Shown here: piece after piece, positions 1 through 56,473 of the stretch
How the letters are laid out: the number at the start of each line of letters is the position of its first letter
How positions within the stretch are numbered: position 1 is the stretch's first letter
Source: Oceanospirillum maris DSM 6286
Lineage (GTDB): Bacteria; Pseudomonadota; Gammaproteobacteria; Pseudomonadales; Halomonadaceae
Assembly (NCBI RefSeq): GCF_000422865.1
Contig: NZ_AUGW01000024.1
Coordinates: 1 to 56,473 of the forward strand
Direction of reading: 5' to 3'
Length of the DNA: 56,473 nt
The notes under the pieces: model-generated
What the model was told of the DNA's origin: nothing
The model's database searches: none
The model's input: only the letters and a program-made list of their open reading frames with translations
Program-made: the position numbers and the translations under genes

Positions 1-384
1 TCAGATTTATACGAGTGGTCAGGAAAACTCAGAGAAGTTGATATTACGAAAGGGCATACTAGATTTTGTAATGTTTCATTTATCGAAAATGAAGCTTATA
101 AGTTATTAAATAAGTTGTCACAAGATAACTATTTGGTGGGTCTAGAATACAGCGAGTTTATTACAAAGCTATCAGAATATTATTGTGATCTAAATATGAT
201 TCACCCTTTTAGGGAAGGTAATGGTCGTGCTCAGCGTATTTTTTTTGAGCACTTAGTTATTAATGCTGGATTTGAAATATCTTTCGATGCTGTAAGTGTT
301 GACGATTGGATTGAGGCAAATATATTAGGTGTCCATTGTGATTTTTCAAAAATGAAAGCTGTTCTTAATATCTGTGTATCCTAG
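1..384 (+). CDS. Fic/DOC-family protein, 5'-truncated by window edge
   Basis: The reading frame is open from base 1 to the TAG at 382-384, so only the last 127 residues are visible. The segment YEWSGKLREVDITKG near the beginning and HPFREGNGRAQR about 70 residues later are the two hallmarks of Fic domains. The second is the catalytic loop HPFx(D/E)GNGRxxR, complete with His and both Arg. Active Fic proteins transfer AMP or another nucleotide moiety to a hydroxyl group of a target protein. No inhibitory helix can be judged because the N-terminus is missing. The gene ends 4 bases before an integron-type attC site, which suggests it travelled as a gene cassette; many cassette genes are toxins or modifiers. 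Whether an antitoxin precedes it lies outside the window. Confidence 0.85.
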   Translation, partial: SDLYEWSGKLREVDITKGHTRFCNVSFIENEAYKLLNKLSQDNYLVGLEYSEFITKLSEYYCDLNMIHPFREGNGRAQRIFFEHLVINAGFEISFDAVSVDDWIEANILGVHCDFSKMKAVLNICVS

Positions 385-387
385 AAA

Positions 388-654
388 GCTAACAAAGTCG
401 TCAACGCGGACAAAAAACTTGTTGGCTGTTACGCTTCGCTACACATTTTAACCCGCTGTTTTAGTCCGATTAGTGCGGCTTCAGGCTGTAGAAAAACCTA
501 ACAGGTTCTGGTTGTTGAGAATTTATCACGCGCCTACGTTGATTTAAGATTATTTGGCGATGAAAACTGCCCTAGAATTCACGTAGAAGCGTCATTTTTA
601 GTACAAAAAATGATCAATTTTTGAGTCTGAGGTTTTTCTACAGCCTCGTTAGGC
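388..654 (+). other. Integron attC-like recombination site, interrupted
   Basis: The left arm begins GCTAACAAAGTCG at 388, straight after the fic stop. The right core GTTAGGC is at 648-654. If the inverted-repeat element at 483-646 is removed, the two arms pair: left CTAACAAAGTCGTCAACGC (389 onward) matches the reverse complement of the right arm (466-482 plus 647-654) with a few mismatches and extra unpaired bases, as attC sites have. An inner stem GGACAAAAAAC (408-418) pairs with the GTTTTAGTCC stretch near 457-466. The reconstructed site would be about 103 bp, a usual attC length. This is seen in the sequence; the identity as attC is inference. Confidence 0.6.
483..646. mobile_element. MITE-like element with 17-bp perfect terminal inverted repeats
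   Basis: AGGCTGTAGAAAAACCT at 483-499 and its exact reverse complement at 630-646 bound a 164-bp non-coding segment. It lies inside the right arm of the attC-like site. No clear target duplication is visible beyond a single C on each side (482 and 647). It has no transposase, so it would be a non-autonomous element. An alternative is that the inverted repeats are an unusual extension of the attC stem. Confidence 0.55.
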
Positions 655-677
655 ACAAGCATTATTCGGGAGATAAG

Positions 678-1244
678 GTGGAAGCTAAACTTGAAGCGGT
701 GAATGAGAGGGCAGTTGAACTGATTGCACTTGCTCAAGATTTGTTTGGTCCAATGTCCTCGGAGTGGACGTACGATGGTGTTGCATTCTACGACCATCAG
801 CCGCACCTAAATTACTCGCCAGACACGGGAACAGTACAAATCTGGCTAAGTCTTCGAGCCCTTGATGATGAGTTTCAGCGTGATTTCCAGCTAGCTCATG
901 AAGTCTGCCACCTTCTTTATCCATCAGTAGCGTTGGATCATCCGGTAGAACCAAAGGCAAATGTCGTTAACGAGGGTATTTCCACGTACTTTTCGGTTAT
1001 TGCAGTTAACTTATACCATGGGGAGGACGCAGCAGAAGTTGCTCTACAAAGTCTTCAGTCGTTCTATCCACGATACTATTTTGCTTTTCTTCAAGTTTCG
1101 TCTCTTCTCAAAAAGGATCGTGACGCGGTGAAGAAGATAAGAAGTGTTCAGCCAATGGTTAATGATCTCACCTTTGATGATTTACGTGCTTGTGGTTTGT
1201 CGCTGACCGATAAGGAAATTGAGTCACTGATCGAACCTTTTTGA
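678..1244 (+). CDS. Cassette-encoded putative zinc metallopeptidase (HExxH), function unknown
   Basis: I place the start at GTG 678, preceded by GGGAGA at 668-673 and lying 24 bases after the attC core, as is usual for cassette genes. A longer frame opens at a TTG at 621 inside the inverted-repeat element and is unlikely. The 188-residue product has FQLAHEVCHLLYP, a zinc-binding HExxH motif, followed about 28 residues later by NEGISTYFS. Its glutamate is well placed to be the third zinc ligand (gluzincin arrangement). No signal peptide or membrane segment is seen, so a cytoplasmic protein is expected. The substrate is unknown. The remaining sequence is not recognised. Confidence 0.65.
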   Translation: MEAKLEAVNERAVELIALAQDLFGPMSSEWTYDGVAFYDHQPHLNYSPDTGTVQIWLSLRALDDEFQRDFQLAHEVCHLLYPSVALDHPVEPKANVVNEGISTYFSVIAVNLYHGEDAAEVALQSLQSFYPRYYFAFLQVSSLLKKDRDAVKKIRSVQPMVNDLTFDDLRACGLSLTDKEIESLIEPF

Positions 1245-1296
1245 GAGGGTTGTTTGTTATTCTCAAGTTACTTCGCATGGGCTGGTAATGAAATGC

Positions 1297-1379
1297 GGGA
1301 CACCCATAATTTAGCCAAACCAAAACTGGCTTGTCTCATCTCATGGGATTGTTCACCGAAATAATTAATGGGTGTTCCC
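1297..1379. repeat. Inverted pair of the GGGACACCCAT dispersed repeat
   Basis: GGGACACCCATAATTTA at 1297-1313 faces an imperfect inverted copy (TAATTAATGGGTGTTCCC) at 1362-1379. The same core recurs at 1909-1925 in direct orientation and in inverse orientation at 25449-25464 and 55053-55064. Such short palindromic motifs often mark REP-type or transposon-end sequences; the source element is not identified. No attC site was recognised in this gap, so the cassette status of the neighbouring genes past 1244 is unproven. Confidence 0.55.
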
Positions 1380-1388
1380 GATACGTAA

Positions 1389-1766
1389 TTAGGTTCTTTC
1401 AAGAACGAGTTCGCCCTCGACTTCTGTGCCATCTGGCAAGGTCACTTTACCTTTTGCCTTTATGCGGTAGTTTTTATATATCGCCCAGATCAATACAACA
1501 CCAAGGCCTAAGGCGATAATTGCTAGAGCGAGACTTCCTCCTGTAAGAGCTGTAATAGCAGCGGCTCCCCAGCCCAGTGGGTTCCAGCTATTTGTCAAAG
1601 CAAGCGCCGATCCCCCGAGAACAGCTGTTAGCGCTGCTTTTGATGCTGTATTAACGGTTTGTACATGATCAGCAAGCTCCTGATTTTTAATCACTATATA
1701 GTCTGCTTCATTATCAAGAGCTCTTTCGAGCTGCTTTTTTGTTCTTACTATTTCTACATTTGCCAT
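1389..1766 (-). CDS. Hypothetical small membrane protein (125 aa)
   Basis: The family is not recognised. The product has a hydrophilic first 45 residues with acidic and lysine-rich stretches. Two hydrophobic segments follow at about residues 45-75 (Ala/Leu/Gly-rich) and 77-95 (LALAIIALGLGVVLIWAIY), separated by a short glycine-rich turn. A short basic C-terminal domain contains KVTLPDGTEVEGELVLE, a beta-strand-like stretch. It is probably an inner-membrane hairpin protein with both ends on one side. The gene faces opposite to its neighbours and lies between two directly repeated GGGACACCCATAATTTA motifs (1297 and 1909), which suggests it arrived as a mobile unit. A start at 1766 is supported by a GAGGGAA purine run just upstream. 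Confidence 0.6.
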   Translation of the reverse strand: MANVEIVRTKKQLERALDNEADYIVIKNQELADHVQTVNTASKAALTAVLGGSALALTNSWNPLGWGAAAITALTGGSLALAIIALGLGVVLIWAIYKNYRIKAKGKVTLPDGTEVEGELVLERT

Positions 1767-2159
1767 ATAAATTCCCTCTTTTTTGATCTTTATATTTTAG
1801 CCTACTTTGTGTGTGGCTAATTTTAGGATGCGAGCTGTTAGCTGATCCAAGATAAGGCGGACACTTGAACTTGGACTGATGGGTGGCGTTCAAGTCCAAA
1901 GGAAAGCTGGGACACCCATAATTTAACCCTTCCAAAATCATCGAGTCTAAGCGAGATGTTTTGGCGGGCGATGGATAGCGCAACTTACAAAGCAAGTTTT
2001 CTTATCCTATTCTTATTGGGCTTCAAGATTGCTTGAGTCATTAGACTGTTTGGAGTATGAAAACCACACACAATAGACACATTATATCCTCCGTTTCTTG
2101 TCTGAGCTTATGGCTACGCGTTGTAAGCAATCCTAACCGTAAGACGGGAAAAACGAATC
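1767..2159. other. Gene-free stretch with GGGACACCCATAATTTA repeat copy
   Basis: No convincing gene. The repeat copy lies at 1909-1925. A hairpin-forming segment around 1866-1900 (TTGGACT pairing with AGTCCAA) precedes it. The rest shows no recognisable coding or RNA signal. Confidence 0.5.
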
Positions 2160-2271
2160 AGTTAGCCGCCCGTTTTGGCTAGGGCGACTAATGCCGTCGG
2201 GCATGGCCGCCTAGTCGTAGGAACCTCCCACTAGAGTCAGCTTATCTGATTTAGTGGAGGGAGGATGTCAA
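2160..2271 (+). mobile_element. IS200/IS605-like right end with omegaRNA-like folds, no tnpB
   Basis: A compact series of hairpins runs into the sequence GGATGTCAA at 2263-2271, the typical last bases of many IS200/IS605 (TnpB-type) elements. CGACTA (2185-2190) pairs with TAGTCG (2212-2217) around an inner hairpin ATGCC-GTCG-GGCAT (2191-2204). CCTCCCACTA (2224-2233) pairs with TAGTGGAGGGAGG (2252-2264) around a further inner stem. In intact elements this region encodes the scaffold of the guide RNA of TnpB. No transposase or TnpB frame is present upstream, so it is a relic or a non-autonomous copy. Its last bases overlap the stop codon of the LysR gene. Confidence 0.5.
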
Positions 2272-3167
2272 CTAAGCCGCTTAGCTATAGCCTCTATCGC
2301 CATTTTTACGCCAATAGGTACCGCAGCTTGATAAGAGTGCAATGCATAGACATTGACCTTATCGAGTTGATGATCAGGAAATAGCTCCGCTAACGTCTGG
2401 CTATGCTTGGCAAAGATAAAGTCTGGAATTATACCAACACCAAACCCTTGCTCTAACATACTCAAACAGGTGGATAGGGTATTAGCCTTATGATGGTTTT
2501 TAAAATTAAGCTCAAAGGCTGGCGTGCCATTTTTATCACTGTGACTGTCTTTACGGCTAAAGCTGTGATGAATCGACTTTTCTTGCCAGTGATTAGCGAC
2601 GTATCTGGTATTACCTACTTTTAATGCTTCAATATCACTCTGGCAGGCTTTAGCTGTTTGCAGTGAGCCACAAAGCACATCTCTAAAATCACCAATACGC
2701 TTTTGTTTCAGATTACTTATTTTTGATTCGCCAACCCGTATCGCAATATCAATACCTTCTTGCATCAAGTCTAATTGCCCATCATGACTAATCAGCTCTA
2801 ATTCGACCTCGGGATAGGCATAAAACACATCGTGCAGAGCGGGTAATACCAGGTGCTCCATTAATGCATGCGGAGCGGTTATCTTGATTAGCCCTTTAGG
2901 CGTAAGTTGTAATTGCTGGGCGTCTTGCCAAGCTTGTTCTGCGAGTTCATGCAGGGTGCAACACTGTTGATAGAAATGTTCACCTGCAGGTGTCAGGCTT
3001 TGTTTACGTGTGGTGCGTTTAAGCAAAGTGACCGCAAGCTCTGTTTCCAGTTGCTTAAGATGCTGACTGATAACCGACTTCGAGACGTCGAGTTTTTCCG
3101 CTGCACGGGTTATCGAACCGAGTTTAACGACGTACATAAATACCGTCATTTGTTTAAGTTTACTCAT
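2268..3167 (-). CDS. LysR-family transcriptional regulator
   Basis: 299 residues, the normal LysR length. An N-terminal winged helix-turn-helix (about residues 3-62: MTVFMYVVKLGSITRAAEKL, then SKSVISQHLKQLE) is followed by a substrate-binding domain (about 90-295) with the usual ITAPHALMEHLVLPAL opening. It resembles the subgroup that regulates adjacent divergent genes; the NTF2-like gene starts 193 bases away in the opposite direction and is the likely target. The effector is unknown. The stop codon is formed at the junction with the IS605-like end, so the last residues may have been replaced by the insertion, although overall length is normal. Confidence 0.88.
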   Translation of the reverse strand: MSKLKQMTVFMYVVKLGSITRAAEKLDVSKSVISQHLKQLETELAVTLLKRTTRKQSLTPAGEHFYQQCCTLHELAEQAWQDAQQLQLTPKGLIKITAPHALMEHLVLPALHDVFYAYPEVELELISHDGQLDLMQEGIDIAIRVGESKISNLKQKRIGDFRDVLCGSLQTAKACQSDIEALKVGNTRYVANHWQEKSIHHSFSRKDSHSDKNGTPAFELNFKNHHKANTLSTCLSMLEQGFGVGIIPDFIFAKHSQTLAELFPDHQLDKVNVYALHSYQAAVPIGVKMAIEAIAKRLS

Positions 3168-3360
3168 TATTTATGCTTACCTGGTATCGTCTCGCGTAGA
3201 TTGCTGCTGGTCGTCGGTTATGACTATTGTTCTGTTTATCTTAACAGTGTTTTCTGATTGGTCTGTTTTTGTTTGTTAGTGATGGCGCTAAAGTGCAGCC
3301 ATACACCTAGACAGCCGTCACAGCGTTATAAATTAGCCAGACACTTATCGGAGAAAGACA

Positions 3361-3756
3361 ATGACACAAGAACAAACTCTATTAGCCTGTAAAGCCGGTA
3401 TCGCAGCATGGCAGGCGGCCTTTAACAATCAAGATGCAGCCGGTTGCGCAGCGCAATATGAAGAAGATAGCGTCATGCACGCCCGTCCATTTGGCACATT
3501 CATTGGTCGTGAAGCGATCCAAACATTTTGGCAAGGTATCATTGATCAAGGTTTTAGCGATGTCGATTACACCGATATTGAATGGGTAACAATGAACGAT
3601 GATAGCTGTGTATTAACCGATGATAGCTGTGTATTAACTGCTAAATGGACAATGAACAAAGCCTTCGGCGTCGTTCATCATGAACAATGGCGTATTCAAG
3701 CAGACGGCAGTGCACTGTTAGCTGCAGATGATTTTGAAGTGAAAGGCGAACGCTAA
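3361..3756 (+). CDS. SnoaL/NTF2-like (DUF4440-type) small protein
   Basis: 131 residues with the alpha+beta cone pattern of NTF2-like proteins: an initial helix (AGIAAWQAAFNNQDAAGCAAQY), EEDSVMHARPFGTFIGREAIQTFW and then alternating strands. Related proteins act as small-molecule isomerases or hydrolases, or as ligand-binding proteins; no specific reaction can be assigned. The start at 3361 has a good GGAGA 5-10 bases upstream. The gene contains an exact-length tandem duplication of 21 bp at 3598-3618 and 3619-3639, which repeats the residues DDSCVLT within one strand and would insert seven residues in the fold. This may impair it or be tolerated in a loop. It is divergent from the LysR gene, its likely regulator. 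Confidence 0.75.
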   Translation: MTQEQTLLACKAGIAAWQAAFNNQDAAGCAAQYEEDSVMHARPFGTFIGREAIQTFWQGIIDQGFSDVDYTDIEWVTMNDDSCVLTDDSCVLTAKWTMNKAFGVVHHEQWRIQADGSALLAADDFEVKGER

Positions 3757-3797
3757 ATTTATGGATGTCCCAAATAATCTATCCGTTTGAACTGAAA

Positions 3798-3828
3798 TGA
3801 GCCTCAGTGTTGAGGCTCAATGGTTTTT
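3798..3828 (+). terminator. Intrinsic terminator between convergent genes
   Basis: TGAGCCTCA (3798-3806), loop GTGT, TGAGGCTCA (3811-3819), then ATGGTTTTTA. A perfect 9-bp stem with a modest T-run ends the NTF2-like gene and faces the end of the phoX-like gene. Confidence 0.65.
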
Positions 3829-3848
3829 ATGGCGTTGAAAATATAAGC

Positions 3849-5780
3849 CTAGCTGCCCACTATGCCGCCGTCTTTTTTCGTAATCACCATGAGTGACGGT
3901 CTTGGGGGCATATCCGGTTTGAAATCAGGCCAGCGGGTAACGGGGTCGCTAAAGGTTGATTCCCTTGCAAAGGGCGGGTAATCTTTTGCGCCATCGGAGC
4001 CTGGGTGCTGTACTGAGACAAATAGGGTTTTATCATCGGGGGTGAAAGCAGGGCTGGCCATCTCCGCACCCACGGGCACGCGGAAAAACATACGCGCCGC
4101 GCCGCGTTTTTTACCGTGCGTTTCCACCGCCCAGATACCATCCGTAGAGCCGGTTTTACCCCAATCGTCCCCTTGATCGGTTGTTACCCATAACCGCCCC
4201 CGTCCATCTACCGCAAAGTTATCTGGGGCGATAAACCAATTATCATCGGCTTTACCCTCTTTAGGCGTGCTGGCATGTAGCATGATGTCCCAGCTGTAAT
4301 GCTCTGAGGCATGATCGCCCAACGGTGGGGTAAGCTGTAATATCTGTCCCTCTTGAGGTGTTTTATCGCTATCAGGGCTGTCGCCTAGCAGCATCAGATA
4401 GACGGTATTGGTTTTAGGGTTAACGGTTACATCTTCTGGCCGGTTAAGGGGGGTCGCCCCAAGAGTATCAGCGGCTAGTCTGGCATCAATCACAACGTCT
4501 GCTTGGCTATCAAAGCCATTGTTCTTGGTTAAAGGGCCGTAACCGTAACGTAAAGGTAGCCAGTTAAGTGTGCTGCCCTCTTCAAAACGAGCCACATAAA
4601 GGGTGCCTTCATCCAGTAAGTCAAAGTTCGCTCGACGGCTGTGGGGGTCGTAACGTCCGTGGGTGACAAACTTATACAGATACTCGCCTGCCTGATCATC
4701 TGCGGAATAAACCACCACGCGGCCATCATCATTGACGACAACGGCGGCACCTTCATGCTTAAAGCGCCCTAGGGCGGTACGCTTAATGGGGCGGGCGTGG
4801 GGGTCGTAGGGGTCAAGCTCTACAATCCAGCCAAAGCGATTGATTTCGTTGGGTTCTTGCTCAATATCAAAACGGGCGTGATGTTTACCCCAGTCAAACC
4901 ATTTGCCGGGTATGCCGTAGCGCTTCAGCTTCTCTTTTTCGGGATGATGTTTCTTTTTACCGCAAAAGTAACCGTTAAAATTCTCTTCTGCGGTTAACAG
5001 GGTTCCCCAGGGGGTCATGCCGCCTGCACAGTTATTGAGTGTGCCAATGACATGGCGACCCTTGGGGTCATACTCTGTTTTTAGTCGCTCATGTCCTGCT
5101 GCGGGGCCGGAAAGATCCAGTACATCTTTGAGGGGACTAATTCTTCGGTTGTAAGGGCTAAAACGGACACACTGCCAACGTCCTTTGCGATCTTTTTCAA
5201 TTTCGATAACACTTAAACCGTGGGCGGCCATCTCAATTTCGCACAGTTGGCGCTCGTGTTCTTGTTTATTCTTTGCAGACTTCCCCAGTTTTTTAGCATC
5301 TGTATCATTTTTAGCCCCCGCTTCTTTTGGCTGCTCAGGAAACATCAGTTTGCGAGTGGTGTATTCATGATTAACGGCCAGCAAACCACGGTCGGGGTTA
5401 TAAGAGCCACGGGGCAGAGGGAAAAAACCGACAAAATCATTGTTGTAGCCAAACTGGCGCGCTTGGGCCTGAGGTGTTTGTCCCATTGGATCAAATTCTG
5501 GCGCATCGCCGGTAACAGGATCACCCCAACGAATCAGAATATCCGCACGATAACCTTCTGCTACGTGGTGGGTGCTATCCACACCATAGGGTAAGCTTGA
5601 GAAAGAGAAGTCCTGCGTATCATCGGCTTTTTTCTTGGGCTTTTTTTTCTTAGCGGTAACAAGTTCTGCGTTTAAGGCCGTTGTTTCTGCTGAACATAGG
5701 GGTATTAACTGGCTAAGGTCGGGCTGTTTTTCTGGGCTGATACGCATATCTTCATCAGCATCCCACTGCTTGGTTATCAT
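3849..5780 (-). CDS. PhoX/DUF839 family protein
   Basis: 643 residues. The start chosen is ATG at 5780, which has AGGA ten bases upstream; a longer frame to 5819 has no ribosome site. The PhoX family folds as a beta-propeller; PhoX itself is a calcium/iron-dependent alkaline phosphatase. Matching features include LLAVNHEYTTRKLMFPEQ (about 130-150), TPWGTLLTAEENFNGYF (about 255-275), RPEDVTVNPKTNTVYLMLLG and a C-terminal SVQHPG. Unlike secreted PhoX, there is no twin-arginine or Sec signal; the N-terminus is charged (TKQWDADEDMRISPEKQP) with a lysine cluster AKKKKPKKK near residue 45. It may therefore be cytoplasmic or a non-phosphatase paralogue. It stands alone between a terminator and a long gap. 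Confidence 0.85.
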   Translation of the reverse strand: MITKQWDADEDMRISPEKQPDLSQLIPLCSAETTALNAELVTAKKKKPKKKADDTQDFSFSSLPYGVDSTHHVAEGYRADILIRWGDPVTGDAPEFDPMGQTPQAQARQFGYNNDFVGFFPLPRGSYNPDRGLLAVNHEYTTRKLMFPEQPKEAGAKNDTDAKKLGKSAKNKQEHERQLCEIEMAAHGLSVIEIEKDRKGRWQCVRFSPYNRRISPLKDVLDLSGPAAGHERLKTEYDPKGRHVIGTLNNCAGGMTPWGTLLTAEENFNGYFCGKKKHHPEKEKLKRYGIPGKWFDWGKHHARFDIEQEPNEINRFGWIVELDPYDPHARPIKRTALGRFKHEGAAVVVNDDGRVVVYSADDQAGEYLYKFVTHGRYDPHSRRANFDLLDEGTLYVARFEEGSTLNWLPLRYGYGPLTKNNGFDSQADVVIDARLAADTLGATPLNRPEDVTVNPKTNTVYLMLLGDSPDSDKTPQEGQILQLTPPLGDHASEHYSWDIMLHASTPKEGKADDNWFIAPDNFAVDGRGRLWVTTDQGDDWGKTGSTDGIWAVETHGKKRGAARMFFRVPVGAEMASPAFTPDDKTLFVSVQHPGSDGAKDYPPFARESTFSDPVTRWPDFKPDMPPRPSLMVITKKDGGIVGS

Positions 5781-6338
5781 CGCAATTGTCCTTATAGAAG
5801 ATTTAGGCAAGTCGTACAAAATCTCTAGGCTCTATGCTGCGGGTGCGAAGTGACAATTACGTTAAATGCGATGAAGAAGATGTTCGGAATATAGAGAGAG
5901 GAATATGGATTCGGAAGTAAAAGATAAAAATGGGGACATCCGCTTTCCCCTAAGAGCAACAGCCTTTCGGCCTGCATTCACACCGTTATCGCTATAAAGT
6001 ACTCGTTAAGAGACTTTTGGCTTTGCTGGAGAATTCGAGCAAACGCGATGAATTTGATTGGAACCTTGATAGCTTATCTCTTCAGTAACAAAAAGCGGCT
6101 GTATTAGCGGTATCCATTATGGCGGTCGCATCACTGGATCATACGTCCCATCCGTAGATTTCTTGCCTTTGGAGTCTTGGGGATCCCTTTTGATACGATG
6201 TCTCGATAAAGGATAGTTTGAACTAAAAATAATCGGAGCAATACTCGGTTCACTACTGTTTTGTTTCAGGGTTTTCCCTAGGGTATTATCTTTCGCTGAC
6301 AGGTATACTAAATTGAATCTGCAGACGGGATACCTCTA
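5781..6338. other. Long intergenic region with CCCTAGGG palindrome
   Basis: About 560 bases without a gene. Near its right end, 56 bases before the kinase gene, the palindrome CCCTAGGG sits at 6276-6283 in the context GGTTTTCCCTAGGGTATT. The same 8-mer occurs at 10201-10208 before the 646-aa gene. A TGGGGACATCCGC stretch near 5930 is a weak relative of the dispersed GGGACACCC repeat. Nothing else is recognised. Confidence 0.4.
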
Positions 6339-8279
6339 ATGGCTTCAAAAAAATTATTTTCTCTTTCAAATCAATTGATTCGCCTTGTTATCCTGCCTCT
6401 GCTTGTTGCTGTTGTCTTACTTTCATCGATTCAAATCTATCTGTTTTACCAGTCAAGCTTAGCGTCATCGCGTCAACAACTGGACCATCGAATTGACCAG
6501 ATACTTCCGCTATTATCTAAGGCTATGTACGATGCGGATTTAGAAACCATCAACCTGATTGGTGATAGCCTTTTCCAAGACAGTAATGTTAATTACATGA
6601 TGGTCTCTGACCAATTCTCCCGGATCTACCTGCGCAGTCGAGATAACAATAATGGTATACGACTTGACCCTATCGTTATTAGCAAGCCTTTGAGTTACAC
6701 CAATAATCGCGGCCAGCGCCTGCTGTTGGGTAATCTTAATATTCGCTTTAATCACCAAGGTTTTTTAACCAGCTTAGCTCATACAGGGCTGATTGTTATT
6801 GCCTTAGGCATTTTGAAATTTATGTTGCCTTTGTTTGCACTTATTTTCTTTCTTAATCGCAAAGTACAACAACGCTTAAATTTCTTGATTGCCGAAATAT
6901 CCCGCTCTCGCCCTGATGGACTGTCTCCTGTGTGCCAGAAGAAGAATGACCCCAAGGAGATTCAAGAATTAATCAATGCGTACAATCAATTACAAGAGAA
7001 TAACCACCGCTACCTTACGCGTCAGCAGGAAGCTCACTCTAAGTTGATAGAGCGCACGCAAGAGGTAGCAGAAGGCCGAGAGTCTGCTCGCCAGTTAACC
7101 AGCATGTTGCAAAATAGCCAGAAGCGCTATCGGGCCTTGTTCCACCGAAATGTGGATGCGCTTTTAATTGTGGAAAGTTTTCGTCTGGAAGATGAAGAGC
7201 GTTACCGCATTATTGATGCGAATCAGGCGGCTATTGATATTTTGGCTCAACCTTTAGAGCAGCTGATCAAACAAGACTTTGAAGTTATGTTTGGTGCTAA
7301 ACCTTTAGAGCATGGTTACTACCCGTTAGATAAGGCATCACTGCCGCGTAGCTTGCAGCAGTCAAATATTCAAATAGAGTTGCATTTTAATATGATGCTT
7401 TATGAGAAGCAGGGGTTGTATTACGTTACCCTACGGGATGTGAGTGATAAAATTCGAGCTGAGAAATTAGAAATTGAAGCCAGTGAATTAATGAATTTTC
7501 GTCAAAACCAAATGGCTATTGCAGAAATGGCAACCACCATCGCCCATGAGGTCAACCAGCCCTTAGCCGCGATTCAAAACTATGCTTTCTCAGCCATTAA
7601 TTTTAGCCAAGCTGATGATTTCAATGGCAAGAAGCTGCACGAAAGCTTAGAGAAACTGATACTTCAAGCCGATATCGCCTCTGATATTGTGCAGCAAGCT
7701 AGGGGGCAGCTGGGACGTAATGATTATCCCCAACAAAAACTCGACCTTGTTGAAGCAGTACAAAAGAGCCTAGATCTTAGTCAGCTACGGGCTCAAAAGA
7801 GCGATATTAGCCTGAATTTTGATTATGAGCTGCCTAAAGCGCCCGTTATTGCCAATGAAGTTCAGATCAAGCAATTAATGATCAACTTGATATCTAACGC
7901 CATAGAAGAGTTGTCAGAGCTGACCGACCACCGTGGAAGAATCGATATTTATATCAGTGAAAAAAGTCATTACTTTGAGATTAGCGTGCGGGATAACGGT
8001 TTAGGTATTGAGAATATTCCTCAGGTTTTTACCACCCATTACAGCACCAAAGAAAATGGCTTAGGTATGGGGCTTGCTATTTGTCGAAGTATTATTGAGA
8101 TGCACCACGGCACGATCCTCGCCCGTAATTTAGATAATGGTGGGGCAGAGTTTATCGTCCGGCTGCCTAGTAATATTGATCAAGGCCAGCCGCTCGACCA
8201 AGACCAGCAAGACCCGTCGCTCGACCAAAACCAACTGATAGCAGAACCCATCAAGCGCCGTAAAAATCCAGATGAATGA
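6339..8279 (+). CDS. Membrane sensor histidine kinase, periplasmic-sensing type
   Basis: 646 residues. Two membrane segments (about 13-35 and 150-172) bracket a periplasmic domain of about 110 residues. A linker with coiled-coil character (about 210-265), a PAS-like domain (about 268-375, RYRALFHRNVDALLIVE), a dimerisation domain with phospho-acceptor His403 in TIAHEVNQPLAAIQNY, and an ATPase domain with N box (NLISNAIEELSE), DNGLGI and GLGMGLAICRSIIE follow. The C-terminus carries an odd extension with two copies of a PLDQDQQ/SLDQNQ unit from a 27-bp-spaced duplication. It is followed 69 bases later by the response regulator and then a periplasmic binding protein, so it probably reads the occupancy of that protein. 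The ligand is unknown. Confidence 0.9.
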   Translation: MASKKLFSLSNQLIRLVILPLLVAVVLLSSIQIYLFYQSSLASSRQQLDHRIDQILPLLSKAMYDADLETINLIGDSLFQDSNVNYMMVSDQFSRIYLRSRDNNNGIRLDPIVISKPLSYTNNRGQRLLLGNLNIRFNHQGFLTSLAHTGLIVIALGILKFMLPLFALIFFLNRKVQQRLNFLIAEISRSRPDGLSPVCQKKNDPKEIQELINAYNQLQENNHRYLTRQQEAHSKLIERTQEVAEGRESARQLTSMLQNSQKRYRALFHRNVDALLIVESFRLEDEERYRIIDANQAAIDILAQPLEQLIKQDFEVMFGAKPLEHGYYPLDKASLPRSLQQSNIQIELHFNMMLYEKQGLYYVTLRDVSDKIRAEKLEIEASELMNFRQNQMAIAEMATTIAHEVNQPLAAIQNYAFSAINFSQADDFNGKKLHESLEKLILQADIASDIVQQARGQLGRNDYPQQKLDLVEAVQKSLDLSQLRAQKSDISLNFDYELPKAPVIANEVQIKQLMINLISNAIEELSELTDHRGRIDIYISEKSHYFEISVRDNGLGIENIPQVFTTHYSTKENGLGMGLAICRSIIEMHHGTILARNLDNGGAEFIVRLPSNIDQGQPLDQDQQDPSLDQNQLIAEPIKRRKNPDE

Positions 8280-8348
8280 TGAATAGCGATATCAATATTG
8301 ATAGACAATGTGACTCAATAGAGAACGATTTATGTAGGGAGAAAAACA

Positions 8349-8969
8349 TTGCCAAATTTTCCACAAAAAATTCATATCATTGATGATACCGAGTCGGTGG
8401 CCGCCTCACTAAAAATGCTTTTAGAATCGCACGGCTACAGCACAACATCTCATTCATCGGGGGAAGACTTTATTGAGGCGATGCATAATAGAGACTCGGA
8501 GCCTAGCTGTATTCTCCTAGATGTTCGTATGCAAGGTATGAGTGGTATCGAGCTGTTTCAACAGCTGAGTTCTTTGAAAGTTATCGCCCCTGTTATTTTT
8601 ATTACCGGCCATGCAACCGTGCCGATGGCTGTGCGTGCGATTCAACTGGGTGCTTTTGATTTTCTTGAGAAACCGATCGACCACCATCAACTGGTGTTTA
8701 AAGTAGAGGCGGCACTTAAACAGTACCGTAAAACTAAGAGTGCCCTAGAAATTGAACAGCAGAGCCATCAAGCCTTAGAATCCTTAACTAAACGAGAATG
8801 CCAGATTCTAGAGCTCTTGGTCACAGGTTTGCCTAATAAAGATATTGGCCGAGAGCTTAATATCACCGTGAAAACCGTTGAGTACCACCGCAGCAATATT
8901 ATGCGTAAAACTCAGGTTAACTCATTGGCTGAATTGGTTCGCCTTCATCTATCACAACAGCAGCGTTAA
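8349..8969 (+). CDS. FixJ/NarL-type response regulator
   Basis: 206 residues. The receiver domain (1-125) has acidic pair DD at 12-13, phospho-acceptor Asp58 in CILLDVRMQG, Thr in FITGHA and Lys in FLEKPID. A LuxR-type helix-turn-helix follows (about 142-200: LTKRECQILELLVTGLPNKDIGRELNITVKTVEYHRSNIMRK). The start is TTG 8349 with GGGAG upstream. It is the partner of the preceding kinase. The palindrome CCCTAGGG found before the kinase gene and before the 646-aa gene downstream is a candidate binding site, though this is inference only. Confidence 0.9.
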   Translation: MPNFPQKIHIIDDTESVAASLKMLLESHGYSTTSHSSGEDFIEAMHNRDSEPSCILLDVRMQGMSGIELFQQLSSLKVIAPVIFITGHATVPMAVRAIQLGAFDFLEKPIDHHQLVFKVEAALKQYRKTKSALEIEQQSHQALESLTKRECQILELLVTGLPNKDIGRELNITVKTVEYHRSNIMRKTQVNSLAELVRLHLSQQQR

Positions 8970-8973
8970 CAAC

Positions 8974-10164
8974 ATGCTTCGTACATTTCCCTCTGTTATT
9001 TTGCAGATAAGGCCGCCCTTAAGGCTAGCTGTTTTCCTGCGCTTTTTTGTGGGTGCGCTGCTTTTTGTCTCCTATGGATTGAGCGCACCGCCAGCACTAG
9101 GTGATGAGCGGTCTTTAATGGTGGCCACAACCCCACCCCTTGAACTCAATGGTATTAATCGACCGCTGCATGTTGTACTGATGATTAATGAGCCACTCAA
9201 TGACTTTTGGCGACTGTCTAAACAGGCGGCGCAGCAAGCGGCAAAAGAACTGAACATTGTGTTAAACGTTATTGAGCTTAACAATAACCCGCTCTATCCT
9301 ATTCGAGCCCTATCTGCCTTAGTAAATTCGAGTCAAAAACCTGATGCGGTTCTTTTTTCAAATATGAAGAATACGGGGAAAGCGGTTCTTGATCTTTTGG
9401 AAAAACACCATATCCATAGCATCATTTATGACAACGGTTTTTCACCTAAAGAGGGTATTGGACAGCCGGGGGAGCGATATAATTATTGGCTCGGCCAGAT
9501 TACCGTGAATAATTATAATGCTAGCCAGCGCCTTACCTATGAGTTAATCGAAAAAGCCTTAGATCTGTATCCTGATCAGCAGCCTATTTCCATGATCGCG
9601 CTGGATGGTGATGCTATCTCTCAAACTAATGCTCAACGGTTACTGGGGATGTTTGATGCATTAGTTGATCAATCGGGGCGAGTCGATCTTAAGCAGATTT
9701 TTAATACCCGCTACAATCCCAAGCATGCGTACAATGCTTTATTAATCGCCAAACAGCGCTATCCTGAATTACGCCTTATTTGGGCTGCTAATGATGATAT
9801 GGCCCTGGCTGCCATTGAGGCGGCCAAATCCATTGGTTTAGAACCCGGTAAAGATATTTTGATTATCGGCTTTGACCTAACGCCCAAGGCGCAAGCTGGC
9901 ATAAAACAAGGTGAGCTATTTAATAGCTACGGCGGGCATTATTTGGCAGCCTCTTGGGCTTTGGTTTACCTTAAAGATGTGATGGAAGGTGTAACACCAC
10001 GCTATCGAACACTGCATATTCCTCTTTTTTCCGGTTTAGGTGAACTTAAAGATAGAGATCAACAGCTACAGCGTGATTTCCGTTTTTCTGAGCTGATGTT
10101 TAAAAGTTTCTCTAAAGCCCCTAATCAAACTCATTATCGGTTTGAATCACCAAACTTACCCTGA
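8974..10164 (+). CDS. Periplasmic substrate-binding protein (sugar-type, peripla_BP_4 fold)
   Basis: 396 residues from ATG 8974, five bases after the regulator stop. The N-terminus has a basic stretch and a hydrophobic signal (LAVFLRFFVGALLFVSYGLSAPPALG), so it is exported. The mature part shows the two-lobed fold of ribose/LuxP-like proteins: LHVVLMINEPLNDFWRLSKQAAQQAA opening, SMIALDGDAISQTNAQRLLGM, then LIWAANDDMALAAIEAAKSIGL and ILIIGFDLTPKAQAGIKQGEL. No permease or ATPase genes are near, so it is more likely a sensor accessory to the membrane kinase, as LuxP is to LuxQ, than part of a transporter. The ligand is unknown. Confidence 0.85.
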   Translation: MLRTFPSVILQIRPPLRLAVFLRFFVGALLFVSYGLSAPPALGDERSLMVATTPPLELNGINRPLHVVLMINEPLNDFWRLSKQAAQQAAKELNIVLNVIELNNNPLYPIRALSALVNSSQKPDAVLFSNMKNTGKAVLDLLEKHHIHSIIYDNGFSPKEGIGQPGERYNYWLGQITVNNYNASQRLTYELIEKALDLYPDQQPISMIALDGDAISQTNAQRLLGMFDALVDQSGRVDLKQIFNTRYNPKHAYNALLIAKQRYPELRLIWAANDDMALAAIEAAKSIGLEPGKDILIIGFDLTPKAQAGIKQGELFNSYGGHYLAASWALVYLKDVMEGVTPRYRTLHIPLFSGLGELKDRDQQLQRDFRFSELMFKSFSKAPNQTHYRFESPNLP

Positions 10165-10200
10165 TTTTCCCTTGAATACACCAAAGGGATTGCAGATGAA

Positions 10201-10208
10201 CCCTAGGG
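10201..10208. promoter_or_regulatory. Palindrome CCCTAGGG upstream of the 646-aa gene
   Basis: GAACCCTAGGGTTTG is an extended palindrome located 62 bases before the 646-aa gene. It matches the core found upstream of the kinase gene (6276-6283). It may be a shared operator. Confidence 0.35.
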
Positions 10209-10270
10209 TTTGCGTTCCATGATTATGCCCCTTAGACTGTGGTTTTTGCGGTAAAAACGGAATAGAAATC

Positions 10271-12211
10271 ATGGGTTTGTTCAGTCGTAACAGTACAGAT
10301 AGCGCAACAACCAGAGTCTCTATTCAGCGGGAAGGTTTTACCCATATCCGCCAGATTAGCGAAGCGGTCACCACGATGCCTTGGGGGTTATCTTTACTGT
10401 CTCTGGCATGGACCGCAGGCCCGGTTACACTGATTGCCGCCCAGCTAAGCTATATTTTGGGTTACAACAAAGCACCGACCCAAGAAAACCTGATGTTCTT
10501 TATTATCTATACCGTTATCACAGGTGTTGCCGGTATTGTCGCACAGGTGGTTTATCGCCTAACCCGCGTACCTAAAATTGAAGAGCAGCAACGCCGTGTA
10601 TCCCTTGTTTTAGAGCAATTACCAGAGTTACGTTGGCAAGTGCTAGATCTGCACACACACCACCATGACCCCGAACAGCGCCAACGTTATGTGGCAAAGC
10701 TGTTGCTACAAAAAGCGGACCTTGACCCCGAGTCATTAAAGCAGGCGATATTTGACCTGACTCATAATAAAACCTTTGCGCGCCTGATTAGCCAGATTGA
10801 GATCTATCGACAAGTTGGCATGGATCGCCGTATTAATGACTTGGTTGAAAACCAGCGCTTTCTTATCCGCCATGTTCTTATTCAGCTTGAAAATGTCGAG
10901 CCTGATGCCCTGCCCATTATTCGTACCCGTTTACAGGGGGATAGCCCCGATCAAAAAGTGGGAATGCCTCGCCAAGAAAACTTTATTGAACGTATTTTTG
11001 CGGCGATAGAGGAAGAGAATGACCTTTTAATGTCCGACGAAGACGTTGAAGAGATGATCGTTCTGGCCTTTGAGCTAATCTGTGGCCGAAAAATCCCGAT
11101 GCTAACCTTCACCTACAAAGGCCGCTGGGAGCTGGCAACAGCCCTTGACCGAATGGAGCGTAACCGTAGTGAATACCGCATCGCCCAAGCCACCGGTTTG
11201 AGTCGTATTCGAGCCTTGGCAAGCTTTATCAATCAGCAAAATATTTTACAGCGTACCGATGAAGAGGAAGATGCTGAACACCTCCAGATCAACCAATCGG
11301 CGGATTCTCTGGTAGAAAGTGCTGAAGCTTATATGGATGAGTGTGCGGCTAGCCTATCGGAGTATTGCCTTAGAACCCGTCGCAAGCGCGATAAAGCTGA
11401 TAAAGACTGGATTCGCGAACAGGCCAAACAGCTGGCGGATGCCCTTAATCTGTGGAAAGAGATTCGACGTGCCTACGAGCGAATTGGTCGTATGCATGTA
11501 CAGTTACTAAAGGCTTCTGACCGCTGGGAGAAATTTGTTGATACCTTTTCCGTTAGTGACTCTAAACTCCAAATCGGTAGCGGACACCGTGGTTTAACCG
11601 TCACTGAAAAATCTGTCTATCTTGATGAAGAGGCGATTAGTGAAGTTTGTACTCGTCTTTTTGATTTTCTTACTAAGCACAAGCTAACACCGGAAGATCA
11701 AAACTTAGCTCGAAATAAAGCATTGCGGGGTCGTGTGGAGCGTAACTTGCTGCCAGAAGACCATATCACGCCGGAGATTGCTAAACAGTTCGCCATCGAA
11801 ATAGCCCTAGCCCTTGAGCCTCATATCTTTTTAAGTCGCCCAGAAATTCAGCGGGCGATTTACAGCACCAATGCTATTTATATGAACGATATCGAACCGG
11901 GTATGAGCGCCGCAACCAAGGCCTCAATGGGTAGCGCCATGGCGAAGGAGAAGCGCCATGATTTGTCCGTTGCCGCAGAACGGTTGGCTTTAGCCTTGGT
12001 TAAGCACTATCAGGTAGAGTTAGGCGATGATGCGATCACCTTTCTGCGTGATAACTACCACGCCCGTGAAACACGCTTAAATATGTTGAACCAGTTTGCC
12101 AAGCCCCGTGAACGAAAAGTCAGCTATCTGAACTTACGCCCGCCAGTGGTCGTTGCCCCTAAAAGGGATTGGTATAAAGCCTTAATCGCCGCACGACGAT
12201 TTATGGCTTAG
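10271..12211 (+). CDS. Uncharacterised 646-aa membrane-anchored protein
   Basis: I do not recognise a family. Two hydrophobic segments occur near the N-terminus (about 37-62, WGLSLLSLAWTAGPVTLIAA, and about 72-95, NLMFFIIYTVITGVAGIVAQ). About 540 mostly helical, charged cytoplasmic residues follow. They contain an acidic block EENDLLMSDEDVEEMIVLAFELI (about 251-275), a QRTDEEEDAEH stretch and long heptad-like helices (about 370-425). The C-terminal end is basic (KRDWYKALIAARRF). No enzyme motif is visible. It follows the binding protein by 106 bases in the same direction and shares the CCCTAGGG motif with the kinase gene, so it may be an output of that system. A start at 10271 is likely; ribosome-site support is weak. 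Confidence 0.6.
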   Translation: MGLFSRNSTDSATTRVSIQREGFTHIRQISEAVTTMPWGLSLLSLAWTAGPVTLIAAQLSYILGYNKAPTQENLMFFIIYTVITGVAGIVAQVVYRLTRVPKIEEQQRRVSLVLEQLPELRWQVLDLHTHHHDPEQRQRYVAKLLLQKADLDPESLKQAIFDLTHNKTFARLISQIEIYRQVGMDRRINDLVENQRFLIRHVLIQLENVEPDALPIIRTRLQGDSPDQKVGMPRQENFIERIFAAIEEENDLLMSDEDVEEMIVLAFELICGRKIPMLTFTYKGRWELATALDRMERNRSEYRIAQATGLSRIRALASFINQQNILQRTDEEEDAEHLQINQSADSLVESAEAYMDECAASLSEYCLRTRRKRDKADKDWIREQAKQLADALNLWKEIRRAYERIGRMHVQLLKASDRWEKFVDTFSVSDSKLQIGSGHRGLTVTEKSVYLDEEAISEVCTRLFDFLTKHKLTPEDQNLARNKALRGRVERNLLPEDHITPEIAKQFAIEIALALEPHIFLSRPEIQRAIYSTNAIYMNDIEPGMSAATKASMGSAMAKEKRHDLSVAAERLALALVKHYQVELGDDAITFLRDNYHARETRLNMLNQFAKPRERKVSYLNLRPPVVVAPKRDWYKALIAARRFMA

Positions 12212-12244
12212 GGTCATGCCTGAAGCCTGTTATAGATTGAGTTA

Positions 12245-13318
12245 CTAGCCCCCGGTCATATTCATAAAGCGTAAAATCTGTACATCGCCGTTAGCATTCA
12301 ATTCATCCGTGCCGAACTCGCTGGTACTGGATTCATTAAAACCACCAAGACTAAAATGATGCCGTTCTGGCTTAATGGCCATGCTGTCCCGAATGGCTTG
12401 TTTTACCGGCTCTAGTGATCCGGGGTTTGCCCGTATAACCGCCCGTAAATCAACGGAGTGCTCGTTACCCAAACACAGTAGCAAGCGCCCCTCTGCGGTG
12501 ACTCTTACTCGGTTACAGCTGCCGCAGAAGTTATGACTGTGGGGCGAGATAAAGCCTATTTTGGTCTTCACCCCAGGGATTCTAAAATAGCGAGATGGGC
12601 CATCCGTTTTGTCCGTGCTGGACGTTAGCAGGGGATAACCCTGGCGGATAATCTCTCTAACCTCATCGCTGGAGCAGTAGGTTGCCTCTCGGTCGTGCTC
12701 TGATATTTCCCCAAGGGGCATCTCTTCGATAAAGCTAATATCGATTTGGCGATCAATAGCAAACTCTAATAGGGGTAATATCTCATCATCATTTCGCCCT
12801 TTTAAGATCACTGCGTTTAGCTTAATACCGGTAAAACCCTCGGCAACGGCGGCATCAATACCGTTAATAACCTGCTGTAGATCACCTTTACGGGTCAGCT
12901 GCCGGAAACGATCAGGGTCTAAAGAATCCAAGGAGATATTTAACCGCTTAAGCCCAGCGGCCTTAAGATCAGATGCCATACGCGTCAGTTGAGAACCGTT
13001 TGAGGTCATCGCAAAGTCCGTAATCTCAGGTAAGCCGCCAATATGTTGGATCAATTGCATCACATTCTGGCGTACTAAAGGCTCACCGCCGGTTAAACGG
13101 ATTTTGTTAACCCCTAGCTGGGCAAAGGCTTCGGCTAATAGTCCGATCTCTTCTAAAGACAGCACCTTTTCCCGGGGCAGAAAGGTCATCTCCTCGGCCA
13201 TGCAGTACACACAACGAAAATCACAGCGATCCGTTACCGATAGCCGAACGTAAGTGACCTGACGGCCAAAACCATCGATTAACTGTTCTTTCTCAACGCG
13301 ATTAGTCGGCGCTATCAT
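12245..13318 (-). CDS. moaA: GTP 3',8-cyclase MoaA
   Basis: 357 residues. ATG 13318 is chosen because AAGG lies nine bases upstream; a TTG at 13327 would overlap moaE by four bases. MoaA is a radical-SAM enzyme that, with MoaC, turns GTP into cyclic pyranopterin phosphate, the first step of molybdenum/tungsten cofactor synthesis. The radical-SAM cluster CDFRCVYC (CX3CX2C) and the second cluster [18 protein letters not shown] are complete, and the C-terminus ends in the functional Gly-Gly. It is the last gene of the mobB-moeA-moaCD-moaE-moaA run and ends 33 bases from the convergent 646-aa gene, with no obvious terminator between them. Confidence 0.96.
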
Positions 13319-13323
13319 CGTGA

Positions 13324-13794
13324 TCAACCTTTATGCCAACGCTGGGCGGCATCCTCGTCTGATGTGCGAGCGGATACCCAGTAATCTCCTTCACGGGTAT
13401 TTTCTTTTTTCCAAAATGGGGCACGGGTTTTTAAAAAATCCATAATAAAGGCGCAGCTATCAAAGGCCGCTTGTCGATGGGCCGAGGCCACCGCCACCAA
13501 TACAATAGGGTCACCAGGGGTTAAGTGCCCAACACGATGAATCACCGATACAGCCTGCAGCGACCAGCGTTCCGATGCTTCTTCGGCGATCTGCTGTAAC
13601 GCTTGCTCTGTCATACCGGGATAGTGTTCTAGGGTTAGCCCCTGTACGTCTGGTTTCTCATTAAAATCACGAACCAAACCAGAAAAGGTGACAACAGCAC
13701 CAATATCCGTGCGGCCTTCCGTCATCCCACGGTTGACTACCGCCAGATCAAAGGGGGCTTCTTGTACTTTGATATAAATGCGACAGCTCATCAT
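13324..13794 (-). CDS. moaE: Molybdopterin synthase catalytic subunit MoaE
   Basis: 156 residues, the usual length. MoaE receives sulfur from the thiocarboxylated tail of MoaD and inserts the dithiolene into precursor Z. The signature LEHYPGMTE, the HRVGHL segment and [10 protein letters not shown] with the catalytic lysines are present. The start is ATG 13794 (or the adjacent ATG 13791), just after a G-rich ribosome site overlapping the previous stop. The gene is one base from the moaC-moaD fusion, which supplies its MoaD partner. Confidence 0.96.
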
Positions 13795-13795
13795 C

Positions 13796-14650
13796 TTAGC
13801 CCCCCGTCACCGGTGGAAAGAAAGCAACCTCATCACCGGCTTGCACGGTGGTGGTCGCTTTCGCCATCTGCTGATTAACCGACATCAGCACGTTACTGGC
13901 CGATAGGGCGCTTTCCCATTCAGGGTGGATGCTAATCAAGTGTGCTTTTACTTCACCAAGGCTTGTATCCTCACCAAGACTTGTATCCAGCGCGATTAAC
14001 GCAAGCTCCATGTGCTCGCAGTTAAGGGATTCCCGTAGCCCCGCAAAAAAGCGAAGAGACAGATAACCGTCCTTTTTCTGAGTGCTTGGAGCGTCAGAAT
14101 GAGTGCTTGACTCCGCATCCTGATGGGAATCACTGGGTAGTTGCCAGTGACCAGATTTTCCGCCTTTTTTCTCAAGCACTTTAATGCCTGAGACCACCAT
14201 AGTTTTATCTACTGCTTTACACATATCGTACAGGGTTAGTGCCGCAACAGAGGCCGCTGTTAGTGCCTCCATCTCAACGCCGGTTTGCCCTGCCAGCTTA
14301 CACAGTGTCTCAATACGAATACGGTTTTGGCTTGGTTCTGGGATTAGCTCAACTTTCACCTTGGTCAGCATTAACGGATGACACAGGGGGATCAAATCAC
14401 TGGTTTTTTTGGCCGCTTGAATTCCGGCAATACGAGCTACGGCCAGTACATCGCCTTTTTTATGCTCACCGGAGATGATCATGCGTAATGTTTCAGGCTG
14501 CATCTCAACGTAGGCTTCCGCCACGGCTTCGCGGGCGGTGACGGCTTTTTCGGTGACATCCACCATGCTCGCCTCACCCTTAGCGTCGATATGGGTAAAG
14601 CCTTCAGGGTGCAAATTTGAGGTATCTGTAGCAGACGTTGGCTGATTCAT
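13796..14650 (-). CDS. moaC-moaD: Fused MoaC-MoaD: cyclic pyranopterin phosphate synthase plus synthase sulfur carrier
   Basis: 284 residues in one frame. Residues about 15-172 are Moa[35 protein letters not shown] with the active-site His, and [14 protein letters not shown] with catalytic Asp/Lys. After a linker of about 25 residues ([19 protein letters not shown]), residues about 197-284 are Moa[13 protein letters not shown], then [13 protein letters not shown] with the C-terminal Gly-Gly that is thiocarboxylated. Usually these are separate genes. The fusion ties two consecutive pathway steps in one polypeptide and leaves the MoaD tail free. An 18-bp tandem duplication (13953-13970, 13971-13988) repeats the residues TSLGED in the MoaD part. 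Confidence 0.93.
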
Positions 14651-14690
14651 TATTATTTATTCTCTCTTTATAACGCTTAGCTTTTGACGC

Positions 14691-16103
14691 TTAAAGTAAA
14701 TCTGCAAAGGGATAGATACGTACCATCTCACCCTCGGTCACGCGGGCTTGGGCATCCGGTATCTCTATCAAGCAGTTAGCTTCGGTCATTGAACGCAAAA
14801 TCCCTGAACCTTGAGTACCGGTTGTTCGCACCTGCAATTGCCCTTGGGGCGATAAGCTGTAAATACCACGATGGAAATCGGTACGACCTTCTCGGCTACG
14901 CATCGCCTCGCTGGCCTGTGCGGGAAACGCGGTTAATGCTCCCCCTGTACTACCTTCTAGCCCGTGCTTGTCTGACCGTAGCGGTTCGCCCTGTAACGCT
15001 CTTAACGCGGGTTGGGCCAGTTGCATAAAGGTCACCATCACTGCAACGGGGTTTCCGGGTAAACCAAAGAACCAAGCGCTTTTTTCCGATTTTTCTGGTT
15101 CCGTCGGCGCGTTATCAATTTGCTCCCCATTAATCGGCCCGATACGACCAAAGGCAAGCGGTCTACCGGGACGAATGTTGATCCGCCAAAAGCCGATCTC
15201 CCCCACTTGAGTAAGGGCTGTTTTAATATAATCCGCGACCCCAACAGATACCCCGCCAGAGGAGATCACGACATCGGCTTGAGCCGCCGCTGAAGCCAGT
15301 GTTGATGCAAGCACCGTTTCTTGATCCGGTAAAATACCTAGATCGATCACTTGGCAATGCAGTTTTTTTAACAAACCGATCAGGGTATAGCGATTGGTAT
15401 CGTAAATACTATGGGGAGGTAAAGGCTGGCCTTGGGCAACCACTTCATCTCCGGTAGAAAATACCGCCACCACAAGGGGTTTAAAAACCGCCACTTGGGT
15501 TAGGCCTAGGGAGGCGATAAGACCTTGGTGGGCCGCACCTAGGCGTGTGCCTGCGGACAAGGCGATTTGGCCTTGCTGAAGATCTTCTCCGGCCTGTCGA
15601 ATATTGTCGTTTAGCCGTAGGCTTTCTGGTTTTTGGATGATAACCGTGTCGGTATTATCGGTATCTAATTGACAGATCTCACGCATCACAACGGTATTTG
15701 CACCGGCAGGAACAGGAGCTCCGGTGGTAATGGTGACCGCTTCGCCGGTGCGAAGGGTTCCGTCAAAGCCGTGGCCCGCCAAAGAGTGGCCCACTAAAAT
15801 ATAATGGGCCTCATAGTTGGCCTCAGGAGACTGGTGATGATCCTCTGGCAAGGCTAAAGCAAAGCCGTCCATCGCGGCATTGGTTTGCGCCGGTACATTG
15901 ATTGGCGAAATAACATCTTCTGCTAGCACATGCCCGACCAGTTGGCTTAGCTCACAGGCGATGACTTTGGGGCTGTTTGCCGTGGACATCGCATCCAGCA
16001 GAGCTTGTCGGCCTTGCTCAACACTTAATTGCCCCGGTTGATCAAAACAGCTGACGTCGGTATGACCTGTATTACTGGCTGTCGATTTCAATGTGTATGA
16101 CAT
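14691..16103 (-). CDS. moeA: Molybdopterin molybdotransferase MoeA
   Basis: 470 residues, longer than the common 410 because of insertions (for example NGEQIDNAPTEPEKSEKS near residue 325). MoeA inserts molybdate, or tungstate, into adenylylated molybdopterin. Typical segments are PINVPAQTNAAMDGFAL, VTITTGAPVPAGANTVVMRE, VFSTGDEVV, SSGGVSVG and WFFGLPGNPVAVMVTF. The C-terminal beta-barrel domain is complete. No mogA/moaB adenylyltransferase gene is in this window, so that step must be encoded elsewhere. It lies 40 bases after moaC-moaD's start region and 42 bases from mobB, and is presumably co-transcribed from the sigma54-type promoter before mobB. Confidence 0.95.
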   Translation of the reverse strand: MSYTLKSTASNTGHTDVSCFDQPGQLSVEQGRQALLDAMSTANSPKVIACELSQLVGHVLAEDVISPINVPAQTNAAMDGFALALPEDHHQSPEANYEAHYILVGHSLAGHGFDGTLRTGEAVTITTGAPVPAGANTVVMREICQLDTDNTDTVIIQKPESLRLNDNIRQAGEDLQQGQIALSAGTRLGAAHQGLIASLGLTQVAVFKPLVVAVFSTGDEVVAQGQPLPPHSIYDTNRYTLIGLLKKLHCQVIDLGILPDQETVLASTLASAAAQADVVISSGGVSVGVADYIKTALTQVGEIGFWRINIRPGRPLAFGRIGPINGEQIDNAPTEPEKSEKSAWFFGLPGNPVAVMVTFMQLAQPALRALQGEPLRSDKHGLEGSTGGALTAFPAQASEAMRSREGRTDFHRGIYSLSPQGQLQVRTTGTQGSGILRSMTEANCLIEIPDAQARVTEGEMVRIYPFADLL

Positions 16104-16145
16104 CCGTTATCCCTTCTATTTTGTCTTTGTCCGCTATTTTGACTG

Positions 16146-16772
16146 CTACTTTTTCAGCTTTTGGGTCTGTAAGCGGATCTGCTCAATTACAAAATCAGCC
16201 ACGGTTTCACAATGATTAAGGTCGAGGATTTTTAGCGCAGAATCTTGTGGGATCTGGCTATTAGCATCCGCAATATTTGTATCTGCCATTGCCTCTGCAA
16301 CATCAGCCATTTTGTTAGTCACAACGGTAGGCTCGTCCGTGGCAATGGCAATAATATTCGCGTCGCTTTGAGCCATCAGAGGCTTACCCGTCGCGGGACG
16401 ATAAACCTCTATTTTGGGAAAGTGTTCCGCCTTAAATCCTTCGACTAAAACCGCATCTAAACGGTGTTGCGGTAAAAAGTCGATCATTTCGGCCAAATCA
16501 GGCTCTTTAGGAAAACTAGGCTCTTGAGGAAAATCTAACATCATCGCCATACGATTTGCTGAGGCAATTAACATCGGTGCCGCCCCAGCTTTACGCAGCT
16601 CGTAGCTATCTTTACCGGGATGATCAACTTCAAACGCGTGATGAGCATGTTTTACCACGGCCACGCGCAGTCCTCGTTCAACCAAAACCGGCAACAGCTT
16701 TTTCAGCAAGGTGGTTTTACCCGAGCCACTAAATGCAGCAAAACCTAAAACGGGCAGAGGAAACTTTAACAT
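16146..16772 (-). CDS. mobB: Molybdopterin-guanine dinucleotide biosynthesis adaptor MobB
   Basis: 208 residues. A small GTPase-like protein that assists MobA in forming the guanine dinucleotide cofactor used by formate dehydrogenases. It has Walker A in GFAAFSGSGKTTLLKKLLP, then VAVVKHAHHAFEVDHPGKDSYELRKAGA and DAVLVEGFKAEHFPKIEVYR, all typical. It carries an 18-bp tandem duplication at 16501-16536 that repeats EPSFPK/EPDLAE-type residues, and a degenerate ADTNIADAN repeat near the C-terminus, so the end is somewhat longer than usual. It is the first gene of the cofactor operon; a strong sigma54-type promoter lies 38-53 bases upstream. Confidence 0.93.
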   Translation of the reverse strand: MLKFPLPVLGFAAFSGSGKTTLLKKLLPVLVERGLRVAVVKHAHHAFEVDHPGKDSYELRKAGAAPMLIASANRMAMMLDFPQEPSFPKEPDLAEMIDFLPQHRLDAVLVEGFKAEHFPKIEVYRPATGKPLMAQSDANIIAIATDEPTVVTNKMADVAEAMADTNIADANSQIPQDSALKILDLNHCETVADFVIEQIRLQTQKLKK

Positions 16773-16809
16773 GGCGCGTCCTAATTTATTCTATCAGTGA
16801 AAGATAACC

Positions 16810-16825
16810 AGCAAGTAGCATTCCA
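16810..16825 (-). promoter_or_regulatory. Sigma54-type promoter for mobB-moeA-moaCDEA
   Basis: On the minus strand the sequence reads TGGAATGCTACTTGCT: GG, ten bases, GC, with TTGCT at -12. The consensus is TGGCACG-N4-TTGCW. Transcription would start near 16798, about 25 bases before mobB. Possible activator half-sites lie close upstream (CGGTCAAGAATGCTCC, 16841-16856), nearer than is usual for an enhancer. Confidence 0.65.
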
Positions 16826-16912
16826 CCGTTCAGCGGAATACGGTCAAGAATGCTCCAAAATGTTCCATTTGAGATATCCCATGACCATTGGCATACCTTC
16901 TGAGGCAGGCAT

Positions 16913-16937
16913 AAAAAAACAGCACCGAAGCACTGTT
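16913..16937 (-). terminator. Intrinsic terminator downstream of mobA
   Basis: On the minus strand ACAGTGC, TTCG loop, GTGCTGT and seven T residues. The stem uses two G-T pairs. It separates the tup-mobA unit from the mobB unit, whose promoter lies just beyond. Confidence 0.7.
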
Positions 16938-17027
16938 TTATTGTTGTTTTATTGTTTTATTGCCCGATGCTATTCGATTAGGGCGTATTTAAGGGCCGTA
17001 CACGCTCGAATTCTTTTGACCACAGGC

Positions 17028-17645
17028 TTAAGGTTTTTTGGGTCGTAGGCGTTCAAGGTTTTGGATGTCTTCCTGAGTGTTCAAATTGACGAACACTTCT
17101 GACAAGGTATCAAACGTTACCACTACCATGGCATGTTGCATGTACCAGCGGTCAATTTTGCGTTTACCGTCACTCAGCCATGTTTGCAAGCTCGGTAGCA
17201 GGCTGCGTTTAACCATTGAGATTACCGGCTGTAAGCGTTCGCCATCATGGGCCACCGCGATAACAGCGCCTTCGGCTTGAGTTGCCGCATACAGTTTCTC
17301 TACCATATCCTTTGGCAATAAAGGGGTGTCGCAGGGGGTAAATAGCACCCAGTCGGTTTTTGCATGGGTTAACCCTGTTAGCATGCCCATTAACGGCCCA
17401 TGAAAACCCTGCTCTAGGTCTTCAATCACGCTATAGCCCAACGCTTGATACGCGTCGATACTTCGGTTGGCATTGATTAAAACCGTGTCTACCTGTGGTG
17501 CGATATGTTCCAAAACATGGTGAATCATTGGACGGCCATCAAAATAAACCCATCCTTTATCCACCCCACCCATTCTCTGGCCTTGGCCGCCGGCTAATAC
17601 CACCGCGGTAACGGCTTGTTGCACGTGAGACTCTTGTTCGCTCAT
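17028..17645 (-). CDS. mobA: Molybdenum cofactor guanylyltransferase MobA
   Basis: 205 residues. It transfers GMP from GTP to the metal-pterin, giving the bis-guanine-dinucleotide cofactor needed by the formate dehydrogenase of this window. The N-terminal nucleotide-binding signature VVLAGGQGQRMGGVDKGW, the FTPCDTPLLP segment and the NLNTQEDIQNLE ending are all standard. The start codon overlaps the tupC stop by four bases (ATGA), so translation is coupled to the tungstate transporter. A terminator follows about 90 bases later. Confidence 0.96.
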   Translation of the reverse strand: MSEQESHVQQAVTAVVLAGGQGQRMGGVDKGWVYFDGRPMIHHVLEHIAPQVDTVLINANRSIDAYQALGYSVIEDLEQGFHGPLMGMLTGLTHAKTDWVLFTPCDTPLLPKDMVEKLYAATQAEGAVIAVAHDGERLQPVISMVKRSLLPSLQTWLSDGKRKIDRWYMQHAMVVVTFDTLSEVFVNLNTQEDIQNLERLRPKKP

Positions 17646-18409
17646 ACCGTATCTCTCTTCTGGCTAGGGCTGTTGTTCTGGCTAGCGCAATGATCTTGAT
17701 GCTGAGTGATTTCTGATCTGGTTAATGAGCCGCCATGAATCGTCCAGCAGGTATTGCAAAGATCCGTTAGCTGATTGGTTTGGTGAGAACTGACCATAAT
17801 AACGCAGCCTTTTGCGATCAGATCGGTGACTAGGCGATACATGAGTTCGATAGAATCATCATCAAGATTCGCGGCTGGTTCGTCTAACAGCAGCAAGTCA
17901 GGCTGTAGTAGCCATGCTCTTAACAGGGCAAGGCGCTGGCGCTCTCCGCCTGACAAGGTTACCGCACTTTGCTGTCTCAGGGCTGTCAATTTTGCCAGCT
18001 CAAGCCCGTGATCTAACGCCTCTTTAGCGCCAAGGCGTTCATCGCCTTTTAAAGAGCGGATAACAAACATCAGATTTCGCTCAACACTGCCCGCAAAAAG
18101 ATAAGGCGTTTGATGAAGATAGCAGATACGCCCATGGGCCGAGCGAATAGAGCCTTTTTGCACAGGTTCCAAGTGAGACAGCAAGCGCATCAAGGTTGTC
18201 TTCCCAGAGCCATTAGCTCCCTGTAGCCAGATATGCTCGCCAGATTGCCAATGCATCTGTTCGATATCAAATAATGACTGGGAATGCTCCAGCCAACGGT
18301 GCTCCAAATGATCAAGGGTTAATAAGGCACAAGCGGGCGCTTGTTTTAACCTTTGTTCTAATCTGGGGTTCGGCTCTTGTTTCAAGGCTTTCAACTCTTG
18401 TTCCAACAT
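17642..18409 (-). CDS. tupC: Tungstate ABC transporter ATP-binding protein TupC
   Basis: 255 residues. Walker A GANGSGKTTLMRLLS (about 64-78), Q loop at CYLHQTPYLF, signature LSGGERQRLALLRAW and Walker B LLLLDEPAANLDDD are all present. The N-terminus has about 25 extra charged residues (EQELKALKQEPNPRLEQRLK), and the C-terminus ends after a short hydrophilic tail; no MOBE/TOBE regulatory domain is seen, as in TupC rather than ModC. It powers import through TupB. It follows tupB by 76 bases and overlaps mobA by four. Confidence 0.88.
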   Translation of the reverse strand: MLEQELKALKQEPNPRLEQRLKQAPACALLTLDHLEHRWLEHSQSLFDIEQMHWQSGEHIWLQGANGSGKTTLMRLLSHLEPVQKGSIRSAHGRICYLHQTPYLFAGSVERNLMFVIRSLKGDERLGAKEALDHGLELAKLTALRQQSAVTLSGGERQRLALLRAWLLQPDLLLLDEPAANLDDDSIELMYRLVTDLIAKGCVIMVSSHQTNQLTDLCNTCWTIHGGSLTRSEITQHQDHCASQNNSPSQKRDTV

Positions 18410-18485
18410 GGGCTAGTTTCAATATGAGCTATAGGCTTCTAGCATCTGTTTGATTTTAATAAAAAGAGAGGCTTATCAAGGACGC

Positions 18486-19190
18486 TTAACGACTGGCCAG
18501 TTGTCCTTTGCCTCTTAGCAGCCCCATGCCCACATTTAACAACATGGCTAATAGGAATAAGACCAAGCCTAACGCAACTCCCTGAGCATACTCACCTTTT
18601 AGTGTTTCAAGGGCGATAGCGGTTGTAATACTGCGGGTATAATTAAGGATATTGCCACCAACCATCATGGCGCAGCCAACTTCTGCGATAATACGAGCAA
18701 AGGCGGCAATAAAGCTGGAATATAGTGCGTAGCGCACTTCTATCATCAGTACCCATAAACAGCGAATAGGGCTGGCACCTAACATTTTAGCCGTTTCCCA
18801 AGCGCGTTTGTCCGCCCCTTGAAAGGCGCTATGGGTCATGGAAACCAGTAACGGCAGGCATAATAAAAACTGACCAACAACCATCGCATTTTGGGTGAAC
18901 AATAATCGCCAGTCCCCTAAAGGCCCGGCCCGTGACAGTAACATAAATAGGATTAACCCAACCACCACGGTAGGCACCGCCATTAAAGTGTGAGTCAAAG
19001 AGAGTAGCAGCCAGCGCCCAGGGAAACGCCAATAAGCTAAAGCAAATCCAATAAGTGTTGCCGGAACGATCGCCAGTATCAATGCTGTAAATGAGACATT
19101 AAATGAAACGGCAATAATGGTCCACAGGGCTTTATCACCGGAAACCAATAACTCCACCGCTGCAACAAAAGTCTCAGTTAAAGACGCCAT
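18486..19190 (-). CDS. tupB: Tungstate ABC transporter permease TupB
   Basis: 234 residues with about five or six membrane segments. The cytoplasmic coupling loop EAWxxA-like segment reads KRAWETAKMLGASPIRCLWVLM. The order VVGLILFMLLSRAGPLGDWRLLFTQNAMVVGQ is typical of the TupB permease (ModB-like but shorter upstream). It pairs with TupA in the periplasm and TupC in the cytoplasm. It lies 145 bases after tupA; an inverted repeat in that gap may lower its expression relative to tupA. Confidence 0.9.
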   Translation of the reverse strand: MASLTETFVAAVELLVSGDKALWTIIAVSFNVSFTALILAIVPATLIGFALAYWRFPGRWLLLSLTHTLMAVPTVVVGLILFMLLSRAGPLGDWRLLFTQNAMVVGQFLLCLPLLVSMTHSAFQGADKRAWETAKMLGASPIRCLWVLMIEVRYALYSSFIAAFARIIAEVGCAMMVGGNILNYTRSITTAIALETLKGEYAQGVALGLVLFLLAMLLNVGMGLLRGKGQLASR

Positions 19191-19261
19191 AGATGCCTGT
19201 GCCTTATTGTTATTGTCTAGGGGGTATTGTTAATTACGTACTTAAGACATTTTGTGCAAAA

Positions 19262-19299
19262 CAAAGCCCACAAGCCGGTAAAGAGACTTGCAGGCTTTG
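19262..19299 (-). promoter_or_regulatory. Hairpin between tupA and tupB
   Basis: CAAAGCCCACAAG pairs with CTTGCAGGCTTTG (internal CA/CA mismatch), followed on the minus strand by TTTTG. It may act as a weak terminator or RNA-stability element giving more TupA than TupB/C, as is common in ABC operons. Confidence 0.45.
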
Positions 19300-19335
19300 G
19301 TCTTGATTAGGCCATCTAAATGACCTTAACGCAGA

Positions 19336-20160
19336 TTACTTGGCCGCGTTCGCAATAAACAGACGCTCGCCGTGTAAACGGAAATCGTTGATACGTTTTT
19401 GCGTTGCATCAGAAACCAACCAATCACTAAATGCTTGAGCGCCGGTGGTGTTCAAACCGTCATATTTAGTAGGGTTAACTAGAATTACTTGGTATGGGTT
19501 AAATAGACGCTTGTCACCTTCAGATGCGATAGCCAGATCAACTTTAGATTTATAAGCTAACCATGTACCACGATCTGTTAGGGTGTAAGCCTGTAGTTCA
19601 GAGCTGATTTGCAGCACTTTACCCATGCCTTGGCCCACTTCACGGTAGCCTTCAAACGGCAGTTTAGTGTGAGCGGATTTCCATAGGCCTAGCTCTTTCT
19701 TATGAGTACCGGAATCATCGCCACGGGAGATAAACAGGGCAGAATGACTGGCAATTTTAGTCAGTGCTGCTTCAATGCTATCGGCGGATTTAACACCGGC
19801 TGGATCATTTTTGGGGCCGACAAGAACAAAGTCGTTGTACATAATCGCCCGTGGCTGAATGCCGTGGCCTTCGCTAACAAATTTAGCTTCAGCTTGTGGT
19901 GCGTGGGTCATAACCACATCAACATCGCCATCACGGCCCATGCGCAGTGCTTTACCTGTACCAACGGCAATCACTTGGATCGTTGCGCCATTGGCTTTTT
20001 CAAATTCTGGTAGTAAGTAATCTAACAGACCTGAATTATAGGTACTGGTCGTTGTTGCCAAACGGATAATGCCAAGATCTTCCGCGTAGGCCTGCACCGA
20101 AGCAGTGGCCGCTACAACGGCCAGCACAGCAGAGCGGATAAAGGTATTTAGTATTCTCAT
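19336..20160 (-). CDS. tupA: Tungstate-binding protein TupA
   Basis: 274 residues with a Sec signal (about 1-26, ending VQAYA). The mature protein begins EDLGIIRLATTTSTYNSGLL; the TTTS motif is the oxyanion-binding signature of TupA and distinguishes it from ModA. Further family segments are AVGTGKALRMGRDGDVDVVMTHA, ISRGDDSGTHKKE and YTLTDRGTWLAYK. TupA binds tungstate with very high affinity and little molybdate. Its presence with mobA and a formate dehydrogenase suggests that the enzyme may carry tungsten. A very good sigma54-type promoter lies 57-72 bases upstream. Confidence 0.93.
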   Translation of the reverse strand: MRILNTFIRSAVLAVVAATASVQAYAEDLGIIRLATTTSTYNSGLLDYLLPEFEKANGATIQVIAVGTGKALRMGRDGDVDVVMTHAPQAEAKFVSEGHGIQPRAIMYNDFVLVGPKNDPAGVKSADSIEAALTKIASHSALFISRGDDSGTHKKELGLWKSAHTKLPFEGYREVGQGMGKVLQISSELQAYTLTDRGTWLAYKSKVDLAIASEGDKRLFNPYQVILVNPTKYDGLNTTGAQAFSDWLVSDATQKRINDFRLHGERLFIANAAK

Positions 20161-20216
20161 GGTCGTCCTTTAAATGCCTCATCGGGCAATATTTGTTATG
20201 ATCAAAGTCCCATTAG

Positions 20217-20232
20217 AGCAAGATGAATGCCA
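20217..20232 (-). promoter_or_regulatory. Sigma54-type promoter for tupA
   Basis: On the minus strand TGGCATTCATCTTGCT matches TGGCA and TTGCT with the correct ten-base GG-to-GC spacing. The expected start is near 20205, about 45 bases before tupA. Confidence 0.78.
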
Positions 20233-20318
20233 GTCTAGGCAAGGCCGCCTCAGCCCTGACTTTTAAGTCATGCAGGGTCGAACGGGGTCACAATAAAAAC
20301 GATAATGACAAAAAAATA

Positions 20319-20333
20319 GGGTCATAATGTCGC
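20319..20333. promoter_or_regulatory. Candidate enhancer site of the sigma54 activator at tupA
   Basis: GGGTCATAATGTCGC lies about 87 bases upstream of the tupA -24 element and matches the motif near the fdhD and FDH promoters (GGGTCAAAATGGGAC, TGGACAAAATGTCCC). A half-site GGGTCACAATAAAA occurs at 20285. The region also precedes the regulator gene, so autoregulation is possible. Confidence 0.55.
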
Positions 20334-20499
20334 AGGCAAGCTATGGCAGGGTCGATTTGATACAGGTGTTTTGTAATAGACTTAACCTTGTTCACCGCTA
20401 TGGCCTAATTTTTCTTCAAACTTGCATAAACTTTTCTTCAAAATTGCATAAAAAAACAATCATAAGATTTTCTGCTACCCGAGCATAAGAAAGAATACG

Positions 20500-21924
20500 A
20501 TGACCTCTATCGAAAAAAGTACACGCACACGAATGGATTTAAACAACCCGTTAACGCCTGCCATATCGGTTCTTATTGTCGATGATGAACCCGGTATGCG
20601 CAATTTTCTGATTAAGGCTTTAAGTAAGCGTTTTGCTTTGGTCGAGTCAGCAGACAGCATAGAAACCGCCGAAGAGATTCGCAAGCGCTGCCATTTCGAT
20701 CTTATTGTTTGCGATATAAAGTTACCTGGGCGTTCAGGGATCGAATGGCACGAGGCGATTACCGACGAGACCCGTCGTAGCGACATCATTTTTATGACCG
20801 CCTACGCTGATTTGGAAACGGCCATTGAAGCCCTTCGAGCTGGCGCTAGCGACTTTATTCTTAAGCCTTTCCGGCTAGAGCAGATGATGGCGGCCATTGA
20901 CCGCTGTATTGAACGCCGCCTGCTGGCCCGAGAAAACTTTGTCCTTAAGCGTGAACTCAATACGGTCTTTAGCTCTAGCAGTGCCATGCTGGGTGAAAGC
21001 CAAGTGATCAAAGATGTAGATAGTATTATCCGGCGAGTAGCGCCCACGCCATCCGCCGTATTAATTGAAGGCGAGTCCGGTACTGGTAAAGAGCTTGCCG
21101 CCCGTGCGCTACATGAAAACAGTGGCCGTAGCGGTGCCTTTGTCCCAGTTAACTGCGGAGCGATCGCTGCAGATATTTTAGAAAGTGAGTTATTTGGTCA
21201 TACCAAAGGCGCTTTTACCGGCGCACAAAAAGCCCGAGAAGGCCTGTTCACCTTCGCCAGCGGTGGCACCTTATTCCTTGATGAGATAGGCGAAATGCCG
21301 CTTGCGATGCAGGCAAAAATGCTGCGAGTCTTAGAGTTAAAAGCGGTACGCCCTGTCGGAGGAGAGCAAGAGATCAGTATTGATGTTCGTATTGTTGCTG
21401 CGACCAATCGCAATTTAGAAAAGGAAGTTAAAGAAGGTCGTTTCCGCGAAGACCTTTACTACCGTCTTAACGTACTCACGTTAACCTTACCTCCGCTTCG
21501 GGATCGCCCTGAAGATATACCGACCTTGGTACACAGTTTTTCCCGCCGATTATCCCAGGAGCTGGGTTTACCGCCGGTACCTCTTGCCCATGAAGATATG
21601 GCCGCGATTACACGCTACAGTTGGCCGGGCAATGTACGTGAGCTAAAAAACTTCGTCGAGCGCTGTATCCTTTTGGGACGCTTACCCCTTGAAAGCTTTA
21701 GCAAGGGGGACAGTCTGTCCCAAAGTGCCACGGGAACCCGCACCGAAAGCCGAGGCTATCCTTGTGATTGGCCGATGGATGTTGTTGAGAAACACCATAT
21801 CCTGCAAGTGTTGAGCGAATTTAAAGGCAATAAATCAGCAGCGGCACGACAGTTGGGCATTTCTCGAAAAACACTGGATCGAAAATTGCAGGCCTGGGAT
21901 GAAAGTCAGGGTAATACGCCCTAA
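20500..21924 (+). CDS. Sigma54-dependent (NtrC-family) response regulator
   Basis: 474 residues. The receiver domain (about 20-135) has DDE at 28-30, phospho-acceptor Asp72 in IVCDIKLPG, and Lys in ILKPFR. The AAA+ domain (about 160-400) has Walker A GESGTGKE, GAFTGA (about 237-242) for sigma54 contact, Walker B GGTLFLDEIGEMP and arginine fingers. A Fis-type helix-turn-helix ends it (NKSAAARQLGISRKTLDRKL). It overlaps the kinase gene by one base. Diverging from tupA, and with five sigma54-type promoters in the surrounding cofactor and FDH genes, it is the best candidate for their activator. Its signal is unknown. Confidence 0.95.
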   Translation: MTSIEKSTRTRMDLNNPLTPAISVLIVDDEPGMRNFLIKALSKRFALVESADSIETAEEIRKRCHFDLIVCDIKLPGRSGIEWHEAITDETRRSDIIFMTAYADLETAIEALRAGASDFILKPFRLEQMMAAIDRCIERRLLARENFVLKRELNTVFSSSSAMLGESQVIKDVDSIIRRVAPTPSAVLIEGESGTGKELAARALHENSGRSGAFVPVNCGAIAADILESELFGHTKGAFTGAQKAREGLFTFASGGTLFLDEIGEMPLAMQAKMLRVLELKAVRPVGGEQEISIDVRIVAATNRNLEKEVKEGRFREDLYYRLNVLTLTLPPLRDRPEDIPTLVHSFSRRLSQELGLPPVPLAHEDMAAITRYSWPGNVRELKNFVERCILLGRLPLESFSKGDSLSQSATGTRTESRGYPCDWPMDVVEKHHILQVLSEFKGNKSAAARQLGISRKTLDRKLQAWDESQGNTP

Positions 21925-24047
21925 TGTCACCTCACCGGCAACAGCTAAAGCGGCGTTGGTTCATGCGATCCTCTATTCGTTTAAAGATTTTGGGGTTAAG
22001 TATCACCCCTTTGATTTTAACCTTAGTTACCCTTCTTGGGATGACAAGCTACTGGGCCAGTACGTATTCTGCCGATCAGCTCGACCGTAAAGTTCGTGCT
22101 GATCTTTCTGTGGCGGAGGGGTTTCTTAAAATCTTAGAGCAACAGGATCTTAGCAATCTCAAACAACTGAGCTTAAACCAGCAGTTGCGAGAAAGTGTTG
22201 AACGCCAACAGCCCTCCAGCATTAGCCAGCAACTCTATAGCTTTAAAGCACTGCACCGCTTAGATTTTGTTCGTTTGATTCCGGCTAACAACCTCAGTCA
22301 TCGGGTTCTTCAGGAACCAAGCCTGGGCCAAATAGCGTCTCGCGTGTTGGCGGCGAATGCCAGCGCAGGACTACAACTGATTTCACCAGAGGAGCTTGGG
22401 GTGATCGACCCTGAGCTTATCGACCGAGTGTCTATCACCTTGCACTCCACGCCTCGCGCATTGCCGACCAGCCGTGATACCGAGCGTCGAGGGATGTTTA
22501 TTCGCGCCCTTCACCCAGTGACTAACGACGAAGGGGTTATGATTGCTCTCCTCGATAGCGGGCGCTTACTCAACCGTAATAATCAATTTGTCGATAGTAT
22601 CCGAGATCTTGTTTACCGACCTGGAACCCTGCCAGACGGCGGCATTGGCACCGTCACACTGTTTCTTGATGATGTTCGTATTAGCACCAATGTGCCCAAC
22701 CGCCAGCCAAATGCTGACTTAAACGATACCCATCGCGCATTGGGAACCCGTGTATCCCAGGATGTGAATAAACGCGTTTTGCAAAGTGGCGAAAGCTGGG
22801 TTGATCGTGCCTTTGTCGTCAACGATTGGTATATCTCCGCCTATAACCCGATTGAAGATCTGGCGGGTAAACGTATTGGTATGCTCTACACGGGCTTTTT
22901 AGAGCAGCCTTATAGGGATATACACCGAAAAACCTTGATCGAACTTCTTTGCGCTTTTGCCATTGTCGCGATTATCTCCATTCTGTTAATTCTGCGAAGC
23001 ACAGGGCTGATAACCCATCCCATTCGGCGAATCCATAATGTAGTACAGGCGGTAAAAGTAGGTCGGCGACAGAGAATCGGTATGATGGATACTAACGATG
23101 AGTTTAGTGAATTGGCGGAACAGTTCGACACCATGCTGGATCTTTTAGAAGATCGTAATCGCCAAATTCAGCAAGCAGCGGATGTATTGGAGCACAAGGT
23201 TCAGTCTCGCACGCAGTCGCTACAGGATAAAACCCGAGAGCTTGAAGAGCATATTCGTTTACTACAGGCCACCCGCGCTCAATTAGTCACTAAAGAAAAG
23301 CTAGCAGCACTGGGTGAGCTAACGGCGGGTATCGCCCATGAGATTAATAACCCTGCGGCGGTTATTCTGGGCAATATGGATCTACTACAAGACACGTTAG
23401 GCGACAATGCCGCCGAAGTAGAAGAAGAAATAGAGATTATTATTCAGCAGGTCTACCGAATTAGAGCCTTGGTTAATAATCTGCTGCAATACAGCCGACC
23501 CGGTGAATACAGCCAGTCTCTTTCCCCGCTGAATATCAATCAGGTGCTTGATGATACCTTGCTGTTGGTGCGTCACACTTTGGAAAAGCAGAGCCTTCAA
23601 GTCAAACTTAACCTACAGGCCACGTGTTCCGCAGAAGGTAATGTACAGCAGTTGCAACAGGTGTTTGTTAATCTTGTGATTAACGCCGCCAATGCGACAC
23701 AGGGCGCGGGTGATATTTTAATCCGCAGCCATGACTGGTATGACAACCATGAACTAAAAGGGGTCGTCGTCGACGTTGAAGATTACGGACGCGGTATTGC
23801 AGAGGGTATTTTACCCCATATTTTTGACCCGTTTTTTACCACCCGAGATAATGGCACGGGTTTAGGTTTGTCGGTTAGCTATGGCATTATTCGCCGCTAT
23901 GGCGGTGATATTCAGGTGCAATCGGAGCAGGGGCAGGGCAGTATTTTTAGTGTCTATCTGTTGCAACAAGCCCGCTATAACGACAATGATCAAGCCACCG
24001 CTGAACAACTACTGGCAACCCTTTCTGAAGCACAGCGTAAATGGTGA
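21924..24047 (+). CDS. Membrane histidine kinase paired with the sigma54 activator
   Basis: 707 residues from ATG 21924 (an internal ATG at 21963 is also possible). The first membrane segment is at about 22-47 and the second at about 332-355. They enclose a large periplasmic sensing domain of roughly 285 residues with Cache-like features (DWYISAYNPIEDLAGKRIGMLYTG). A HAMP domain (about 356-410), a coiled coil, the phospho-acceptor His472 in GELTAGIAHEINNPAAVI and an ATPase domain (NLVINAANAT, DYGRGI, GTGLGLSVSYGIIRRYGG) follow. It presumably phosphorylates the upstream regulator. The periplasmic ligand could be formate, an oxyanion or a redox signal; the sequence does not say. Confidence 0.93.
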   Translation: MSPHRQQLKRRWFMRSSIRLKILGLSITPLILTLVTLLGMTSYWASTYSADQLDRKVRADLSVAEGFLKILEQQDLSNLKQLSLNQQLRESVERQQPSSISQQLYSFKALHRLDFVRLIPANNLSHRVLQEPSLGQIASRVLAANASAGLQLISPEELGVIDPELIDRVSITLHSTPRALPTSRDTERRGMFIRALHPVTNDEGVMIALLDSGRLLNRNNQFVDSIRDLVYRPGTLPDGGIGTVTLFLDDVRISTNVPNRQPNADLNDTHRALGTRVSQDVNKRVLQSGESWVDRAFVVNDWYISAYNPIEDLAGKRIGMLYTGFLEQPYRDIHRKTLIELLCAFAIVAIISILLILRSTGLITHPIRRIHNVVQAVKVGRRQRIGMMDTNDEFSELAEQFDTMLDLLEDRNRQIQQAADVLEHKVQSRTQSLQDKTRELEEHIRLLQATRAQLVTKEKLAALGELTAGIAHEINNPAAVILGNMDLLQDTLGDNAAEVEEEIEIIIQQVYRIRALVNNLLQYSRPGEYSQSLSPLNINQVLDDTLLLVRHTLEKQSLQVKLNLQATCSAEGNVQQLQQVFVNLVINAANATQGAGDILIRSHDWYDNHELKGVVVDVEDYGRGIAEGILPHIFDPFFTTRDNGTGLGLSVSYGIIRRYGGDIQVQSEQGQGSIFSVYLLQQARYNDNDQATAEQLLATLSEAQRKW

Positions 24048-24187
24048 TCGGCGCTTTATTAATTCTTTGTCATACTGCTTTAGTATGATGGTCTAAAAAA
24101 TTAACGATTAAACGTTTGGTTTTTCCAAAAAAGACTTCTAATATAGCCGATCACACTAAAACCTCTTCATCAATCAGAAAATTCACT

Positions 24188-24907
24188 ATGTCTTTAGAGC
24201 ACTCTACCAACCGCTTTGTCTTCCAGGCATCGCTGCCGGTTATGTTTGGCTATATTCCGTTGGGAATGGCCTTCGGCGTTCTTTTTAGCGATCTGGGTTA
24301 TCACTGGATTTATGCCACCTTAATGGGGATATTTATCTTTGCAGGGGCTGCGCAGTTTTTGGCGGTAGGTTTGCTGGCAAACAGTGCCGGTTTAATGGAG
24401 ATGTTTATCACCATCTTTTTGCTTAACTCTCGGCATATGTTTTACGGTATCTCATTGGTGGGCAAAATCCCCAATAAAGGCGCACGCCGTTTGTATCAGA
24501 TTTTTGGTTTAACGGATGAAACCTATTCGCTGCTCACCTCCTCTCGATTACCGGACTGGATCTCTCCTGCGGAGTTTCAATTTAAAGTCACGTTATTTAA
24601 TCAGGTTTACTGGGTGATCGGCTGTACTTTAGGGGCTTGGCTGGGAGGGCAGATTAGCTTTTCTACCGCAGGTATTGAGTTTGTTCTACCGGCACTCTTT
24701 ATGGTGCTAGCGATAGAGCAGTATAAAAGCCTGCAAAAACCAGCGCCTTTTATTCTGGCACTTTTGATCGGGATTGCGACACTGCTCTTTATCAGCCGTG
24801 ACCAAATGCTTTTAATCTCAATTTTGCTCAGTATGAGCGTTCTGTTAATGATACACGCAGGTAAACGATGGAATACGCAGGCTACCTCTTCACCGTCATC
24901 GCAGTAA
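24188..24907 (+). CDS. azlC: AzlC-family branched-chain amino acid exporter, large subunit
   Basis: 239 residues from ATG 24188. AzlC with AzlD exports branched-chain amino acids. Family segments are FVFQASLPVMFGYIPLGMAFGVL, the AGAAQFLAVGLL motif and LNSRHMFYGISL. Several membrane spans are evident. The start of azlD lies inside its 3' end (40-base overlap), so the pair is translationally linked. No regulator is adjacent. Confidence 0.92.
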   Translation: MSLEHSTNRFVFQASLPVMFGYIPLGMAFGVLFSDLGYHWIYATLMGIFIFAGAAQFLAVGLLANSAGLMEMFITIFLLNSRHMFYGISLVGKIPNKGARRLYQIFGLTDETYSLLTSSRLPDWISPAEFQFKVTLFNQVYWVIGCTLGAWLGGQISFSTAGIEFVLPALFMVLAIEQYKSLQKPAPFILALLIGIATLLFISRDQMLLISILLSMSVLLMIHAGKRWNTQATSSPSSQ

Positions 24908-25194
24908 TGACCGCCGCTACTTTTTTAACCCGTGTACTGCCTTTTGTACTGCTCTATAAAGTAGCCGATCATCATGTTTTAGTGTTTCTAGGCCGTTATC
25001 TACCGCCGGTTATGATGGTCTTGCTGGTGGTCTACACCTTCAAGAACGAAGATCTGGCCAGTACCGGTTTTCTGCCAGAGCTGGGGTGTTTAGCGCTGAC
25101 CGCAGCACTGCATCTGCTGTTTAAGCATCCGCTGGTAAGTATTCTAGGGGGAACTGGGGCTTATATGGCGCTGGTGCAGATGGGCATGAGTTAA
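24868..25194 (+). CDS. azlD: AzlD-family small exporter subunit
   Basis: 108 residues with four hydrophobic segments; the AzlD signature TFLTRVLPFVLL is near residue 20 and PPVMMVLLVVYTF follows. It is the small partner of AzlC and overlaps its gene in another frame. Confidence 0.92.
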   Translation: MEYAGYLFTVIAVMTAATFLTRVLPFVLLYKVADHHVLVFLGRYLPPVMMVLLVVYTFKNEDLASTGFLPELGCLALTAALHLLFKHPLVSILGGTGAYMALVQMGMS

Positions 25195-25694
25195 GACCGA
25201 CCAAGCGCTACAATTTTTATCTGGCTCCCGCGCTCCGCGTGGAGCCTTAGTCACGAATAATGATCAGGGATTTGAAGCGACAGATGGCGCATATTCCCGC
25301 ACAAAGCCCCTCTCGTCGTAGGTTGGATAAGCGCCCAACACCCCACCAACAAACAACCTGAAGCCCGATTGGCGCGTCATCCGACAGCTTGTTGCGCATC
25401 AGATAGAAAAGGCCAGCTGCTGTTTATTAACAGGTATCAGTTGATGGTTAATTTATGGGTGTCCTGGTTTTACTAGGTTTCAGATAACTTCTCGTATATC
25501 AAAGCCAAATGCGGATCAGTCCTCGGTGCAAATCAGGGAGTGAAGTGGATTATCTTTGGGTGCAATTTCATTCTTTTACTACAGCTAAAACCAAACGCCC
25601 CTTACCTAGAATCTGTCCATTAAATTTATATTTTGTAAAATCTCTAGGCAATTTGACCACCTCTCATCATCTATTCCTTAGCTCTAGCCTCAAA
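25195..25694. repeat. Gene-free 500 bp with three dispersed repeat types
   Basis: GGCTCC...GGAGCC with core CGCTCCGCG at 25223-25246; a long imperfect hairpin beginning TAGGTTGGAT and ending ATTGGCGCGTCATCCGACA at 25319-25386; and an inverse copy of the GGGACACCCAT repeat at 25449-25464. The first two types recur at 55081-55196. No gene is supported in this gap. Confidence 0.6.
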
Positions 25695-28600
25695 TTATGG
25701 TGAAACAAAAACTTTCAACTCAACATCATTATCATGAGCTGTTGCTAACCAGCTATTTAATAATTGAAAAGCTTGCAAGGTTTCGCCATTTGCCTCTGAT
25801 CCTAACTTTAATTGCTGCTCAAAATGTTTGGCAGAAAAGCTATTGGCAGCAGCAATCCAAATCTCTTTTTTAACAGCAGTAGAACGCCGTCTTGTTGCAA
25901 CTGTATCCCATAGCTCATTTAGTTTTTCTTTTCTTTCCTGCTCATTTTGAGCACTAAACTTTTCACCTTGAAAAACTCTAATTCTTTCAACAATATTTTG
26001 TGCGGCATCAGAATCTGGCCAAGCTGTATGAAGCCTATTCCAATTAAAAGGCTTCAGTTCAATATTTCCACTAATAAGCATGTCAATGTTTTTTATGGCT
26101 TGGGAGCCAACCTCTGCTAGTGCACCAGCCGACGATTTTGGCATTTTTGTAGCTTTGCCACATTTAACGTGAACAAAAGCCAATTTATTTTTTGACGAAA
26201 CTATGAAGTCAGCAGGCTCAGTTCCCATATCCGTGTTAATTAACAAATCAGCTTCGGGTATATAAGGAGCAAATGGACCTAATTCGTTTTTAGTTGGGTT
26301 ATCTAACCCGTTAGCTTTTAATTGATCCACTAAATAAAAAACAGAATGCGGACTAAAGCCATCATCCACTATTTGATGAAAACCCTTTTTATCCTTTTTC
26401 TCTTTTTGCCATCCCTTCTCATCTAAATCTTCACCAATAAGTGGTTTAAGCCCAATAACAACATTGGCAAGATTTGAAGCACCTAGTACGAAACTATCAG
26501 CCAGAGGAAGTGTTAATTGATAGAACTTACCGTTTGAAAAGCTTATCCCGTTAGCCAAAAGAGCTTTATGTAAGTGCTCGTTGAGAAAGTCAGTTATGTC
26601 TTGTTGTTCCCCACCTTCAAGTGAATATAGTATTTCCACTTCTGGTGTAATTTCTAGATAAGGTTCTTCTTTATTAAAGTTGACTAAAATTTTACTTTCC
26701 TCAACACCATCAACAAGTAAAGCACCGTTATCATAAATTAAATACAAAAACGAATTATCGAATTTATATTGTTCCTCAGCTATAAAAATACTAATCGGAG
26801 ACTCATACTCTGTTAAATCAAAAATCAAACTGTGAGCTTCAAAGTTTTCATCAACAGATATTGGCTTTGCATATGAATGTATTAAGGCGTTCTTTATATT
26901 AATATTTGCAGATATGACGCTATCAATATCTGTAAGCCAATCATTAAGATCACCCAAAGTAAACGATGACTCTTTTTGATCTGAGATTCTCCCAGAATCT
27001 GCGCCTACATAATAGCTACCTTTCTTTTTATTGAATTGGTCATAGGTATCACAACGCATTGTGGCTAACCGATATGAAGCATTGGCTTGCATGTCAGCCA
27101 TTTGCTCTAAATCTTTTCCTTTTACCGCGATGCTTTCGGGACGTTTTCTAGCAGAGCTAATCGATTTACTACTCGCTTCTTTCGTTGAGGCTGATTCACC
27201 TAATGACATTACCTTAAGCAGTTTATCTAGAGATACCGCAGAGCCGAGTTTTAAATCTTTCTCACCATTAAATCTGCGACCTCGGCTATCATAAATTGCA
27301 ACAACGTTGTTCGAGAGCTGTTTATACAATGTTATTTCAAATGAAGGCTCAAAGAAAAACTGGTCTGTTAAAAACCGAGACTTATTGAATGCGATTGATA
27401 TAACACCATGAATACCAGTTTCTGTAGCAAATATTCTCGCGAGTTCACCAGCATTATTACATCGCCAATATAGATGATCAGATAAAAGCTGAACGCTGAA
27501 TCCCTGCGATTGGTTCAAAAAACAAATTGATGCTGTTGGGATATTAAGAGAACTTTCCGGCTCGAAGGTATTAAAGTCAAACTTACTTACAAAGCGGTTT
27601 CCGTAATAACTCACATCAGGAAATGCTTCTAGGTAACGGTCAATCAACTTATTACTGTCTAATGATGCTATGAATTTTTTAACTGAATCTGCACTATCTA
27701 GTGAACGATCAAATTTTCTGTAGTTTTGCCACATTTGGCTATTTGCATCGCTTTCAATCTCCAAAATTTTAGGTTCAATATCACCGTACAGACGAACTAC
27801 TCTTCCGATGGTTTGAACTAGTTCCCGACCACTATTAACTGCATAGGCCAAAACCAAAAACTTCGCCTCGGGAATATCGACCCCTTCATCCAGTTTCCGC
27901 TGGTGAATTATGACTTGATAATCAGAACCTTTAAGGTTCGATGGCACGGAAACTTTTACATTACCTCGTTCATCTTTGGTAAATTGTTCATGTATTGCTA
28001 ATACCGAAAAATCATCGTTTAACAAATCGTAAAAGCGATTAATATCTTCGAACTTTTCACATTTGATAATGCACTTTGTGTCATCATTGGCCTCTAATAA
28101 TTCGGTGATTTTCCCGCTTAATTCAGCTAAAGCAATTGACTCAAAAGTTGGTTCTTTTAAAACACCATCTGCAAGTGCTCTTTCAAAGGTATAAATATAA
28201 CTAGCGTCTTCGGTAACGTCGAATTGGTACAAGTCATTCCTGTATGGAGTAGCAGTTATAACGACTTTATGAGCATCAATACCACGTACCAAGGTACTCC
28301 ATACTGGAGAAGGTTCGGCGTGCCCCTCATCAATAATAATAAGATCAATATCTTTCTTTAACTGCTCAAGCTGAGCACTATTGAAAGTTTGTAGTTTCTG
28401 GAAGGTTGAAACATAAACGCCATTTTTAGAGGTATCGCTCACATCACTATAAACAGCCTTGCGCTTGATAACCTTACCTTCAACACGATCACTGAAGAAC
28501 TTTCCATCTATTTCTTTAAAAAGTTGATCACACACAGCACGTCGATGACATAAAACCAGCACCCGCTTTTGAGTTGCTTTTTGGCATACAATACTTATTA

Positions 28601-28763
28601 CACCGGACTTACCTGCACCTGTTGGCAAACTGATCAGGCAAGAGTTCGCGTTTTCATTTAACGGCTTTTTTAAGTAACTTAACGCCGTTTTAATACTTTC
28701 TTGCTGGCAGTGTCTCAGACTTTGCCACAAATCTTCATTAACAATGAAACCACCTACATTCAT
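25695..28763 (-). CDS. Large SF2 helicase with possible C-terminal nuclease; candidate phage-defence protein
   Basis: 1022 residues. The helicase core spans about residues 15-340: motif I LPTGAGKS (46-53), motif II IIIDEGHAEP (about 145-154), motif III VVITATPYR, and motif VI QTIGRVVRLYG. This resembles the DEAD/DEAH helicases of restriction and defence systems (ResIII-like). A long middle part is not recognised. Near residue 860 an acidic residue and a strand ending in Lys (ADFIVSSKNKLAFVHVKCG) followed by a helix with AEVGSQAIKN look like a PD-(D/E)xK-type core with a His in place of the usual acid; this is inference. The gene is more AT-rich than neighbours, stands alone, and is bordered by dispersed repeats on both sides, which suggests horizontal acquisition. 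Confidence 0.75.
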   Translation of the reverse strand: MNVGGFIVNEDLWQSLRHCQQESIKTALSYLKKPLNENANSCLISLPTGAGKSGVISIVCQKATQKRVLVLCHRRAVCDQLFKEIDGKFFSDRVEGKVIKRKAVYSDVSDTSKNGVYVSTFQKLQTFNSAQLEQLKKDIDLIIIDEGHAEPSPVWSTLVRGIDAHKVVITATPYRNDLYQFDVTEDASYIYTFERALADGVLKEPTFESIALAELSGKITELLEANDDTKCIIKCEKFEDINRFYDLLNDDFSVLAIHEQFTKDERGNVKVSVPSNLKGSDYQVIIHQRKLDEGVDIPEAKFLVLAYAVNSGRELVQTIGRVVRLYGDIEPKILEIESDANSQMWQNYRKFDRSLDSADSVKKFIASLDSNKLIDRYLEAFPDVSYYGNRFVSKFDFNTFEPESSLNIPTASICFLNQSQGFSVQLLSDHLYWRCNNAGELARIFATETGIHGVISIAFNKSRFLTDQFFFEPSFEITLYKQLSNNVVAIYDSRGRRFNGEKDLKLGSAVSLDKLLKVMSLGESASTKEASSKSISSARKRPESIAVKGKDLEQMADMQANASYRLATMRCDTYDQFNKKKGSYYVGADSGRISDQKESSFTLGDLNDWLTDIDSVISANINIKNALIHSYAKPISVDENFEAHSLIFDLTEYESPISIFIAEEQYKFDNSFLYLIYDNGALLVDGVEESKILVNFNKEEPYLEITPEVEILYSLEGGEQQDITDFLNEHLHKALLANGISFSNGKFYQLTLPLADSFVLGASNLANVVIGLKPLIGEDLDEKGWQKEKKDKKGFHQIVDDGFSPHSVFYLVDQLKANGLDNPTKNELGPFAPYIPEADLLINTDMGTEPADFIVSSKNKLAFVHVKCGKATKMPKSSAGALAEVGSQAIKNIDMLISGNIELKPFNWNRLHTAWPDSDAAQNIVERIRVFQGEKFSAQNEQERKEKLNELWDTVATRRRSTAVKKEIWIAAANSFSAKHFEQQLKLGSEANGETLQAFQLLNSWLATAHDNDVELKVFVSP

Positions 28764-29245
28764 TTAAACGTCCCTGTTATTATTGATTTGAGGCAAGAGC
28801 TAAAGTTCGCCAGCAAAAGCTTAAAAAAAATAATTACTTTACAGTTAACACTTAACTCTAGGGAATCCCCAGATAATTTCTCATACAATCAATATGTAGA
28901 CACGCATAGTGCTGTTTGATCTAATCAATTTGCTAGAAAAATACTAGAACAACACCATGCGCAACACTACCATACTGCATCAATCTATGGGTTCGCAATT
29001 CACAAATAACTTCTTATGACCCTGATGGTTGTAACTAAGTCAAACGCCACTGATTTTTCCCACTTTAGCATTACTAAAACTAACTATGTTGTCTGGCATC
29101 TCAAACTGAAGCGATATACCGCATGCTGGTTGGGGTATTCATTACAACGCGGAGCGTTGGAACGAGTTGGCGGAGTGACGTTCAGCATGGAAGGCATTGC
29201 CACGCGGAGCATGGCAATCAGATAAGCGTTTTTTGAGTGAGCCGT
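28764..29245. repeat. Gene-free region with two CGCGGAGCG-core palindromes
   Basis: The promoter of the helicase should lie at the left end. At the right end CAACGCGGAGCGTTG (29145-29159) and ATTGCCACGCGGAGCATGGCAAT (29196-29218, 7-bp arms) are inverse relatives of the CGCTCCGCG repeat at 25223 and 55182. No gene is supported. Confidence 0.55.
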
Positions 29246-29584
29246 TTACGAGCTGCGGGGGGCAAACATGATAATCGCCATGCCTAGCAGAGCTACGGCG
29301 GTGCCAACCAGATCCCAGATCGTTGGGCGGATGCCATCTACGGCCCAGAGCCAGATTATCGCCATAAAAATATAAACGCCCCCATAGGCGGCATACACCC
29401 TGCCCGATGCGGTTGGGTGCAGGGTTAGCAACCATGCAAAGGCGGCAAGACTCAGCGCTGCGGGCACCAGTAGCCAGATTGTTTTCCCTTCCCGAAGCCA
29501 AAGATAGGGCAAATAACAACCCACAATCTCGGCTAAAGCGGTAACGAGAAATAAGCCAATCGTTTTTAACTCAGTCACAGACAT
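29246..29584 (-). CDS. ynfA: YnfA/UPF0060 family membrane protein
   Basis: 112 residues with four membrane spans. The signature [14 protein letters not shown] near residue 16 and [19 protein letters not shown] are diagnostic for UPF0060, a relative of small multidrug-resistance transporters. The physiological substrate is not established. It stands alone. Confidence 0.95.
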
Positions 29585-29729
29585 CGACCTTTTTCAGCGA
29601 AACAGAGAGTGCTCCTATCCCGCTCGGATATGGAACAGTGTTAAGTTATGGCCGTTTATTCACCGACAGCCAAAAACGCCCCGGCGCTTTTCAGCGGCGG
29701 GGCGTTTAGCAAGGCGGTTCAAACATCAA

Positions 29730-30983
29730 TCAGGCATTTTTCATCTGCTTACTAAGCCAGTTGCCAAGGATACCACCAAGCACCATAACCACTAGGAAAA
29801 CCCAGCCAGATAGGGAGAAGTTAGCAATGGGTGTGAAAAGCGCACCGACATTACAGCCGTTAGCTAGGCGAGTACCAAAGCCCATGGCTAGACCGGCGAC
29901 AACCAGCATAGCGGCTTCGCTACCACCGAGGCGCATACGACTTATGCCGTTAAAGAAGCGTCCTGCTAGCAGCAGTGATACCACAGAGCCTAGAATAATC
30001 CCTACATTTTGCACGCTTACCGAATGACTAAAAAACGGCATGGTAAAGGCGGCCTCTGGGCGCAGTGTAAATGCCGCAATAGCTGCAGGCTCTACGCCTA
30101 CGGCAATAAGCAAACGACCAAACCATAAACCAAAGGGGGTTGATGCGCCCCACCCTGAACCCGTCACGCCCATTAGTAGCGTAAAGAGCACAACGATGAC
30201 CGCAACGCCTGTGGTCATCGACCAGCGTTTAATAAACAGTGCTTCGTAAGTTTCGGCGCTAAAGAACGGATGCTCACCCAAGTTACTAGGCTTGCTTTCT
30301 AGTTGCTCTTTTTCTGCGGCAACACCAATAAACGTATCCTTTTGACGACGGCTGTGCTCATAACGATGTGCTAACCAGATCACGATGGCCGCAAATAGAA
30401 CCGTTAACAGGATCGCGCCAAAGTAGCCGTCCATAGGGCCGCCAGCAAACAGGTCTGGCAGATAAACACCTTTACCCTCATAGGTTGTGGTTGAGAACCA
30501 GCTGTCACGAATCCAGCTTTCTTCCGCCTGTAGAGGGAAACCTAAAAACACGCCCAAGCCAAAACTAAATAAGATAATAGCGGGTCGAGTTAAGCTGCTA
30601 GAAAAGTAAGTTAAAACGCCAGAGGCACAGCAGCTAGCAAACGACATACCAAAGCCAAACATCAACCCGCCGAGTAAAAGCCCCGCATTAATTGGGTTGA
30701 TCCAAAGTCCCAATTCCAAGGGGTTGTTATTATATAAAAAGGCAACCGATGCAATGGCGGTCGCCACAAACATTAACATCAGCGCTCGCATAAGACGGGT
30801 GGAACCTGCACGATAAGCGCGATTAACACTACCGGCAAAACCAAGAGATGAACGGGTTAGGGCGTAACCTAAGCCTAAACCAATAAGCAAACGGAAGAAG
30901 ATAGCAGGTTCAAGGGCAAAGCTGCCAAGAATAACGGCTGCGCCAAGCAGTGCAAAACCACTCAGATTTTCTTTAACATTCAT
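29730..30983 (-). CDS. YeeE/YedE-family (sulfur compound) transporter
   Basis: 417 residues with roughly ten membrane segments in two pseudo-repeats. The conserved cysteine motifs FGMSFASCCASGVLTYF (about 110-125) and GTRLANGCNVGALF (about 370-385) are those through which YeeE/TsuA passes thiosulfate. Some YedE relatives are linked to selenium. It precedes the fdhD-regulator unit, and sulfur supply for FdhD is a conceivable link, but no shared promoter signal was seen. Confidence 0.87.
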   Translation of the reverse strand: MNVKENLSGFALLGAAVILGSFALEPAIFFRLLIGLGLGYALTRSSLGFAGSVNRAYRAGSTRLMRALMLMFVATAIASVAFLYNNNPLELGLWINPINAGLLLGGLMFGFGMSFASCCASGVLTYFSSSLTRPAIILFSFGLGVFLGFPLQAEESWIRDSWFSTTTYEGKGVYLPDLFAGGPMDGYFGAILLTVLFAAIVIWLAHRYEHSRRQKDTFIGVAAEKEQLESKPSNLGEHPFFSAETYEALFIKRWSMTTGVAVIVVLFTLLMGVTGSGWGASTPFGLWFGRLLIAVGVEPAAIAAFTLRPEAAFTMPFFSHSVSVQNVGIILGSVVSLLLAGRFFNGISRMRLGGSEAAMLVVAGLAMGFGTRLANGCNVGALFTPIANFSLSGWVFLVVMVLGGILGNWLSKQMKNA

Positions 30984-31167
30984 GGGAGATTGATTCCGAC
31001 TGTATAAACAAAGAAGCGCCGGGAAAGGTCGCTATATAAAGCAGTGAATTCTAATTCAAAAAAGTTATATATCAACCTGTTATTAATATCGTTAAAGAAT
31101 AAGATAATAGCTTTTCTACTGTAAAATATGGCCAAAAATAGAGAAGAGCAGGCGAATCAAGCTGTGG

Positions 31168-32076
31168 TTAGCTTTCTGCGCCATTCCAAACCATTTTTCC
31201 GCAATCACTCAGGTCATATCCTCCAAGGCTTTTTGCCAAATCTCGGCCTTCTTGGCTTTGCATATAGGTAAACAGTTGCTGAAACAGGCCACGGAAATAA
31301 ACACTACGGGGCACGACCAGATCAAAGGCTTCCTCGCAGACCGGAATAAATTTCAGGCCATATTCTTGCGCCGCACTCATGCTGCCGGGGCCAATATCCG
31401 CATCACCTCGACAGATCATCGAAGCCATTTCCCGTTCACTAAAGGCTTGGGCAGAGATATTTAGCTCAGACTCCAATATCTGCTGGCTGGACAGCCATTC
31501 CTGTAGAAAACGCTGAGACCCAGCGCCTTCTTGACGAATAGCCCAACGAAGACGATGCATTGGTAAGGCCGCAGGGTCATTGACCGCAAATTCTGGACTG
31601 ACAATCAATCCCTGCGTGCGATTAAAGGCATGAACCAAAACCCACTGGCGATAATGGGAGAATTGTCGCACTAGGCCTGGATGGCGCAGATGGCTCTCTT
31701 CCGCTCGCCCCCAATGAATCGCCGCAACATCCGCATGACCCTGAGACAGTAAACTTAGCCCCATGCGTGTCCCTGTGACGCTGTAGCTGTACAGTGCTTT
31801 ATTCCCCACCACACTGGGTAGCCGTAACATCATGGCCTGTAAAAAAGGGTCATCACTGCCGGTAAGTAATAGGCGATCTGCCATTAAGCCGCTGTGACAA
31901 GACTCTAACAGCCAGCGGTCAACCAACTTCTTTGGAAATAACCACTTTCCTGTCACCTTGGTTGCAGGAATTTGGCCTTCGCTGGCAAGGGCGTACACCT
32001 TTTTTTCGTTAAGGTGTAGATATTCCGCTACCTGTTTAACATTCATAAACAGGATGTCGGCAATCATTTCACTCAT
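31168..32076 (-). CDS. Regulator with excisionase-type HTH and periplasmic-binding-protein-like domain
   Basis: 302 residues. Residues about 10-55 form an excisionase/MerR-like helix-turn-helix (MNVKQVAEYLHLNEKKVYALASEGQIPATKVTGKWLFPKKLVDRWL). From about 65 on lies a PBP-like domain (PF12727-type) with a typical GADIGPGSM-like stretch (RGDADIGPGSMSAAQEYGLKFIPV). This domain type is frequently joined to molybdate or molybdopterin genes, so a metal oxyanion or cofactor ligand is likely. It is 80 bases downstream of fdhD in the same direction and so probably co-expressed with it under the sigma54-type promoter. Confidence 0.82.
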   Translation of the reverse strand: MSEMIADILFMNVKQVAEYLHLNEKKVYALASEGQIPATKVTGKWLFPKKLVDRWLLESCHSGLMADRLLLTGSDDPFLQAMMLRLPSVVGNKALYSYSVTGTRMGLSLLSQGHADVAAIHWGRAEESHLRHPGLVRQFSHYRQWVLVHAFNRTQGLIVSPEFAVNDPAALPMHRLRWAIRQEGAGSQRFLQEWLSSQQILESELNISAQAFSEREMASMICRGDADIGPGSMSAAQEYGLKFIPVCEEAFDLVVPRSVYFRGLFQQLFTYMQSQEGRDLAKSLGGYDLSDCGKMVWNGAES

Positions 32077-32156
32077 GGTTTTCTCACTCTTATGATCAAT
32101 CGTTGACCCGTGATCAATGGGGTCTTTTTCATCTATTCAGGTGTTTTTGTAAGAAC

Positions 32157-33125
32157 TTATCGCTTTTTCTGGCTCGATTGAGGCCGCGCAGGTGGCGGGG
32201 CATCCCAGTCAAAACGCTCCGCACCTTGATAAAGCAAGAAATGCTGCCCCTTGGCCCTGGCGATTAGCATAATCCCCAGTTGTTTCGCTAATGCTAAGCC
32301 CATAGCGGTTACGCCAGAGCGTGATAAGAGTACAGAGATCCCCATTCTTGCGACTTTAATGACCATTTCCGAGGTTAAGCGTCCAGTGGTGTAAAACACC
32401 ATCTGCTCTCGGTGCATGGTATTCGTCTCTGATGATGGATCAAGGGAGGCCAGCCATTGTTTACCGGCTAGGGTATCCACGGCATTATGCCGACCAACAT
32501 CTTCGGAAAAAGCGAGCACTTCAGCCCGGGCGCTCTGCGTTTCAACAGGATTAACAGCGCACAGCGCACAGCCATGTACGGCTCCGGCGGAGCGATAAGT
32601 ATCGTTATAATCGTTTAAGGCTTGCAACAGCTGGTAAATATCGCTCTGCTTCACGGAAAAAGCCGGTAGCTGAATCGATTCGATGTCATCCATCAGCGCA
32701 CCATACTGAGTGCCTTGACCGCAGCCTGTCGTTACGGTTTTGTGGGCCAGCTTTTCTTCTAGCTCATCGCCAATATTATCCGCGACCACCACCGCCGCAG
32801 AGACATCCCAATCAACCTGTATGGCTTGAATCTGCGCCAATGAACTCAGCATTCCTTGATTGCGCAAATACCCTAATACCAAGGCTTCAGGTTCTGCCCC
32901 TAATGTCATTAGGGTGACAATCTCACGTTTGTTGAGATAAAGCGTTAGCGGGCGCTCACCTGCAATGGCGACTTCGCGCGCCGCGCCATACTCATCAAAT
33001 ACCGACGCAGGTTGTGTTAATGCCGCATGGGCTTGGCTAATAACGGGGGCTTGTTGAGTGGAAAGAATGTCTTGAGATGGCTGATTACTTGAACGCTGCG
33101 TCTTATTTTGATGGATCGTCGACAT
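32157..33125 (-). CDS. fdhD: Formate dehydrogenase accessory sulfurtransferase FdhD
   Basis: 322 residues from ATG 33125, with GGGGA 7-11 bases upstream; a TTG at 33128 is less likely. FdhD carries sulfur from a cysteine desulfurase to the metal-pterin of formate dehydrogenase. Conserved parts include REVAIAGERPLTLYLNKREIVTLMTLG, AFSEDVGRHNAVDTLAG and RLTSEMVIKVARMGISVLLSRS. The active loop reads TVTTGCGQGTQYG with one cysteine instead of the CxxC seen in E. coli, a known variant type to be confirmed. The 60 N-terminal residues are glutamine/serine-rich and poorly conserved. A very good sigma54-type promoter lies 65-80 bases upstream. Confidence 0.93.
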   Translation of the reverse strand: MSTIHQNKTQRSSNQPSQDILSTQQAPVISQAHAALTQPASVFDEYGAAREVAIAGERPLTLYLNKREIVTLMTLGAEPEALVLGYLRNQGMLSSLAQIQAIQVDWDVSAAVVVADNIGDELEEKLAHKTVTTGCGQGTQYGALMDDIESIQLPAFSVKQSDIYQLLQALNDYNDTYRSAGAVHGCALCAVNPVETQSARAEVLAFSEDVGRHNAVDTLAGKQWLASLDPSSETNTMHREQMVFYTTGRLTSEMVIKVARMGISVLLSRSGVTAMGLALAKQLGIMLIARAKGQHFLLYQGAERFDWDAPPPARPQSSQKKR

Positions 33126-33189
33126 CAATATTCCCCTGCTTTCTCTGAAGCGTGATCGCTATAAATGACTACAAAATGATAACCAGAGC

Positions 33190-33205
33190 AGCAAGTATCG
33201 TTCCT
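33190..33205 (-). promoter_or_regulatory. Sigma54-type promoter for fdhD
   Basis: On the minus strand AGGAACGATACTTGCT: GG, ACG, ten-base spacing, TTGCT. The expected start near 33178 gives a leader of about 53 bases. Confidence 0.75.
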
Positions 33206-33365
33206 TATCATGCCCTTAAAGTGAACAAAGGCCAAAACACTAATCTGTTGGAAGAATACAAGAGTAAACTGGAGGCTTTTGGGATAGTAAAGAGGCAGTA
33301 AAGAGATAATAAAAGGAAGTTAAGGGGTAGAGGAGGAGCAAAAATAACGCTACAAAAGACAGGGT

Positions 33366-33413
33366 GGGTCTAAATAGGGCGGACAAAAATACCCATACAG
33401 GACAAAATAGCTC
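33366..33413. promoter_or_regulatory. Cluster of three candidate enhancer sites upstream of fdhD
   Basis: GGGTCTAAATAGGGC (33366-33380), CGGACAAAAATACCC (33380-33394) and AGGACAAAATAGCTC (33399-33413) lie about 160-210 bases upstream of the fdhD -24 element. They match the motif found at tupA and the FDH operon. Tandem sites are typical for sigma54 activators. Confidence 0.55.
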
Positions 33414-33444
33414 AATAATGGATTGTAGTAGACCGCGTTTGCCC

Positions 33445-33474
33445 TAAAAAATCCCTGAGGCAAGAGCCCCAGGG
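33445..33474 (-). terminator. Intrinsic terminator downstream of the peroxiredoxin gene
   Basis: On the minus strand CCCTGGGGC, loop TCTT, GCCTCAGGG and ATTTTTT. A strong stem that ends the peroxiredoxin transcript before the fdhD control region. Confidence 0.75.
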
Positions 33475-33581
33475 TCTTGTAAATATAGGTGCAAGATAGG
33501 TACAAGATAAAATGCTACACAATTAAATAGCTACAAGGCATTGAGTAAAAAGTGATCAAAAAAGAAACTTAAAACAAACGG

Positions 33582-34115
33582 TTAAACAAGTTCGCCACGG
33601 GCTGGATAATTATTCTTAATCACAAAATCCAACGCACCCATCATCTCTTTGAAGTGAGGGCGAGCAAAAGGCATGGTACTCACATTACCCCAGTACAGCG
33701 TGCCATCAGGACGAACCAGATAAACCGCAGGCTCACTGAATTCTGCAGGTTCTTCAATACCGATAGAAGTTACGCCCTTACCCGCAGAGCGGTACAAACC
33801 CCAATCTTTAGCCTGCTGTGCAGTTAAACCATAACCCAAGGTTACGTTGTACAGTTCCCAATCCATTTTTGCACTTTGCGCGCGTTCTTCACTATCGCTA
33901 GACAGAGCCAGAATCGAAACTCCTTTTTCAGCAAAATCCGCAGCCAACCGATTAAGTTCTGACAAGTATGTTTTGCAGATAGGGCAATGCAAGCCGCGAT
34001 AGAAAACAACCATGGTGAAGTTTTCTGGTGCTTGATCGGCTAGCGACCAAGGCGTACCTGAGGTGGTTGAAACTTCAAGAGCAGGAACCGCTTGACGAGG
34101 AATAAGAGCATTCAT
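33582..34115 (-). CDS. Peroxiredoxin-like (AhpC/TSA) family protein
   Basis: 177 residues with a thioredoxin fold. The active segment is VVFYRGLHCPICKTYLSEL, a CxxC in place of the single peroxidatic Cys, as in the AhpC/TSA-like oxidoreductase subgroup. EKGVSILALSSDSEERA and AVYLVRPDGTLYWGN complete the fold. It probably reduces peroxides or disulfides in the cytoplasm. Diverging from it is the AraC-type gene, its likely regulator. Confidence 0.88.
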   Translation of the reverse strand: MNALIPRQAVPALEVSTTSGTPWSLADQAPENFTMVVFYRGLHCPICKTYLSELNRLAADFAEKGVSILALSSDSEERAQSAKMDWELYNVTLGYGLTAQQAKDWGLYRSAGKGVTSIGIEEPAEFSEPAVYLVRPDGTLYWGNVSTMPFARPHFKEMMGALDFVIKNNYPARGELV

Positions 34116-34294
34116 AGGTAGGTACCTTTAATTATCAATTAGGGTGTTGATCAGAATATGAAGCCAGTCTAGCGGTAAGCGGTGTACGATTGATACGCAA
34201 AATAGCTATATTTGCTAGCAGTTCGTACAATGTGCGATATAATACAGCACAGAATAATACAACACAGATAACCGCCAGACATCGGAGTAATAAT

Positions 34295-35200
34295 ATGGAT
34301 CGGCTTAGTGCACTACTGAATCTCTTTCAGCCTGAGACGCAAAGTGTGAGTCAAATGTGTTTGACAGAGCAAACTCCTCTTTCCTATCCCGATACAGGAC
34401 AAGGTTGCTTATACCTGATTCAATCAGGGGCTCTGATATTGACCAGTGATTCCCTAGCCATTCACCAGCGGCACCAATCCGGTGATCTGCTTTGGCTGCC
34501 ACGGGGAAGCGCTCATCATCTAGCAGCTGATGGCTTAGGAAGCGATGACCTAGAAACAGATGACCTAGAAAAAGAATGTGTCGTCACCCGTATCGTGATT
34601 CACTTTTTAAACCAAGAGCTTAATCTTCTGCAAAACACCCTTCCTGGTCTGCTAAACCTGCCAACCGAAGATAGCCAAGCCGCCAGCTTAAAGCCTCTAG
34701 TTCAATTAATGTGCCAAGAGGCCGGACAGCAGCGTTGTGGCCATACGACTGTTGTTAACCGGCTGGCCGAGGTGCTCTTGGTGACATTGTTACGTTACTT
34801 AATGGCTGAAAGAAAAGTCGATACCGGCATACTAGGTGGATTAAGTGATATTCGACTGGCTAAGGCGCTAACCGGCATTCATGACAACCCTGGGCAGTCT
34901 TGGAATCTGGAACAGCTAGCGCAAACCGCTGGTATGTCCCGTACCTCTTTTAGTCAACAGTTTAGAGCGACCGTAGGCTTCACTCCCGCTGATTACCTGG
35001 CTCAATGGCGCATGAGCCTTGCCTGCAAAAAAATCAGAAGAGGGCAAACCAGTATCGCCACTCTAGCGGATGAACTAGGCTACCAAAGTGAAACCGCCTT
35101 TCGGCGCGCGTTTCGAAAAATCACAGGACACCCACCAGGATTCTTTAAGCACCCCGCCAATGATGCCCAAATGCTAGAAGCTGAAAAGATGGAGATATAG
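34295..35200 (+). CDS. AraC-family regulator with cupin sensor domain
   Basis: 301 residues. ATG 34295 is chosen because GGAG lies ten bases upstream; the frame opens 35 codons earlier without a ribosome site. The N-terminal cupin-type domain (AraC_binding_2-like, about 1-190) has GQGCLYLIQSGALIL and DLLWLPRGSAHHLAADG. The C-terminal double helix-turn-helix (about 205-290) has WNLEQLAQTAGMSRTSFSQQFRATVGFTPADYLAQWRM and GYQSETAFRRAFRKITGHPPG. A 15-bp tandem duplication at 34544-34573 repeats DDLET/DDLEK. It diverges from the peroxiredoxin gene. This subgroup often controls adjacent oxidoreductases. Confidence 0.9.
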   Translation: MDRLSALLNLFQPETQSVSQMCLTEQTPLSYPDTGQGCLYLIQSGALILTSDSLAIHQRHQSGDLLWLPRGSAHHLAADGLGSDDLETDDLEKECVVTRIVIHFLNQELNLLQNTLPGLLNLPTEDSQAASLKPLVQLMCQEAGQQRCGHTTVVNRLAEVLLVTLLRYLMAERKVDTGILGGLSDIRLAKALTGIHDNPGQSWNLEQLAQTAGMSRTSFSQQFRATVGFTPADYLAQWRMSLACKKIRRGQTSIATLADELGYQSETAFRRAFRKITGHPPGFFKHPANDAQMLEAEKMEI

Positions 35201-35282
35201 AAAGATAGGTGTACGTGGATAAGATGGGCGCACGTAAAAGATAGGCACGTGGAAAAGATAGACCTTTGGGCAGAATAGAAGG
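35201..35282. repeat. Degenerate AAAGATAGG/CACGT repeats
   Basis: Between the two regulators the units AAAGATAGGTGTACGTGG, AAGATGGGCGCACGT and AAAGATAGGCACGTGG follow each other imperfectly. This resembles slippage-type repeats; no function is seen. Confidence 0.4.
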
Positions 35283-36218
35283 TTACTGCAAGACAGTGCT
35301 TGGGAGGGTTCCTTGTTTGACCAGTGCCTGTAAAACCTCTCGGGTTTTTTCTTGAAAGTGATCACGTAAAAGCCGCATGGCGGGGGTGATTGAATGGCGG
35401 CTAGGACACACCAGCCAAAGCTCTGAAACACGGGGTTGGAATTCTGTCATAACAGCGCGCACCCGATGCTCCAGAAGATCACGGGACATATCAAGACAGG
35501 ATTTAACCGCAATACCTTGCCCCGAAACACACCACCGTCGTACCAGGTCACCATCATTAGACGCGCGGTTACCTGTCATTTTTATACGATAGGTTTGATT
35601 GTCTTGGGTAAACGTCCAAACGTTATGCAGAATATTATGCAGTTGATAAAACAAGCCGTTATGGGCCGATAGATCCTGAGGGTGTTTGGGTTCGCCGTAG
35701 ATCTGTAAATAGGGTTCTGTTGCGCATAATACTCCCGGTACATTACAGATTTTAAAGCCATAAAGGTTGATTTCTGTCGGAGAGCCATAGCGTAGCGCCA
35801 TATCAACCTCATCCCGGTAGAAGTCGATATTATTGTCTCCGATATTAATTCTGAGTCTAACTTGAGGGTGGTCTTGGATAAAGTCATCAAGCCAGGGCAT
35901 GACAAGGTTCCGTCCTAGGTCTGAGGAGACGGATAATCGTATCTCGCCATCAAGCTGCTCACTGTCATGTCGGATATTTTGACGAGCTTGCTCTAGCATC
36001 TCTAGGGCTTGCTCGCACTGGGGTAGGTAACGCTCGCCGGCACTGGATAAGCGTAACTGTCGCGTTGTACGTACAAAAAGCTCTGAGCCTAAGGCCTTTT
36101 CTACCCTTTTTACCGCAGCACTGGCGGTAGCGACACGTATATCTAAACTGGTTGCTGCGGCAGTAATACTGCGGAACTCGGCTACTTTAAGAATGATCTG
36201 TAAATCTTCAGTTTGCAT
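35283..36218 (-). CDS. LysR-family transcriptional regulator
   Basis: 311 residues from ATG 36218. The helix-turn-helix is at about 1-60 (DLQIILKVAEFRSITAAATSLDIRVATASAAVKRVEKALG). The effector domain (about 90-290) has IRLSVSSDLGRNLVMPWLDDF. It belongs to the subgroup resembling DsdC/CrgA-type regulators, and its target is unclear; no divergent gene lies nearer than 800 bases. The control region of the DUF3305 genes begins just beyond its start. Confidence 0.87.
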   Translation of the reverse strand: MQTEDLQIILKVAEFRSITAAATSLDIRVATASAAVKRVEKALGSELFVRTTRQLRLSSAGERYLPQCEQALEMLEQARQNIRHDSEQLDGEIRLSVSSDLGRNLVMPWLDDFIQDHPQVRLRINIGDNNIDFYRDEVDMALRYGSPTEINLYGFKICNVPGVLCATEPYLQIYGEPKHPQDLSAHNGLFYQLHNILHNVWTFTQDNQTYRIKMTGNRASNDGDLVRRWCVSGQGIAVKSCLDMSRDLLEHRVRAVMTEFQPRVSELWLVCPSRHSITPAMRLLRDHFQEKTREVLQALVKQGTLPSTVLQ

Positions 36219-36357
36219 GATTATCAAATATTTTTTGAATATGTTTATCTGATTATGCTGTTTTTAGTTATTTATTCAATCTGTAATAAGTTCAACCCTT
36301 GCTCTGAATACAAACATCGGTTCTTGGTTCTAAACGCGTCACTAGGACAAACTCAGT

Positions 36358-36372
36358 GCCCCAAGTTGACCC
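36358..36372. promoter_or_regulatory. Candidate enhancer site upstream of the 36443 promoter
   Basis: On the minus strand GGGTCAACTTGGGGC matches the FDH-side site GGGTCAAAATGGGAC. It lies about 70 bases upstream of the -24 element. AGGACAAACTCAGTGCC at 36344 is a second, weaker relative. Confidence 0.45.
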
Positions 36373-36442
36373 TAACCCCTTAAAACACATACTTTTACTA
36401 AGTGATTTAAGGAATCAGGCTGTCTTATGTTCGTATTAAGGT

Positions 36443-36458
36443 TGGCATTTTCATTGCA
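36443..36458 (+). promoter_or_regulatory. Sigma54-type promoter upstream of a structured RNA and DUF3305
   Basis: TGGCATTTTCATTGCA matches TGGCA and TTGCA with the exact ten-base spacing. The expected start is near 36469. Confidence 0.75.
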
Positions 36459-36468
36459 GAATAAAAGA

Positions 36469-36618
36469 TAGATTATTCGGCCTTAACGGAATCACCCTGC
36501 ACTGGTGTAAGCCAGTTTCGTTAACTGCCATGTGCCGAATAATTTTGGGGTTGTTCTGCGCCGAGTCTTCATATTTTTAATGTGAAGGCTATTTCGGAAT
36601 TCCGATACGGCGCTTTTT
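36469..36618 (+). ncRNA. Candidate sigma54-controlled structured RNA with terminator
   Basis: Two structured domains follow the promoter. Domain 1: ATTATTCGGC (36472-36481) pairs perfectly with GCCGAATAAT (36534-36543), enclosing TTAACG/CGTTAA (36483-36488, 36519-36524) and CACC/GGTG (36493-36496, 36504-36507). Domain 2: GCGCCG (36558-36563) pairs with CGGCGC (36608-36613), enclosing a CTTCATATT/AATGTGAAG hairpin (36567-36587) and the palindrome TCGGAATTCCGA (36594-36605), followed by TTTTT (36614-36618). There is no open frame of note. It may be a small RNA of about 150 bases or a leader with an attenuator for the genes 490 bases downstream. It does not match a riboswitch class that I recognise. 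Confidence 0.55.
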
Positions 36619-37108
36619 CTAGACTAGTGTGTTGCCCAAAAACTGCTAGCCACTAGCCGCAACTGCCAAGCCCAATCGTTTTACGCTTTTTTACACACAT
36701 CGTACTATGGAGTCTTACTTAAGGCTTTAATGGACGGTATATCCAGGCTTTTTCTGGAGTAGCAGTACTCTTTGCCTTTCTGTTTGGCGGAGTGCTGCTT
36801 TTTTTTGTTTATCGGTTATCACTTTTTGTTTATCGATTGTCACTGGTGTTTTTCCTCCTTCTTTTCCCTTTTGTTACCTACTGGTGCTGGCTCACTCCTT
36901 GCGTTATCTATTTTCGAGCCTTTTTTACTCGCCATTATCATTCTAGACGATCTACCCTGAGTAGTAGCGGGGCACACTTGAGCAGTAGTGAATCACTTGA
37001 CCCATAGTAAATCATATTTGAACAGCACGAGCCGTGCTTCATCAGTATGACTATAGATTGTGCAGGCTTAATAATGACGTTCATACAGTAACCGAAAGGG
37101 ATATTTCT
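36619..37108. other. Gene-free spacer before DUF3305
   Basis: The region has T-rich direct repeats near 36809-36845 (TTTGTTTATCGGTTATCAC and TTTGTTTATCGATTGTCAC) and repeated AGTAG/TGAATC units near 36960-37010. Hydrophobic short frames across it look like repeat artefacts, not genes. A constitutive promoter could not be recognised. Confidence 0.4.
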
Positions 37109-37606
37109 ATGACTGAGCAACTCTCAAATCAACAGACAAACACCAAAGATACTCGCTTTCTGGGTATTGAGCTGACGCCGCTAGAGCTTCGGTCTGGGCG
37201 TTGGGTGCTACAGGAGTGGCAGATACAACAACTTTGGCCAGAAAGCAGCTCACCGGACGCGGCATCTCAAGAGAACCCGATTACTTGGCTGCCGCTTGAG
37301 CTTTATAAAGATGAGAGAAGCGCCTATCGCTTTAATCTTGATTCTGTCGTACCTCATCTGTTCGTCCTTTGTGATGACTCTGATGAAAATGTATGGCTGC
37401 CGATTCAAATGACCGCCTGCCAAGACCTTGCGGCCTCTTGGCTTGATGGTGAACAAAAGGTACTCGAATACCCTATGCCGGAAGCGCTTCAATGCTGGAT
37501 GGAAGCCTTTATTACCGAGCATGGTGAGCTGATCGAAGGCAAGCGTAAAAAGCGTTATGCCGGTGAAGGAAAAGGAAAAGTAAGACAAAAAGGAGACCTA
37601 TTATGA
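37109..37606 (+). CDS. DUF3305 protein of formate dehydrogenase clusters
   Basis: 165 residues from ATG 37109 with AAAGGGA upstream. Members occur nearly only beside formate dehydrogenase genes; function is unknown. Recognisable parts are LGIELTPLELRSGRWVLQEWQI and the YKDERSAYRFNL / PHLFVLCDD stretch. The C-terminus is a basic tail (EGKRKKRYAGEGKGK). It overlaps the DUF3306 gene by four bases and is likely to be expressed from the upstream sigma54-type promoter. Confidence 0.85.
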   Translation: MTEQLSNQQTNTKDTRFLGIELTPLELRSGRWVLQEWQIQQLWPESSSPDAASQENPITWLPLELYKDERSAYRFNLDSVVPHLFVLCDDSDENVWLPIQMTACQDLAASWLDGEQKVLEYPMPEALQCWMEAFITEHGELIEGKRKKRYAGEGKGKVRQKGDLL

Positions 37607-38364
37607 CCGAAGGGGGTTTTCTTTCACGCTGGTCCCAGCGTAAACAGCAAAATCAAAATATGGATCTGCAAGATATACCGGCTGTTGATGTACCGGATAA
37701 TCTATCTGATCCGCTAGACCATCTACAGAACCCAATAGATCAATCTCTAGGCTTAGACGAATCTCTAAACATCGACAGCTCTACAGATAGCCCCAATACC
37801 CAAGCCGATACCGTTTATGAGCCGGAGCACAGGCTCACCGATGAAGATATGCCCGATATTGCCAGTATTGACGGCAACAGCGATATCAGTGCTTTTTTTA
37901 GCGAAGGTGTGAGCGAGCAGCTACGAAAACAAGCCTTAAAGGCGATGTTTATCAAGCCAGAATTTAATTTAAGAGATGGCATGGATGATTACGATATGGA
38001 TTATACCAAGGTAAAAACCCTGTCATCCGAAGTCGCCTCAGGCCTGCGTCAATGGTTTAAAGAAAAAGAGCCGATTGATCCAGAGCTTCTTGAGTCCAGC
38101 GCGCCTAAGGCTGACTTGCTTGAGGCTGTTGAGTCAAAGCAAGAGCCTTTAGAGCAAGAGGCCATTGAATCAGAGCTATCGGAGTCAGAGCCGATTGAAC
38201 CAGAACTGATTGAACCAGAGACCTTAGACGCAGATCATCCTCCTGAAGTAGGAAATACGGATCAGGCCGATCCCGACAAAAGTGAGCTAGATCAAATTCA
38301 AATGAACCTAGCGTCAGATAAGGCGACAGTAGCAGATTTAAATTCCGTGCTTAAGGAGGGTTGA
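37603..38364 (+). CDS. DUF3306 protein of formate dehydrogenase clusters
   Basis: 253 residues. The N-terminal FLSRWSQRKQQ and the core SEQLRKQALKAMFIKPEFNLRDGMDDYDMDYT (about 105-137) are the DUF3306 hallmarks. The rest is highly acidic low-complexity sequence, including EPIEPELIEPETLD-type repeats near residues 200-215. No membrane segment is seen. Function is unknown; together with DUF3305 it may assist FDH assembly. Confidence 0.85.
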   Translation: MTEGGFLSRWSQRKQQNQNMDLQDIPAVDVPDNLSDPLDHLQNPIDQSLGLDESLNIDSSTDSPNTQADTVYEPEHRLTDEDMPDIASIDGNSDISAFFSEGVSEQLRKQALKAMFIKPEFNLRDGMDDYDMDYTKVKTLSSEVASGLRQWFKEKEPIDPELLESSAPKADLLEAVESKQEPLEQEAIESELSESEPIEPELIEPETLDADHPPEVGNTDQADPDKSELDQIQMNLASDKATVADLNSVLKEG

Positions 38365-38597
38365 GGCTTTCTCTCAAGGCTGTCAGCTTTACGTTGGCGT
38401 AAGGTTGCCTAATTAAACCTAAAAGCAGGATGTAAAAAGAAGGTTATAAGCGATAAAGAATAGAAAGAGAGAAATAAGAGAAGGATAGAAAGCAAGGCAT
38501 AGAGCGCTTCAAAAATAGAATGATAACGTGTACGTCAAGAAGCGGCGGTCCATAGCAAGCAATAATAAACAACCAGCAGAAAGCCCGACAATAAAAA

Positions 38598-38652
38598 GGG
38601 TCAAAATGGGACGGTGTCCAAAAAAACCTGAATTAATTGGACAAAATGTCCC
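38598..38652. promoter_or_regulatory. Two candidate enhancer sites before the FDH operon
   Basis: GGGTCAAAATGGGAC (38598-38612) and TGGACAAAATGTCCC (38638-38652) lie 70-125 bases upstream of the -24 element. An overlapping GGGACGGTGTCC palindrome is at 38608-38619. The second site is nearly a perfect palindrome. Confidence 0.6.
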
Positions 38653-38677
38653 GGCGATCACAAAAAACTAACAGCCA

Positions 38678-38842
38678 AACAGAGCAAAGCAGAACCAGAC
38701 ACTTTTTGTTTTCGGCAACACCGGCCTAGCACTTGCTGAAATAAGAGATAGCACAAAACCTGACGCTGATTGCAATACTCGTCAATCAAGAACAATAAAA
38801 AATAATAGCAACAGCCTGACCGTGTCTTCGCTTTGCTCTGTT
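38678..38842. repeat. 13-bp inverted repeat flanking the FDH operon promoter
   Basis: AACAGAGCAAAGC (38678-38690) and GCTTTGCTCTGTT (38830-38842) are exact inverse copies, and AGACAC/GTGTCT extends the match after a short gap. The 165-bp segment between and including them contains the sigma54-type promoter and the leader. It may be a small inserted element or an RNA/DNA structure; no target duplication is seen. Confidence 0.4.
38722..38737 (+). promoter_or_regulatory. Sigma54-type promoter for the FDH operon
   Basis: CGGCCTAGCACTTGCT: GG-N10-GC with TTGCT at -12; weaker in the -24 flank than the tupA site. The expected start near 38748 gives a leader of about 125 bases. Confidence 0.6.
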
Positions 38843-38873
38843 CTGTAGAAAATACAGCAGATGAGGAAACACC

Positions 38874-40748
38874 ATGACAGCTCCGTTCATTGAACTGCAG
38901 CGAGAACAACAGAACACCAATTACCAAGCACGACTTAGTGCGCTGGAGGCTTTGTCGCGTCCGCAAAATCTTGCTGCACCCTCTATCAGTTATCAAGCGG
39001 GTGGCCACCTACTGATTATTGGTGCTGATGACTTAACCCGTCTCGCGGCCTGTGAGCTTATGTCTCAGGTGGAGGGTGGTTTAAAGGATGATTTAGCGCA
39101 AATTAAGGCTGACTCAGGGGTGAAATCAATCAGCCTATTGATTACCGATGCGGTACAAAACCCGTCGAATCCTGCGCTGGAACAAGCGTTAATCACAACC
39201 GACCAACTGCCCATCGCTTACGGGGAACTCAGCACGCTAAGCGGCTTTTTGGGCGAGTATCAAGCGATTATTAAACCGACTACGACGGGTAGTACGACAG
39301 ATAGTACGATGGATAACAATAGAGCCGATGATTCTTTTGAGTCGGTGGATCTAGCCTCGGCGTTGATTCAACGCACCCATTTTGATCTGGTATTAGATCT
39401 AGGCCGAGAACCTGCTTTACCGCAGGAGCTATCACCACCGGGTTATTTTGCGGTTGGCCAAGATATAATCAATACAGCGGGTCAAAATGATCCAGTGTTA
39501 TCGCTCGCAACGGTGCTATCACAGCTGCCAGATCTAGAAGGCGAGTTTGAGAAGCCGCTTTACTTCCGTATTAACAATGATATTTGCGCCCATGCGGGTC
39601 GTGGTAAAACGGGCTGTACCCGCTGCTTAGATGTTTGCCCTGCGGATGCGATTAGCAGTATTAATATTAGTAATATGAACAAGCAGATCGACATTGATGG
39701 CTACCTTTGCCACGGTGCCGGTAGCTGCTCTACCGCCTGTCCCACCGGAGCTATTAGCTACGGCATGCCTAAAGCTGAGATGATGGCTGATTATCTCAGC
39801 CGTCTTTTAGATAAATATCGTCAGCTGGGCGGATTGAACCCTGTACTGGTTTTTCATGCCGATGAGCAAAGCGTTGTTCCAGAACAACTGGCCGCCAACC
39901 TGATTCCTGTTGCCTTAGAAGAGATCGCCAGTATCGGCATGGAACTATGGCTGCACGCACTTAATGAAGGTGCATCCGGCCTGATTTTCCTAAGTAACGC
40001 CGATACTCCAGCGAGCTTGATTCAGCTACTGGAGCGCGAAATCAAACTGGGTCATCAGATTCTGTCGGCAATGGGCTATTCCACCACTGTATTAAGTCTG
40101 TGCCGTGATCTTGCGTCGCTTGAAGCCGAGGGTATTGTTTTTACACCGTCATCTATACCTTTTGTACCTTTATCACAGAAGGCCAATAACGAAGGGCGTT
40201 TTCAGGAGGCTCCCGGCAAGCGCCAGCGGTTGATTGCTAATATCAACCATTTAGCTGAGAACGCTCCCGATAATACGGTTATACCGGAACAGATTACCCT
40301 TAGTGCCAGCGCCCCTTTTGGTCAAGTTCTTATTAAGGACGAGGCCTGCACGCTGTGCTTCTCCTGCGCCAATATTTGTCCCACTGCAGCACTTCAAACA
40401 GGGAAAGAAACCCCTGCGATATTATTCACCGAGATGGATTGCGTTCAGTGTGGCCTTTGCGAAAGCGCCTGCCCTGAAAATGCGATCACCCGTGAGCAAC
40501 GGTTTATTTTCAATGCTGAAGTACGGGATAACCCCCGTACGCTCTATGAAGACGAAGCCTTCTGCTGTCTCGATTGCAGTAAGCCATTTGCCCCGACCAG
40601 CACAGTGAACAAGATGAAAGAGAAGCTAAAAGATCACGCGATGTTTGCCGGTAGCGCCCTACGCCGCTTGGAGCTGTGTGAAGACTGTCGCGTGAAGGAT
40701 ATTTACCGTGGTCTAGCCGCTAACCCTCAAGCTCAGCTCGATATTTAA
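38874..40748 (+). CDS. Multi-[4Fe-4S] ferredoxin-like protein of the FDH operon
   Basis: 624 residues. Four ferredoxin-type motifs in two pairs: CTRCLDVCP and CHGAGSCSTACP (about 245-290), then CTLCFSCANICP and CVQCGLCESACP (about 484-535). A C-terminal pair CCLDC...CEDC adds more cysteines. Between the pairs a segment FHADEQSVVPEQLAANLIPVALEEIASIG resembles the HdrA/MvhD-like electron-transfer region found in such proteins. Predicted cytoplasmic. It is the first gene of the FDH operon in many gammaproteobacteria, and may supply or accept electrons or aid Fe-S assembly. It has a TTTGSTTDSTMD low-complexity stretch near residue 140. The torD-like gene follows after 13 bases. Confidence 0.88.
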   Translation: MTAPFIELQREQQNTNYQARLSALEALSRPQNLAAPSISYQAGGHLLIIGADDLTRLAACELMSQVEGGLKDDLAQIKADSGVKSISLLITDAVQNPSNPALEQALITTDQLPIAYGELSTLSGFLGEYQAIIKPTTTGSTTDSTMDNNRADDSFESVDLASALIQRTHFDLVLDLGREPALPQELSPPGYFAVGQDIINTAGQNDPVLSLATVLSQLPDLEGEFEKPLYFRINNDICAHAGRGKTGCTRCLDVCPADAISSINISNMNKQIDIDGYLCHGAGSCSTACPTGAISYGMPKAEMMADYLSRLLDKYRQLGGLNPVLVFHADEQSVVPEQLAANLIPVALEEIASIGMELWLHALNEGASGLIFLSNADTPASLIQLLEREIKLGHQILSAMGYSTTVLSLCRDLASLEAEGIVFTPSSIPFVPLSQKANNEGRFQEAPGKRQRLIANINHLAENAPDNTVIPEQITLSASAPFGQVLIKDEACTLCFSCANICPTAALQTGKETPAILFTEMDCVQCGLCESACPENAITREQRFIFNAEVRDNPRTLYEDEAFCCLDCSKPFAPTSTVNKMKEKLKDHAMFAGSALRRLELCEDCRVKDIYRGLAANPQAQLDI

Positions 40749-40761
40749 TAGGAGGTAAAAC

Positions 40762-41412
40762 ATGACCGTTCATCAGCATACAGCCTCCCCATCATCCGCT
40801 CCTGCTCAACCTGAAATCAGTGAGCAGGACAGCCTAAGAGCCGATATTTACAGCTTACTGGCTGCTTTACTTCGGGATACACCATCAGAAGCGTTAATGC
40901 ACTGGCTAACGCAGCTTGATACGAATGAACATGACGGCTCCGATATGGGTAAAGCTTGGAGTGGCTTACAGCTAGCCGCTCGCCACGTTCGGCAAGAGCA
41001 GCTTTCTGACGAGTACCAACAACTTTTTATCGGCTTAGGCCGAGGTGAGTTAGTGCCCTACGGCTCTTGGTATCTCACTGGTTCATTAATGGAAACGCCG
41101 CTGGCTATTTTGCGCCAAGATCTGAAACGACTGGGTTTTGAGAGGCAAGAACAGGTTAAAGAGCCAGAGGATCATGCGGCAGCATTATTTGAGGTGATCG
41201 CTTATCTCATTATGAGCGGTGCTGGCGCGACGGTTCAAAAAGCATTTTATGAACGTCATTTAGCACAATGGATTGGTCGGTTTTTCCGAGATCTACAGCA
41301 GGCAGATTCTGCGGTGTTTTACAGCAGTGTTGCCACACTGGGTCGAGCCTTTACCGATTTTGAAACCGATGCGATGGCAGCCATAAAAGAACAGGCGCTG
41401 CATCTATCTTAA
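40762..41412 (+). CDS. TorD-family molecular chaperone for formate dehydrogenase
   Basis: 216 residues, all-helical. Typical motifs: RADIYSLLAALLRDTPSEAL near the start and the YQQLFIGLGRGELVPYGSWYLTGSLMETPLAILRQDL stretch, followed by EPEDHAAALFEVIAYLI. Such chaperones bind the Tat signal of molybdo- or tungstoenzymes until the cofactor is inserted. The partner is most likely the alpha subunit three genes on. GGAGG lies at a good distance upstream. Confidence 0.92.
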   Translation: MTVHQHTASPSSAPAQPEISEQDSLRADIYSLLAALLRDTPSEALMHWLTQLDTNEHDGSDMGKAWSGLQLAARHVRQEQLSDEYQQLFIGLGRGELVPYGSWYLTGSLMETPLAILRQDLKRLGFERQEQVKEPEDHAAALFEVIAYLIMSGAGATVQKAFYERHLAQWIGRFFRDLQQADSAVFYSSVATLGRAFTDFETDAMAAIKEQALHLS

Positions 41413-41421
41413 GACCCTTAC

Positions 41422-41470
41422 GCTAAAGCCTTACGTTAAAACCACGGCGTTAAAACGCCAAGGCTTTAGC
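41422..41470. promoter_or_regulatory. Large intergenic hairpin in the FDH operon
   Basis: GCTAAAGCCTT (41422-41432) pairs with AAGGCTTTAGC (41460-41470) and encloses GGCGT-TAAA-ACGCC (41446-41459). No T-run follows, so an RNA stability or processing element is more likely than a terminator. Imperfect 22-bp direct repeats (ACAGAAGTAC..CAGTAA) and CCCCTATAGGGG follow before the next gene. Confidence 0.5.
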
Positions 41471-41643
41471 CAAGACGATAAACAGAAGTACTGAAACAGT
41501 AAAACAGAAGTACGACAACAGTAAAAAATAGACGCTTACAAGATACCCCTATAGGGGTGCGCAGAGCCGCCTATAGCTAAGACCTATCCGGCAAAAAAAG
41601 GAAGGGTCGGTGGACTCTGTAACAAGGCAACGAGGAGAGCACG

Positions 41644-41898
41644 ATGAGTGACAATAATAATAAGGTTTCGTCACCTAGCCCTGAGCTAAGTGAAAAGGAT
41701 AGAGGTTTAGAACATGCAGGTCGCCGTGCTTTTCTTAAAAAGCTAACGGCAGGGGGTGCCCTAGCGGGTATCGCTGCTGTAACGGCTTCTCAAGCAATAG
41801 CTGCGAGTCCAGAACCGGCGAGCAATCCGCAACCGGAAGAAAAAAGCGGCTACCGCGAAACCGATCATATCCGCACCTTTTACGACACCCTGCGTTAA
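41644..41898 (+). CDS. Small Tat-signal protein of FDH regions
   Basis: 84 residues with a twin-arginine motif (GRRAFLKKLTAGGALAG, about 26-42) and hydrophobic stretch ending at an AIAA site. The conserved ending GYRETDHIRTFYDTLR defines the family (formate dehydrogenase region Tat target). It is exported folded, or stays bound through its tail, and its role in FDH biogenesis is not known. GAGGAG precedes the start by 4-9 bases; fdhA begins 20 bases after. Confidence 0.92.
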   Translation: MSDNNNKVSSPSPELSEKDRGLEHAGRRAFLKKLTAGGALAGIAAVTASQAIAASPEPASNPQPEEKSGYRETDHIRTFYDTLR

Positions 41899-41918
41899 TC
41901 AGACCGGAGAAATAGCTG

Positions 41919-44780
41919 ATGAAACTCACTAAGAAAAAATATGCAAGCTCCGGCAAGGCTGACAGCAAGGGCTTAGGCCTAAGCCGTCGTTCCTTTCTGA
42001 AGAACACGGGTATTACCACCGGTGGTCTAGCCGCTGCAGGCTTTATGGGCAATAGCATGATTCGTCAGGCGGAGGCAAAGACAGCCCTGTCGCCGGACGT
42101 GCCGAAAGAAGTAAAACGTACTATCTGCTCCCACTGCTCTGTGGGCTGTGGTGTTTACGCCGAAGTGCAAAATGGCGTATGGACGCATCAAGAGCCAGCC
42201 TTTGACCATCCGTTTAACCGTGGTGCCCATTGCGCCAAGGGTGCTTCTTTACGTGAGCACGGCCACGGTGAACGCCGCCTGAAATACCCGATGAAACTGG
42301 TTAATGGCAAATGGCAAAAGGTTAGCTGGGAAACGGCCATCGATGAGATCGGCGATAAAATGCAGCAGATTCGCCAAGAATCTGGGCCAGATTCGGTTTA
42401 CTGGTTAGGTTCCGCAAAACACAGTAACGAACAGGCTTATCTATTCCGCAAGTTCGCCTCACTGTGGGGTACTAACAACGTCGACCACCAAGCTCGTATC
42501 TGTCACTCCACCACGGTATCCGGTGTGGCTAATACTTGGGGTTACGGTGCGATGACCAACTCGTTCAACGATATGCATAACTGTAAATCGGTGATCTTGA
42601 TTGGCTCTAACCCTTCAGAGGCTCACCCTGTTGCCATGCAGCATATTTTGCTGGCTAAAGAGCGCAACAAAGCCAAGATCATTGTTGTTGATCCGCGTTT
42701 TACCCGTACCGCCGCTAAAGCGAACGAGTATGTACGTATTCGCCCGGGCACCGATGTTGCCTACGTTTGGGGGCTACTATGGCATATCTTTGAAAACGGT
42801 TGGGAAGACAAAGAGTTTATCCGTCAGCGGGTTTACGGTATGGATGAAGTGCGTACCGAAGTCGCTAAATGGGTGCCGTCTGAAGTCGAAAACGTTACCG
42901 GTGTTGGCGAAGCACAGATGCGCAAAGTGGCTAAAATGCTGGCTACTAATCGCCCCGGTTCTATTGTTTGGTGTATGGGAGGGACTCAGCATACCACCGG
43001 TAGTAACAATACCCGCGCTTACTGCATTCTAATGCTGGCCCTTGGCAACATGGGCGTTAGCGGCGGTGGTGCTAATATTTTCCGTGGTCACGATAACGTG
43101 CAAGGTGCAACAGACCTTGGCGTACTGTCTCATACTCTGCCGGGCTACTACGGTCTGTCTGCCGGTGCTTGGAAGCACTGGGCTAGCGTTTGGGATCTAG
43201 ACTATGAGTGGATCAAAGGACGTTTTGATCAAGGTAAATATCGGGGCAAGCAACCCATGAACAATAACGGTATTCCGGTATCCCGTTGGGTTGACGGTGT
43301 ACTGGAAAATAAAGACCGTATTGAACAAAAAGATAATCTCCGCGCCATGGTTTACTGGGGGCACGCTGTGAACTCGCAAACCCGTGGTGTTGAGATGAAA
43401 AAGGCGATGGAAAAACTGGAGATGATGGTCATTGTTGACCCGTATCCAACCCACGCCGCGGTTATGCATGACCGTACCGATGGGGTTTATCTGCTCCCAG
43501 CCTGTACTCAGTTTGAATCCTATGGCTCGGTAACGGCGTCTAACCGCTCTATTCAATGGCGAGACAAGGTTATTGAACCGTTATTTGAATCGAAAACTGA
43601 TCACGAGATCATGTACCGTTTCGCTAAGAAGTTGGGCTTTGCCGATCAACTGCTGAAAAATATTAAAGTGGTTAATAATGAGCCTGTGATTGAAGATATC
43701 ACTCGTGAATTTAACCGAGGCATGTGGACGATTGGTTATACCGCTCAAAGTCCTGAACGCCTGAAAGAGCATCAGAAAAACTGGCACACCTTCGATTTTG
43801 AAACCTTGAAAGCGGAAGGTGGTGCAGCGGACGGTGACTTCTACGGCATGCCGTGGCCGTGTTGGGGCACGCCTGAAATGAAGCACCCCGGTACACCTCT
43901 GTTATACGATACCAGTAAACCTGTTGCTGAAGGGGGCTTGAACTTTCGTGCTCGCTTTGGTGTCGAGCGTGACGGTGTTAGCTTGCTGTCGGAAGACTCG
44001 TTCCCTGTTGGAGCTGAGATTCAGGATGGCCACCCAGAATTTAGCGATAAGCTGCTTAAACAGCTGGGCTGGTGGAATGACCTAACACCGGCAGAGAAAA
44101 CCTCCGCTGAAGGCAAAAACTGGAAAACGGATCTTTCCGGCGGTATCCAGCGTGTTGCGATCAAACATGGTTGTGCGCCCTTTGGTAATGCTAAAGCCCG
44201 CGCTATTGTTTGGACATTCCCTGATAAAGTGCCACGGCACCGAGAGCCTCTGTACACGCCACGCCGTGACTTGCTCGACAAATACGCCACATGGAAAGAC
44301 TCCGAATCCATGTACCGTTTGCCGACCCTTTATGAATCGATCCAGAAACAGGATTTCTCCAAAGAGTATCCGATTATTCTGACCTCAGGCCGTTTGGTGG
44401 AGTATGAGGGTGGTGGTGAAGAAACCCGCTCGAACCCTTGGTTGGCAGAGCTTCAGCAAGAGATGTTTGCTGAAATTAATCCTTACGATGCCAACAACCT
44501 AAACGTACGTGATGAGGCTGATATTTGGGTTGAAGGTGCAGAGGGTGGACGTATCAAGGTGAAAGCGATGGTGACGCGCCGTGTTGATCGCGGTGTTGTA
44601 TTTATACCGTTCCACTTCGGCGGCAAATTCCAGGGTAAAGACCTAACCGATAAATATCCTCAGGGGTCTGCGCCATACGTAGTGGGTGAAGCGGCTAATA
44701 CCGCCACCACTTACGGTTATGACAGCGTGACACAGATGCAGGAAACGAAAGTAACCCTGTGCAAAGTGACACCGGCTTAA
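41919..44780 (+). CDS. fdhA: Periplasmic formate dehydrogenase, catalytic alpha subunit
   Basis: 953 residues. The twin-arginine signal is LSRRSFLKNTG (21-31). An N-terminal [4Fe-4S] site CSHCSVGCGVY plus Cys in RGAHCAKG follows. The metal is coordinated by Cys195 in ARICHSTTVSG, at the place where E. coli FdhF has selenocysteine. Further DMSO-reductase family segments: VILIGSNPSEAHPVAMQHIL and the C-terminal dinucleotide-binding domain (VFIPFHFGG). It oxidises formate to CO2, with two guanine dinucleotide pterins holding Mo or W. The adjacent tungstate transporter favours W, though this is inference. GGAG precedes the start. The beta and gamma genes follow. Confidence 0.95.
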   Translation: MKLTKKKYASSGKADSKGLGLSRRSFLKNTGITTGGLAAAGFMGNSMIRQAEAKTALSPDVPKEVKRTICSHCSVGCGVYAEVQNGVWTHQEPAFDHPFNRGAHCAKGASLREHGHGERRLKYPMKLVNGKWQKVSWETAIDEIGDKMQQIRQESGPDSVYWLGSAKHSNEQAYLFRKFASLWGTNNVDHQARICHSTTVSGVANTWGYGAMTNSFNDMHNCKSVILIGSNPSEAHPVAMQHILLAKERNKAKIIVVDPRFTRTAAKANEYVRIRPGTDVAYVWGLLWHIFENGWEDKEFIRQRVYGMDEVRTEVAKWVPSEVENVTGVGEAQMRKVAKMLATNRPGSIVWCMGGTQHTTGSNNTRAYCILMLALGNMGVSGGGANIFRGHDNVQGATDLGVLSHTLPGYYGLSAGAWKHWASVWDLDYEWIKGRFDQGKYRGKQPMNNNGIPVSRWVDGVLENKDRIEQKDNLRAMVYWGHAVNSQTRGVEMKKAMEKLEMMVIVDPYPTHAAVMHDRTDGVYLLPACTQFESYGSVTASNRSIQWRDKVIEPLFESKTDHEIMYRFAKKLGFADQLLKNIKVVNNEPVIEDITREFNRGMWTIGYTAQSPERLKEHQKNWHTFDFETLKAEGGAADGDFYGMPWPCWGTPEMKHPGTPLLYDTSKPVAEGGLNFRARFGVERDGVSLLSEDSFPVGAEIQDGHPEFSDKLLKQLGWWNDLTPAEKTSAEGKNWKTDLSGGIQRVAIKHGCAPFGNAKARAIVWTFPDKVPRHREPLYTPRRDLLDKYATWKDSESMYRLPTLYESIQKQDFSKEYPIILTSGRLVEYEGGGEETRSNPWLAELQQEMFAEINPYDANNLNVRDEADIWVEGAEGGRIKVKAMVTRRVDRGVVFIPFHFGGKFQGKDLTDKYPQGSAPYVVGEAANTATTYGYDSVTQMQETKVTLCKVTPA

Positions 44781-44926
44781 ATAACGTAGATTAGCCCGTG
44801 TAAAGGGTTAATCACTGTACCTGTTAGCAGTACAGCAGAGCGAGTGTTGATTGTTTGCAATTATCGCGAACAGAGGTGCTCTGCTGGAACCACCTGAGAG
44901 GCTCGACCTCTGTAAGGAAAAAGATC

Positions 44927-45580
44927 ATGGCTAGAATGAAATTCCTATGTGACTCCGAACGCTGCATTGAGTGCAACGGTTGTGTTACCGCCTGTAAAAA
45001 CGCAAATGAAACCGAATGGGGTATTCAACGTCGTCGTGTTGTCACCATTGATGATGGCGAACCCAATGAAACCTCCATCTCCGTGGCCTGTATGCACTGT
45101 ACGGATGCGCCTTGTATGGCGGTTTGTCCAACAGATTGTTTCTATCAAACCGATGATGGCATTGTGCTGCACGATAAGGATTTGTGTATCGGTTGTGGTT
45201 ATTGCTTATTTGCTTGCCCGTTTGGCGCACCTCAGTTCCCTCAAGAAGAGGCTTTTGGTGAACGTGGCAAGATGGACAAATGTACCTTCTGTGCCGGTGG
45301 CCCTGAAGAAGATCCTGTTCGTCAAAAAGAGCTATACGGCGCTAACCGTATCGCTGAAGGCAAGCTACCGCTGTGTGCTGAAATGTGTTCCACCAAAGCC
45401 TTGTTAGCGGGTGACGCTCAGGTTGTTTCTGATATTTTCCGCGAACGCGTGGTGTATCGGGGACACAAAGATGGCGCGTGGTCAGCGGTCACTCCGGGTG
45501 AAATGAGCGAAGAAGAGATGGCGGTAAGAGCGGAAGCATTCGCTACGGATGCCAGCAGCCCGGTTATCGCTAAAGCTTAA
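44927..45580 (+). CDS. fdhB: Formate dehydrogenase iron-sulfur beta subunit
   Basis: 217 residues from ATG 44927 with AAGGA upstream. Four ferredoxin-type cysteine clusters: CIECNGCVTACKN, CMHCTDAPCMAVCP, CIGCGYCLFACP, and CTFCAGG...CAEMC. They form the wire of four [4Fe-4S] centres from alpha to gamma. There is no transmembrane anchor helix at the C-terminus, so it is shorter than E. coli FdnH. It is presumably carried through the Tat path with alpha. Spacing of 146 bases after fdhA is larger than usual. Confidence 0.95.
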   Translation: MARMKFLCDSERCIECNGCVTACKNANETEWGIQRRRVVTIDDGEPNETSISVACMHCTDAPCMAVCPTDCFYQTDDGIVLHDKDLCIGCGYCLFACPFGAPQFPQEEAFGERGKMDKCTFCAGGPEEDPVRQKELYGANRIAEGKLPLCAEMCSTKALLAGDAQVVSDIFRERVVYRGHKDGAWSAVTPGEMSEEEMAVRAEAFATDASSPVIAKA

Positions 45581-45663
45581 TCGTTTATTGCGTCAACCCA
45601 GCCGACCGGCTTGTCCGGTCGGTTTGTTGTTTCAGAGTGAAAACCTGTTTTAGAGTAAAACCT

Positions 45664-46707
45664 ATGAAAACACATTCGACACACACAGGCGCTAATATCA
45701 CGGGCAATAGCTCTGTGCAGTACCTTAAAGTGGTTGTCGCCAGTTTGCTCACGCTTTTATGCCTAACCTTGAGCAGCCCGCTTTGGGCTGACTCCGCGGC
45801 AGAAAAAGTGCAGGGTAATTTTGCAGGGGCGGACTACTGGCGAGAAGTTTCTGGTGGTACTGAAGGCTATACTACGTCAAAAGGGCGTGAGCATGGCCAG
45901 CTAATCAATGTTAGCGGCGAAACATGGCGACAATGGCGTAACCGCTGGGTTAGTCCTGGGGGCTTAATGGCTATTGGCGGTAGTTTTTCTGTACTTGCTC
46001 TGGCCTATCTTTTGCTGGGGCCTATGCGTTTAGATAAGCCTCGTACCGGTAGAAAAATTGAGCGCTGGAACCCGACCGATCGCGCGCTGCATTGGTTTGT
46101 TGCCCTTACCTTTTTGGCGTTGGCGTTTAGTGGCATTCTCATTATGTACGGTAAGCACTTTATTCCCGACCTATTCGGTTATAGCTTCTGGAAAGGAACG
46201 ATCGCCCTCTGCAAACTGGTGCATAACTATATCGGCCCTATTTTCTCTGTCGGTTTGATTGTGATGTTACTTCGGTGGCTGAAAAACAACTTTTTCACTA
46301 AAACCGATATTATCTGGTTTCTGCAAGGCGGTGGCCTAATTGGCAATAAGCACCCTAGCGCAGGCTTTATGAATGGCGGTGAAAAAGGCTGGTATTGGGC
46401 ATTGGTCTTTATCGGATTAACGGTTGTTGGTAGTGGCTTTGTGCTCGACTTCCCAATATTTGGTCAAGTGCGTGACACCATGCAATGGGCTAATCTGATT
46501 CATGGCGGAACGTCTTTGCTTCTGTTTGCAATCTCACTGGGGCATATTTATATCGGCACCGTAGGCGCTGAGGGTGCTTTAGAGGGTATGAAAACCGGCT
46601 ATGTGGATGAAACCTGGGCCAAACAGCACCATGATCTTTGGTATGAAGAGGTTAAAGATCAGCTGATTGACGAGCCGCTCGATGAAAAAGAAAAACCAAA
46701 GAAATAA
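45664..46707 (+). CDS. fdhC: Formate dehydrogenase cytochrome b556 gamma subunit
   Basis: 347 residues from ATG 45664 (a GTG at 45637 is an alternative; the short repeat GAGT(G)AAAACCT lies between). A signal-like hydrophobic stretch (about 22-42) and a periplasmic domain of about 65 residues (SGGTEGYTTSKGREHGQLIN) precede four membrane helices. Haem-ligand histidines sit in RALHWFVALTF, CKLVHNYIGPIF and LIHGGTSLLLFA. It hands electrons to the quinone pool. The N-terminal extension resembles the longer gamma type found with FDH of Shewanella-like bacteria. It ends the operon, before a strong terminator. Confidence 0.93.
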   Translation: MKTHSTHTGANITGNSSVQYLKVVVASLLTLLCLTLSSPLWADSAAEKVQGNFAGADYWREVSGGTEGYTTSKGREHGQLINVSGETWRQWRNRWVSPGGLMAIGGSFSVLALAYLLLGPMRLDKPRTGRKIERWNPTDRALHWFVALTFLALAFSGILIMYGKHFIPDLFGYSFWKGTIALCKLVHNYIGPIFSVGLIVMLLRWLKNNFFTKTDIIWFLQGGGLIGNKHPSAGFMNGGEKGWYWALVFIGLTVVGSGFVLDFPIFGQVRDTMQWANLIHGGTSLLLFAISLGHIYIGTVGAEGALEGMKTGYVDETWAKQHHDLWYEEVKDQLIDEPLDEKEKPKK

Positions 46708-46731
46708 TTCCGTTTCAGGTGTTATTTGATT

Positions 46732-46763
46732 AAAAAGAGGAGCCTAGTGCTCCTCTTTTTTTT
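46732..46763. terminator. Strong terminator ending the FDH operon
   Basis: AAAAAGAGGAGC, loop CTAGT, GCTCCTCTTTTTTTT. A perfect stem with T-run on the plus strand and an A-run that makes it bidirectional. Confidence 0.9.
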
Positions 46764-47163
46764 GTGAAAAATTGCATGAAAATAAGAAAATAAAAACCAT
46801 TTAATAGGTAGCCAAATCAAATTAGACAGTAATAATCCAACTAAAATTTCTTGTAAATAAAAAAAATATGTGTAATTTAGGCTATAGAAATAAAAAATCC
46901 ATATCATAGCAACGATGCATAAATCACCATAAACACTGTAATAAACTCAATGGATTCAGTGGAACAATGGAACTGTGGGAAAGAATCAAAGGACTGGCAA
47001 AGACTGCACCGCCATATAAACCCCCTTCTTCTTTTTTCCTCGTTATCAACAAACTGTTACCTAAAATCCATAATAAAAAAATTAAGCAGAATCTGAAGTA
47101 GTCATCACGTACCAAATAGTTAATCAAACAGACATATCAGGGAAGGCTGCGGCTAATTTTCTT
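46764..47163. other. AT-rich gene-free region before the HD-GYP gene
   Basis: No convincing gene or RNA. The promoter of the HD-GYP gene should lie at the right end; no element stands out. Confidence 0.4.
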
Positions 47164-48438
47164 ATGCAAAAACAAATATCAGTGGAACAGGCTCGCATTG
47201 GCATGCGAATTGTTGAATTGGATATCCGTTGGCTGGACTCCCCGTTCTGGCGGCGTGGATTTACAATAAAAAATCAGAATGAACTGCAAAAATTAAAAAA
47301 CTGTGTCAACAAGATAACGATTGATGTAGAGGCTTCAACCCCCGAATCATTAGCCCACCTGAAAAGGCAGCGGCCTGCTCAACTGAAAGAAAATTCGAAG
47401 GCAATAGCAGAAGCCAAAGAACCAAAGGATATTCCTCTTAAAGACCGGAAAGGCTTAATTGCGGCACCGGAGTTGCTCAGTCGAAAAGAGCTACAAAAGA
47501 TTGAAAGCCATATCGGGATTTGTGTTGACGAAGTCAAAGATCTATTTACCCGTGTTAGCGAAGGTAATCGTGTTAACTGCCAAAAACTGACGGATGCGGT
47601 ATCGCGACTAACCGATGATGCTTTAAATGATGCGGCATCTCTTTTGTTGCTTTCTCGTTTAAAAGAGAAAGAACAATCATTGGCAGAAAAATCGGTCAAT
47701 GTTTGTATTCTCACCATCGCTTTTGCCCAATACCTAGAGTTAGACAAGCATAATATGCATGTACTCGGCTTGGGAGCGCTGTTGCATGATATTGGTATGC
47801 TGAAAGTGCCTGAATATTTGCTTAGCTATACAGGGGCTATGAATAAAGCTCAGAAGCAAGCTATTGAGTACCATGTTATCGACGGTATTAGCTTTGTTGG
47901 CCTGCACAATGAGTTATCTAGCATTAGAGAGCTAAGGGATATTATCGGCAGCCACCATGAACGCTACGATGGTTCAGGTTATCCCAAGGGGCTAAAAGGC
48001 GACAAAATACCTTACCTTGCTAGGATTTTAGGGATTACCAGTACTTATGAAGCGATGACGCGGGAACGCTTCTATAGCGATGCTTCTAGCCCAACTCAAG
48101 CGCTGTCTAAAATGTACAGTTGGCGCTCTAAACTGTTTGATGCAAAGCTGGTTAATCAGTTTATTAAAGCCCTTGGTGTTTATCCGCCAGGTAGCATGGT
48201 TAAGTTAGAGGGTGGGCAGGTGGCGATTGTGATTATGATCAACCCAGAAAACCGAACGCGCCCTGTTATACGCATTCTGAACAAGAATTTGCAGGTTGAT
48301 GATGGTCATATCAACGAGATTGATTTACTGGCCCCTGAAATGGCTCATATTAAGATTGCAAGTACGCTGGATGACCGCGAACTAGCAAAAATTAATGAAA
48401 AAATAACCAATGGCAATGAAACAGCGGTTTTTCCTTGA
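47164..48438 (+). CDS. HD-GYP domain cyclic-di-GMP phosphodiesterase (DUF3391 type)
   Basis: 424 residues. An N-terminal DUF3391-like domain (about 1-120: ISVEQARIGMRIVELDIRWLDSPFWRRGFTI) leads to the HD-GYP domain (about 170-380). Metal site His208-Asp209 in LLHDIGMLKVP, HHERYDGSGYPKGL with GYP at 272-274, and LARILGITSTYEAMTRERFY are conserved, so it should be an active cyclic-di-GMP phosphodiesterase. It stands alone and shares its terminator with the convergent DUF2805 gene. Confidence 0.93.
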   Translation: MQKQISVEQARIGMRIVELDIRWLDSPFWRRGFTIKNQNELQKLKNCVNKITIDVEASTPESLAHLKRQRPAQLKENSKAIAEAKEPKDIPLKDRKGLIAAPELLSRKELQKIESHIGICVDEVKDLFTRVSEGNRVNCQKLTDAVSRLTDDALNDAASLLLLSRLKEKEQSLAEKSVNVCILTIAFAQYLELDKHNMHVLGLGALLHDIGMLKVPEYLLSYTGAMNKAQKQAIEYHVIDGISFVGLHNELSSIRELRDIIGSHHERYDGSGYPKGLKGDKIPYLARILGITSTYEAMTRERFYSDASSPTQALSKMYSWRSKLFDAKLVNQFIKALGVYPPGSMVKLEGGQVAIVIMINPENRTRPVIRILNKNLQVDDGHINEIDLLAPEMAHIKIASTLDDRELAKINEKITNGNETAVFP

Positions 48439-48542
48439 GTGCAGACAGTGTTTTAAAAGTCGTAGTATTTTACATGGCATATTTTTGAATGGCGACGCCT
48501 CTAGTAAAGAGTCAGATATTAAACCTTATATAAAAATATAAT

Positions 48543-48581
48543 AAAAAGCGGTGAAGGATCTTTAATCCGGCACCGCTTTTT
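48543..48581. terminator. Bidirectional terminator between convergent genes
   Basis: AAAAAGCGGTG (48543-48553) pairs perfectly with CACCGCTTTTT (48571-48581), with an inner GGAT/ATCC pair, and T-runs on both strands. Confidence 0.9.
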
Positions 48582-48607
48582 ATTTTTTTATATCATTTTA
48601 ATTCAAA

Positions 48608-48859
48608 TTAGTGGGGCTTATACTGTGTAGGACAGTATCCACGACTCACCTCAGGGCTACGTAATTTAAGATGTTTTGTCGCGCGTCCACTCACTCTTTT
48701 ACGCCATGACTTAAAGCTTTTTTGCTTCAAGCGACTGCGCATTATTTTGATCACTAGAGACTCATTTAATCCGAATTGAAGCTTGATAGCTTCAAAAGGG
48801 GTTCTGTCTTCCCAGGCCATCTCCACAATCCTTGATTCTTCACCGCTTGATAATCCCAT
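48608..48859 (-). CDS. DUF2805 / TIGR03643 family small protein
   Basis: 83 residues. IVEMAWEDRTPFEAIKLQFGLNESLVIKIMRSRLKQKSFKSWRKRV matches the family, which has a helix-turn-helix-like first half and a basic second half. It may bind nucleic acid; function is not known. The start is ATG 48859. Confidence 0.85.
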   Translation of the reverse strand: MGLSSGEESRIVEMAWEDRTPFEAIKLQFGLNESLVIKIMRSRLKQKSFKSWRKRVSGRATKHLKLRSPEVSRGYCPTQYKPH

Positions 48860-48944
48860 GATTATTCACCTATATATTCAAAAAGTAGGCTAATCAATAC
48901 GCAAAAATGGGTCAAAAGGATCTTGCTTTCATCCCTGGATGATT

Positions 48945-49409
48945 TCAATCTAATGTCGCTAGTTTAAGCATCAGGTTCGCTGCTATTTTTAGTTGCTCTA
49001 GCTCTTGATCAGAAGGCGCTGCTTTTTGAGCGCAGGCATCTATTGCCGCAGCATAATCCGTAAACAGTCGTTTTTGCGGGTAACGGTTTTCAAGCGCGTT
49101 AACTAAGCTATGCTTATAAGCGTTAACTTGTTTTTGATAATCCCCTGCTTGGCTTTCATTACCGCCAGACGCTTTCAAGAGTTCAGGGGTGATAATCTCT
49201 TGTTGAATAAACTGGTTATAGACTTGAAGTCCTTGACGTATCTTTTCTATATCGCCTTTGTCATATTGAGATGGCGAGGAGGTAAGTTTACCATCAACAA
49301 AATCGATCCATGCTTGGCAGGGCTGCATATCATTGACTAAACTCGCGGCCATTGATAGCGGAGAGCCTATGAATAGTAAGGCCAGTATCATTATTTTTTT
49401 CAATGCCAT
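48945..49409 (-). CDS. Hypothetical exported protein
   Basis: 154 residues. A signal peptide (IMILALLFIGSPLSMAAS, about 5-22) is clear. The mature part is helical, with two cysteines (QPCQAWIDFVDG and AAIDACAQK) that may form a disulfide. The family is not recognised. It is probably periplasmic. An AGGATT run lies before the start. Confidence 0.7.
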   Translation of the reverse strand: MALKKIMILALLFIGSPLSMAASLVNDMQPCQAWIDFVDGKLTSSPSQYDKGDIEKIRQGLQVYNQFIQQEIITPELLKASGGNESQAGDYQKQVNAYKHSLVNALENRYPQKRLFTDYAAAIDACAQKAAPSDQELEQLKIAANLMLKLATLD

Positions 49410-49839
49410 AATCCTTTAAGTTTAAAAAAAAGGAATACAAACAATAATGGCTGTTAAAATCAATAGGGTAGATAGTATTGGTTGATTTATATCAGTTTGT
49501 TATTGGTGTTTATTTTCTATCGACCATCTTGGGTCGTTTTATATGGTTTGTATGGCTGTTTAGATTTATATTTACTCTATTGTTTTTTTATTGGATGGTA
49601 GTTGTTTGCTGATTATAAAAGATATATAAAATAATCTTGTATATATAGGTCTGCTAGGCCAATAATTTTCAGTCTTACTAGAACGATATCGCTAGCCTTA
49701 CAAATAATGCGCCCTCGTCCTATTCTCGTCCTGTTCTATTCTCGCTCTGTAGAGCCGTAAAGTTATTAAAGCAATAAGCCTTCGGCACTAAAACCTGTTA
49801 AAATCCCCGTCTTTATTTTCACTCGGTATCCAGCAATTT
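49410..49839. other. AT-rich gene-free region before rhlE
   Basis: No gene. Pyrimidine-rich TCGTCC/TATTCTCG units repeat at about 49721-49750 and TATTGG/TTTTAT runs lie further left. This would be the long leader often seen before RNA helicase genes; no element was defined. Confidence 0.4.
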
Positions 49840-51147
49840 ATGTCTTTTATTTCCCTTGGCCTGTCGGGCTTTTTCCAGCGTGCGTTAGATGAGCAGGGTT
49901 ATGAAGCCCCTACAGCGATTCAAGCACAGGCAATTCCAGCGGTTATTTCTGGCCGTGATCTTTTGGCAGCAGCGGAGACAGGCTCTGGTAAAACGGCGGC
50001 TTACGTGCTGCCTTTATTAGAGATTTTACAATCACAGGATGCCCCAGCCAGTAACTGTGCGGCGGTGTTGGTGTTAGTGCCTACTCGCGAGCTAGCGCTT
50101 CAGGTAGAAACCTCGATTAAAAGTTACAGTCGTTATATGCCGCGCCGTGTAACGTCTTTGGCGGTCTATGGTGGTGTGTCGATTAATACTCAGATGCAGG
50201 CCTTACGGGGTGGCTGTGATCTGGTGATTGCGACTCCGGGGCGCTTACTGGATTTGGTGGAGAAGAACGCGGTTAAGCTGAATCAAGTACGGCATCTAAT
50301 TTTGGATGAAGCCGACCGTATGCTGGATCTGGGCTTCGCAGAAGAGCTGCAAAAGGTACTCAGCCTGTTACCACCCCAGCGGCAAAACCTACTGTTTTCG
50401 GCGACCTTTCCTGAAGAAGTGGATGCCCTGATTGATAAGCTGTTGTTTAATCCGGTTACTATCGAGATTGAGCGCAAAAACAAGCTGCCAGAATCACTCA
50501 CCCAGCGGGCCATTGAGGTTGATACCGAGCAGCGCACCTCTTTGCTACGTTATCTGCTTTCTCAACATTCTGGCGATCAGTTCTTAGTCTTTGTTGCCAG
50601 TAAGCGTGCGGCCAATAATGTGGCGATTAAGCTTAATAAAGCAGGCTTTAATGCGGATACCCTCCACGGGGATATGAGCCAAATCGACCGTAATGGCGCG
50701 TTGCAAAGCTTTAAGGCGGGGCAAACCCAAGTATTAATCGCCACCGATCTGGCCGCCCGTGGTATTGATATTCCTCTGCTACCTTTTGTGGTGAACTATG
50801 ACCTACCTCGTTCACCGGCAGATTATATCCACCGTATTGGCCGTACGGCTCGGGCTGGTGAAGCAGGAACCGCTTTTTCTTTTATTGATCATAGCAGCGA
50901 TGCCCATTTTGAACTGATTGTAAAACGTAATCAGCTCACAATTGATCGCGAACAGATCCCAGGTTTTGAACGCAACAGCACACCTCCGCCAGAAGCTCTT
51001 CAGCCAACAAAAGGCCCGCAACCGATTAAAGGAAAGCGCAAAAGTAAAAAAGATAAACTAAGGGAAGCCGCTGAACGCAGTAAAGCCTATGAAGGGAGAC
51101 AGGGGAGTAGTATCTGGTCAACGGCTAAGCTTAAGTCTGAAGACTGA
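49840..51147 (+). CDS. rhlE: DEAD-box RNA helicase, RhlE-type
   Basis: 435 residues. Motifs in order: Q motif GYEAPTAIQAQAIP, motif I AAETGSGKT, Ia PTRELALQV, Ib TPGRLLDLV, II LDEADRMLDLGF, III SATFPEEV, IV-V LIATDLAARGIDIP and VI HRIGRTARAG. The basic C-terminal tail (about 375-435: KGPQPIKGKRKSKKDK) is RNA-binding. It remodels RNA in ribosome assembly or cold conditions. RhlE is named from length and tail; a SrmB-like role cannot be excluded. Confidence 0.93.
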   Translation: MSFISLGLSGFFQRALDEQGYEAPTAIQAQAIPAVISGRDLLAAAETGSGKTAAYVLPLLEILQSQDAPASNCAAVLVLVPTRELALQVETSIKSYSRYMPRRVTSLAVYGGVSINTQMQALRGGCDLVIATPGRLLDLVEKNAVKLNQVRHLILDEADRMLDLGFAEELQKVLSLLPPQRQNLLFSATFPEEVDALIDKLLFNPVTIEIERKNKLPESLTQRAIEVDTEQRTSLLRYLLSQHSGDQFLVFVASKRAANNVAIKLNKAGFNADTLHGDMSQIDRNGALQSFKAGQTQVLIATDLAARGIDIPLLPFVVNYDLPRSPADYIHRIGRTARAGEAGTAFSFIDHSSDAHFELIVKRNQLTIDREQIPGFERNSTPPPEALQPTKGPQPIKGKRKSKKDKLREAAERSKAYEGRQGSSIWSTAKLKSED

Positions 51148-51206
51148 AAATCAAAAAACAGACAGCCCTTAACAACCCTTAGCCTTATTAATGGAGCACC
51201 CTCATT

Positions 51207-54020
51207 ATGGATGACGAGCTACTGTTTGCCCTATTGATTTTAGCCCCGCTGGCCGTGCTTATTATGTCAGCGCTGGGGTTAGCTGCCTTTATACGAACCC
51301 GTTCACAGCAAGATGAAATTTATCATCTGCGAGAAGCGTTAAAAGAACACCGCGTTCAACTCGATCAACTTGATGCCCAGTTTAAGGGTGTGGTGGGCAT
51401 CGCTCCGGTGTCAGAAGAAGTTGCCGCTCAAACCGCTAAGGCTTCTTCTGATATTCAAAGCCATAACGAACCTTATAACCATAGTAATAATCCTTCTACC
51501 GATAGCGATAACAAGCCGTCCAGCGAAGTCCGTATATCTAATAGATTCTCTCGCTTAAAAGACAATATCCGTCATAACTGGATGGTTTGGTTAGGCGGTA
51601 CCTGTGTCGGTTTAGCGGGTGTTTTTATGGTGGCGTATTCCATCGAGCAAGGGTTGCTAGGCCCTGAAGCCCGAGTGGTTTTATCGTTGCTGGCAGGTCT
51701 TGGTTTACACGGTCTTGCGGAGCGCTTACAGCGCACAAAGGGCCAGAGCAGTGTCTTTGCCGCTCTAGCCGGTGGTGCCAGTATTATTCTTTACGCGGCG
51801 CTGTTTGCCAGTTTTAAGCTGTTCCCCAGTATTTCTCCTTTGATAATCTTTATCGCCATGGCACTGGTTTCCTTTGGGACGATGGTGCTGGCCCTGCGCC
51901 AAGGTCCAATATTAGCGGCCCTTGGTATTTTGGGCGGTTATGTTGTCCCTATATTGGTTCATACCGGCTCTGGTGATGTTGAGTTGGTATTGGTATATAG
52001 CGCAATACTGACGCTGTTTAGCCTATGGTTAATTTCCTATATTGAGCGGCGCTGGCTCTGGATTGGCGTTATTGCCGGCAGTCTTTTTTGGTGGCTGGCA
52101 TCTCTTTTGGCGGATCCTATGGATGGTGCACGCGCCTTCTATTTGTTGATTATTGCCTATCTGTTTTTGGCGATACCTCGCTTTGACTGGGCACTGCAGC
52201 AGATCGACTGGCGGGTTGGTGAGAAGCATCAGCATAACCTAAAAGATTTGGTGGGCTGGTTTAAGAACTTAAAAAATGCCTCCCTTCGCCATGATCAGGT
52301 TAAGCAGCTTAGACAAAGTGCGGGTTGGTTCCAGGGGATATTACTGCTGCTTGTTATTATGGCTCACAGCTATAGTCTGTTGCTTGAAGGCGTCGCCGAT
52401 GCAAGCCCTATCACTTTATTATTGCTGCCTGCGCTGCTGATTTTGGTTGCCAGCCGAAGACCTGTGTTGCTTCTGTTGCCGGTGATAGCCTTACTGCTGT
52501 CGGTTGTCGCTGCCATTGTACCGTTACTGCAGGAACAGGATCATCAGGTGTTGCTTGGGGCAGCGGTAGAGTCGGTTCAGTACGGTTTGATTGTTCGCTT
52601 TATCCTGCTGGCGCTGCTTTTCTCTGGTACGGGTATCTGGCTGATTTATCAGCGTTACCCGCTACCCGCCTTTTGGGCGGCCTTGGCGGCACTGACCCCT
52701 ATTGGCCTGTTAACCACCGCTTACTATACGCTCAATAGTTTTGCTTTAGAGTGGACTTGGGGTTCAATTGCCGTGGCGATGAGCCTTGGCTATCTGTTTT
52801 TAATGTATGACAAAGCTTTAGAATATAAGTCTTCAGAATACGCTGGTACGCGCTATTTTAGTGATGCTTTTAAGGTGGTGATCATCGCCAGCACACACCT
52901 TAGTATGGCTCTTGTTGCCGTAATCTGGTTAGCAGAGGCATCTCTTACGGTAGCGTTGGCCGCTCAGTTGGTTAGTTTGTCATGGCTGCAACGTCGTTAT
53001 ACGCTAGCGTTTATGCCGTGGGTTATCCGCGGGGTGCTGACCCTTGTTGTGGTTCGGCTAACGTTAAATCCGTGGCTATTAACCTACGGGGCCGATAGCG
53101 ATAGCACCAGTCACTGGTCTCTCTGGACTTACGGCGGGGCAACAGTGTGTACGGGGATTGCCGCTTGGTTAATGCACTCGGATATGAAAATGCGGGCTTG
53201 GTTGCAGGGGGCTACGGCTCATCTGTTAATCTTGACCATTGCGGCAGAGCTGCGCTATTGGCTCTATGATGGTGATATTTTTGCAACCCAGTACAGCTTT
53301 CTTGAGGCTAGTTTAAATACCTTTATTTGGGGTGGCGCTGCGGTGATTTATCTCTATCGCTCCCGCCTTAGCCAACATTTGGTGCGTTTCTATCAGATTC
53401 TAACCGCTGTTCACTTGGGGGCAGCAACCATCAACTATGTGGTCTTTGTTCTGTTGTATGGTAATCCTCTTTGGAGTGATTCGTCGTTGGGAGACTCACC
53501 TTCGATCGCGTCAACACCAATCTGGAATCTGTTACTACTCAGCTATGGCGCACCTATTCTTATCGCGTTGGCGTTATGGCGCTTATTACCGGCTAGATTT
53601 GCTCGCTTTGCAGCGATGGCCGCAGGGGCTAACCTGTTGCTGTTTGTATCCCTAGAGATTCGCCATCTATGGCAAGGCGGTCAGATGACTCTAAGCTTAC
53701 CTACATCCAATGGCGAGCTATACACTTATTCGGCGGTTTGGTTGCTTATGGCCTCGGCGGCGCTCCTGCTAGGCAGTGGATTACAGATAGGTGGTGGGCT
53801 ACAGGTCGATAGGGGGCTACAGGTCGATAGAGGGCTAAAGCGCGCATCCGTCTATAAAGCAGGTATGGGCTTGTTATTGGTTGTGGTCGCTAAGCTATTT
53901 TTAGTTGATATGTCTGATCTTACCGGCCTGTGGCGTGTAACCTCTTTTATGGGATTAGGTTTAGTCTTACTGGTGTTAGCATGGCTGCATCAGCGACTAA
54001 ACCAGCAGAAGAACCGCTGA
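51207..54020 (+). CDS. DUF2339 large multi-spanning membrane protein
   Basis: 937 residues with about 25 hydrophobic helices after an N-terminal helix and a coiled-coil (HLREALKEHRVQLDQLDAQF) plus a Ser/Asn-rich linker (about 90-120). The signature stretch NWMVWLGGTCVGLAGVFMVAYSIEQGLLGPEARVVL (about 130-165) defines DUF2339. Function is unknown. Near the C-terminus an 18-bp unit repeats at 53796-53813 and 53814-53831, adding GLQVDR copies in a loop between helices. It follows rhlE by 59 bases. Confidence 0.87.
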   Translation: MDDELLFALLILAPLAVLIMSALGLAAFIRTRSQQDEIYHLREALKEHRVQLDQLDAQFKGVVGIAPVSEEVAAQTAKASSDIQSHNEPYNHSNNPSTDSDNKPSSEVRISNRFSRLKDNIRHNWMVWLGGTCVGLAGVFMVAYSIEQGLLGPEARVVLSLLAGLGLHGLAERLQRTKGQSSVFAALAGGASIILYAALFASFKLFPSISPLIIFIAMALVSFGTMVLALRQGPILAALGILGGYVVPILVHTGSGDVELVLVYSAILTLFSLWLISYIERRWLWIGVIAGSLFWWLASLLADPMDGARAFYLLIIAYLFLAIPRFDWALQQIDWRVGEKHQHNLKDLVGWFKNLKNASLRHDQVKQLRQSAGWFQGILLLLVIMAHSYSLLLEGVADASPITLLLLPALLILVASRRPVLLLLPVIALLLSVVAAIVPLLQEQDHQVLLGAAVESVQYGLIVRFILLALLFSGTGIWLIYQRYPLPAFWAALAALTPIGLLTTAYYTLNSFALEWTWGSIAVAMSLGYLFLMYDKALEYKSSEYAGTRYFSDAFKVVIIASTHLSMALVAVIWLAEASLTVALAAQLVSLSWLQRRYTLAFMPWVIRGVLTLVVVRLTLNPWLLTYGADSDSTSHWSLWTYGGATVCTGIAAWLMHSDMKMRAWLQGATAHLLILTIAAELRYWLYDGDIFATQYSFLEASLNTFIWGGAAVIYLYRSRLSQHLVRFYQILTAVHLGAATINYVVFVLLYGNPLWSDSSLGDSPSIASTPIWNLLLLSYGAPILIALALWRLLPARFARFAAMAAGANLLLFVSLEIRHLWQGGQMTLSLPTSNGELYTYSAVWLLMASAALLLGSGLQIGGGLQVDRGLQVDRGLKRASVYKAGMGLLLVVVAKLFLVDMSDLTGLWRVTSFMGLGLVLLVLAWLHQRLNQQKNR

Positions 54021-54131
54021 ATATCGTGGTTCTTACCGTAGCGCCTTTGTATAAGGAACATCTGTTCCGTTTCCGCTCCGCGTGGGTTGCGGGTGACCTG
54101 TATTTCAAACGGACAATTGAGCTTCGGGCAC

Positions 54132-54665
54132 TCAGCTTCCGAACAACTCACCGACTGTTTTCATCGGCAAAAACAGTCGGATACGGCCATTGTGTACACA
54201 TAAAACCTCAAAACCGTATTTTGCATAAAAAGCCTGCGCCGAATCGGTTAAACAGTCCACAACAATGGCGTAAGCCCGCATATGCTGATTAACCTGCCAA
54301 AGGTATTTCAACGCACATATCAGGCTGATTTTACCAAGGCCGGAACCATGAAATTCCTGATGAACGGCCAACTGTGCTAGCAGGAAAATAGGAACAGGAT
54401 ATTTAGGGAGTTTCTTGGCTAATGTTACCGGTAGCGTTTCCCGACTGATTGAACTGGGTGCCACACTGTAAAAAGCACAAATGCCATACTTCTGGTTTAA
54501 CAGCGGTTCAGCGCTTGGTAGCACCATTGTCCGGCTGATACCTGCCTGCATATGTTTGGCGGCCTGAGTTCTGATAAATGTATTAAGCTCAGGCTCGCCA
54601 CAATCAAAGGATTCCCGATCATGCTCGGTCTTATTAAGCTCGACAAAAGTGTCCGTCCAGCTCAC
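54132..54665 (-). CDS. GNAT acetyltransferase toxin (TacT-like)
   Basis: 177 residues. FDCGEPELNTFIRTQAAKHMQAGISRTMVL and LAQLAVHQEFHGSGLGKISLICAL with acetyl-CoA loop HGSGLG are typical of GNAT toxins that acetylate aminoacyl-tRNA. FYAKYGFE closes the fold. It overlaps the DUF1778 antitoxin gene by four bases. A functional pair is likely. A basic C-terminus (RIRLFLPMKTV) is standard. Confidence 0.9.
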   Translation of the reverse strand: MSWTDTFVELNKTEHDRESFDCGEPELNTFIRTQAAKHMQAGISRTMVLPSAEPLLNQKYGICAFYSVAPSSISRETLPVTLAKKLPKYPVPIFLLAQLAVHQEFHGSGLGKISLICALKYLWQVNQHMRAYAIVVDCLTDSAQAFYAKYGFEVLCVHNGRIRLFLPMKTVGELFGS

Positions 54666-54931
54666 CGGATACCACTCTCTTCAGCAAACTTAGCCGCACT
54701 CCGCAGCGCCTGATTCGGTGCTTCAGCCTGTTCACAAGCCACCATAAACTCATCAAACAGGCTGTCTTTAACGGTAATGCTTTCGTGCTGCTCGATGACC
54801 TGAGTGGCATCCTCATCCATCAAACGCACCACATACTCGGTCAGACTTTTCAACCCCAAAAGTGCCGAGGCTTTTTCTGCTCTTACTTTGATTTCTTCAT
54901 CCAGACGGATATCTAAACGTGTTGTCGCCAT
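54662..54931 (-). CDS. DUF1778-type ribbon-helix-helix antitoxin
   Basis: 89 residues from ATG 54931 with GGAGG upstream; longer frames beyond it are not supported. The ribbon-helix-helix DNA-binding N-terminus (TTRLDIRLDEEIKVRAEKASALLGLKSLTEYVVRLM) is followed by a toxin-wrapping tail (about 55-89, KDSLFDEFMVACEQAEAPN). It neutralises the adjacent GNAT toxin and represses the pair via the palindromes just upstream. Confidence 0.92.
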   Translation of the reverse strand: MATTRLDIRLDEEIKVRAEKASALLGLKSLTEYVVRLMDEDATQVIEQHESITVKDSLFDEFMVACEQAEAPNQALRSAAKFAEESGIR

Positions 54932-54942
54932 ACTGCCTCCTC

Positions 54943-54961
54943 GTACGGAAAGTTTCCGTAC
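54943..54961. promoter_or_regulatory. Operator of the GNAT/DUF1778 module
   Basis: GTACGGAAAGTTTCCGTAC is a perfect palindrome 12 bases upstream of the antitoxin start. Two further GTACGGA units (55001-55019) lie 40 bases away in direct orientation. Ribbon-helix-helix antitoxins bind such repeats. Confidence 0.75.
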
Positions 54962-55052
54962 TTTTAAGCAAGTATAGAGCAGACTGGGAATAGCAGCAAT
55001 GTACGGAAATCGTACGGATAAATTGAGTGGTCTCAATATAGGGAAAATGATG

Positions 55053-55196
55053 GATGGGTGTCCCGTATTTATTGAAAATGTAGGTCGGCATAAACGCCAG
55101 AATCCGCACTCAAAAACTGCACGGGACGCTATTGGCGCGCCATCCGACACTACCGCAAATTGCATGATGTGAAACTTGTACCCACGCTCCGCGTGG
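55053..55196. repeat. Three dispersed repeats in tandem
   Basis: GATGGGTGTCCC (55053-55064) is the inverse GGGACACCCAT repeat. TAGGTCGG...ATTGGCGCGCCATCCGACA (55081-55149) parallels 25319-25386. CCACGCTCCGCGTGG (55182-55196) belongs to the CGCTCCGCG family; another core copy lies at about 54075-54083. Confidence 0.6.
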
Positions 55197-55214
55197 TTAC
55201 ATCAATATTTCAAC

Positions 55215-55616
55215 CTACTGATGAGAAGCCATATATTCAGTTACCGCATGCGCCAGCAAGCCGGAACGAGTCTCACCATGTTTTTTCGCGTACTGGTCTA
55301 CAGCATTTAGCAGACGCTCAGGAATGGTGATATTCACCCGTTTGGACTTCACCGACAATTTGGATAGATCGATATCCACCAACGCCCAGATACCATTGGC
55401 GTAATCTTTGTTTTTCTGGTGAGCTTCCATAGCGGCAGGAACAGGAATCGCTTCGCCATCCATCAGCATTCCTTCCAGATGACATTCAATCGCTTCCCGT
55501 GCCATATCGATGGCTTCTTCAAGGGTTTCACCGGCAGAGAAACAACCCTCCACATCCGGCACGGTCACGCCAAAATCCGAGTCGCTGTCTTTGTGAATAA
55601 CGATGGGGTATCTCAT
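55215..55616 (-). CDS. hicB: HicB-family antitoxin
   Basis: 133 residues. The N-terminal partial RNase H-like fold (RYPIVIHKDSDSDFGVTVPDVEGCFSAGETLEEAIDMAREAIECHLEGML) and a C-terminal ribbon-helix-helix domain (RVNITIPERLLNAVDQYAKKHGETRSGLLAHAVTEYM) are both present. It neutralises HicA and represses the operon. It follows hicA by one base. Confidence 0.95.
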   Translation of the reverse strand: MRYPIVIHKDSDSDFGVTVPDVEGCFSAGETLEEAIDMAREAIECHLEGMLMDGEAIPVPAAMEAHQKNKDYANGIWALVDIDLSKLSVKSKRVNITIPERLLNAVDQYAKKHGETRSGLLAHAVTEYMASHQ

Positions 55617-55617
55617 A

Positions 55618-55806
55618 TTATCTCCACTCCCAGCCCGCCTGACGGTAGATACTGCGAACAGTGCCGATGGGTAAGTCTTTTTTGGGATGAGGAACAGTCA
55701 CCTTGGTTGCACGTTCCGGATGCTTAAACTGGTGATGATCACCTTTTACATGGTGAAGCACCCAGCCCTCGGCCTTGAGACGCTTGATTATCTCCTTACT
55801 GTTCAT
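55618..55806 (-). CDS. hicA: HicA-family mRNA interferase toxin
   Basis: 62 residues, the canonical size. A double-stranded-RNA-binding-like fold with catalytic His in KGDHHQFKHPER and the ending GTVRSIYRQAGW. It cleaves mRNA when free of HicB. The toxin gene is upstream of the antitoxin, the usual hicAB order. Confidence 0.95.
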   Translation of the reverse strand: MNSKEIIKRLKAEGWVLHHVKGDHHQFKHPERATKVTVPHPKKDLPIGTVRSIYRQAGWEWR

Positions 55807-55949
55807 CGATACACATTATACACACCTCCTTGTGCGTACTCCAAAGTTTGCGATGCAGCTTACAGTCTCAACGGCCTGACCGTTTCACGGATAAATTATA
55901 GGTGTCGCGGTACGAATTACGCGATGGTTTCACTATTCTTGATGAAACG
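55807..55949. other. Short gene-free flank of hicA
   Basis: It holds the hicA promoter; a few T-rich stretches but no clear -10/-35 pair or RNA feature. Confidence 0.3.
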
Positions 55950-56015
55950 CCCTGTGCGGAGCCGCATGCAGGGTGTTGTGGGGGCTGGAGGCTAGATACC
56001 TCCGGCTACCCGATT
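55950..56015 (+). mobile_element. Possible group II intron 3' end remnant
   Basis: CCCTG.GCGG..CCGC..CAGGG hairpin (around 55951-55976) is followed by GTTGTGGGGG and a second hairpin GCTGGAGG/CCTCCGGC (around 55983-56005) and TACCCGATT. I recall such a pair of hairpins at the ends (domains V-VI) of group II introns, but I cannot confirm it. No reverse transcriptase is present. It joins the dGTPase fragment directly. Confidence 0.35.
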
Positions 56016-56180
56016 ATAAGTAAAGTAGAATTTATCTGCGCTACCCTTACCAAAGTACTTTTCATACTCCTGAGCTGCATATAAATCCATCATGCCTGAG
56101 ATGTAGTCAGTAACTAAGCGAGTTTTACAGTCATTAATTGCACGCAATTCTGGTGGTAGTAGGTAGTGTTCAAAAGTCTG
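55992..56180 (-). pseudogene. C-terminal fragment of a dGTPase-like gene
   Basis: About 60 codons: LLPPELRAINDCKTRLVTDYISGMMDLYAAQEYEKYFG is the end of the HD-domain dGTP triphosphohydrolase family (the RxVxDYxxGMTDxYA element). The gene's upstream part is cut by the insertion sequence that begins at 56180; a GTG at 56186 is provided by the element and is not a real start. The downstream end runs into the possible intron remnant, and the last residues are altered. Confidence 0.75.
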
Positions 56181-56473
56181 TGTCACCCCTATAGTTAACC
56201 CTCTACAGGGAGTGACACATTATGTCCGATAAATACGAAATCGACATTCAGGCCTTCGCTAAGGCTCTTCAGTCCGGTCAGGGACTTAATGGTAAAGATG
56301 GCCTTCTGACACCACTGATTAAACAGATTACCGAAGCGGCCTTGGGCGCAGAACTCGATGAGCATATGGCTCAGGATGACCAGCCCAACCGTAAAAACGG
56401 TACCTCCCGTAAAACAGTTAAAACAGCCTCTGGCTCGTTTGAGCTGGACACACCCCGTGACCGTAATGGCTCG
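56180..56473 (+). mobile_element. IS256-family insertion sequence, left end, cut by window edge
   Basis: GTGTCAC at 56180 and GTGACAC at 56212-56218 bracket a short terminal region that leads into the transposase gene. Insertion in the dGTPase-like gene marks the left boundary. The right end is beyond the window. Confidence 0.75.
56222..56473 (+). CDS. IS256-family (mutator-type) transposase, partial
   Basis: The first 84 residues are visible from ATG 56222. LLTPLIKQITEAALGAELDEHM and RKNGTSRKTVKTASGSFELDTPRDRNG are hallmarks of the N-terminal part of IS256/Mutator transposases (ELxxHLGY-like region and RNG). The DDE core is outside the window, so activity cannot be judged. Confidence 0.92.
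   Translation, partial: MSDKYEIDIQAFAKALQSGQGLNGKDGLLTPLIKQITEAALGAELDEHMAQDDQPNRKNGTSRKTVKTASGSFELDTPRDRNGS

Follow-up and report, generated by a model that had tools for sequence, protein, structure and literature searches.

A probable sigma54 regulon for oxyanion uptake, cofactor synthesis and formate dehydrogenase in Oceanospirillum maris and its relatives

Are the genes for oxyanion uptake, cofactor synthesis and formate dehydrogenase (FDH) that lie together in Oceanospirillum maris also switched on together? We analysed a 56,473-nucleotide stretch of its genome (the window), for which the original prediction had named five sigma54-type promoters, one each before mobB, tupA, fdhD, the FDH operon and a structured RNA followed by DUF3305, and had proposed their coordinated control by an NtrC-type activator encoded beside tupA. 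Direct checking of the sequence bore out the coordinates and strands of all five 16-mers (Table 1), the exact GG-N10-GC spacing in each, and the TTGCT of four and TTGCA of one; the activator, with its GAFTGA loop, is likewise where it was placed. rpoN is encoded in the same genome. On the comparisons below, uptake, cofactor synthesis, fdhD, DUF3305 and FDH very probably form a dedicated sigma54 regulon under this one regulator, and the arrangement of uptake, cofactor and FDH genes appears to be kept in many related marine bacteria.

TupA is the only NCBIfam model that the binding protein matches, and the protein has a near relative among solved structures that binds tungstate; we therefore call it TupA-like, although the scores of TupA, TupB and TupC (237.7, 192.4 and 85.4) miss the NCBIfam cut-offs of 400, 320 and 400. 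We infer only from this kinship to TupA that the FDH may depend on tungsten; its sequence relatives in the PDB bear varied names.

Table 1. Features of the window, in order of position
Feature	Position	Strand	Remarks
tupA-tupB-tupC-mobA-mobB-moeA-moaC(D)-moaE-moaA	12245..20160	-	oxyanion uptake and cofactor synthesis
internal sigma54 element TGGAATGCTACTTGCT, 5' of mobB	16810-16825	-	sequence and conservation
sigma54 -24/-12 element TGGCATTCATCTTGCT, tupA operon	20217-20232	-	sequence and conservation
putative activator palindrome, tupA	20319-20333	-	1 mismatch; 101 bp 5' of the -24 element
weaker palindrome copy near tupA	20349-20363		3 mismatches
NtrC-family response regulator	20500..21924	+	GAFTGA loop, Fis-type HTH; proposed activator
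membrane histidine kinase	21924..24047	+	sCache sensor domain; proposed partner
fdhD and downstream HTH/PBP-like gene	31168..33128	-	
sigma54 element AGGAACGATACTTGCT, fdhD	33190-33205	-	sequence and conservation
weak palindrome at fdhD	33380-33394		3 mismatches
sigma54 element TGGCATTTTCATTGCA, structured RNA	36443-36458	+	highest-scoring site in the window
structured RNA	36467..36618	+	GC stem and T run at the 3' end; 5' boundary assumed from promoter
sigma54 element TGGCTCACTCCTTGCG, DUF3305-DUF3306	36888-36903	+	kept in 6/6 genus genomes
DUF3305 and DUF3306 genes	37034..38364	+	
weaker palindrome copy near FDH	38598-38612		3 mismatches
putative activator palindrome, FDH	38638-38652	+	1 mismatch; 84 bp 5' of the -24 element
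sigma54 element CGGCCTAGCACTTGCT, FDH operon	38722-38737	+	sequence and conservation
FDH operon: Fe-S protein, TorD-type chaperone, FdhA, FdhB, FdhC	38874..46707	+	

The motif is short and degenerate, and the sites could be chance matches to it. In the window alone, motif counts show no enrichment above chance: the strict pattern.GG-N8-TTGC[AT] occurs 27 times, 8 times between genes and 19 times inside ORFs, and a scoring matrix gives 12 matches at a score of at least 12 (7.7 in shuffled sequence) and 2 at a score of at least 14 (1.9 in shuffled sequence), with the FDH-operon site at rank 17. Given this, we set the counts aside as evidence; the sites are significant because they are conserved at orthologous genes.

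Among the best 80 of 532 relatives, a sigma54 site precedes 75 of the 77 named tupA loci, 28/32 for fdhD, 20/29 for DUF3305 and 23/29 for FDH, the named loci excluding matches that start past residue 70 or have fewer than 300 bases of stretch. Counted per genus, the same relatives have sites in 17/18, 9/12, 9/11 and 7/11, respectively. This conservation far exceeds that at their control upstream regions (regulator start 0/79, HTH-PBP 0/32, fdhA 1/24, moeA 4/78, tupC 5/105); further non-target upstream regions score too (torD 8/25, mobA 8/76, kinase 7/79). Locus by locus, the top-scoring match at tupA was fittingly placed in 11/11 cases, fdhD scored at least 11 in 11/13 (including 4/5 genus genomes compared), and the FDH operon scored at least 9 in 11/14, a count that leaves out one locus (L070) whose stretch begins within the gene. 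G001 has no sigma54 site at fdhD, even across 700 bp, and isolated non-target windows also reach at least 11 (e.g. HTH-PBP in 3/13 loci). Comparison across relatives thus argues strongly against chance for tupA, FDH, fdhD and DUF3305, all of which have conserved -24/-12 elements. The mobB site scores at least 9.7 in 6/6 genus genomes and was found at 12 of 75 named loci in the best 80 of 532 relatives; this promoter is largely confined to Oceanospirillum and some kin, and some of the mobB sites in other genera may be chance matches. For the set as a whole, chance is extremely improbable, as two further observations, a fixed spacing to an upstream palindrome and RpoN data for Vibrio orthologues (both below), also run against it.

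A 15-bp palindrome, GGGWCANWWTGWCCC, lies upstream of the tupA and FDH -24/-12 promoters of the window, clear at both and weak at fdhD; the upstream regions of the mobB, DUF3305 and RNA promoters hold no good copy. At FDH its distance from the promoter is 84/85 bp in 16/20 relatives. In the best 80 of 532 relatives it is present with at most two mismatches at 73/77 named tupA and 22/29 FDH loci, and at 13/32 for fdhD and 13/29 for DUF3305; several relatives thus also have it 5' of these last two genes. Over six whole genomes the palindrome at up to one mismatch is not enriched (121 strand-hits versus 124 for a reversed control), so only its position is informative. At the seven distinct palindrome places of the O. 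maris genome that lie outside the window, the sigma54 score within 220 bp never exceeds 7.7. One palindrome (21707-21721) and a sigma54-like site (21875-21890) fall within the regulator's own coding sequence, the latter overlapping its conserved HTH codons.

The palindrome also goes with the regulator, judging from FDH clusters with no regulator match. Of the 244 genomes that have the Fe-S protein we considered 30 and took as controls the six best-scoring clusters for which no regulator appeared at E 1e-100 among the matches listed, which cover 17 genomes; less significant Fe-S matches (E 3e-63 to 2e-33) were set aside. Across the six, tupA, fdhD, DUF3305 and the Fe-S gene all lack a palindrome at up to one mismatch and stay below a sigma54 score of 11. 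Three of these loci have mobA windows scoring 11.7-14.4, the site lying within the gene at +38; a two-mismatch palindrome occurs in one fdhD window.

These controls bear on a second alternative, that the sigma54 promoters are real and the palindrome is bound by some other regulator, such as a different NtrC-type activator or the HTH/PBP-like protein whose gene follows fdhD. Three f2 regulators have Asn in place of the phospho-accepting Asp and no kinase alongside, yet the palindromes 5' of fdhD and DUF3305 at their loci are perfect, and the HTH/PBP-like gene, like the regulator, travels with the cluster. However, sigma54 promoters require an AAA+ activator, the GAFTGA protein is the only one in the cluster, and the six control clusters with no regulator match are also without the palindrome; the HTH/PBP-like gene was not seen in the stretches analysed around those six clusters. 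We consider another binder quite improbable.

We therefore return to the adjacent regulator. It is found in 6/6 genus genomes (the window's included), each time adjoined by the kinase, and the pair lies within the conserved cluster. A sequence search of the kinase against solved structures matched the catalytic half; the few matches that extended into the sensor region were not significant (E 0.43 and 0.44). In G254, a regulator of 53% identity occurs together with a kinase, but there is no FDH Fe-S gene and no palindrome close by. The Escherichia coli protein FhlA is likewise a sigma54 activator of formate-related operons; it responds to formate itself and lacks a receiver domain, whereas the window encodes a two-component pair, whose regulator scores 268 against a cut-off of 830 with the FhlA NCBIfam model. 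In the mechanism we propose, the phosphorylated regulator would bind the palindrome and use GAFTGA to contact sigma54-RNA polymerase. It would open jointly the promoters of tupA (uptake and cofactor synthesis), fdhD, DUF3305 and FDH, making cofactor supply, maturation and enzyme increase as a block. Genus-level additions would be a sigma54 promoter before mobB, inside the long operon, and another driving a separate structured RNA. Such a regulon suggests how gammaproteobacteria match rare metal cofactor supply to enzyme demand, and points to a probable role for a two-component system that is widely conserved and had no described function in the literature searched. The palindrome and promoter pair could be used to find more members and the signal of the kinase.

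Part of this control has been seen elsewhere. Deletion of rpoN in V. parahaemolyticus lowers VP1501, VP1508 and VP1510-1515 (PMC9817140), and three of these genes have RpoN peaks in V. cholerae (PMC9817140; Dong and Mekalanos 2012 as cited there). In Vibrio, orthologues of the tupA-like, DUF3305 and FDH genes are RpoN-dependent and have the same promoter sites: the sites printed in that paper match a Vibrio locus upstream of tupA, DUF3305 and the Fe-S gene, with 0, 0 and 1 mismatches, respectively. At VP1510 RpoN gave no gel shift, and indirect control was concluded (PMC9817140). In the passages of that paper available to us, VP1501 and VP1508 are hypothetical proteins, and the activator, palindrome, metal link and RNA are unnamed; on our reading the two would belong to one regulon, as a TupA-like uptake protein and a DUF3305 protein associated with FDH. 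In Geobacter sulfurreducens, an FDH operon including fdhD is also under RpoN, in an account whose main text, in the form available, has no tungstate term (PMC2725144). The layout, originally thought undescribed, is so only in part, since earlier work had already placed FDH under RpoN in Vibrio and Geobacter. No description of the combined regulon, palindrome and RNA turned up in the open-licence literature searched. As for coordinated control through the adjacent regulator, comparative footprinting, the shared palindrome and these Vibrio data, as far as the source passages go, strongly support the idea for the uptake, cofactor and FDH operons. The scan of relatives proposed with the original prediction showed the promoters of tupA, fdhD, DUF3305 and FDH to be kept, and within the genus those of mobB and the RNA as well.

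The RNA and DUF3305 had been placed behind one promoter. The RNA's own sigma54 site is indeed present in 6/6 genus genomes, but the shared unit did not hold up, as DUF3305 has a site of its own (36888-36903). The RNA itself occurs in all six with covarying pairs, and the fold shows its 3' stem and T run; a simple terminator scan did not flag this stem. The RNA is genus-restricted and probably a separate sigma54-headed unit, apart from DUF3305. One could instead regard it as a leader acting in cis on DUF3305, either a riboswitch or an attenuator: in the window, G002, G003 and G005 the two share a strand with the RNA upstream, and the RNA is strongly structured with a terminator-like stem at its end. 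This is rather unlikely, given that the conserved DUF3305 site lies downstream of the RNA, that about 14 kb of unrelated genes separate the two in G004, and that an Rfam search found no match up to E = 5. The molybdenum cofactor riboswitch resembles it as a structured RNA close to cofactor genes, but differs in that the RNA here has no Rfam match and is probably separate from the following gene. A coding region was judged unlikely by eye, as G001 carries one T too many in the reading frame that includes the conserved ATG.

What might such an RNA do? Tentatively, it may represent a new family of sigma54-driven trans-acting sRNAs, a post-transcriptional arm of the FDH regulon whose invariant UUGGGGUUGUUCUG pairs with co-regulated leaders; a genus-restricted RNA of this kind would be a new family with a testable target. 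G002 and G003 contain an exact 14-base complement of the RNA in the leader of an oxalate/formate-antiport-family transporter gene, which has a sigma54 site in both and a palindrome that is exact in G003 and has two mismatches in G002. As the two leaders are near-identical, we count them once; no leader target was seen in the window's genome. If the pairing is real, one activator would turn on both the transporter and its tuning RNA, a feed-forward loop linking carboxylate transport to formate oxidation. Duplex energies are no evidence here, since a shuffled leader (-28.0) pairs about as strongly as the real ones. The match was spotted by eye, post hoc, and by our own estimate ∼0.8 chance 13-base matches are expected in these genomes, so the argument lies in the location of the match, not its existence. 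Searching the six genomes for 13-base complements gave 8 matches, against 1 for a reversed control; the RNA itself accounted for 6 and the transporter leader for 2. At 11 bases there were 29 (reversed control, 3): besides the same 6 and 2, 2 fell in the leader of a DapA-like gene (G004 and G005), and 17 of the other 19 lay inside or antisense to ORFs.

The original prediction placed sigma54 sites before mobB, tupA, fdhD, a structured RNA and the formate dehydrogenase (FDH) operon, and all five were found as described. The number of such sites in the window is not unusual (27 strict matches, 8 of them intergenic), and matrix matches occur about as often as in shuffled sequence; hence, conservation had to decide the question. 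Conservation bears out the predicted regulon and broadens it, and the evidence as a whole probably supplies it with an activator site. Sigma54 is encoded in the genome, and the FDH operon specifies an Fe-S protein, a TorD-type chaperone and FdhABC. The tungsten link is putative: the Tup-like proteins fall short of the NCBIfam cut-offs for Tup, although a solved relative bears the name tungstate-binding. By eye, the C-terminal extension of MoaC, which ends in GG, resembles a fused MoaD. The HTH/PBP-like protein encoded 3' of fdhD is kept with the cluster and might be an oxyanion-sensing regulator.

Features of the window and of one related locus
Feature	Position	Strand	Sequence
tupA-tupB-tupC-mobA-mobB-moeA-moaC-moaE-moaA	20160 down to 12245	-	window
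MoaC with C-terminal extension	13796-14650		window
NtrC-family response regulator and membrane histidine kinase	from 20500	+	window
Palindrome within regulator gene (1 mismatch)	21707-21721		window
Sigma54-like site within regulator gene	21875-21890		window
fdhD and HTH/PBP-like gene	further on	-	window
HTH/PBP-like protein	31168-32076		window
Structured RNA, then DUF3305-DUF3306, then FDH operon	after fdhD region		window
Sigma54 site before DUF3305	36888-36903		window
Sigma54 site before FDH operon	38722-38737	+	window
Group II intron domain match (RF00029), close to window's end	55945-56014		window
Hydroxyproline-catabolism-like block	8953-17708		L037 (genome G004)

We mapped the window's proteins onto stretches from the other five genomes of the genus and from further families within the order; upstream of every gene, the highest score under a sigma54 matrix was kept. 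The best match was suitably placed before tupA in all 11 loci (scores 9.0 to 16.6). Scores of at least 11 were seen for fdhD in 11 of 13 loci, the fdhD of G001, a member of the window's own genus, having no site, and for DUF3305 in 12 of 14, including a window site overlooked in the original prediction. The FDH Fe-S gene, first of its operon, scored at least 9 in 11/14. For mobB, scores of at least 9.7 were found in all six genomes of the genus and in some other loci, with no site at the corresponding place in three loci of another family of the order (f2).

A regulator scan gave 532 relatives, of which the best 80 span Shewanella, Vibrio, Photobacterium, Aeromonas, Ferrimonas, Chromohalobacter, Neptunomonas and others. 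The regulator has tupA as a neighbour in 77 of these 80 loci; two others (L194 and L198) have the regulator within the FDH cluster, without tupA, and the third (L175) is a short contig. Counting scores of at least 11 among these best 80 of 532, sites were present for tupA in 75/77, fdhD in 28/32, DUF3305 in 20/29, FDH in 23/29 and mobB in 12/75. The same procedure applied to control upstream regions of these 80 loci gave 0/79 for the regulator start, 0/32 for HTH-PBP, 1/24 for fdhA, 4/78 for moeA, 5/105 for tupC and 2/51 for moaA; for the kinase, mobA and torD it gave 7/79, 8/76 and 8/25. When a genus was scored if at least half of its loci (again from the best 80 of 532) had a site, the counts were 17/18 (tupA), 9/12 (fdhD), 9/11 (DUF3305) and 7/11 (FDH), with controls at 0/20 (regulator start), 0/12 (HTH-PBP), 0/11 (fdhA) and 0/17 (moeA). 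On this basis torD reached 4/11, mobA 5/17 and the kinase 3/20, so some internal promoters may be real in some genera.

The upstream regions of regulon genes share a palindrome, GGGWCANWWTGWCCC. Its window copies, with one mismatch each, stand 101 bp before the -24 element of tupA and 84 bp before that of FDH; fdhD has a match at three mismatches only, and no good copy was seen at the mobB, DUF3305 or RNA promoters. At one mismatch or fewer there are 4 copies in the window, 2 of them inside genes, versus 0.09 per shuffled window. The palindrome shows no over-representation across six whole genomes (121 strand-hits versus 124 for the reversed pattern), and therefore only its placement is informative. 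Among the 20 loci of the best 80 of 532 with both elements scored, it stands 84 or 85 bp from the FDH -24 element in 16 and 116 in the other 4. At two mismatches or fewer, in the same best 80, it precedes tupA in 73/77, FDH in 22/29, fdhD in 13/32 and DUF3305 in 13/29; the fdhD and DUF3305 examples inspected from Photobacterium, Aeromonas, Grimontia and Enterovibrio had none. Six FDH clusters fetched from genomes with no regulator match at E 1e-100 had no palindrome at one mismatch or fewer, and their tupA, fdhD, DUF3305 and Fe-S windows all scored below 11 for sigma54. The palindrome thus goes with the regulator, and we infer that the regulator would bind it. Within the regulator gene, shortly upstream of the kinase gene, a further palindrome and a sigma54-like site, both also present in G004, are possibly an internal promoter, possibly a coding constraint.

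Some cases, like the window promoters that lack a good palindrome, sit uneasily with a simple scheme. In three f2 loci (L031, L032 and L034), the phospho-accepting Asp of the regulator is replaced by Asn. Neither a kinase nor a tup operon adjoins the regulator in the stretches fetched, and the palindrome is perfect before both fdhD and DUF3305. The receiver can thus evidently be bypassed. Genome G254 has a 53% identical regulator with a kinase; its sigma54-contact loop reads GAFTSA rather than GAFTGA, and neither an FDH Fe-S gene match nor a palindrome was found in the fetched stretch. By eye, this pair adjoins transporter-like and CoA-transferase-like ORFs.

Our search of open-licence papers found none uniting sigma54, tungstate uptake and FDH as one regulon, and no named activator for it. 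Sigma54 alone often binds weakly. The layout, predicted as new, lies partly within known Vibrio RpoN data. In the excerpts of PMC9817140 used here, rpoN deletion in V. parahaemolyticus lowers VP1501 (log2 -1.45), VP1508 (-1.84) and VP1510-1515 (-3.17 to -4.75), and VP1501, VP1508 and VP1510 are marked with RpoN ChIP peaks in V. cholerae. In L197, a Vibrio locus, the sites printed there recur before tupA (0 mismatches), before DUF3305 (0) and before the Fe-S gene (1). In the same excerpts VP1510 gave no RpoN gel shift, and the authors concluded that control is indirect. The missing shift counts against direct proof. Excerpts from other papers report that V. cholerae VC1510-1518 and VC1523-1524 change concordantly in a single transcriptome table (PMC5816637), that VC1522 and VC1523 are divergent (PMC6855506), and that an FDH operon in Geobacter is under RpoN control (PMC2725144).

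The structured RNA lies directly 3' of the window's top-scoring sigma54 site (fold z -3.8) and is present in all six genomes of the genus, in which the promoter's TGGCA and TTGCA are invariant and the spacer varies. Helix 1 has 9 pairs, 5 changed on both sides and none broken; its covariation score was reached by 0 of 500 shuffles and was lost when the pairing was slid, and the count of further pair types was not unusual (97/500). Helix 4 did not vary among the six sequences, most of which have a GC stem and T run at their end. A covariance model matched only the six genus loci used to build it among 36 loci, and only the window's own genome in samples of the order and class (0 of 243 and 368 others; the samples overlap, filters were strict, and the other genus genomes evidently fell outside). 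The original prediction had joined the RNA to DUF3305. The RNA lies 16 kb from the FDH Fe-S gene in G004, with unrelated genes between, and 14 kb in G001, and DUF3305 has its own promoter. A separate transcript is the best reading of the RNA. The G004 block between the RNA and DUF3305 contains, by eye, ABC transporter, DapA-like and racemase-like genes. A group II intron domain match also occurs in the window.

A palindrome search in the genus found an oxalate/formate antiport family gene with palindrome and sigma54 site in G003; the G002 copy has a sigma54 site and a palindrome at two mismatches, and its best NCBIfam model is a lactate transporter (305.2, cut-off 320). The gene's leader contains CAGAACAACCCCAA, the exact complement of UUGGGGUUGUUCUG in the RNA. 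The 13-base core of this complement has 8 matches in six genomes; the RNA accounts for 6 of them and this leader for 2. The leader is a possible RNA target, a lead rather than a finding. The gene occurs in 2 of 10 genomes searched; neither it nor any leader target was seen in the window's genome. The DapA-like leader in G004, as in G005, has an 11-base complement to the RNA seed, and in G001 a shorter seed match is repeated at the DapA-like leader.
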